From Baffinella frigidus (taxonomy: Eukaryota; Cryptophyceae; Cryptomonadales; Baffinellaceae), in contig MU646357.1 of NCBI GenBank assembly GCA_026770585.1, forward strand, positions 568,259 to 596,911: DNA of 28,653 nucleotides. The letters run 5' to 3'. The translations under genes were made by a program, and so were the position numbers. The notes beneath the pieces were generated by a model, which ran no database searches, had not been told where the DNA came from, and was given only the letters and a program-made list of their open reading frames with translations. Position 1 is the first letter of the stretch. Every line of letters begins with the position of its first letter. Positions 1 to 28,653 of this stretch are shown here, one piece after another.

Positions 1-212
1 GAGGGGGGGGCGGAGGGTTTGGGGGTTGGGAGTTAGTCCACACAGCGGGCTACGAAGGGACTTGAGCCTCCACGCTTCATACCCTTTCTCAGATCCGCTT
101 CTGACGAGAGGGGGGGGTTTCACTACTCCGAAACCCGAAACCCCCTAAATCCCCCAAACTCTCCACTCTAAACCCGAAACCCGAAACCCTGAGTGAGGGG
201 AGGGATCATTAC
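1..212. repeat. G-rich and degenerate telomere-like sequence with a solo TIR end
   Basis: The segment opens with G-rich sequence. At 38-60 there is one end of the CCACACAGCGGGCTACGAAGG element family whose full copies lie at 6246, 7519 and 8747; no matching second end follows. From about 122 to 192 there are C-rich units (CCCGAAA, CCCTAAA, CCCCCAAA). No coding region is recognised here. Confidence 0.6.
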
Positions 213-349
213 TACACGGTGGGCTTCGAGGGGTTCGTTGACCCTCGATTCCAGGGTGTTACGTGACCAATTTGCATAGGAAAATCCTTGAAGTTAATTG
301 TCTTCAGGTAAGTTAACTTTTGATGAAAGGTTCGTAGTCCACCATGTGG
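213..349. mobile_element. Short TIR element, CCACACGGTGG family
   Basis: The ends are imperfect inverted repeats: CTACACGGTGGGCTTCGA on the left, TCGTAGTCCACCATGTGG on the right. The interior contains GTTACGTGACCAA and a GTTAACTTTTGATGAAAGGTTCG stretch split over several short motifs. It is non-coding. Other copies form one end of the large inverted duplication (about 14300-14436 and 23496-23632), and a right-half fragment lies at about 9508-9590. Confidence 0.7.
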
Positions 350-402
350 CTTGCTCTTCTGGAGTGTTGTAGCCGTGTAGCACGGGGACTTTTTTCACTA
401 CC

Positions 403-525
403 CCTAAACCCTAACCCCCAAACCCTAACCCCATACCCCAAACCCTCAAACCTCAACCCTCAAATCTGAACCCTGAGGTGAGGTTCAGGGTTGGGGGTTG
501 GGGCGTGGGGTTTAGGGTGGTCACT
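403..525. repeat. Telomere-like array that switches strand
   Basis: Degenerate CCCTAAC/CCCCAAA/CCCTCAA units run to about 478 and are followed directly by G-rich units (GGTTCAGGGTTGGGG). The array is therefore roughly palindromic. No convincing splice sites or coding frame were found next to it. The sequence from 526 to 756 has no recognised gene. Confidence 0.6.
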
Positions 526-756
526 TCCGCTTCTGGCGAGTGGTGGCCGTGTAGCACGCAAAGTGGAAGATGTCCCCGTCCGCGCACGACTCCGCTTCCG
601 CACCTGCCACCAACCCTCACGATGAGACCAAATCTACGAATTCTTGGAGCCATTTTCCCCTTGCAGCCCAGGATTTCGAGACTTAGTGGAGGTGGAAGAC
701 GTCCCCATCCGCTTCCCCGCCTGCCGGGGGGGTGTTCGGTGAGGCACGTGCGGGTG

Positions 757-788
757 ACAATTATAACAAAGCGCTTTGTTATAGTTGT
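757..788. repeat. 32-nt near-perfect palindrome
   Basis: The arms ACAATTATAACAAAGC and GCTTTGTTATAGTTGT match with one mismatch and no loop. It is AT-rich within GC-rich surroundings. It could be a tiny element or a binding site; its function is unknown. Confidence 0.7.
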
Positions 789-794
789 TAAACG

Positions 795-945
795 GACGCG
801 CTGGTTCTAAACAGGACGTGTAAATGGACGCACTGGTATTAAACAGGGCGTGTAGATGGACGCGCTGGCATGCGGGAGGACGTGCAGATGGTACGAACCA
901 GGACGTGATGTGCACGCAAAGTGGAAGATGTCCCCGTCCGCGCAC
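795..945. repeat. Degenerate minisatellite copies (GGACGTG...CTGGTA unit)
   Basis: Three to four diverged units of the GGACG-CGCTGGTA-AA-CAGGACGTG motif are present; cleaner arrays occur at 2174-2375 and 7790-7895. The end (about 906-945) repeats the sequence at 555-595 (CGCAAAGTGGAAGATG followed by TCCCCGTCCGCGC). Non-coding. Confidence 0.6.
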
Positions 946-972
946 GACTCCACTGCCAGCCAGGATGTTTTA

Positions 973-1057
973 CCTTAAGTCAACAAGCTGATCCTCGGCA
1001 GTAAGTTGCCATTTCGTTAAGTTGGACCTGGTCTGGGACCAGGCATTTGACTTAAGG
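973..1057. repeat. Imperfect inverted-repeat element with CCTTAAGTCAA ends
   Basis: CCTTAAGTCAA at 973-983 is mirrored by TTGACTTAAGG at 1047-1057, with GGTCTGGGACC near the centre. It is probably a small fold-back element and has no coding content. Confidence 0.45.
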
Positions 1058-1148
1058 CGCTGTATTTCAGGGGGAGTTGACTGTGTCGAAATATTCTGGT
1101 TCAGAGTGGACGCCGCCTCCGCGCCTGAGAGCGCTTCGTCAGACTTTC

Positions 1149-1313
1149 ATAGGCTAACGTCCTGAAAACCGGGTAGTTGATCCTACGCTATTGCCTACGG
1201 TAGGCCGTAGGAGCCTAGGGGGGTCCTACGAAACATTAGGTCCTAGGGGCCCTACGGCCTACCGTAGGCAATACAGTAGGCCTAACTACCCGGTTTTCAG
1301 GACGTTACCCTAT
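1149..1313. mobile_element. TIR hairpin element, ATAGGCTAACGTCCTGAAAACC family, copy 1
   Basis: The arms run from ATAGGCTAACGTCCTGAA to TTCAGGACGTTACCCTAT and continue inward as ACCGGGTAGTT / AACTACCCGGT. The interior holds the CCTACGGTAGG and CCTAGG palindrome module shared with other families. Further copies lie at 10513 and 10815, and a diverged one at 3681. No ORF of its own, so it would depend on a transposase elsewhere. Confidence 0.85.
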
Positions 1314-1408
1314 TAAACCCTATTAACTTCTCTGTGCATGCATTCGAGACACCCCTGCTCTGGCTGTGCAGGTGTACGGTGCCATCCACGTAGCGTAGCT
1401 TGTAGTTT

Positions 1409-1465
1409 GACCATCAACTGAGGTGACCATCAACTGATCGGTCACCATCAACTGAGGTGACCATC
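1409..1465 (+). repeat. Short tandem repeat of GACCATCAACTG
   Basis: Four units of about 16 nt (GACCATCAACTGAGGT and variants) are arranged head to tail. A GATCGGTC variant sits in the middle. Non-coding. Confidence 0.65.
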
Positions 1466-1473
1466 AACACCCC

Positions 1474-1505
1474 AAGCCACTAGGGGCGGGCGCCCCTAGT
1501 GGCTT
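1474..1505. repeat. Perfect stem palindrome, 15-nt arms and 2-nt loop
   Basis: AAGCCACTAGGGGCG is followed after GG by its exact complement CGCCCCTAGTGGCTT. It is GC-rich and would form a very stable hairpin. The sequence from 1506 to 1690 shows no gene. Confidence 0.75.
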
Positions 1506-1734
1506 CCGCGGTCGCGCTCGGCTGGATTGAGCTCTGTAGCACCCAGGATTTCGTGGTTTGGTACAGGTGAAAGACGTCCCCGTCCACGCACGACTCTTAT
1601 CCGGGGAAACCTATTTTTCTTTCATTTGATAGCAACGAAAATTACTACACAATTCGTTCTTATTGGTAATATTAAAGCATTTGTGAGTTGACTTTTGATG
1701 AAAGGTTCGGAGTCCTCGTTGGCGTTAGCTCGCG

Positions 1735-1830
1735 GCATTATGAGGGTCGTAGACATTGTATCACTCAACTCAAGGCTAAAGGGCCTATCTAGGACCTGTA
1801 TCGAGAGTAATAAAGAAGAAGAAGATTATG
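1735..1830 (+). mobile_element. Retroelement-like 3' end with (AAG)n tail, copy 1
   Basis: A conserved block (TTGTATCACTCAACTCAAGG, then CCTATCTAGGACCTG and TATCGAGAGTAATA) is followed by AAGAAGAAGAAG. The same block, also followed by AAG repeats of a different length, recurs at 4480-4570, with a diverged form at 8190-8272. A conserved 3' end plus a variable microsatellite tail is typical of SINE or non-LTR retrotransposon copies. No reverse-transcriptase ORF is visible. Confidence 0.45.
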
Positions 1831-1844
1831 AGGGTCGCGCCGGT

Positions 1845-2052
1845 AGAGCTGGTCTCTCATGAGTTGACACTTTTCGGACCTCGAAAAACTTCCAAACTTC
1901 CAAACTCTTGCAGTCAACTTCACATGAAATATACCACATCAGGCAGTTTGTAGAATTTACCTGTGGTAAATTTCGTACGAGTTGACTAAAAGAGTTTGAA
2001 AGTTTAGAAGTTTTTCGACCCCAGAAAAGTGTCAACTCATGAGAGACCAGCT
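1845..2052. mobile_element. 208-bp MITE with long TIRs, AGAGCTGGTCTCTCATGAG family, copy 1
   Basis: Its arms pair over roughly 90 nt, from AGAGCTGGTCTCTCATGAGT to ACTCATGAGAGACCAGCTCT, and include GTTGACACTTTTCGG. The flanking bases are TA on both sides. A second copy at 17438-17641 lies just upstream of the TPR gene. It is non-coding. Confidence 0.85.
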
Positions 2053-2067
2053 CTACAACGCAGGACG

Positions 2068-2173
2068 TGTATCCCTCAAGTGCCCATAGGATTAATATTC
2101 ACCCTAACACGCCCTAGGCAGGTCCTAGGGCCCTACCGTAGGGCGTATGAGCCTACTGGCCACTTAAGGGATA
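2068..2173. mobile_element. TIR element, TATCCCTTAAGTGGCC family, copy 1
   Basis: The ends are TATCCCTCAAGTGCCC (slightly decayed) and GGCCACTTAAGGGATA. The core CCTAGGCAGGTCCTAGGGCC followed by CTACCGTAGG is the shared palindrome module. Sister copies lie at 14756, 21931 and 23072. Confidence 0.8.
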
Positions 2174-2375
2174 TGGACGTTCTGGCACAAATCAGGACGC
2201 GCTGGGGGACGTTCTGGTACAAATCAGGACGTGCTGATGGACGTGCTGGTACAAATCAGGACGTGCTGGGGGACGTGCTGGTATAAATCAGGACGTGCAT
2301 CTGGACGTTCTGGTACAAAGCAGGACGTGCTGATGCCCCCCTCTGGTACAAAGCAGGACGTGCCGAGGGGCGTGC
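2174..2375 (+). repeat. 32-bp minisatellite array
   Basis: About six head-to-tail units of GGACGTGCTGGTACAAATCA / GGACGTGCTGATGG are present, with spacer variants GGGG and GATG. Similar units are dispersed at 795-905, 7790-7895, 8268-8298 and 8445-8472. If the exon at 2380-2428 is real, the array lies in the intron downstream of it on the minus strand. Confidence 0.85.
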
Positions 2376-2379
2376 GGAC

Positions 2380-2428
2380 CTGAGAGGGCTTGATGGTACC
2401 CAAGCGCCACCCCCATCGGAAGCCGTAG
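2380..2428 (-). CDS. Candidate internal exon (partial), product unknown
   Basis: Read on the minus strand, a telomere-like C-rich tract ends in CACCCAG. This is followed by 49 nt encoding YGFRWGWRLGTIKPSQ, then a CAG/GTCCGC donor-like junction. Third codon positions are mostly G or C, as in the modelled TPR gene. In another frame the same bases read LRLPMGVALGYHQALS, so the frame is not certain. The product is not recognised. The call rests on coding bias and splice-site appearance only. Confidence 0.35.
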
Positions 2429-2470
2429 CTGGGTGGGGGTTTAGGGTTTAGGGTTTAGGGTTGAGTGTCG
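2429..2470 (+). repeat. Telomere-like array (TTTAGGG), inside a predicted minus-strand intron
   Basis: Three to four TTTAGGG units flanked by GGGTGGGGG. On the predicted sense (minus) strand this is CCCTAAA repeats ending at the CACCCAG acceptor of the candidate exon at 2380-2428. Confidence 0.7.
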
Positions 2471-2584
2471 CATCCCCGCCGTCCTTAGACCTCCATCCAG
2501 AGGACAGCTACACGCCGTCTATAGCAGAGGCACACTCTCTCTTAGTGTTCAGTGTTTACGGGTTATGGCTTGGGTGTAGAGCGG

Positions 2585-2640
2585 CCACATGGTGCAAATC
2601 CGCCACAGCTGGACACGCAGAACACTTCACTTCGGAAGGG
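2585..2640 (-). CDS. Candidate exon fragment, product unknown
   Basis: On the minus strand, C-rich telomere-like sequence (2641-2697) ends in AACCAG. The following codons read PFRSEVFCVSSCGGFAPCG with no stop until about 2562. Third-position bias is moderate. A donor is not obvious. It is listed because it repeats the pattern of array, CAG acceptor and coding-like sequence. Confidence 0.25.
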
Positions 2641-2697
2641 CTGGTTTGGAGTTAAGTTTAGGGTTGAGGTTTAGGGTTTAGGGTTGCGGGTTTAGGC
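2641..2697 (+). repeat. Telomere-like array
   Basis: Degenerate TTTAGGG, TTGAGGTTTAGGG and GCGGGTTTAGG units. It is followed by GGTTGGTTGGCTGG. It lies upstream, on the minus strand, of the candidate fragment at 2585-2640. Confidence 0.7.
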
Positions 2698-2750
2698 TGG
2701 TTGGTTGGCTGGACAGGGTCCGGAGAGAGCTATGTTAGAATCGCAGAACA

Positions 2751-2901
2751 ATGTGGGTATCTAGGATCTAAGGGCATAAGGACGCAAGGTTACTTCGGAG
2801 GGGCCTCAAAAGAGACCTTGCATCCTTATGCCCTTAGATCCTAGATAGGGCCTCCGAAATAACCTTGCGTCCTTATGCCCTTAGATCCTAGATACCCACA
2901 T
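2751..2901. mobile_element. Hairpin element with triplicated arm segment
   Basis: ATGTGGGTATCTAGGATCTA at the left is matched by TAGATCCTAGATACCCACAT at the right. The arm segment CTTATGCCCTTAGATCCTAG occurs twice on the right side and once, inverted, on the left, so the element carries an extra internal copy of one arm. Non-coding. The sequence from 2902 to 3095 contains no recognised gene. Confidence 0.75.
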
Positions 2902-3095
2902 AAAACTGCATGTGCGCCCCTTCCTGATACAAACCCCCTTCAATTCTGACGGCCCACGGTAGAGCGGTTTTCAAAAAACCGTTGCCCGCGAAAAGATTCA
3001 AACAAAAGTTGACGATTTAGTAAGTTGACGAATTAGGACCAGCAGCATCAACATTGGCCTTTGTTTCATTGCATCAACTTTGATATTCCACTTAC

Positions 3096-3281
3096 AGTCC
3101 ACCTACCCTAACACAGGCTACCGTGACACATACTTACCCTCTACACATACTCCTTCGGCCGGCCCCCGATTCCCCCCTGCAAGGAAGTATGCCTGAAGGG
3201 TGGACACCATAACGCATACCTACCCTCCACACATACTCAATCAGTCCGGCCCCGACGGGTATGTGTTAGGGTAGGTCCACT
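3096..3281. mobile_element. TIR element, CCTACCCTAACACA ends
   Basis: The left CCTACCCTAACACA mirrors the right TGTGTTAGGGTAGG. Internally, ACACATACT-CTTCGGCCGGC and ACACATACTCAATCAGTCCGG form a direct repeat, so the element looks internally duplicated. It directly abuts the next element at 3283. Confidence 0.6.
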
Positions 3282-3282
3282 G

Positions 3283-3413
3283 TACCACGCCAGAGCCTTG
3301 GAAGGTGTCGCCAAAAGCCCATTCCTCCTGGAGGCAGTTATTTTCAAAAGTCAAATACCGTACCAGGGTACGGTATTAAGAGACTCACCACCCTCCTCCG
3401 ATCTGGCGTGGTA
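3283..3413. mobile_element. TIR element, CCACGCCAGA family, copy 1
   Basis: TA-CCACGCCAGAG at the left and CTCCGATCTGGCGTGG-TA at the right suggest a 2-bp TA target duplication. The GGTGTCGCCAAAAG motif recurs in the copies at 6922 and 11623. A GTACCAGGGTAC palindrome sits inside. No ORF of its own. Confidence 0.75.
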
Positions 3414-3540
3414 GCAGCGGCCGAGTTCCTTTCCCCCCGGATATCCGGGGGAAACGCGGTTAGAATCCAATGCAAATGGATAAGATTCTGGTACAAGTCG
3501 TTTAGATGGACTGTATCCGCGAAGCCCCCGGTGGCTGCTC
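3414..3540. mobile_element. GCAGCGGCCGAG...GGTGGCTGCT element, copy 1
   Basis: This segment is the reverse complement of 8301-8437, including CCCGGATATCCGGGGGAAA and TACAAGTCGTTTAGATGGAC. The two copies are about 4.9 kb apart in opposite orientation. The sequence from 3541 to 3680 holds nothing recognised. Confidence 0.7.
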
Positions 3541-3680
3541 AGTAGATGCGGGTGGCGCAAGAGCTGTGGACCACGGATCTTTCTAGACCCCTAGAACCTA
3601 TAATGTGGGGGTCACGTGATCAACTGCTATATCTTAAAAAGGCGTATCTTCAAAAGGCTATCTTAAGTGGCTGCTAAGTT

Positions 3681-3841
3681 ATAGGGTAACGGACTAAAAA
3701 TGGGGTAGTTAGGCCTACGGCGTTGCCTAGGACCTCCTACTGTAGGCCAAAATCCTAGGAATTTTTGGTCATAGGAGCCCTACGGCCTACGGTAGGCAAT
3801 TCCGTAGGCCTAACTACCCCAGTTTTAGTCCGTTAGCCTAT
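3681..3841. mobile_element. Diverged ATAGGGTAACGGACTAAAA hairpin element
   Basis: It has the same plan as the ACGTCC family at 1149 (ATAGG...GGGTAGTTAGGCCTACGG and mirror), but the arm reads GTAACGGACTAAAA instead of CTAACGTCCTGAAAA. The two arms changed in a matched way, so it is a distinct subfamily rather than a decayed copy. The core carries CCTACGG and CCTAGG palindromes. Confidence 0.75.
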
Positions 3842-3854
3842 GAAAGTGGGCGGG

Positions 3855-4180
3855 ACCTCATCCGAGTACGGCCCAGCGTCACGCCCTCGCCGGCCCCGGC
3901 TCGGTTCATACAAAACCGTTTCGCTGGCGGACCCCTTAGCCTACGGTAGGAACCCCCCCTCCTCCTGCGACGTTTAAAACAAAAAGGTCTTTAAAAGTCG
4001 TAGGAGGGGGGCTCCTACCGTAGGCAACCCGCAGGCTCTAAGTACCTCGCTGGCGTTAGCTTTTCAGATGACTCGGCGCGCCTGGACCCCGAAGTGGACG
4101 GGATTAACCTCATCCGAGTATGGCCCAGCGTCGCGCCCTCGCCGGCCCCGGTTCGGTTCATACGAGACCGTTTCGCTCAC
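3855..4180 (+). repeat. Direct duplication of a 70-bp segment around a hairpin
   Basis: CATCCGAGTACGGCCCAGCG through CCGTTTCGCT at about 3857-3925 recurs at about 4110-4178 with few changes. Between them, 3942-4025 is a hairpin: CCTACGGTAGGAACCCCCCC pairs with GGGGGGGCTCCTACCGTAGG, plus a CGAC-GTCG stem. Only short unconvincing frames are present. Confidence 0.6.
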
Positions 4181-4184
4181 CTAC

Positions 4185-4300
4185 CCCCCATCCGGCAGGC
4201 CAATTTAGAACCACTCACCCCACATCCGACAGGCATATTTAGAATATCCGTTTCACTCACCCCCTCCCACCCCATCCGACAGGCTAATTTAGCATCAAGA
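4185..4300 (+). repeat. Tandem CCATCCGACAGGC-AATTTAG repeats
   Basis: Three units of CCCCATCCGACAGGC[C/T]AATTTAG[A/C]A follow one another. A fourth, more distant unit sits at 4693-4730 (ATCCGAGAGGCTAATTTAGC, then ATCAAGAC). Function unknown. Confidence 0.6.
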
Positions 4301-4383
4301 CACCCCGACACCTCGTGCTGTTGGTAGAGGTTCATGCGAAGCCGTTTCGCTTGCCTAGTCCTACTGTAGGGCCCTAGGGGGTG

Positions 4384-4410
4384 GGAGTATGAGCGAGGTA
4401 CCCCTGTGGC
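4384..4410. repeat. Solo end of the GGTACCTCGCTCATAAG TIR family
   Basis: GAGTATGAGCGAGGTACCCC matches the right end of the complete elements at 20957-21077 and 22347-22468. No left end precedes it; only the core fragment CCTACTGTAGGGCCCTAGG at 4361-4379 is left. It is a truncated copy. Confidence 0.65.
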
Positions 4411-4479
4411 TGGTGTTACCTCCGAGTGGCATAGCTCACGTTTCAGAGGTGGGCTCGTCCCTTACGGCTCATAGACTAT

Positions 4480-4572
4480 TGTATCACTCAAGTCAAGGCG
4501 TAAGAGCCTATTTAGGACCTGTATCGAGAGTAATACAGAAGAAGAAGAAGAAGAAGAAGAAGAAGAAGAGCG
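4480..4572 (+). mobile_element. Retroelement-like 3' end with (GAA)n tail, copy 2
   Basis: TATTGTATCACTCAAGTCAA through GACCTGTATCGAGAGTAATA matches copy 1 at 1735-1830. The tail here is an (AGA)n run of about 34 nt, longer than in copy 1. No internal ORF. Confidence 0.45.
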
Positions 4573-4994
4573 GTGTGCGGAGAAGTTGGCCGCAGAAACA
4601 ATAATGGCAAGGCAAGGTTGAAGGTGCTGATACAAAGTTGTCAACTTTTACTATTGTTTTCGTGGCCAACTTCTCGGCACAGCGCTCTGCCCCTCCCCCC
4701 ATCCGAGAGGCTAATTTAGCATCAAGACCTCTCGGGCTGTTTGCAGATATTGAAACGTCTCGCTTGCGCGGACTTGGCGAATCTCATGTGGAAACCGTTT
4801 TTTTAATAGGCTATGCCATTTACTACACATAATGGTGTTCACTAGTAATATTAAAGCTGTCGTGTAGTAATTTTCGTTGAAACCATTTTTCGATGTAAAA
4901 ACGTTTTCATATGAAATCGCGCGTGACTTGAAAACACTCCCACGACCCCCACAGTGGGATTCCAAGGAAACGTCGACCAGAAATCTGGCCGAAA

Positions 4995-5165
4995 TGTCAG
5001 AATCCTAGCTCTGCCCCACTTCGATTTCGTCTCCTCATCAATACGCCTCCCCCGAAATTTCTCAGGTAAATTTTATGGGGGGGGGGTCAAAAATCACCTG
5101 AAAAATTTCGGGGGGGGCGAATTGATGAGGAGACGAAATCGAAGTGGGACAGAGCTAGGAATCTT
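4995..5165. mobile_element. Long hairpin element with C/G-run loop
   Basis: CCTAGCTCTGCCCCACTTCG and following bases to about 5042 pair with 5120-5161, ending CGAAGTGGGACAGAGCTAGG. The loop side carries CCCCCGAAATTTCTCAGG mirrored by CCTGAAAAATTTCGGGGG. A GTCGAC sits outside each arm. Bases 4573-4994 hold no recognised gene. Confidence 0.7.
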
Positions 5166-5269
5166 GTCGACATGTCAGTTAATAAGATATCTTTGCACCG
5201 ATCAATTCGTAGTTAGTACCACGAAACAAAACGGTCCGATCTGCGAAGCCCTCTGTATCCACTCGCCCT

Positions 5270-5391
5270 TGGAGGTGGCTCAAATAGTGCTGTGGGGCGT
5301 TTTCGATTTACCTTGGATCGGGTTCAAAAGTGACCCCGATCCAAGGTAAAATCAAAGACCTTCCAGGGCACTATTCGAGCCACTTGGGAGG
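5270..5391. mobile_element. Fold-back element
   Basis: TGGCTCAAATAGTGC (5276-5290) mirrors GCACTATTCGAGCCA (5368-5382). An inner stem TTACCTTGGATCGGG / CCCGATCCAAGGTAA is also present. No coding potential. Confidence 0.7.
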
Positions 5392-5544
5392 GCTGGTGGA
5401 GGGTAGTACCCAGCGCAGATACGGGGGGAAGAGTTTTTTATATAAAAAGATAGAGTTTAGGGGGTGGACCTGCGGCCCCAGGCCACCCCTTGCGTGGGGG
5501 TGGCGGGCGGAGAATGTTTTGTGGGTACAGCTCGCTGGCCACCC

Positions 5545-5580
5545 TAGTGCAGCGCACTCCAGTGCTGCCTTGCGGTCCAC
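5545..5580 (-). CDS. Candidate exon VDRKAALE, tandem copy 1
   Basis: On the minus strand a (CCCCAAA)n tract ends in CAACCCAG and is followed by codons for VDRKAALECAAL. Near-identical sequence after a CAG or TAG recurs at 5947, 6655 and 6821. A GTGGCC donor-like site follows at about 5544 in this copy only. The repeated motif implies duplication of an exon with its upstream intron end. The product is not recognised. Confidence 0.35.
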
Positions 5581-5660
5581 CTGGGTTGGGGTTTGGGGTT
5601 TGGGGTTTGGGGTTTGGGGTTTGGGGTTTGGGGTTTGGGGTTGGGGGTTTGCAAAACAGG
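5581..5660 (+). repeat. Homogeneous TTTGGGG array
   Basis: At least eight successive GGTTTGG units without interruption, a TTTGGGG variant block rather than TTTAGGG. On the minus strand it forms a (CCCCAAA)n tract directly upstream of the CAG before VDRKAALE copy 1. Confidence 0.85.
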
Positions 5661-5921
5661 ACGTGCGGATGGACCCCAAACCGGGGATTAAGCCCATCGT
5701 AAACCTTAATCCCCGGTTGGGGGTTTAGGGTTTAGCATGTCCACCGTTTAGGCTCGCTGGCCACCCTAGTGCACCGCCAGGGCGGAGTTTTTGTATTAGT
5801 CAACTCACCTGCGAATGTGTAGTAAAGAAGTACCCATCACGGGTACCTCGTTTCTAAGTTGACAGATTTTGTGGGTGAATTGACTTTCACAAAATATCCG
5901 GCCTGGCAGTGTAGTGCCGCG

Positions 5922-5947
5922 CACTCCAGTGCTGCCTTGCGGTCCAC
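5922..5947 (-). CDS. Candidate exon VDRKAALE, tandem copy 2
   Basis: On the minus strand, CAACCCAG is followed by GTGGACCGCAAGGCAGCACT, encoding VDRKAALECAAL as in copy 1, then the sequence diverges. The upstream G-rich tract at 5948-5980 is short. No good donor is visible, so this copy may be dead. Confidence 0.25.
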
Positions 5948-5983
5948 CTGGGTTGGGGATTGGGGGTTGGGGTCTGGGGTTTT

Positions 5984-6119
5984 ATCCCGGGAAACCTATT
6001 TTTCTTCCATTTCCTGGTAACGAACATTACTACATGAATTCTTTAATACTACTAATAAAAACGAATTGTGTAGAAGTTTTTGTTGCCAGGAAATGAAAAA
6101 AAAATAGGGTTCCCCGGAC
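5984..6119. mobile_element. Fold-back element with CCGGGAAACCTATTTTT arms
   Basis: TCCCGGGAAACCTATTTTTC pairs with the AAAAAATAGGGTTCCCCGGA end, and GGTAACGAACATTACTACAT pairs with GTGTAGAAGTTTTTGTTGCC. Half-copies of the same arm occur at about 1601-1690 (ATCCGGGGAAACCTATTTTT) and 4800-4890. Confidence 0.65.
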
Positions 6120-6245
6120 AAGGTTTGCAAAGCAGGAAATGCGGATGGACCCCAAACCGGGGATTAAGGTTTACCCATCGTGACCCTAATCCCCAGTTTG
6201 GGGTTTAGGGTTTAGCATGTCCACCGTTTAGGCTCGCTGACCACC

Positions 6246-6406
6246 CCACACAGCGGGCTACGAAGGGATTTTTGGCCCAAATCGGGCCGAATTCCCGTTA
6301 CCTTATCCGTAGGAACCCCCCTATGTCCCTACGAGTTGCCTACCCTAGGGTCCTAGGTCTTATCGCTTAAGGGTTATTCGAAATCCCTTCGCACTCCGCT
6401 GTGTGG
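6246..6406. mobile_element. 161-bp TIR element, CCACACAGCGGGCTACGAAGG family, copy 1
   Basis: Ends: CCACACAGCGGGCTACGAAG and CTTCGCACTCCGCTGTGTGG. Interior: CCGTTACCTTATCCGTAGGA, then CCTAGGGTCCTAGGTCTTAT, the shared palindrome module. Copies of almost equal length lie at 7519 and 8747. Non-coding. Confidence 0.85.
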
Positions 6407-6425
6407 CTAGAGCTGCGCACTGCAA

Positions 6426-6635
6426 CCACTCGAGGCTGGAAGATGGAGTATTTTAAATGTGGGATTGTTAGATTTAGTACCAGTCACGGGCAGGCTTGGT
6501 CACGTTACTGGGGGAATTCCCCCAGTAACGTGACCAAACGCGATATTTATGTGAAAATTACTACACAGCGGTCCACTTGCAAAGGACTTGTAAGGTTTAA
6601 ACTTTCAAAATAGTCACATTTCTAGCCTCGAGTGG
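6426..6635. mobile_element. TIR element, CCACTCGAGGCT family, copy 1
   Basis: The ends are CCACTCGAGGCTGGAA and TCTAGCCTCGAGTGG. The centre is a hairpin, GGTCACGTTACTGGGGGAAT with its complement. It sits against VDRKAALE copy 3 and truncates it. Sister copies lie at 10170 (opposite orientation) and 11069. Confidence 0.8.
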
Positions 6636-6655
6636 AATGCTGCCTTGCGGTCGAC
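6636..6655 (-). pseudogene. VDRKAALE exon copy 3, cut by a TIR element
   Basis: On the minus strand, AAAACTAG is followed by GTCGACCGCAAGGCAGCATT, encoding VDRKAA, and then directly by the CCACTCGAGG end of the element at 6426-6635. The insertion removes the rest of the exon-like segment. Confidence 0.3.
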
Positions 6656-6699
6656 CTAGTTTTGAGGTTGGAGTTTATTGTTTCGTTTTTGTGATTATG

Positions 6700-6790
6700 C
6701 TACAGGGTTTAGGGTTTGGGGATGAGGGTTTGGGGAGTAGGGTTTAGGGGTCATGGATTGGGGATTAGAGATTAGGGTTTGGGGTTGCAG
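6700..6790 (+). repeat. Degenerate telomere-like array
   Basis: Units such as TTTAGGG, TTTGGGGATGAGGG and ATTAGGG are mixed. On the minus strand this C-rich stretch precedes VDRKAA copy 3. Confidence 0.65.
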
Positions 6791-6797
6791 AAACGAA

Positions 6798-6821
6798 CTC
6801 CAGCGCTGCCTTGCGGTCAAC
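6798..6821 (-). CDS. Candidate exon VDRKAALE, tandem copy 4
   Basis: On the minus strand, CCCTGAACCAG precedes codons for VDRKAALEFVSAT, then the sequence runs into C-rich repeats. An array at 6822-6865 lies upstream on that strand. The relation to copies 1-3 is clear at the nucleotide level; whether any copy is spliced is unknown. Confidence 0.25.
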
Positions 6822-6921
6822 CTGGTTCAGGGTTAGGGGTTAGGAGATAGAGATTAGGGTTTAAGGCTACATAAAGGGACTCCCAACTCAGGCAATCGAA
6901 TGAGTATCCCATCTGGTGTCT

Positions 6922-7051
6922 TACCACGCCAGATTGCAGGTGGGGGTTGATTTTTTTAAACCCTATCAGGATAGGGTTTGCTACTTTTGAAAACCACTGC
7001 CTTGAGGGAAAATTGACTTTTGGCAACCCCTTTCAAGAATCTGGCGTGGTA
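6922..7051. mobile_element. TIR element, CCACGCCAGA family, copy 2
   Basis: TA-CCACGCCAGATT to AATCTGGCGTGG-TA gives an apparent 2-bp TA target duplication. Internally there is AAACCCTATCAGGATAGGGTTT, a palindrome. The TTGGCAACCC motif corresponds to GGGTCGCCAA in the copy at 11623. Confidence 0.75.
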
Positions 7052-7096
7052 TACCTTCTGGATTCCCACACCGTCTGAAACCTTCTGGAATAACTC
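7052..7096 (-). CDS. Candidate exon fragment ending GVGIQKV, product unknown
   Basis: The minus strand reads RELFQKVSDGVGIQKV and then enters the TIR element at 6922-7051. The ending GVGIQKV matches GAGIQKV of the exon-like segment at 7681-7760, which also runs into an element. The two may be copies of one exon. Confidence 0.3.
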
Positions 7097-7099
7097 CCG

Positions 7100-7215
7100 A
7101 CTCTTCTCAAGTTGACATGCTGGGTGTGCGGTATAAATCCGTCAACTTTGGCGCGGAAACGAGCCCGGGCTCACCAAAGTGGTGAGCCCAAATAGACTGA
7201 TACAGAGCTAGACCT
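7100..7215. repeat. Dispersed repeat shared with 11510-11630
   Basis: GGGTGTGCGGTATAAATCCG, GTCAACTTTG and GGTGAGCCCAAATAGACTGA occur in the same order at both sites. The internal GGGCTCACCAAAGTGGTGAGCCC is a palindrome. Confidence 0.65.
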
Positions 7216-7340
7216 CCTCAACAGAACTAGTTCTGGACCTGGGAAGGGAAAATAAATCCCAGCGTGACCGAATCGTGACCAACTGTAAGGAGCCGGTGGC
7301 CTTTTAAGGACGCTATCGATTTTCAACAAAGGCCAGGGTT

Positions 7341-7510
7341 CCACACGAGGCTAACCAGGCGAACAGAATAAAACCCGGGGACTGTACAAGTAGGCCTATC
7401 CATAAGTGATTTATAACCGACCGACCGCTGAGCGGTCGGTAACGTGATCATTTCCCTACAAAACTTTAAAAGTCCCTTTTATTCTGTTCGCCTGGGTAGC
7501 CTCGTGCGGT
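7341..7510. mobile_element. Fold-back element with nested palindrome
   Basis: CCACACGAGGCTAACCAGGC and GAACAGAATAAAA pair with TTTTATTCTGTTC and GCCTGGGTAGCCTCGTGCGG. An inner ACCGACCGCTGAGCGGTCGGT palindrome lies at about 7420-7440. Non-coding. Confidence 0.7.
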
Positions 7511-7518
7511 TAGCCTCA

Positions 7519-7680
7519 CCACACAGCGGACTTCGAAGGGATTTTGAATCACCCCTAAGCGATGAGACTTAGGACCCTACGGTAGGCAACCCGTAGGGGT
7601 ATCTGGGGGGTTCCTACGGATAAGGCAACGGAAACTCGGGCACTGAGTGCCCGAAAATCCCTTCGTAGCCCTCTGTGTGG
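7519..7680. mobile_element. 162-bp TIR element, CCACACAGCGG family, copy 2
   Basis: Ends CCACACAGCGGACTTCGAAG and CTTCGTAGCCCTCTGTGTGG. The core has CCCTACGGTAGGCAACCCGT. On the minus strand the exon-like segment at 7681-7760 runs straight into it. Confidence 0.85.
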
Positions 7681-7760
7681 AGTGGACCTTCTGGATTCCC
7701 GCGCCGATGTGGAGCTTGTGGAACTTGGTGTCGCTGATCCAATCCAGCCACGTCGAGAGG
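7681..7760 (-). CDS. Candidate exon with strong coding bias, product unknown
   Basis: After TATGGGGCAG the minus strand encodes WLDWISDTKFHKLHIGAG followed by IQKVH. Nearly every third position is G or C (about 24 of 26), the strongest coding signal outside the TPR gene. At its 3' side it meets the TIR element at 7519-7680 without a GT. It is either broken by that insertion, or the element is removed from RNA in some unusual way. No family is recognised. Confidence 0.45.
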
Positions 7761-7789
7761 CTGCCCCATAGAAAGACGTTTGTTAGGGA

Positions 7790-7895
7790 CGTGTGCATCG
7801 ATGCGCTGGTACAAAGCAGGACGTGCTGAGGGACATGTGGATCGATGCGCTGGTACAAAGCAGGACGTGCTGAGGGACGTGTGGATGGATGCGCT
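7790..7895 (+). repeat. 44-bp minisatellite
   Basis: Two full units and a partial one of GATCGATGCGCTGGTACAAA / GCAGGACGTGCTGAGGGACA / TGTG. It is related to the 32-bp array at 2174 but has a longer spacer. Confidence 0.75.
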
Positions 7896-7924
7896 GGATG
7901 CGCGAGTCGGAGACTCGCGCATCG

Positions 7925-8125
7925 TCCGGTCCCCCTCCGATGTGAATTCGTTTCACACATCGGGGAGGGACCAGACGCCCGGGAAGCTCCCCGCAGGGGC
8001 CGCCGGAGGCTCGACCGCGATTCGGGTCGCGCAGCAAGCCCCCCGCAGGGGCCGCCGGAGGCTTGTTAGGTCCTCCTCCAATGTGAATTCGTTTCACACT
8101 TCGGGGAGGGACCAGGCGCCCTAGG
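7925..8125 (+). repeat. Duplicated palindromic modules
   Basis: GATGTGAATTCGTTTCACAC within a TCCTCC...GGGAGGGACCA stem occurs at about 7935-7973 and 8075-8115. Between them GCCCCCCGCAGGGGCCGCCG also occurs twice (about 7987 and 8040). No convincing gene. Confidence 0.65.
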
Positions 8126-8189
8126 ACGGTTTTAGGATGTCTGTATGGGGGCCCGGTCCCCGTCGAGGGCAAACGGTGCGTAGGTAGTA

Positions 8190-8272
8190 CGATCACTTTC
8201 CATTAGGCCTAGGACCTGTTTACAGGGACTTTAAGAGGTTAATAAAGAAGAAGACGAAGAAGAGAAGGGATG
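8190..8272 (+). mobile_element. Retroelement-like 3' end with (GAA)n tail, diverged copy 3
   Basis: It contains GATCACTTTCCATTAGGCCT, then AGGACCTGTTTACAGGGACT, GGTTAATAAAGAAGAAGA and an impure GAA tail. It corresponds to copies at 1735 and 4480 but is clearly diverged. Confidence 0.35.
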
Positions 8273-8300
8273 GATGCGCTGGTACAAAGCAGGACGTGAT

Positions 8301-8437
8301 CCACTTAGCAGCCACCGAGGGCTTCACAGATTCAGTCCATCTAAACCATTTGTACCAGAATCTTATCCAGTTGCGTTGGATTCTAACCGCATTTTCCCCG
8401 GATATCCAGGGGGAAAGGAACTCGGCCGCTGCTAAGT
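8301..8437. mobile_element. AGCAGCCACCGAGG...CTCGGCCGCTGCT element, copy 2
   Basis: The reverse complement of 3414-3540. It contains CCCCGGATATCCAGGGGGAA. Minisatellite units (TGGTACAAAGCAGGACGTG) flank it on both sides, so it may have inserted into a minisatellite array. Confidence 0.7.
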
Positions 8438-8489
8438 GGGAGGGACGTGCCGGTACAAACAAAGACGTGCTGAGACATCATAGAGAGAA

Positions 8490-8640
8490 CAACAGGTTAT
8501 GGAACGAGAGAGAGGCCTTCATTGCTACCGGCAGAGAGACCGGTGTTAGTACCAGCAGAGAGAGAGAGACGTGTAGAGACGTGTTGCTACTACCAAGAGA
8601 GACGTGTTGCTACTACCAACGCGGCCGCCATGTAAGCACC
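8490..8640 (+). repeat. GAGA-rich sequence with CAGAGAGAGAC units
   Basis: AGAGAGA runs alternate with GACGTGTTGCTACTACCA (twice). It is low-complexity and has no supported ORF. Confidence 0.45.
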
Positions 8641-8669
8641 CCCGCCGAGGTTGTGTCTGAGCTGGACCT

Positions 8670-8716
8670 AGAGTATCCCACATGGTGCATTTGATCTTTC
8701 TGAAGAAGGCACAGGC
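8670..8716 (-). CDS. Candidate exon fragment, product unknown
   Basis: After CGCTAGACAG the minus strand reads ACAFFRKIKCTMWDTLG. The acceptor is reasonable, and a CTAG/GTCCAG junction may be the donor. Third-position bias is weaker than at 7681-7760. Confidence 0.25.
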
Positions 8717-8746
8717 CTGTCTAGCGGATGCGTTGAGGTGTCAAAG

Positions 8747-8907
8747 CCACACAGCGGACTTCGAAGGGATTTTGAATAACCCCTAAGCAATAAGACCTAG
8801 AACCCTGCGGTAGGCAATCCGTAGGGGCATAGCGGAGTTCCTACGGATAAGGTAACGGAAAGGTGGCCCGGTTTGGGCCGAAAATCCCTTCGTAGCCCGC
8901 TGTGTGG
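8747..8907. mobile_element. 161-bp TIR element, CCACACAGCGG family, copy 3
   Basis: CCACACAGCGGACTTCGAAG to CTTCGTAGCCCGCTGTGTGG. The core has CCCTGCGGTAGGCAATCCGT. It is in the same orientation as copy 2 and about 80 percent identical by eye. Confidence 0.85.
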
Positions 8908-8956
8908 TCCAGAGACAGAGCCAGAACTTCTGGGAATAGTCGAGATCCGGAAGGTA
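8908..8956 (-). CDS. Candidate exon fragment, product unknown
   Basis: After TTGATGCAG the minus strand encodes YLPDLDYSQKFWLCLW, then meets the element at 8747-8907 with no splice donor. The sequence is aromatic-rich, as in a membrane or packed-core segment, but the family is not recognised. Confidence 0.35.
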
Positions 8957-9040
8957 CTGCATCAACCTTCTGAAAACCCTAAACTTTCTGGAACACCTGA
9001 ACGATGGACATGTTTCTCGTCGGGGGGCAGGTGGGGGGCT

Positions 9041-9159
9041 CTAGCTCTGCCCGAGTAAGTCTGGGCTCGCCATAAAACTTTGTTTGAGCAGGAACTCCAG
9101 TACAAAAAGGCAGCTAAAATGATTTTATGGGGAGCACTGTTTTACTCAGGCAGAGCTAG
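9041..9159. mobile_element. TIR element, CTAGCTCTGCC...CAGGCAGAGCTAG family
   Basis: CTAGCTCTGCCCGAGTAAGT mirrors TTTACTCAGGCAGAGCTAG, with CTCGCCATAAAA / TTTTATGGGGAG further in. Related, rearranged copies are at 9627-9800 and 11350-11470. A telomere-like stretch (9160-9188) abuts it. Confidence 0.7.
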
Positions 9160-9319
9160 GGTTCAGAGTTTGGGGTTTAGGGTTTAGCGCGTGAGGCTCG
9201 CTACCTGTTGCGGGAGATACAATCAAACAATGCCAAAAGTTGACGGTCCTGGTACTAAACCGTCATCTTTTGCCCTTGTTGATTCTTGTCGTGGCCCACA
9301 GATGCAAAAACCACGCTAC

Positions 9320-9352
9320 CTGATGCAGGAGCCACTCTGTGAGGACGGAGTC
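9320..9352 (-). CDS. Candidate mini-exon DSVLTEWLLHQ
   Basis: On the minus strand CCCGTCCAG precedes codons for DSVLTEWLLHQ, followed by CAG/GTAGCG, a good donor. Almost all third positions are G or C. A similar end, CTCCCGCAACAG/GTAGCG, recurs at about 9210, and CTCCCGCAACAG/GTCATG ends the exon at 9816. The product is unknown. Confidence 0.35.
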
Positions 9353-9591
9353 CTGGACGGGCCCGCCTCGGGCGGGAGAAGAAGTCATTTATGTAGACAT
9401 GAGACATGAGCCTATTTCGGGGGAAACATCTCTCAAGAGGATCCCCTTTACGTGTGGAATGAAATTTAAAACGCTTTTAACGGGACGACACCAGGACGTG
9501 CCACGTCGGGCCAAATGAGATAAATCCTTAAAGTTAATTTTCTTCAGGTAAGTTGACTTTTGATGAAAGGTTCATAGTCCAACGTGCGGAT

Positions 9592-9632
9592 ATCGAGGCT
9601 GTCCAACTGTTGGCAGAGACTGGTCGCCATAA
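9592..9632 (-). CDS. Candidate exon fragment, diverged copy of 9816-9880
   Basis: The minus strand reads SLCQQLDSLDIRTLD, against SLCQRLDSLDT in the exon-like segment at 9816-9880. It is probably a duplicated exon part. The 5' side is formed by the CGCCATAAAA element. Confidence 0.25.
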
Positions 9633-9800
9633 AATACTTTTAGAGCAGGAGTTCCAGTAAAAAAAAACGCTAAAATGAATTGTAGTGGCCTTCTGTGAAT
9701 TTTAGTGGCCTTTGTGTACTGGTTTTACCGCAGGAGCTCCAGCCATACAATTTTGTGGCGCATTTTATGGCGCGCCCAGTTTTAGTCAGGCAGAGATAGG
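9627..9800. mobile_element. Related CGCCATAAAA...TTTTATGGCG fold-back element
   Basis: GTCGCCATAAAATACTTTTA near the left and GCGCATTTTATGGCG near the right form arms. GCAGGAGTTCCAGTA and GCAGGAGCTCCAG, and two GTAGTGGCCTT-type units, are internal repeats. It ends in AGTCAGGCAGAGATAG. Confidence 0.6.
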
Positions 9801-9815
9801 GTGGGGGCTCATGAC

Positions 9816-9880
9816 CTGTTGCGGGAGGTATCGAGGCTGTCCAGCCGTTGGCAGAGGCTGATCGCCCGCGTCAGTCGCTC
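9816..9880 (-). CDS. Candidate internal exon after a telomere-like intron end
   Basis: On the minus strand, (CCCGAAA)n ends in CCCTCAG and is followed by 65 nt encoding ERLTRAISLCQRLDSLD and TSRN, then CAG/GTCATG. About 19 of 22 third positions are G or C. The predicted peptide is helical and charged; no family was recognised. If real, the upstream intron consists of the array at 9881-10080. Confidence 0.45.
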
Positions 9881-10080
9881 CTGAGGGTTTCGGGTTTCGG
9901 GTTTCGGGTTTCGGGTTTGGGGGTAAGGGTTTAGGGTTTGGGGTTTGGTGGTTGGTGGTTGGTGGTTAGGGGTTAGGGTTTAGGGGGTTTAGGGTTTAGG
10001 GTTTAGGGTTTAGGGTTTGGGGTTTGGGGTTTAGGGTTTGGGGTTTGGGGTTTGGGGTTTGGGGTTTGGGGTTTAAAGTG
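9881..10080 (+). repeat. Telomere-like array with homogeneous variant blocks
   Basis: Runs of TTTCGGG (about 9890-9920), GGTTGGTGGTT, TTTAGGG (about 9990-10015) and TTTGGGG (about 10015-10075) follow one another. Each variant is locally homogeneous. On the minus strand the array leads to the CCCTCAG acceptor of the exon at 9816-9880. Confidence 0.85.
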
Positions 10081-10169
10081 CAGGTTGCGACAGACCCTGA
10101 ACCCTGAACTCAAGACCATATAAATCAAGGGACCTGGAAAAGGCGGTTTTCTCCCACGACGAGGGATAA

Positions 10170-10384
10170 CCACTCGAGGCTGTAAATGTGACCATTTTAA
10201 AACCGTTTTAAAATCGGGGTTCCTTTTACAGGTGGGGCGATGTGTAGTAATTTTCAAACAAATAGTCGCGTTCGGTCACGTAACCCGCGGTCATATCCGC
10301 AGGTTACGTGACCAAACCCGCCCGTGGCTGGTGCAAACTTAACAATCCCACTTTTAAAAAAGTCCCTCTTCCAGCCTCGAGTAG
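10170..10384. mobile_element. TIR element, CCACTCGAGGCT family, copy 2 (inverted)
   Basis: CCACTCGAGGCTGTAAATGT to TCTTCCAGCCTCGAGTAG, with a central hairpin around CACGTAACCCGCGG. Relative to copies 1 and 3 the unique interior (GGTGCAAACTTAACAATCCC) is in reverse orientation. Confidence 0.8.
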
Positions 10385-10512
10385 ACCTGGACTGTCCCGG
10401 CGGATCTTAATAAACAAATCTTTCCGACGCTTTTGTCAAGGAATGTTTGGCTAAATATTTTGAATGAGGAGCCGGGATAAACCCTGGCAGCGCCTAGCTC
10501 TCCCTCACTTTC

Positions 10513-10678
10513 ATAGGCTAACGTCCTGAAAACCGGGTAGTTAAGCCTACGGTATTGCCTACGGTAGGCCGTAGGGGCCTAGGGGGGGTCCTATGAAACA
10601 TTAGGTCCTAGGGGCCCTACGGCCTACCGTAGGCAATACCGTAGGCCTAACTACCCGGTTTTCAGGACGTTACCCTAT
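10513..10678. mobile_element. ACGTCCTGAAAACC hairpin element, copy 2
   Basis: Almost identical to the copy at 1149-1313, including CGAAACATTAGG at the loop (here TGAAACATTAGG). Such similarity suggests recent spread. Confidence 0.85.
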
Positions 10679-10758
10679 TAAGGTGGGGCATCGCTAATGC
10701 CAGAGAGGAACCGCCGTTGGCAGCAAAAAGACGTTAGGTGCATAGTGTGCATAGGGTG

Positions 10759-10768
10759 NNNNNNNNNN
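10759..10768. other. Assembly gap of ten N
   Basis: Ten unknown bases lie between two ACGTCC-family elements. The gap probably comes from assembly trouble between similar hairpins; the true gap length may differ. Confidence 0.95.
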
Positions 10769-10814
10769 CATGCTTTTCGCGTGGCCAACAGAAACCACTC
10801 TCATGCCTACATCC

Positions 10815-11011
10815 ATAGGCTAACGTCCTGAAAACCGGGTAGTTAAGCCTACGGTAGTACCTACGGTAGGCCGTAGGGTCCTAGGGGGGTCCTACGGTAG
10901 GCCGTAGGGTCCTGGGGGGGGTCCTATGAAACATTAGGTCCTAGGGGCCCTACGGCCTACCGTAGGCAATACCGTAGGCCTAACTACCCGGTTTTCAGGA
11001 CGTTACCCTAT
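10815..11011. mobile_element. ACGTCCTGAAAACC hairpin element, copy 3 with internal duplication
   Basis: It has the same arms as copy 2, but CCTACGGTAGGCCGTAGGGT followed by CCT-GGGGGGGTCC is present twice on the left side. That makes it about 31 bp longer than its sisters. Confidence 0.85.
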
Positions 11012-11068
11012 TGACTTAATCTGGGCTCCTCATCAAATACCTTTAGATGCTCTTTATACTGGAGCGTT

Positions 11069-11283
11069 CCACTCGAGGCTAGAAAAGGGACCATTTTAAA
11101 TGTGGGGTTGTTAAATTTAGTACCAGTCACGGGCAGGCGTGGTCACGTTGCGGGCGGAATTCCGCCCGCAACGTGACCAGTCGCCCCCATTTGTGTGGAA
11201 ATTACTACAGCTGTACACACCTCTTTTTTTCACTTGTAAACGAATCCCTGTTTGAAAATAGTCCCATTTTCAGCCTCGAGTGG
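11069..11283. mobile_element. TIR element, CCACTCGAGGCT family, copy 3
   Basis: CCACTCGAGGCTAGAAAAGG to TTTCAGCCTCGAGTGG. The central stem GTCACGTTGCGGGCGGAATT matches the position of GTCACGTTACTGGGGGAATT in copy 1. The stem has changed on both arms together, keeping the hairpin. Confidence 0.8.
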
Positions 11284-11349
11284 TTGGCACGGAGTCCTGA
11301 CCTTAATGTATTTAATCCGGAGCCCAGATAAACTGAGGCAGAGCTAGAG

Positions 11350-11630
11350 AGGTCTAGCTCTGCCTGACTAAAACTGGGCTCGCCTTAAAAGCATTTTAGA
11401 TGACCTTTTGTCCTGGAGTTTCTGCTCTAAATGTGTATTATGGCGAGCCCAGTTTTAATTTGACGGCGCTATAGAGGTAGGACCTAGCTCTGCCTTACTC
11501 GGGTTGAACGACTATTCTCAAGCAGACAGGTTGGGTGTGCGGTACAAAACCGTCAACTTTGCAGCGGCAAAGAGCGCGGGCCCACCAAATTGGTGAGCCC
11601 AAATAGACTGACACAGAGCTGGCCACGCCA
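11350..11630. repeat. Nested TIR and palindrome repeats
   Basis: CTAGCTCTGCCTGACTAAAA, CTGGGCTCGCCTTAAAA and GGCGAGCCCAGTTTTAAT form a fold-back at about 11358-11460. This is followed by a copy of the 7100-7215 repeat (GGTTGGGTGTGCGGTACAAA, GTGAGCCCAAATAGACTGAC). No gene recognised. Confidence 0.6.
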
Positions 11631-11870
11631 GATTCTTGGAATGGGTCGCCAAAAGTCAACTCCCCGGAAGGAATAAGGGGAGATAAGTTAATTTGGGGAT
11701 AGTTCGGCGCCCACAAGTGCGCTCGGAACATACCAGAATCTGTCCGCATAACAAGGCGTAAGATAGCATCATTATATGCCTAAAATACAATGTACACCCC
11801 TATCTTCGGCGTCGGAAGCCTAAGATAGCGGGGCAGAATCTGTCTTGTTCCGAAATTAAATCTGGCGTGG
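11623..11870. mobile_element. TIR element, CCACGCCAGA family, copy 3 (longest)
   Basis: CCACGCCAGATTCTTGGAAT to AAATTAAATCTGGCGTGG, 248 bp. An inner inverted pair GGCGTAAGATAG / CTAAGATAGCGGGGCAGAAT and CAGAATCTGTC repeats are visible. On the minus strand it starts six bases after the donor of the exon at 11878-11937, so it would lie in the downstream intron. Confidence 0.75.
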
Positions 11871-11877
11871 AGGGGAC

Positions 11878-11937
11878 CTGCACTGTCCCGGCAGCGATGA
11901 GGTATAGGCCCGCGCACATCACCATGACCGCAAAGAC
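11878..11937 (-). CDS. Candidate exon D: hydrophobic segment of a minus-strand gene
   Basis: On the minus strand, CTGAGACAG precedes 60 nt encoding AVMVMCAGLYLIAAG within a 20-residue stretch that is hydrophobic enough for a membrane helix. A CAG/GTCCCC donor follows. It joins in phase 0 to exon C (12113-12190) across a telomere-repeat intron, giving ...GIKSGKKAV then VFAVMVMC. A basic loop followed by a helix makes sense for a membrane protein. About 16 of 20 third positions are G or C. The family is not recognised. Confidence 0.5.
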
Positions 11938-12112
11938 CTGTCTCAGTGTTTAGTGTTGAGGGTTTAGGGTTTAGGGTTTAGGGTTGAGGGTTTAGTGTTT
12001 AGTGTATGGGGTTTAGTGTTTCGTGTTTCGTGTTTCGTGTTTCGTGTTTAGGGTTTAGGGTTTAGTGTGTAGAGTGAGGGTCGAGATGAGGGTTTAGGGT
12101 GCAGGGTTTTAC
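11938..12112 (-). other. Predicted intron built of telomere-like repeats
   Basis: On the minus strand it begins GTAAAACCCTGCACCCTAAA and ends CACTGAGACAG. Between these are CCCTAAA units and a block of CACGAAA units (TTTCGTG on the plus strand, about 12015-12045). It is 175 nt long and joins two phase-0 exons. The sense strand is the C-rich strand, as in the TPR intron at 19534-19712. Confidence 0.5.
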
Positions 12113-12190
12113 CACCGCCTTTTTGCCTGACTTGATGCCGAGCAGCTTAACCCACCAGGGGTCCTCGAGCGAGATCGGCGCAGAGTCGTC
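12113..12190 (-). CDS. Candidate exon C of a minus-strand gene
   Basis: On the minus strand CTCCCCACAG (a strong acceptor) is followed by 78 nt encoding DDSAPISLEDPWWVKLLG and IKSGKKAV, then GTAAAA (a strong donor). About 22 of 26 third positions are G or C. The start and end are both phase 0. With exon D it forms a coherent peptide. Function unknown; possibly a membrane protein. Confidence 0.55.
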
Positions 12191-12230
12191 CTGTGGGGAG
12201 CCCCGTATGAGACTGCTGTGCGGTGAGCTA

Positions 12231-12368
12231 CCACCAGCCCTCAGAGCAGGAGCACATCGTCTTTTCGAGTCCCCTGATTTGTACTTGAGGTCGTGGGAAT
12301 CCGAAAACCTCCAGTACAAATCAAGGGAATCGAAAAAGGCGATTTCCTTGCATTCTGAGGGCTGGTGG
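12231..12368. mobile_element. MITE-like hairpin with TA target duplication
   Basis: TA-CCACCAGCCCTCAGA pairs with TCTGAGGGCTGGTGG-TA. Inner arms GATTTGTACTTGAGG / CCTCCAGTACAAATC also pair. It lies within the predicted intron between exons B and C, so it would be removed by ordinary splicing. Confidence 0.8.
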
Positions 12369-12387
12369 TAGGCTACGGGGACTGGAC

Positions 12388-12480
12388 GTTGAGCTGGAGG
12401 GCACGGCACTCAGCTGAGAAAGGTAAGGTGGTGAATGTCCACGGAGCTACCCTCCGTCCTCTTCTGTCTGAACTTCCTTT
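12388..12480 (-). CDS. Candidate exon B of a minus-strand gene
   Basis: On the minus strand it starts after CTGTAGAG, encodes 31 residues including APWTFTTLPFSAECRALQLN, and ends at AAC/GTCCAG. Both ends are phase 0 with exons A and C. The plus strand also has good splice signals in this interval (AAAG/GTAAGG and CTCTACAG), so strand assignment is less sure than for C and D. Confidence 0.4.
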
Positions 12481-12589
12481 CTCTACAGAAGGGAGCGTCG
12501 GACTCTTCCTGATTCGCAACCCTCTCCCGTCACACTTGTCACGGCGCTCCCTCCCTGTTTCCTCACCACCCTTGCCGACCATCACATAC

Positions 12590-12754
12590 CTGCGCGACGA
12601 GCGGTACGCCACCAAGCAGGATCGATTCCTTGTCCTCGTCATCCTCCTGCGCGCCCTGCCGGGTGAAGATGCCGTCCAGATTGAGCGTGCAGCCACAACC
12701 AGTGGCACGGTCCCGAGTGCAGAAGAGGATGCGAGAATGCGAGGTCCCCCTCCC
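12590..12754 (-). CDS. Candidate exon A of a minus-strand gene
   Basis: On the minus strand, CTGAGGCAG is followed by 165 nt containing ATGCGCTLNLDGIFTRQGAQ, an acidic EDDEDKES stretch and LLGGVPLVAQ, ending CAG/GTATGT (a good donor). Three quarters of third positions are G or C. Exons A to D together give 132 codons, all joined in phase 0. A plus-strand frame covering the same bases (TYLRDERYATKQDRFLVLVI) is also open, so this remains tentative. No upstream exon was identified; 12755-13014 has no other supported feature. Confidence 0.4.
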
Positions 12755-13014
12755 CTGCCTCAGCGGCTGACCCGGGAAAGGAAAAGGCGTTTCGGGGGTG
12801 GAAAGGGTGGCGCATGAGTGTGATTGCTTGGCGATTGAGCGACCTGGCGCGATGACGTCCATCGCACCCGCTCGATAGCGCCCATCCCCCCTGATGACGC
12901 AACCATTTTCGCGACCTCTGGACCCACAGGTCATGAGTCTTTTGTCTACGGGGACCTCCGAACGATTAATGTCCTTTACAACATTTATGTAAAGCAACTC
13001 GATCGGCTCTTTGG

Positions 13015-14215
13015 GGGAAACCTCTCCATGCGTTTGGTTTGACATCTGACTCACACCTTTTGAAATCTTGTGGGGTATCCGTGACTGGAGCTCATATGCT
13101 TCACCATGGGATACCATGAGCCTCATAAAGGCTGACTTGGGTTCGGTGTGTGTGCGAGCGCGTTCCTCTTTGGGATAACTCAATCACCCCAAGAGAACCA
13201 CCCTTTATCCCCTCATCACGAGCCTCTGCACTGGAGAGCGAAACGCGATCCGAGAGCAAAAATGCTTTCTCTGCAGTCCTTTCTACGGAAGGGCGTGTCG
13301 TTGGGCTATGTTGGGCGAAATTAAAACCTAAAGGACCTAAAGGCTGCACTGACATTTCGAGGCACCGTAGGATAATTCACGCTTGCATTGCCCTTAACGT
13401 TGCTGACTCATGTACATTGGGGGAAACCTCTACACAACCACATTTCTGTCCTTCCATCTTTGGTGTCTGGCTCATGTCACCTCACCCCCCCACACAACTC
13501 TCTCTCGCTGTCTTCAACTCTCACCCCCACACAATCCTCTCACTTTTTGAAATCGTGTTTTCTCTCTGGGGTATTCGTGGTTGGAGCTCTCATACTTCAA
13601 TCATGGGATACCATGAGCTTCATTAAGGCTGACTTGTGGTTCGGTGTGTGTGCGAATAGCTCAAACACCCCAAAAGAACCAACCCTTTATCCCCTCTTCA
13701 CGAGCCTCTGCACTGGAGAGCTAAACGCGATCCGAAAGCAAAAATTCTTTCTCTGCAGTCCTTTCTACGGAAGGGCGTGTCGTCGGCATATGTTGGGCGA
13801 AATTAAAACATAAAGGACCTAAAGGACCTAAAGGACCTAAAGGACGATGGGACCACATTTCTCTCCTTTCATCTTTTCCAACCATGGTGTCTAACTGATT
13901 TCACCTCACCCCCCCTCACAATCACTCTCACCTTGTGAGGTATTCGTGATTGAAGCTCTTAAACTTCAACCATGGGATACCATGAGCCTCATTAAGGCTG
14001 ACTTGGGTTCGGTGCGTGTAAGTGAGCATGGGAGCGGTATCGCATACCTTCACCCACCCCAAAAGAGCCACCCTGTATCCCCTCTTCACGAGCCTCTGCA
14101 CTGGAGAGCGAAACGCGATCCGAGAGCAAACATGCTTTCTCTGCAGTCCTTTCTACGGAAGGGCGTGTCGTTGGCATATGTTGGAAGAAATTAAAACTCA
14201 AAGGACCTAAAGGCT
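13015..14215 (+). repeat. Threefold tandem repeat, units of about 330-430 bp
   Basis: Units of about 13015-13345, 13418-13845 and 13846-14215 share CATGGGATACCATGAGCCTC, GAGCCTCTGCACTGGAGAGC, TGCTTTCTCTGCAGTCCTTT, and an end of ATGTTGGGCGAAATTAAAAC followed by GGACCTAAA units. Short open frames exist, but they shift between units, so coding is unlikely. The unit end is the same terminal sequence seen in dispersed single copies (16455, 17222, 20610, 25160, 25675), suggesting a retroelement tail. Confidence 0.75.
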
Positions 14216-14280
14216 GACGATGGTAGGACCTGACACTCTCGTCCCTGCTGATGGTAGGACCTGACACAGTGTAATTACAA

Positions 14281-14958
14281 GATCCGCTAGCTGGAAGCAC
14301 CACACGGTGGGCTACGAAGGTTTCGTTGGGGCTGGAATTCAGGGTGTTACGTGACCAAATTGCACCAGAAAATCTTTAAAGTTAACTACCTCAAAGCAAG
14401 TTGACTTTTAGTGAAAGGTCCGTAGTCCACCGTGTGGCCGTGCCAGCCCTCGCAGGAGTCGGACAGAGAAATCACGCGTTTGGAGAAGCACTTCCCTCAC
14501 AAGGGGGCGCGCCCTCCCAGAAGCCTACAGTAGGCTTGTGCCTGGGGCCCTACGGTGGTCCTAAGGGCGGGATCCTTGTGAGCGAGGAACCCCTGAAATT
14601 GGATCACAACCAACATGACCACTATCTGCAGATTGTTCTACAGAAAGGCGTGTCGTTGGACTATGTTGGGAGAAACCAAAACTTAAAGGACCTGCAGGAC
14701 CTAAAAAAGACCTAAAGGTCTCTCCCTGCCCGAGGAGGCCTTCTCGCTCCTGCTGTATCCCTTAAGTGGCCAAAAGGCTCATAGGCTCTACCGTAGGGCC
14801 CTAGGACCTGCCTAGGACCTTTTGGCCGTCAAATTTGACGGCATGGCCACTTACGGGATAGGAGTGCCTCGCTCATAAGAAATCGCCCCCCCCCCTAGGA
14901 CCACCATAGGGCCCTAGGCATAGGCCTACTGTAGGGTCCTAGGGGGGGGCGATTTCTT
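14281..14958. repeat. Arm 1 of a 678-bp inverted duplication
   Basis: From GATCCGCTAGCTGGAAGCA to GGGGGCGATTTCTT this arm is the reverse complement of 22974-23651 with only scattered differences. It contains, in order: a CACGGTGG element; a GTACC-like hairpin around 14485-14598; a GGACCT-tailed repeat end (14640-14715); a TATCCCTTAAGTGG element (14756-14860); and the inner part of a CGCTCATAAGAAA hairpin. Its open frames are translations of repeats. Confidence 0.85.
14756..14860. mobile_element. TIR element, TATCCCTTAAGTGGCC family, copy 2
   Basis: TATCCCTTAAGTGGCC to GGCCACTTACGGGATA, with GCCGTCAAATTTGACGGC as a perfect inner palindrome and the CCTAGGACCTGCCTAGGACC core. It lies within the inverted duplication. 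Confidence 0.8.
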
Positions 14959-14969
14959 CTTCCCGGCAG

Positions 14970-15025
14970 ACGAGGAGGAGAAGCAGGTTGTTCTCGATTC
15001 GTACCTCCGCCGCCTCCACAAGTGC
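14970..15025 (+). CDS. Candidate exon EEEKQVVLDSYLRRLHKC
   Basis: TTCTTCCCGGCAG is a good acceptor and is followed by codons for EEEKQVVLDSYLRRLHKC, with mostly G/C third positions. The sequence then becomes C-rich and (CT)n. A second, diverged copy (QVVLES..., shifted by a 5-nt insertion) follows TTTCCAG at 15158. The product is not recognised; the peptide is helical and charged. Confidence 0.35.
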
Positions 15026-15035
15026 ACCCCCCCCC

Positions 15036-15075
15036 ACACACACACTCTCTCTCTCTCTCTCTCTCTGTAAAGCGA

Positions 15076-15106
<31 letters not shown>

Positions 15107-15155
15107 GTTCTATCTCTCTCGCTGGCTCTCTCGTTCGCTCGTTCTCTCGCTTTCC
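15036..15155 (+). repeat. CT-rich microsatellite
   Basis: Imperfect (CT)n with CTCG and CTGG interruptions. It ends TTTCCAG, so it would serve as a pyrimidine tract if the exon-like copies on either side are spliced. Confidence 0.85.
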
Positions 15156-15157
15156 AG

Positions 15158-15200
15158 CAGGTGGTCCTCGAATCCTACCCTACATCCGCCGCCTCCGCAA

Positions 15201-15203
<3 letters not shown>
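15158..15203 (+). pseudogene. Second copy of the QVVL exon-like segment, frameshifted
   Basis: CAGGTGGTCCTCGAATCCTA aligns with CAGGTTGTTCTCGATTCGTA of the first copy, and TCCGCCGCCTCCGCAAGTGC with TCCGCCGCCTCCACAAGTGC. A 5-nt insertion breaks the frame, so this copy looks dead. Confidence 0.4.
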
Positions 15204-15245
<42 letters not shown>

Positions 15246-15267
15246 AAAACCCCCCCCCCCCCCCCCC
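15204..15267 (+). repeat. Poly-C tract, C40-A6-C18
   Basis: Forty C, then six A, then eighteen C. Homopolymers of this length are prone to slippage and to sequencing error, so the exact length is doubtful. CT/CCCT-rich sequence continues to about 15360. Confidence 0.9.
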
Positions 15268-15417
15268 TCCCCCTCTCTATCTCCATGTAAAATGACTCTC
15301 CCCCCCTCTCTCCCCCCCTCTCGCTCCCCCTCTCTCTCTTCCTGTCTCTCTGTCTCTCTGCAACGTTTGCGTAGAGCTCGCGTTCGGACATGATCAGGAG
15401 GCCGTCGAGGTAGCCAA

Positions 15418-15566
15418 GAGAGGAAGGGGCCTGCCTCGAGTGAACAAGGACTGCCTCAGGAGAGGGAGGGGACCGCCTCGAGAGAGGGAGGGGGCTGCCT
15501 CGGATGAATACATGTAATGACTGCCTCAGGAGAGGGAGGGCACCGCCGCAAGAGAGGGAGGGGCCA
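15418..15566 (+). repeat. Tandem GAGAGGGAGGGG-CTGCCTC repeats
   Basis: Six or so units of about 22-33 nt combine AGAGAGGGAGGGGNC with TGCCTCG/AGGAG. A single outlying unit (GACTGCCTCTGGAGAG) is at about 16130. Non-coding. Confidence 0.7.
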
Positions 15567-15582
15567 ACAGGGATTTCGTGAA

Positions 15583-15928
15583 CAGCCGGTTTTTTGAGCG
15601 GGCTGGTCTGAAAAACGGTCATCTCAAAAATTATATCTGGCCTGAAATCCTTACATTTTCCCTTAGGCCCAAAACTTCGTCTGGCCGGAAACGATTTTGA
15701 AAAAGACTTGAAATTTTAAGGGGTCTTTTTGCTTTACAAAAAAAAATCCAATTTTGTTTTCGTCGTCAGGCGTCCAGCCCAGGCGCCCCCCGACGACGCC
15801 CCCCACTCCCCACACATCAAGTGACCCTCCCCCCCCGTTCCCCTCGCCTGGAGCCTAAAAACATTATTCAGGCTTGAGATGACCGTTTGTACAGGTTATT
15901 TGGATCAGGCCGCTAAAAAAACCGGCTG
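15583..15928. mobile_element. AGCCGGTTTTTTGAGC TIR element, short copy
   Basis: The left end AGCCGGTTTTTTGAGCGGGC continues to GGTCATCTCAA. The right end runs from TTGAGATGACCG to GCTAAAAAAACCGGCT. Arms are about 45-54 nt. It has no ORF. The longer relative at 26957-27902 has the same ends and a larger interior. Confidence 0.8.
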
Positions 15929-15989
15929 TACACGTACAAGAACCCGTAACTTAAGAATACGGAACGGATTCGACCCCTGCGTGTTTTTA

Positions 15990-16055
15990 ATTTAGTATCA
16001 GAGGGTTCACTAAACACAAGATTTAGTCAACCCTCTGGTACTAATTCAATATCAC
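15990..16055. repeat. Hairpin AATTTAGTATCAGAGGGTT...
   Basis: AATTTAGTATCAGAGGGTTC pairs with CAACCCTCTGGTACTAATTC around a short ACACAAG loop. Nothing else is recognised between 15929 and 16450 except an isolated repeat unit near 16130. Confidence 0.6.
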
Positions 16056-16454
16056 GACGCCCGCCCGACCCTCGAGCAAGGGTGGTCTTATGCTAGGCAA
16101 GGTATCCCTCTACCCTCGAATTAATAAAAGACTGCCTCTGGAGAGATGTACGAAACTCCTTTTAAAATAAACGCTTCGTAGTCCGCGTGTGGTTTGTAAT
16201 TTTATGGGTATCCAATAAATTTCATCGACGATGGGAGCGGGTGCCACCTGGCTGATTGCAAAAGTGGTTAATAATAACGCCTGCCAATCCTACCCCAGCC
16301 ACAGACCACGTGGCACACTCTTGGTGCGGAAATGGGAAATAATCTGCAAGTCAAATCGGCCCAGGGGTTCAAAAGTTGGAGGACACATGTTTGGGGGTTA
16401 CCGGTAATTTCGAGTAACGGGGGGAAAGGCGAGGTTTATCCTTTTATTCAGTTG

Positions 16455-16900
16455 ACATTTAGGTCCTTTAGTTTCTTCGAGCTCCCAACATATAGACGGA
16501 CACTTGAACTGGTTCTGCAGAAAAGCCATGCTTCCTTTCGGCATACACGATCGCTTCACGCCAGGGGGAGCGAGAGGGCTCAAGCTGCCCGTAACCACCC
16601 CGCAGTCGGATCGCATTGATAAAGGGTGAGTTCTCAAATGGGGTCTTTGAGGTATTCACAGCTTACCCCCTTGAGGTCCTTCAGGTGCTTCGAGCTCGGA
16701 TCACACCCAGCAAGAGATCGCTTACCCCCTTTAGGTCCTTTAGGTGCTTGCCCGAGGACCTGCGCAGGACCTTTCCCCGAGCTTCAGGTCCTTTAGGTTT
16801 TCATTTCGCCCAACACATGCCCACGACACTTATTGACACCTTTAGGTCCTTAGGTTTTAATTTCTCCCAACACACGCCGTTCCACCTTTAGGTCCACTTA
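16455..16900 (-). mobile_element. Cluster of GGACCTAAA-tailed repeat ends
   Basis: On the minus strand several copies of ATGTTGGGAGCTCGAAG or CAACATA-type ends run into AAACCTAAAGGACCTAAAGG tails (about 16455-16495, 16670-16690, 16730-16815, 16840-16895). They have different lengths and truncations. The nearby open frames at 16332-16619 and 16901-17458 are not recognised and overlap repeats. No supported gene in 16900-17220. Confidence 0.5.
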
Positions 16901-17221
16901 TTGACACTTATTGACTTCATTCGAAAGAGAAATGCACGGCACAGAATTGAGGCGAGGTTAGGAAAACCTTTGGGAACTGCACCAGAGTTTTCCTGCCCAA
17001 GAGACTGCCACTACCTATATTGGGGTCCACCAAGGAACAGGGTGACGATAAGCGTCCACCGTTCCCTGGTTTCTCCCGCAGAGCACCCAGTATGTAAGGG
17101 CCTCTGCCTAAGCCACACACAGTTGCCCCGTGAAACCTCCTTTCAAGCGGATGGCAAGCGGGGCAAAAATATGTGGGCCACTCTCCTTTGCGGTCCGCCT
17201 TTGGTGCTTTGGTGCTTTGGT

Positions 17222-17375
17222 GCTCCTTTAGGTCCTTTCGGTTTTAAATGCTCCCAACATATGCCAACGACACGCCCTTCCGTAGAAAGGACTTTAGGTC
17301 CTTTAGGTTTTAATTTCGCCCAACATATGCCAACGACACGCCCTTCCGTAGAAAGGACTGCAGAGAAAGCATTTT
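17222..17375 (-). repeat. Two tandem copies of the GGACCTAAA-tailed repeat end
   Basis: CCTTCCGTAGAAAGGACT and CCCAACATATGCCAACGACA occur twice with TTTAGGTCCTTTAGGTTTTA between them. They match the ends of the threefold repeat at 13015-14215, in reverse orientation. Confidence 0.7.
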
Positions 17376-17437
17376 GCAGAGAAAGCATTTTTTTTTATGC
17401 CTTGGGTGCTTTGGTGCTTTTGGCGCTTTGGTGCGTC

Positions 17438-17641
17438 AGCTGGTCTCTGATGAGTTGACACTTTTCGGACCTGGAAAAACTTCTAAACTTTCAAACTCTT
17501 TTAGTCAACTCGTACGAAATTTACCACAGCGTATTTTTTTTATCATTTCGCTGTGGTAAATTTCGTACGAGTTGACGAAAAGAGTTTGGAAGTTTGGAAG
17601 TTTTTCGAGGCCGAAAAGTGTCAACTCATCAGAGACCAGCT
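17438..17641. mobile_element. 204-bp MITE, AGCTGGTCTCTGATGAG family, copy 2, upstream of the TPR gene
   Basis: AGCTGGTCTCTGATGAGTTG pairs with CAACTCATCAGAGACCAGCT. The arms continue for about 90 nt around a TATTTTTTTTATCATT loop. It ends about 93 nt before the proposed start codon of the TPR gene, so it may lie in the promoter or 5' leader. Sister of 1845-2052. Confidence 0.85.
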
Positions 17642-17734
17642 CTAAGTTGTCCTTCACTTTTAAGTTGAAATTTGTACCGAAATGCGTCTTTAAAATTGAT
17701 TTGTAAACGTGGTACGCTTTGGGCTGCGGGAGGG

Positions 17735-20370
17735 ATGGAAGCTGGGGCTGGCGGCCAGCCAGAGGCGGAAGCCCTGCAGTACGACACCCCACAGCAGCTG
17801 CTCGACATGGCGGAACACGATCGTGGCGGGTATCTGAGGGGAATCTTGCAAGTCCTGGAAAACGCAGGGGAATATCTCGCAGCTGGGCGTCTGCCCCCTT
17901 CCGAGCTCAAGCTTCCGATGCAGCTCGCCCCGTACCCAACTTCAATCATCCGCATCAAGGGGTATGAGGGAGGAGAGTACTCCCCGGGGGAACTTGGCGT
18001 CGGGTGCACCGTCGTGCCGCCGTCCGAGGGGAGAGGATCCAACACGACGGGTGGATGGAGCCTGCGTTCTGTGAGTTCCCTCAACCCTTCCCCACCGCCG
18101 GCCTGCCCTCCAGCATCTCTATCTAGCTGGGTCCCGACCCCCCTCCCCACCGCCGGTCTGCTCGCTAGAAGCTTTCTCTGGTCCGTGCCTGACTTCGCTC
18201 CCTCCCTTGCAGGACGGCACCAAGCAAGAGACTTCGCAGCCTGGGCTCTTCCGCGAGCCAATGAGGGTGAGGGTGAACACGACCGGCAACGATCCCGACC
18301 TTAAAGGCAAGTACTTCAAGTACACGTTGGCAACCCCGCCCGTCGATTTCCTCGTCCCGGCCGCCACCAGCAGCCACGGTGTGCCCTTCGTGTTGATGCA
18401 CGAGCGGAAGGGGCCCGTGGGCTTCGCTGCCGCCTCCGAGATCACTCCAGATGATCTCCTCGAACTGGTCACGGGAACCATCGAGCACCTCAGCTTCGCG
18501 GGGCCAGCCACCAGCTCCGACGGAGGGGCCGGTGCGGGCGACGCCAACAACGTCAACCCAGCCATCCTGCCGCTCTTCATGGCTGCCCCCGTCAGCGGGG
18601 CGGCAGAAGCCATGCGTCTCAAGACGCTGGGGAACCAGCGCTTCAAGGCCGGCGAATTCTCCTCGGCGGTGGGGGTCTACTCGGAGGCGATCGCGCTGCT
18701 GGAGGGCGAGGGGGACGACGCGGCGCTCGCTACGCTCCTCTGCAACCGCAGCGCCGCCTACCTCAAGTCCATCCGGCCCGCCGCGGCACTCGACCTGGCG
18801 CTAGCTGATGCTGAGAGGGCGCTGGCGCTCGGTGGGCGGAAGGCGCATTTTCGTTGCGCGGAGGCGCTGTCAAGCCTGAGTCGCTTCCCCGAAGCTCTTG
18901 CGGCGTACGAGGCTACGCTGGCGACAGCGAAGGCGGGAGTCGACATGGGCGGCGTGCGCGACAAGATCGAGGAGCTGCAGCGCTTGCTGTCGGGCGCGCA
19001 GGAGACCCTCGCCAAGGTCTCCTTGCAGGCAGCTGCGCACGGCGGTGGGGAAGAGCTGACGACCATTTTATGTTCCGACGAGTGGGCAACGGGGAAGGGG
19101 CGCTTTTTGTCAACGTGGGTGGGGCGCAAGGGCCTCGCTACGGTCTTGAAGACGGTGCTGGATGCTTCCAACACGTTCGATTGGACGGTCGTCCTGGAGT
19201 GGGAGGGGCGCATGGAGGAGCTGCTGGAGAATCAGTCGAATGCAACCTGTGTGTTCCTTCTCGGTATTTTCAAAAAAGCTCAGATGAATCGAGGGGGGAT
19301 GGTGATCGGCAGCGCACCTGCACTCAAGGCCTTCGACATGGAGAAACGGCTCGTCGATCTCCTCGGGAAGGAGGAGCGCTTCCGGCACCAGGGCGAGGCG
19401 ATGTACACGATGGCGAACCAGCTCTTCACTTCCGGGGAGTTCGAGGAAGCTGAGAAGTGGTACGCGAGGACGCAGAAGCTGGCGGAAGCGCACGGCTTCT
19501 TCTCGCTGGAGAGCAGGCGCTGCTTGGGGCTCGGTCAAGCCTAAACCCTAAACCCTGAACCCTAAACCCTAAACCCTAAACCCTAAACCCTAAATCCTAA
19601 ACCCTAAACCCCAAACCCTAAACCCTGAACCCTAAACCCTAAACCCTAAACCCTAAACCCTAAACCCCAAACCCCAAACCCCAACCCCCAAACCCTAAAC
19701 TCGAAACTCCAGGTCTCGTTGCCTTGGAGGAGAAGCGCGACAAGGACGGAATGGAGCTGCTTTGGAACTCGCTGGTAGCGGCGCGGCTTGACGAGATCGA
19801 GGACGGCCTCTCTGAACTGAGTGCGCTGACGGTGTTGATCCCTGTGCTCACCACGAGGAAGGAACTCGACGAAGCGGAGCCGCTGGTTCTGCGCTTTCGC
19901 GAGGCGGCTAAGGAGCAGTCTCGAAAGCTGGGGCAATTCTCCTCCCAAGAGCTTGAAGGCATCTACCTCAGCGCGAAACTTCAGAAGGTCATGTCCATCC
20001 TGGTTACAGGCTGCTTCCGTGTGGAAAACCATCCTTTACACCCCTTTCACACACCCGAGCTCTCGCATTCCACCAAGGACAGTAGAAGCTATCGAGGGTT
20101 TAACCACGCCCGAGTGAAAACAGACGCACATGTTGACCCTCCCACGCTCTCCAGGCACGCGGGAAGCCTCACGAGGCCGTGAACGAGTTGCGCAGTCTGC
20201 TCGACCTTCTGCGCGCGAACACGGCTGCAGTGCGCGAAACCGTCCTCCCTATGCGTCAAGAGCTGCGGGTTCGTGTCAGCTGGCTCTTGAAGGAACTATT
20301 TGAGGAGAGCGGGGAGCAGGAGCTCATCTCTATGCACCACGAGCTGGTCAAACTGTTAGCTTGCGAATGA
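17735..20370 (+). CDS. Tetratricopeptide-repeat protein, four exons, 715 residues
   Basis: Exons: 17735-18070, 18213-19533, 19713-19987, 20155-20370; introns have GT-AG ends (GTGAGT/TTGCAG, GTCAAG/CTCCAG, GTCATG/CTCCAG) in phases 0, 1, 0. Joined, they make 715 codons and a stop. The start ATG has G at -3 and +4. Residues 1-230 are a conserved-looking N-terminal region of unknown fold (QLAPYPTSIIRIKGYEGGEY; VGFAAASEITPDDLLELVTG). TPR motifs follow at about 244-277 (LKTLGNQRFKAGEFSSAV), 283-316 (LLCNRSAAYLK) and 321-354. A middle region without clear motifs leads to further TPR-like helices at about 503-540, 541-578 and 610-680 (ARGKPHEAVNELRSLLDLLR). TPR arrays bind other proteins, often chaperones or complex subunits. 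No catalytic domain or signal peptide is seen, so a soluble scaffold is likely; the partner is unknown. An upstream exon cannot be excluded. Confidence 0.85.
18071..18212 (+). other. TPR gene intron 1
   Basis: It starts GTGAGTTCCC and ends CTCCCTTGCAG. It is 142 nt, pyrimidine-rich and phase 0. A short internal direct repeat (CCCCACCGCCGG) occurs twice. It is an ordinary intron, in contrast to intron 2. Confidence 0.8.
19534..19712 (+). other. TPR gene intron 2, made almost entirely of telomere-type repeats
   Basis: Between GTCAAG and AAACTCCAG the 179-nt intron holds about twenty CCCTAAA, CCCTGAA and CCCCAAA units. Removing it restores a single frame (RRCLGLG|LVALEEKR) across a split glycine codon, and the flanks read as one TPR helix pair. 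Without splicing, the frame stops at 19542-19544, within the first repeats. Confidence 0.85.
19988..20154 (+). other. TPR gene intron 3
   Basis: 167 nt, GTCATG to CACGCTCTCCAG, phase 0. Splicing joins SAKLQK to ARGKPHEAV. Reading through is possible for a while (to about 20182), but that loses the C-terminal helices. Confidence 0.75.
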
Positions 20371-20620
20371 AGGAGATGGGGGGGGGGAGAGACGGTTTCG
20401 TGTCCTGTGGCAGGCAGGCAGATAACTTCTGGGTGTGGCGTGTCGTGGTGTGGTGTTTCGTGAGACATCACACCCATCTCACGATACACCACACCCATCC
20501 CTTGCAATCCCGGGAGTAACTGCAAAGGATGGGCCCGCCAGGCAAGGCAACTGCCTATGCAGCTCTCAGTAAAGCAACTAGTGTGCGCCTGCAAATCATT
20601 GGGGTGGGGTCCTTGAGGTC
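20371..20620. repeat. 3' flank of the TPR gene with inverted repeat
   Basis: A run of G is followed by an imperfect fold-back (GGTGTGGTGTTTCGTGAGAC / TCTCACGATACACCACACCC, about 20430-20500). No clear AATAAA signal was seen near the stop codon; polyadenylation signals in such protists are often not recognisable. Confidence 0.5.
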
Positions 20621-20670
20621 CTTTAGGTTTTTCGAGCTCCCAACATAGGCGGGCACCGGAACTTGTTCTG
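20606..20670 (-). mobile_element. GGACCTAAA-tailed repeat end, single copy
   Basis: On the minus strand: CCGGTGCCCGCCTATGTTGG, GAGCTCGAAAAACCTAAAGG, ACCTCAAGGACC. It has the same terminal sequence as 25160-25205 and 25675-25735. G-rich low-complexity sequence follows (20670-20720). Confidence 0.6.
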
Positions 20671-20827
20671 CGGTGGGGGGGGCAGGGGGGACGGGGGACG
20701 GGGGAGAGGGGGGGGCAGAGGCGAAGACCTGCTCACTGAAGCAATGTGTGCACTCAGTAAAGTCGATCTCTCTCCTCGAGACCTGTTTGTACATTCAAGC
20801 GCTGTGCGTGGAAGCGCCCGACGTCTG

Positions 20828-20892
20828 AATTTAGGGGTTGCTTGATTCAGATGAGCAACCCCTACATTCAGATGTAGGGGTTGCTCGATGAT
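20828..20892. repeat. Inverted and direct AGGGGTTGCTTGAT repeats
   Basis: TAGGGGTTGCT occurs twice direct and once inverted (AGCAACCCCTA), around two CATTCAGATG motifs. It breaks the minus-strand coding-like segment next to it. Confidence 0.6.
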
Positions 20893-20950
20893 GCGGTCCA
20901 CCTCAAGGAGTTTGAGATGAAAGGACGCGAGCGTCGACGGCATCCTCGTG
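20884..20950 (-). CDS. Candidate exon fragment MPSTLASFHLKLLEVDRIIE
   Basis: The minus strand reads MPSTLASFHLKLLEVDRIIE with G/C-biased third positions. The 5' side is a TIR element (20957-21077) and the 3' side the AGGGGTTGCT repeats. The product is unknown; it may be part of a minus-strand gene together with the islands at 21090, 21707 and 22095. Confidence 0.3.
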
Positions 20951-20956
20951 GAAGCA

Positions 20957-21077
20957 TACAGGGGTACCTCGCTCATAAGGAACCGCCCCCCCCCTAGGAC
21001 CAGCATAGGGCCCTAGGCATGGTCCTACTGTAGGGTCCTAGGAGGAGGCGGTTTCTTCTGAGCGAGGTACCCCTGTA
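20957..21077. mobile_element. 121-bp TIR element, TACAGGGGTACCTCGCTCAT family, copy 1
   Basis: TACAGGGGTACCTCGCTCAT to GAGCGAGGTACCCCTGTA. The interior is CCCCCCTAGGACC..CATAGGGCCCTAGGCATGG and CCTACTGTAGGGTCCTAGGA. Arms are nearly perfect, but the C-runs next to CCTAGG vary between copies. Further copies: 21213, 22347, 22954, with degenerate forms at 14485, 21473 and 23338. Confidence 0.9.
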
Positions 21078-21089
21078 GTGTGCAGCTGC

Positions 21090-21207
21090 ACCTTCCCGCC
21101 CTCCGAAGCGGCGAATTGTGATCGTTTGCGGGTCTCTCGGGTGTGTACCACAGCACACCCCTCGTACACATCGGGGTAAATCGGACATCGGCTCTCACCA
21201 GCATGCC
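21090..21207 (-). CDS. Candidate exon fragment, product unknown
   Basis: On the minus strand, TACAGACAG (partly within the preceding element) is followed by MLVRADVRFTPMCTRGVLWY and TPERPANDHNSPLRR without a stop. Codon bias is moderate. It is bracketed by two copies of the GTACC TIR element. Confidence 0.25.
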
Positions 21208-21212
21208 TGTCT

Positions 21213-21333
21213 GTACAAGGGTACCTCGCTCATAAGAAAATACCCCCCCTAGGACCGCCATAGGACCCTAGACGTAGGCTTACTGTTGGGTCCTAGGGGG
21301 AGGAGCTTTCTTATGAGCGAGGTACCCATGTAC
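21213..21333. mobile_element. GTACC TIR element, copy 2
   Basis: GTACAAGGGTACCTCGCTCA to TGAGCGAGGTACCCATGTAC. 121 bp, the same length as copy 1. Core CCCTAGGACCGCCATAGGAC and TACTGTTGGGTCCTAGGGGG. Confidence 0.9.
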
Positions 21334-21427
21334 GGCTGTACATACACGCACGCCACTGCATCCTTTTGCCCTCAAGTTTACTCAGAGTGAGACGAACATC
21401 CACATCGGTACCTCCCTCAACCCTACA

Positions 21428-21595
21428 GCTGAAAGCCTAAACCCGAACCCTAAAACCAGACCCTGAACCCTATACGGGTTTCTCGTTCACAAGAACCCCC
21501 CCCCAAAAAAAAGGATGGGGGGGGTCGTTCACGTTCACACGTGAGCGAGAGACACCCCATGTAAACCCTGAACCCGAACCCTGAACCATGAGAGC
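21428..21595. repeat. Telomere-like units split by a degenerate GTACC-type hairpin
   Basis: C-rich telomere-like units lie at 21428-21472 and 21560-21590. Between them 21473-21561 is TATACGGGTTTCTCGTTCAC to GTGAGCGAGAGACACCCCAT with a C-run/A-run loop. It looks like an element inserted into the array, with its core reduced. Confidence 0.6.
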
Positions 21596-21706
21596 ACCCC
21601 GAATAGTCGATCGAACGGCCCGAGGCGGGCTCGTCCAAAACTAGGTCCTCACAAGGCCGTTAGACTGGGTCCTCACATGAAACCTAGGCAGAAAGTGCGG
21701 TGCAGC

Positions 21707-21800
21707 TACCGCCTAGGGGCCACGTCAAACGCGATCTTGTCAAAGAAGGTCCTCTTCTTGACGGCTTCGTGTGTCTCTGTAACCTCGTTTAGAATACAGG
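21707..21800 (-). CDS. Candidate coding island ending at TAG, product unknown
   Basis: The minus strand reads FANNPCILNEVTETHEAV then KKRTFFDKIAFDVAP and RR-stop; the frame is open from about 21930. AAG, GAG, GTC and ATC codons dominate, suggesting real coding sequence. No start or splice acceptor is compelling. It may be a terminal exon or gene remnant. Confidence 0.35.
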
Positions 21801-21930
21801 GGTTGTTCGCGAATAAGGACACGCACCGCCTTAGGCGTCCTACCGTAGGGATGTTCCCAGGGGCAAAGGACCACCCTACATGTAGGGACGGTAGGTCTCG
21901 CCGTCCTCGCTCAGCTTTAACCTGCCCGGA

Positions 21931-22035
21931 TATCCCTTAAGTGGCCAGTAGGCGCATACGCCCTACCGTAGGGCCCTAGGACCTGCCTAGGACCTCTTGC
22001 GGGTCAATTTTGACCGGCTGGCCACTTAAGGGATA
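21931..22035. mobile_element. TATCCCTTAAGTGGCC TIR element, copy 3
   Basis: TATCCCTTAAGTGGCCAGTA to GGCTGGCCACTTAAGGGATA. Inner palindrome GGTCAATTTTGACC and core CCCTAGGACCTGCCTAGGAC. The best preserved arms of the family. Confidence 0.85.
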
Positions 22036-22094
22036 GCGTGTCCTGGGGTTACAGGGGTCACTCAAAATCTCAATTTTGAGTAACCCCGGTACAC
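22036..22094. repeat. Hairpin GGGGTTACAGGGGTCACTCA
   Basis: GGGGTTACAGGGGTCACTCA and AAATCTCAATTTTGAG pair back through TGAGTAACCCCGGTACACGC. It lies between a TIR element and the exon-like segment at 22095. Confidence 0.6.
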
Positions 22095-22159
22095 GCAGGA
22101 GTCAACACCGCCCCGCACATTGAGAGGCCGATGACAAGTGTCTCGGGCAGGATGGCACG
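22095..22159 (-). CDS. Candidate exon RAILPETLVIGLSMCGAVLT
   Basis: On the minus strand a (CA)n tract ends CAACGAAG, then 65 nt encode RAILPETLVIGLSMCGAVLT followed by PA, then a C/GTGTAC junction. The peptide is hydrophobic and could be a membrane helix. Third positions are mostly G or C. The acceptor is weak. Family not recognised. Confidence 0.35.
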
Positions 22160-22171
22160 CTTCGTTGGAAG

Positions 22172-22240
22172 ATGTTGTGTGTGTGCGTGTGTGTGCGTGC
22201 GTGTGTGTGTGTGTGAGAGAGAGAGAGAGTGTGTGTGGGG
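22172..22240 (+). repeat. (GT)n-(GA)n microsatellite
   Basis: GTGTGCGTGTGTGTGCGTGC with GTGTGTGTGT is followed by GAGAGAGAGAGAG and GTGTGTG. On the minus strand it is a (TC)n/(CA)n tract upstream of the exon-like segment at 22095. Confidence 0.85.
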
Positions 22241-22346
22241 GGGTATGAGCTCGCCTGGGAGCGGTGGCCCCCAGCCGGCTAAACCTATAAGAGGGAACCT
22301 AGCGGCAGCACCAAGAGGGGGGTGGAGGTAGGGAGAGAGCCAGAGC

Positions 22347-22468
22347 ACAGAGGTACCTCGCTCATAAGAAACGGCTCTCCCCTAGGACCCTACAGTAGGA
22401 CCATGCCTAGGGCCCTATGGTGGTCGTAGGGGGGGGGGGTGGTTTCTTATGAGCGAGGTACCCCTGTA
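22347..22468. mobile_element. GTACC TIR element, copy 3
   Basis: ACAGAGGTACCTCGCTCATA to TATGAGCGAGGTACCCCTGT. Core CCCCTAGGACCCTACAGTAG and CCTAGGGCCCTATGGTGGTC. The G-run opposite the C-run is longer, so the stem near the loop is imperfect. Confidence 0.9.
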
Positions 22469-22953
22469 CTCCTGTCTCAGTATTGTCGGAGTTCCCCTCC
22501 TACCCAGAGTGTCGGAGTTTCCCTCCCACCCGAAACCCCAAACCCTAGACCCTGAACCCTAAACCCTAAATTCTAAACCCACCGTGTACGTGTTTCCCTC
22601 CTAGCTACAAAATTTGCCCCCCCCCCCGCATATTCCGATCAGAAAATCGTTTCTGCAAATGAAGAACTTTTCCCCTATGAAGGGAAGCCAGGGAAAGACC
22701 GCGGTTAGATTTCTCACACCGCGCCCGGAGGCGAAGAGGTCAACAAAATCCTAAACGTAAATCCCGCCGTGAGTCTTTCTATTATTTGCGCCACGATTTG
22801 TACATCGAATAACAGGTACACGCCTGCGTTAGGAGGCTACTTGCAGAGTGCAGATGACCTCTCTCTCGCGGTCCTACTCGGACACAGCCTCCTTGGTGGT
22901 GGTGCATGCATCGTGTCAGGCCATGTTGGCAGTAATAAACGTCTCTCTCTCTT
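22469..22953. repeat. Gene-poor spacer with telomere-like block
   Basis: GTCGGAGTTCCCCTCCTACC and GTCGGAGTTTCCCTCCCACC form a direct repeat. A C-rich telomere-like block lies at 22530-22580 and a C-run at 22615-22627. A plus-strand frame at 22769-22975 (GGYLQSADDLSLAVLLGHSL) is open but not recognised and has weak support. Confidence 0.4.
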
Positions 22954-23072
22954 TACAGGGGTACCTCGCTCATAAGAAACCGCCCCCCCCTAGGACCCTA
23001 CAGTAGGCCTATGCCTAGGGCCCTATGATGGTCCTAGGGGGGGGGGCGATTTCTTATGAGCGAGGCACTCCT
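22954..23072. mobile_element. GTACC TIR element, copy 4, fused to a TATCCC element
   Basis: TTACAGGGGTACCTCGCTCA to TATGAGCGAGGCACTCCTA. Its last bases overlap the start of the TATCCCGTAAGTGG element at 23072. The right half is part of the inverted duplication (22974-23651); the left end is not, so the duplication boundary falls inside this element. Confidence 0.8.
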
Positions 23073-23651
23073 ATCCCGTAAGTGGCCATGCCGTCAAATT
23101 TGACGGCCAAGAGGTCCTAGGCAGGTCCTAGGGCCCTACGGTAGAGCCTATGAGCCTTTTGGCCACTTAAGGGATACAGCAGGAGCGAGAAGGCCTCCTC
23201 CTGCGGGGAGAGACCTTTAGGTCTTTTTTAGGTCCTTCAGGTCCTTTAGGTTTTGATATCTCCCAAAATATCCCAACGACACGCCTTTCTGTAGAACAAT
23301 CTGCAGACAGTGGTCATGTTGGTTGTGATCCGATTTCAGGGGTTCCTCGCTCACAAGGATCCCGCCCTTAGGACCACCGTAGGGCCCTAGGCACAAGCCT
23401 ACTGTAGGCTTCTGGGAGGGCGCGCCCCCTTGTGAGAGAAGTGCTTCTCCAAACGCGTGATTTCTCTGTCCGACTCCTGCGAGGGCTGGCACGGCCACAC
23501 GGTGGACTACGGACCTTTCACTCAAAGTCAACTTGCCTTGAGGCAGTTAACTTCAAGGATTTTCTGGTGCAATTTGGTCACGTAACACCCTGAATTCCAG
23601 CCCCAACGAAACCCTCGTAGCCCACCGTGTGATGCTTCCAGCTAGCGGATC
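22974..23651. repeat. Arm 2 of the 678-bp inverted duplication
   Basis: The reverse complement of 14281-14958. Both arms keep the same order of nested elements and similar length, with differences such as ATCTGCAGACAGTGGTCATG against CATGACCACTATCTGCAGAT. The translated frames of the two arms differ at about ten of 104 positions. Confidence 0.85.
23072..23176. mobile_element. TATCCCTTAAGTGGCC TIR element, copy 4
   Basis: TATCCCGTAAGTGGCCATGC to TTGGCCACTTAAGGGATA. It is the counterpart of 14756-14860 inside the inverted duplication. Confidence 0.8.
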
Positions 23652-23819
23652 TTTGTTATTACACTCACAACTGAGTGACGCTATGTGGTCACCCGAGACC
23701 GGACTGCCCCCCTCAGAGCCGCTCACACGCACCCACCTCCCCCCGCGAGAGAGATTGGTAATTGATCGCCAAACAACCAGCGTCAGCCCCGCACATTCCT
23801 TACGCATTGTGCTACTTAC

Positions 23820-23877
23820 TGTACCCCGTGTCGGCAACTCTTACGAGTTTTTCCCGGATGGATTCTATCTCCGCCTC
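23820..23877 (-). CDS. Candidate exon EAEIESIREKLVRVADTGY, copy 2
   Basis: On the minus strand GGATTGCAG is followed by 58 nt encoding EAEIESIREKLVRVADTGY plus one base, then GTAAGT, an ideal donor. The frame is also open upstream to an acceptor TTCAG at 23944, adding ASSVLGALSLKKTPGVLS, so the exon could start at 23943 (124 nt). A paralogous exon of the same 58-nt length is at 25002-25059, beyond the telomere-like array. The peptide is a charged helix; family unknown. Confidence 0.5.
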
Positions 23878-23954
23878 CTGCAATCCCCCCGAGAGGACAC
23901 CCGGTGTCTTCTTGAGACTAAGCGCACCTAGAACGCTGCTAGCCTGAACTTGAG

Positions 23955-24120
23955 GAAAGGGTTTCGGGTTTCGGGTTTAGGTTTCAGGTTCCAGAATTTG
24001 GGGTTCAGGGTTTGGGGTTTGGGGTTTAGGTGGGATTTAGGGTTTAGGGTTTAGGGTTTAGGGTTTAGGGTTGAGTGTTTAGGGTTTAGGGTTTAGGGTT
24101 TAGGGTTTAGGGTTTAGGGT

Positions 24121-24152
<32 letters not shown>

Positions 24153-24860
24153 GGTTTAGGATGTAGGGTTGAGGGTTCAGGGTTAAGGTCTCTCTCACTT
24201 TGTTCTGGTTAGGATCTAGGGATTAGGGTGTGTGGTGTACGGTTTGGGGTTTGGGATGTAGAGTTTAGGGTTTAGGATTTAGGGTTCAGCGGTGGTTTAG
24301 GGTTCAGGGTTTAGGGTTTAGGATTCAGGGTTCAGGGTTTAGGGTTTAGGGTTTAGGGCTTGGGGCTTAGGGCTTAGGGTTTAGGGTTTAGGGTTTAGGT
24401 TTTATTTTTCAGGGTTTAGTGATTAGGGTTTGGGGGTTAAGGGTTAGGGATTAGGGTTTAGGGTGTATAGTGTACGGTGTAGGGTTCAGGGTTCAGGGTT
24501 CAAGGCTTAGGGTGTAGGGTGTAGGGTGTAGGGTGTAGAGTTTAGGGTTTAGGGTTTAGGGTCTAGGGTTTAGGGTTTAGGGTTCAGGGTTTAGGGTTTA
24601 AAGGTTAGGGTTTAGGTTTGATGGTTCAGGGTGTAAGGTGTAGGGGTTAGGGTTAAGGTTTAAGGTTTAGGGTTTAGGGTGTAGGGTTTAGGGTTTAGGG
24701 TTAAGGGTTTAGGGTTTAGGGATTAGGGTTAAGGGTTTAGGGTTCAGGGTGTAGGGTTTAGGGGTTAGGGTTTAGGGTTCAGGGTTTAGGGTTTAGGGTT
24801 TAAGTTTTAGGGTTAGGGTTTAGGGTTTGGTGTTTAGGGTTCAGGGTTTAAATTTTGGGG
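23955..24860 (+). repeat. Interstitial telomere-like array of about 900 bp
   Basis: More than a hundred degenerate TTTAGGG units with variants TTCAGGG, TTGAGGG (block at about 24118-24160), GTGTAGGG (block at about 24505-24540), CTTAGGG and TTTGGGG. It lies between two copies of the EAEIES-type exon and, on the minus strand, would make up most of the intron between them. The array is too degenerate for an active chromosome end. Confidence 0.95.
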
Positions 24861-25001
24861 GTTCAACGGGGGAATAGGCTCCGCACCAACGCCGCGCGAG
24901 CACTTGCTCTGGCTTGACCCGCCCGCCCCAGAGGGATTGGTAATTTACTGCCGAGCAACCAGCGTCAGTGCCGCACATGCCTTCCGCATTGTGCTACATA
25001 C

Positions 25002-25059
25002 TGTACCCCGTGTCGGCCGCGCTTACGAGCTTTTTCCGGGTGGATTCTATCTCCACCTC
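25002..25059 (-). CDS. Candidate exon EVEIESTRKKLVSAADTGY, copy 1
   Basis: On the minus strand GGGCGTAG is followed by 58 nt encoding EVEIESTRKKLVSAADTGY plus one base, then GTATGT (a good donor). It is paralogous to 23820-23877 and similarity continues about 85 nt into the intron. The frame is intact although many residues differ between the copies, which suggests both were under coding constraint. Confidence 0.5.
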
Positions 25060-25147
25060 CTACGCCCGTCCCAGCTCCTGCACCGCCCCCGGGTGCCGCG
25101 GGCATGGTGTCCGGCCGTAGCATCCGAAAGGAGGCATGGCCTTTCTA

Positions 25148-25205
25148 CAGAACCGGTTCCGGTGTCCGCCTATGTTGGGAGCTCGAAGAACCTCAAGGAT
25201 CAAAA
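25148..25205 (+). mobile_element. GGACCT-tailed repeat end
   Basis: CAGAACCGGTTCCGGTGTCC, GCCTATGTTGGGAGCTCGAA and GAACCTCAAGGATCAAAAGG. It is the plus-strand version of the ends at 20606 and 25675. Confidence 0.6.
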
Positions 25206-25286
25206 GGGCAGCATTCCGGTTTCGCCGCGCGAACTGCGTGCGAAGAGCTTGACCCATCACCCTAGAGGCAACTCCAGGGCAAATCT

Positions 25287-25349
25287 TAAGTCAATCTCCC
25301 ACAGGTGCACTCGGATTCCGAGTGCATTTGTATGGGGGTTGACTTAAGA
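25287..25349. repeat. Hairpin TTAAGTCAATCTCCCACAGG...
   Basis: Outer arms TTAAGTCAA / TTGACTTAA and an inner stem GCACTCGGATTCCGAGTGC. CCATTTGCCCATAGGTT and CAATTTGCCCATAGGTT follow as a direct repeat at 25354-25400. Confidence 0.7.
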
Positions 25350-25385
25350 AACCATCCATTTGCCCATAGGTTGCCAACCATCAAT

Positions 25386-25495
25386 TTGCCCATAGGTTTC
25401 CTCCAGGATGGCGCTTCGATCAAGACATCGCGGGGAGCGGTCTGGATGGTCTTGTTTTGGTCCCTCGCTTGGCGCCACTTGTCCTGGAGGTACTT
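25386..25495 (-). CDS. Candidate coding fragment KYLQDKWRQARDQNKTIQ..., product unknown
   Basis: The minus strand encodes KYLQDKWRQARDQNKTIQ, then TAPRDVLIEAPSWRKPMG, with many G/C third positions and no repeats. It starts right where the TIR element at 25496-25621 ends. Removing that element and one copy of its 2-bp flank joins it in frame to LRWPFDAHQLYGGA (25622-25672). It looks like part of a real gene split by an insertion. No family recognised. Confidence 0.45.
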
Positions 25496-25621
25496 CCACG
25501 CCAGAGGGCTCGATGGAAACCGACGCCTTATCCACGCCAGATTTGGCATCGCTGACTCAAGTATTCAGGGGATTTCCCCTGAAAGATGTCAAAAGTGGAC
25601 ATTTTGATCCCTCTGGCGTGG
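25496..25621. mobile_element. TIR element, CCACGCCAGA family, copy 4, inside coding sequence
   Basis: TT-CCACGCCAGAGGGCTCG to GATCCCTCTGGCGTGG-TT: 126 bp with an apparent TT target duplication, comparable to TA at 3283 and 6922. Inside are GGGGATTTCCCC and a second CCACGCCAGATTTGG motif. It has no GT-AG ends. Confidence 0.75.
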
Positions 25622-25672
25622 TTGGCTCCGCCGTAGAGCTGGTGGGCGTCGAAAGGCCATCGCAGGCGAGTG
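25622..25672 (-). CDS. Candidate coding fragment LRWPFDAHQLYGGA, 5' to the insertion
   Basis: The minus strand reads ATRLRWPFDAHQLYGGA and then enters the TIR element. On its other side it is bounded by the tail of a GGACCTAAA repeat at 25675. It is continuous in frame with 25386-25495 if the element is removed. Confidence 0.4.
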
Positions 25673-25674
25673 GC

Positions 25675-25735
25675 GTCCTTTAGGTCCTTTGGGTTCTTCG
25701 AGCTCCCAACACAGGCGGACCGTGGCACCGGAATG
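25675..25735 (-). mobile_element. GGACCTAAA-tailed repeat end
   Basis: On the minus strand: CATTCCGGTGCCACGGTCCG, CCTGTGTTGGGAGCTCGAAG, AACCCAAAGGACCTAAAGGA. It joins directly to coding-like sequence. Confidence 0.6.
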
Positions 25736-25739
25736 GTCA

Positions 25740-26956
25740 AATCTAATTCCAAAAGGAAACATTCCAAAATTATTCATTTATTTATTTTATCACTTGCTGA
25801 CATGATTTTGTCAGCAGGTGTGAAGATACCTGTAAGACCAATCTGCCACCGTCTCGATTCTTCGCGAATCGTCTACGTGTCGCCCTTCTGTAGTCAACTC
25901 CCTCGATCGAGGGTCAGCTGTCCATCTACTCAACTCTGGAGGGGATCCTGATGACCGACCGCTAAAACGTGAACTAAAAGGATTTTGTTGCAGTGCGAAA
26001 AGATGGTGTTTTGTAGAGTTCCAATTCGACGGAATCTATCGAATAAGCCTTATCGATTACCTGGGCGTCCTTCGGAAACCTAATTTTCGGCCTGGGAGCC
26101 GGCCCGCCCCCCAAATTTTGGCCTGCCCGTCAGCAACTTTTATCTTGTCAGCAATTTTTTATCAAATCGCGAGCACGAAGTCGCTCGCGTTTTATAAAAA
26201 TTGGACACACTGTCTCAGCTCAAATAAAAGTAGAAGGACGCAAGAGGGTGTGTCGTTCACTCACTTTTGCAACCTCAACTGGAATTTACCACACGATTGG
26301 AGCCTTCAAAGAATGTTCTTTCCTTTTGATAGATGGACAGTTCTCATTAAGTCAGGACGTGACCAAATTTATGTGGCGATCCTCTGCGAATAAAATTCGC
26401 GAAATTAGGTTTCCGAAGCCCACCCTGTTTCGGATACATTTCCTTAGAAGTTCGAATATCGAATAGTTTTCGAATAGTTTTCGAGTTTTCGAATAGTTTT
26501 TTAAGTGCAAAAAGTTGACTTGAGCGAATTTGTTTTTGACTTTTTCGGCCCAAAGTCGATTTTTCGGGCAAAAAGTTCGCAAAAGTTGACTTTTTCTCGA
26601 GAAAGCGTCGTCAACTTTTACCAACTATTCGAAAACACGAATTCGCAACTATTCGACGAAATTTGTCGAATATCGAATACCACTATTCGAAATCCAGAAA
26701 GGTCAAATATCGAACAGTTTGGTTTCGAATTGTAACTCTAGTGTTTTGGAAGAATCCGATCTTGAAACGTCCTCGTTTTGGTTGGTTTTGAATCGACTGT
26801 CCGATAGAGCGTTTGCGGTATTGTACTTTTCGGGTCAGCGCGGATTTTGGGTCGGGGTCGGGAAGTCGGAAAAAATCGAAAATATCGAAAAAGGGCTCTA
26901 GTTTGTGTGACATATTATGGGTGGGGGGTGCATGTTGTCATCATATCAATGCATAA
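25740..26956. other. AT-richer block with TTCGAATA repeats
   Basis: Base composition differs from the rest of the window. A hairpin GCTGACATGATTTTGTCAGC lies near 25797; CTCGATCGAG is at about 25903; an inverted repeat (TTTTTATCAAATCGCGAGC / GCTCGCGTTTTATAAAAATT) is at 26152-26201. From about 26450 to 26720 TTCGAATA/TATTCGAA and AAAAGTTGACTT motifs recur in both orientations. A plus-strand frame at 26248-26466 (IGAFKECSFLLIDGQFSLSQ) is open but unassigned. No gene is confirmed. Confidence 0.5.
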
Positions 26957-27902
26957 AGCCGGTTTTTTGAGCGGGCTGATCTGAATAACGGTCATCTCAA
27001 AAATTCTAACTGGCCGGAGATCCTTAGGATTTCCCTTAGGCCCCAAATTCTAACTGGCCGGAAATAATTTTGAAAAAGACTTAAAATTGTAAGGGCCCCT
27101 CACAATTTTAAGTCGTTTTGTAAAGCGCGAAAAAAAAATCCAAAAAATGAAAATTCCGTGAGGCTGGCCCGCCATTCAAACGGCCATTACTCCTCGACCC
27201 CTGGGCCAAATCAATTGATCTTTGGATGGACCTCCTAGGATAGTGTCCTCTTTCGATCTGTGTGAATACTTCCTCCAGATAAAGTTTCACCAGGATTTAC
27301 TCAGCCAGAGCTAGACACCGGGAGGGCTGCGCAGAAGCCGCTTGTGCTCTCTCACCCTCTCTCTCTCTCTCTCTCTCGCTCGTTCGCTCCCTCGCTCGCG
27401 CGCAAGCAGCAGCAGACATTCGTACGGCGTCGATCCCTGTTTGTTTTACTCATCATCTGCCTGCAGGAGCACGATTTTCCGGACTGCCCTTGCAAGCACA
27501 TCCTGCTGCTGTGTGAATTGGATCTTACGTGTGCCTACTCTCGCCCCCTGTGCAGATGCGGCGAACGTCGGTCTGAACCGAACCCAGGCCCACCAGAGCG
27601 CGGCACACGGCCCTGACTGGCCGCCAAAGCACATTTCTGGGTCTCAGGAATCCGTCCCGGCACCGTCTCAGCAGGGCCGTACCTCGCGAACGGGACCCGG
27701 AGCACTGAGGAATAATCATCGATCCTGTTGCCAACTTTCCGCGCTGCTTCCAGCCAAACCAGTTCAGCCCCTGTCCCCCCACTCCCCGCACCTCAACTGG
27801 CCATATTCTCCCCCCTCCCCCCTTGAAGATTTTTGATTTTTTTAGGCCTTGAGATGACCGAAAGTACAGGTTATTTGGATCAGGCGGCTCAAAAAACCGG
27901 CT
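26957..27902. mobile_element. AGCCGGTTTTTTGAGC TIR element, long copy (946 bp)
   Basis: It shares both ends with 15583-15928. The left inner part (AACTGGCCGGAAATAATTTT, GAAAAAGACTTAAAATTGT) is also shared. The additional interior holds a (CT)n tract and exon-like sequence near 27465-27616. It could be a non-autonomous element that captured host sequence, or a less deleted parent. No transposase motif was recognised. Confidence 0.75.
27465..27616 (+). CDS. Candidate exon within the long AGCCGG element
   Basis: After CTGCCTGCAG the plus strand encodes EHDFPDCPCKHILLLCELDL and continues to CRCGERRSEPNPGPP before a stop at 27614. Cysteine-rich; SEPNPGP resembles the EXNPGP core of 2A-like peptides found in some retrotransposon proteins, but the expected aspartate two positions before the glutamate is arginine. 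A frame in register +1 is also open. Low certainty. Confidence 0.25.
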
Positions 27903-28009
27903 CTAAACCCTAAACCCGAAATCTCTCTCTGTCCCTCCCTCCCTCGTTTGTTCCCTCTCTCACACACAATCCTTTTTTCCTTCTCCCTCACACACACACT
28001 CTGTCCCTA

Positions 28010-28312
28010 ACACTTGAACCCTGAACCCTGAACCCTGAACCCTGAACTCTAAACCCTCAACCCTGAACCCTAAACCCTAACCCCTGACACCTAAACTATC
28101 AACCCTAAACACCAAACCCTAAACCCTAAACTCTAAGTTCCAATCCCCCCCTCAATCCCTCCCTTCCTCTCTTTTTATTTCCCTCCCTCGCCTCCCCCCC
28201 CTCTCGTACACACACAGTCTTTCCCTGAACCTGATCAGAACCCTAAAAAATTAATAATTACTAAACCGTAAGCCCTAAATACTAAACCATCAACCCCAAA
28301 CCCTAAATCTGG
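28010..28312 (+). repeat. C-rich telomere-like arrays with TC-rich spacer
   Basis: CCCTGAA block at 28018-28045 and mixed CCCTAAA/CCCTCAA units to 28140, then a TCCCTCCC-rich spacer, then CCCTAAA-type units at 28225-28312. Between 27903 and 28010 the sequence is CT/CA-rich and non-coding. Confidence 0.85.
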
Positions 28313-28319
28313 CCTCCCA

Positions 28320-28366
28320 GTGTTTGCTGGTGAACGGAATGCCAACTCTTGTTCGATAAACTTCGG
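28320..28366 (+). CDS. Candidate exon between oppositely oriented arrays
   Basis: CTGGCCTCCCAG (acceptor-like) follows the C-rich array. The plus strand then reads FAGERNANSCSINFG before a G/GTAGAG junction. Codon bias is weak. It is included only because it repeats the pattern of C-rich array, CAG and open frame, here on the plus strand. Confidence 0.2.
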
Positions 28367-28374
28367 GGTAGAGT

Positions 28375-28653
28375 GTTTTAGGGTTTCGAGCCTAGGGTTT
28401 ACGGTTTACGGTTTACGGTTTACGATTTACGGTTTACGGTTTACTGTTTACGGTTTACGGTTGAGGGTTCACGGTTCAGGGTTTAGGATTGAGGGTTTCA
28501 GGTGTAAGGTTTAGGGTTTGAGGTTTAGGGTTTCGGGTTTTGGGTTTGGGTTTGAGGATTGAGGGTTTAGGGTTAAGGGTTTAGGGTTTAGGGTTGAGGG
28601 TTGAGGGTTGAGGGTTTACGGCTTAGGGTCTAGGGTTTAGGTCTTAGGGTTGA
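28375..28653 (+). repeat. G-rich telomere-like array with TTTACGG block, runs off the window
   Basis: A homogeneous TTTACGG block (about 28398-28460) is followed by TTTAGGG, TTGAGGG and TTTGGG units to the end. It is oriented as a right-hand chromosome end would be, but is too degenerate to be a functional telomere by itself. Confidence 0.9.

Follow-up and report, generated by a model that had tools for sequence, protein, structure and literature searches.

C-rich telomeric repeat arrays inside genes of Baffinella frigidus point to a probable source of new introns

The origin of new introns is a long-standing question, and it is raised by a 28,653-nucleotide stretch of DNA (contig MU646357.1; hereafter the window) that forms part of the nuclear genome of the cryptophyte Baffinella frigidus. 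The initial annotation of the window named ten arrays of the TTTAGGG/CCCTAAA type, a repeat which we take to be the telomere unit of Baffinella, and claimed that they end at splice acceptors followed by coding-like sequence, always with the C-rich strand as the sense strand. Are such arrays introns, and why would one orientation prevail? The arrays are interstitial, being tandem units that sit within long contigs, away from chromosome ends. Their abundance is far above chance, as three perfect telomere-type units occurred 27,288 + 25,832 times in the whole genome versus 14 + 13 times for the reversed pattern.

Telomere-type arrays were present at all the places named, and the C-rich strand was followed by CAG or TAG in 10/10 cases (Table 1). 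The claim that coding-like sequence comes next held only in part. An intron is near-certain for the array at 19534-19712, the only one of the ten flanked on either side by gene parts that have homologues, and plausible for three more. Two arrays lacked coding support, and the remaining four, ending at 5581, 5948, 6656 and 6822, are not independent cases, because each precedes a copy of one duplicated segment, GT[GCT]GACCGCAAGGCAGC (VDRKAA). The coding score after an acceptor was expressed as the fraction of background YAG sites scoring as high. Modest scores were recorded after the arrays at 11938, 9881 and 23944, and coding-like sequence was not found after those at 2429 and 2641 (fractions in Table 1); with the same scoring, the best fractions on the G-rich side were 0.016 (antisense of TPR exon 2), 0.094 and 0.157. 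Sequence resembling that at about 23840-23880 was seen by eye to recur beyond the long array at 23957-24865, at about 25021-25062. Exons guessed on the minus strand, in the window as well as at loci L024 and L032, had no significant Pfam match, hence the minus-strand genes of the window are unproven.

Table 1. Positions of the TPR gene parts and of the telomere-type arrays in the window
Feature	Positions	Strand	Basis or remarks
TPR gene exon 1 (ATG)	17735..18070	+	gene model, homologues
TPR gene intron 1, ordinary GT-AG, non-telomeric	18071..18212	+	gene model
TPR gene exon 2	18213..19533	+	gene model, homologues
TPR gene telomeric intron (predicted)	19534..19712	+	GTCAAGC(CTAAACC)n...CTCGAAACTCCAG, C-rich strand is sense
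TPR gene exon 3	19713..20002	+	gene model, homologues
TPR gene intron 3, ordinary GT-AG, non-telomeric	20003..20154	+	gene model
TPR gene exon 4, TGA stop	20155..20370	+	gene model
Short array	2436..2465	-	CAG at 2429; no coding support (background fraction 0.235)
Short array	2643..2698	-	CAG at 2641; no coding support (background fraction 0.653)
CCCCAAA-type array	5557..5651	-	VDRKAALE segment copy after CAG
Degenerate array	5920..5984	-	with VDRKAALE segment copy
Degenerate array	6632..6786	-	diverged segment copy (VDRKAAFHS) after TAG
Degenerate array	6798..6866	-	with segment copy VDRKAALEF
Telomeric array	9882..10076	-	CAG at 9881, then coding-like ERLTRAISLCQRLDSLDTSRN; background fraction 0.062
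Telomeric array	11945..12111	-	CAG at 11938, then coding-like VFAVMVMCAGLYLIAAG; background fraction 0.064
Long degenerate telomeric array	23957..24865	-	CAG at 23944, then coding-like ASSVLGALSLKKTPGVLSGGLQEAE; background fraction 0.157

It went too far to state that the sense strand is always C-rich. The arrays at 128-192 and 400-476 have their C-rich strand on plus, whereas minus is the reading strand of the duplicated coding-like segments at 554-593 and 912-951. At L024, a degenerate G-rich array in sense orientation apparently belongs to the same intron as the C-rich array at the acceptor, as judged by eye. The original reasoning was also circular, since "sense" had partly been deduced from CAG itself, and the first G past a C-rich array is often preceded by A because such arrays hold no G.

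In the TPR gene, a predicted intron at 19534-19712 is near-certain. It begins with GTCAAG, ends with CTCCAG, is made up nearly entirely of CCCTAAA repeats and has GGTC on both sides. When it was removed, the junction aligned without gaps to P0001, P0002, P0003 and P0006. No insertion was found at this site in P0001, P0003 and P0006, the site thus being intron-free in three relatives; P0001 appears to run on into its equivalent of intron 3 and hence looks like a raw frame. Since the relatives read through the site, the telomeric intron was probably gained, with intron loss in the relatives as a possible alternative. Support from relatives for intron gain concerns this one site. A peptide pattern of the TPR family matched 74 stretches in viral contigs, of which none was confirmed.

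Removal of arrays as introns also gave gapless homology at the junctions of SMG1 (L054; E 5.4e-17), RAB1 (L047; 5.7e-11) and, with both array introns removed, ClpB (L071; 4.5e-8). The annotated Baffinella RAB1 protein P0015 has exactly the predicted junction, with 34/34 residues identical across it. An aldo-keto reductase (L085) aligned without gaps at the junction and with gaps elsewhere (Pfam 6.7e-6, PDB 3e-6), and the first of two introns in SEL1 (L042) was covered by gapless homology (Pfam 5.8e-9). Together with the TPR gene, these six genes with homologues carry eight array introns, and homology covers seven of the junctions. In all six the C-rich strand was the sense strand every time, and a 5' end GT (or GC) with a 3' end AG restored the frame. 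No homology was found across the second SEL1 intron, the introns of L046, where an apparent GC donor was noted, or the junction at the cyclin locus L080, where Pfam supported the upstream exon only and no PDB match was obtained. The assignment of L063 as GILT was a guess that received no Pfam match and was rejected.

Further, the acceptors were counted genome-wide by orientation. Within 12 bases past a C-rich array, CAGGT occurred 906 times versus 298 for CCGGT, CGGGT and CTGGT together (CBGGT), these being matches rather than arrays, with 8 and 6 overlapping pairs, respectively, among the first 100 listed, and p-values for such counts being nominal. The CAG share was 0.752 versus 0.294 in a background of about 66 kb of visible sequence, which includes two overlapping loci, L006 and L013. 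Genome-wide, no enrichment of CAGGTS was found past G-sense arrays (143 versus 454 CBGGTS; CAG share 0.240); the C-sense CAGGTS count was 622, and the orientations were compared by slightly different words, CNGGT for C-sense and CNGGTS for G-sense. The longer word served as the G-sense control in place of plain CAGGT, whose G-sense count (1008) was dropped because nearly all of the 100 matches listed resembled in-array variants such as TTCAGGT. Directly past the acceptor, 16/20 loci chosen for CAGGT had a frame that scored positively over 16 residues or more, a bare count, and some arrays had neither a nearby acceptor nor coding sequence. The suggested class of introns, built from telomeric repeats or filled by them in C-sense, was supported by this enrichment, present in C-sense and absent in G-sense, and by the gapless homology across removed arrays in known genes, both tests being independent of how the ten arrays had been chosen. 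From such sequence comparisons we infer the splicing of array introns and the selection of their orientation by splicing.

Other comparisons of the two orientations were less informative. The codon score of 34 unselected arrays was higher for C than for G in 19/34, and in 8/11 among the strong ones; the test failed to separate the orientations, probably because antisense exons score too. A symmetric Pfam scan of little power gave two credible and three weak matches on the C strand, and the G strand yielded four families, all weak. Three more genes were recognised by eye among the unselected loci, the C orientation alone being read.

The idea that C-rich repeats act as a ready-made pyrimidine tract was unsupported, the unit being only 57% pyrimidine with AAA recurring every 7 bases. 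The absence of AG and GT is a better reason for C-sense. Neither dinucleotide occurs in CCCTAAA, the G-rich strand offers one AG and one GT per 7 bases, and both orientations contain stop codons in all three frames; hence, only C-sense insertions would be cleanly spliceable.

Based on the orientation-specific acceptor enrichment, the gapless junction homology, the one intron-free site in relatives and the lack of AG and GU, we consider it likely that many of the telomere-type arrays make up spliceosomal introns, wholly or for the most part, and were born from telomeric DNA inserted in genes. It was proposed that such DNA would enter most likely at the repair of chromosome breaks, through telomerase or the capture of telomeric DNA. 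An exon insertion in either orientation would survive only when spliced out, because both orientations put stops in all frames. In a (CCCUAAA)n transcript, free of AG and GU, the spliceosome could use a GU (or GC) at the upstream border as donor and the first AG at the downstream border as acceptor, which would restore the reading frame. In a (UUUAGGG)n transcript each seven-base period would bring one false AG and one false GU, and this orientation would be purged. Splicing itself, insertion at breaks and the purging of the other orientation are the steps that we infer; the mechanism predicts the strand bias, the acceptor position and intron-free relatives. It is about as likely as not that new spliceosomal introns keep arising throughout the genome of Baffinella, and perhaps those of other protists, from telomeric DNA or through telomerase. 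In that case (CCCTAAA)n in an exon would be a ready intron one way and a lethal allele the other way, and chromosome repair would feed intron gain.

Target-like duplications of 6-8 bases at the donor and the exon start were found at three arrays (GGTACATC, GGTGGAC and GGTACC), that is, at 3/57 arrays versus 0.8% of mismatched pairs; over all 57 arrays the short duplications were not significant (508/5000 permutations as high). When the two flanks were compared for longer similarity, 43/2000 (unselected) and 102/2000 (selected) permutations scored as high. This similarity lay above the 99th percentile at eight arrays (5/39 and 3/27), and copies of 30-40 bp flanked the arrays at L059, L064, L076 and L077. 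Candidates at L040 and L045 were rejected as telomere-like sequence matching itself, and L068 and L091 were not counted, as their copies lie differently.

These data bear on another explanation, namely that the introns are old and ordinary and that telomere-like repeats appeared in them afterwards, through insertion or slippage, and then expanded, the C-rich orientation being tolerated for lack of AG and GT. The bias would then reflect splicing selection on intron content rather than intron birth. Ordinary introns in the same TPR gene, the placement of some arrays within longer composite introns (L024, the RAB1 locus L047 and the BCCIP locus L049) and the lack of overall significance of the short duplications agree with such a history. 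However, the TPR array fills nearly its whole intron at a site that is intron-free in three relatives, and the 6-8 base duplications at three arrays and the longer copies flanking four others are as for insertions. A later origin of the repeats within old introns was judged unlikely, though worth serious consideration.

A mobile element carrying telomeric repeats, a transposon-type introner, could also spread arrays; the window holds many inverted-repeat elements, and introners with target duplications are described in PMC9860276. It seems a quite improbable origin, as the array introns inspected by eye share no sequence beyond the repeat and have no terminal inverted repeats, and the tails ahead of the acceptor vary. 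Exact-pattern scans of viral and GTDB contigs for a repeat element of the window found none. A scan of viral contigs for six telomere units returned five loci. As for chance or artefact, AG would be the natural first G-containing dinucleotide past a G-less array, and decaying or misassembled repeats would account for the words. This may hold for any single array, and the ten examples had been hand-chosen, yet CA is absent from the perfect C-rich unit and CAGGT was threefold over CCGGT, CGGGT and CTGGT together. Homology also resumes in frame past the junction in six genes, which contradicts an artefact and leaves this explanation hardly credible.

To our knowledge, telomeric insertions have been thought to be tolerated outside exons only, and no earlier report of telomere-repeat introns was found in literature searches. 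If introns do arise from inserted telomeric DNA, then the cell's simplest repeat, which its own enzyme synthesises, would in one of two orientations be an intron ready for splicing, and surveys discarding low-complexity introns would miss a class. The known systems closest in kind are introners, many introns of one sequence type per genome, in some cases with splice sites provided by short duplications of the target (PMC9860276; PMC7789003). The Baffinella array introns are likewise multi-copy, common in sequence and fitted between exons (906 C-sense matches followed by CAGGT, some overlapping). They differ in that the intron body is a tandem telomere repeat, with neither terminal inverted repeats (by eye) nor a transposon consensus. 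Low-complexity families were deliberately excluded from the main introner survey (PMC9860276), so telomeric-array introns are probably absent from it.

In Daphnia, introns were attributed to double-strand break repair, with insertion at an exon break and direct repeats of 4-12 bp if the break was staggered (PMC4202315). Insertion at an exon break would equally suit the TPR site, intron-free in P0001, P0003 and P0006, whereas the sections of PMC4202315 considered here describe no telomeric inserts or strand bias, both of which are features of the Baffinella insertions. Interstitial telomeric sequences of human and horse are short arrays that entered at breaks, some bearing flanking duplications and others none, and telomerase was proposed for them (PMC7215372). 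The human ones numbered 0 in exons and 31% were in introns, which the authors found compatible with random insertion, and the effect of such repeats on splicing was left open in that work (PMC7215372). In contrast, the Baffinella arrays themselves appear to be introns, and they carry an orientation bias.

One of the ten telomere-type arrays, which lay in a plus-strand TPR gene of four exons, was the clearest case in the window and was almost certainly a telomeric intron (Table). The gene product was a 720-residue TPR protein with Pfam TPR matches slightly below the curated cut-offs, and its closest named relative was a Baffinella frigidus protein. Nearly all of intron 2 was telomere-type sequence, and GGTC was present at both flanks of the array. 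The spliced product was aligned with four homologues, P0001 (59% identity), P0002, P0003 and P0006, and all were gap-free at the intron 2 site. P0001 was a 550-residue frame on a 4,241-base ENA contig. It looked like a raw genomic frame, because its end, VISIQVEGCLPVENLSYTS, was similar to the translation of intron 3 of the window gene, and it ran uninterrupted through the site of the telomeric intron. On these alignments, the simplest reading would be that the Baffinella lineage gained the intron; alternatively, the relatives may have lost it.

Selected features of the window
Feature	Position	Strand	Description
TPR gene intron 2	19534-19712	plus	GTCAAGC, then CTAAACC units, 3' end CTCGAAACTCCAG
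Inverted-repeat elements	1180-1310, 3690-3835, 10495-10696, 10800-11010, others		Several families, e.g. CGGGTAGTTAGGCCTACGG...
Exon-like segments	554-593, 912-951, 5551-5580, 5918-5947		At least two diverged copies around arrays
Tandem repeats	2175-2363, 7785-7897		Periods 32 and 44 bases, GGACGTGCTGGTACAAA-like units
Adjacent telomeric arrays	400-519		Opposed orientations
Long CT and poly-C tracts	15045-15340

The initial annotation held that all ten arrays stopped at an acceptor followed by coding-like sequence. This stood for the TPR array and three more, and two arrays lacked such sequence. The other four preceded copies of one segment, GT[GCT]GACCGCAAGGCAGC, whose first differences fell at third positions; these segments are duplicates of one another. 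Some of the copies may be decayed exon copies within an intron, by analogy with the RAB1 gene described below. Those guessed exons on the window minus strand and in loci L024 and L032 that were scanned gave no significant match in Pfam. Exon-like segments in at least two diverged copies around arrays were also seen in L047, L064, L072, L076, L077, L091 and L094, and adjacent arrays of opposed orientation in L045. Both inverted-repeat elements and TTTAGGG/CCCTAAA arrays were abundant in the window; some of the elements adjoined telomeric arrays, and they may themselves be introners. At least six perfect CCCTAAA units were observed in L001-L005, which were contigs of the IMG/VR viral collection.

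A perfect C-rich array contained neither AG nor GT; each unit on the G-rich strand carried an AG and roughly one GT. Stop codons recurred at 21-base intervals in all three frames of both strands. Neither orientation is translatable, and false splice sites are absent from the C-rich one only. It had also been suggested that C-rich repeats could supply a ready-made pyrimidine tract; this idea was not needed, since the pyrimidine content was only 57%. CTAAAC may resemble the branch-site consensus.

The acceptor signal was then counted in the whole assembly of 382,457,362 bases, as matches that included overlapping ones within single arrays and were lower bounds because much of the genome reads N. 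In C-sense (the C-rich strand as transcript), CCCTAAACCCTAAA was followed within 12 bases by CAGGT in 906 matches (510 + 396) and by CCGGT, CGGGT or CTGGT, pooled as CBGGT, in 298 (150 + 148). The background of ~66 kb of visible sequence held 155 CAGGT and 146, 132 and 94 of the other three words, so that a CAG share of 0.294 was expected; the share observed was 0.752. The tails before CAGGT differed among the matches listed, and the sequences downstream of 20 fetched matches were mutually different; the signal was therefore not one copied element. The plain G-sense CAGGT count of 1008 was swamped by variant repeat units, most of which were removed by counting a further G or C after GT (CAGGTS, CBGGTS). 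This gave 143 CAGGTS versus 454 CBGGTS, a CAG share of 0.240, under background; C-sense CAGGTS numbered 622. Hence the acceptor signal was found in C-sense only, and the proposed C-rich strand bias at acceptors was supported.

Further, 60 short loci were fetched: 23 around C-sense CAGGT matches (three + 20) and 37 not selected for a C-sense acceptor, 17 from a plain array list and 20 from a G-sense CAGGT list that would, if biased, favor the G orientation. The flanks were joined over the array and the C-rich strand was read. In unselected L047 (RAB1), ETAKEFADQLG was joined to IPFLETSAKNSHNVEQ gap-free against Rab-1B (E 5.7e-11), and the annotated Baffinella protein P0015 was identical in 34 of 34 residues spanning the junction. 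Between two arrays within this intron lay the upstream exon once more, in slightly diverged form; the segment occurred once in P0015. In unselected L071 (ClpB), FLNRIDE, VALYSPLTIEKMAEILK and IQMKRYTEAFESKKITVDLDD were set apart by two array introns and aligned gap-free with ClpB when joined (E 4.5e-8). Unselected L042 (SEL1) had two array introns, and the Pfam Sel1 match (5.8e-9) spanned the first junction only. For the selected loci, SMG1 (L054) was gap-free across the junction (E 5.4e-17), as was an aldo-keto reductase (L085; Pfam 6.7e-6), with gaps elsewhere in its PDB alignment. The sense strand was also C-rich for unselected BCCIP (L049, upstream exon only) and a TPR gene (L056). Thus each of the five unselected loci supported by Pfam or PDB was C-sense; RAB1, ClpB and SEL1 had been spotted by eye in the C orientation and tested afterwards, not blind. 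No supported G-sense gene was found among the 37 unselected loci, the by-eye search that gave these three having covered the C orientation only.

For a symmetric comparison of the two orientations, the unselected loci, except L045 with its arrays in both directions, were searched outside the arrays for stretches without a stop. Of those with 33 residues or more, 152 were on the C strand and 142 on the G strand; the Pfam scan covered those of 34 residues or longer, 148 and 134 respectively. The C strand gave BCCIP (1.5e-10), TPR_10 (7.8e-4) and three weaker families (0.0023-0.0078), and the G strand four weak families (0.0014-0.0068). In 24/40 C-sense versus 13/40 G-sense cases, a YAG lay no more than 20 bases from the edge of the array (nominal p 0.024). 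Codon scores favored C in 19 of 34 arrays and 8 of 11 strong ones, which proves nothing alone.

Introns made of telomere repeats were the subject of no paper among the matches listed in the openly licensed literature; the main introner survey discarded low-complexity families (PMC9860276). Duplications of 6-8 bases at the donor start and downstream exon start (GGTACATC, GGTGGAC, GGTACC) were found in 3 of 57 arrays versus 0.8% of mismatched pairs, and the excess over all 57 was not significant (508/5000 permutations). Copies of 30-40 bases stood on both array sides in L059, L064, L076 and L077. The summed flank similarity was matched by 43/2000 permutations for unselected and 102/2000 for selected arrays. 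The second array intron of L046, which lacked Pfam support, was apparently GC-AG, its donor GC lying within a GGC present at both array sides. The main rival explanation is that the arrays grew inside old introns. We proposed that telomeric arrays most likely entered by insertion during repair. The flank duplications resemble the staggered-break insertion that has been reported both for telomeric insertions in the horse (PMC7215372) and for introns of Daphnia (PMC4202315).
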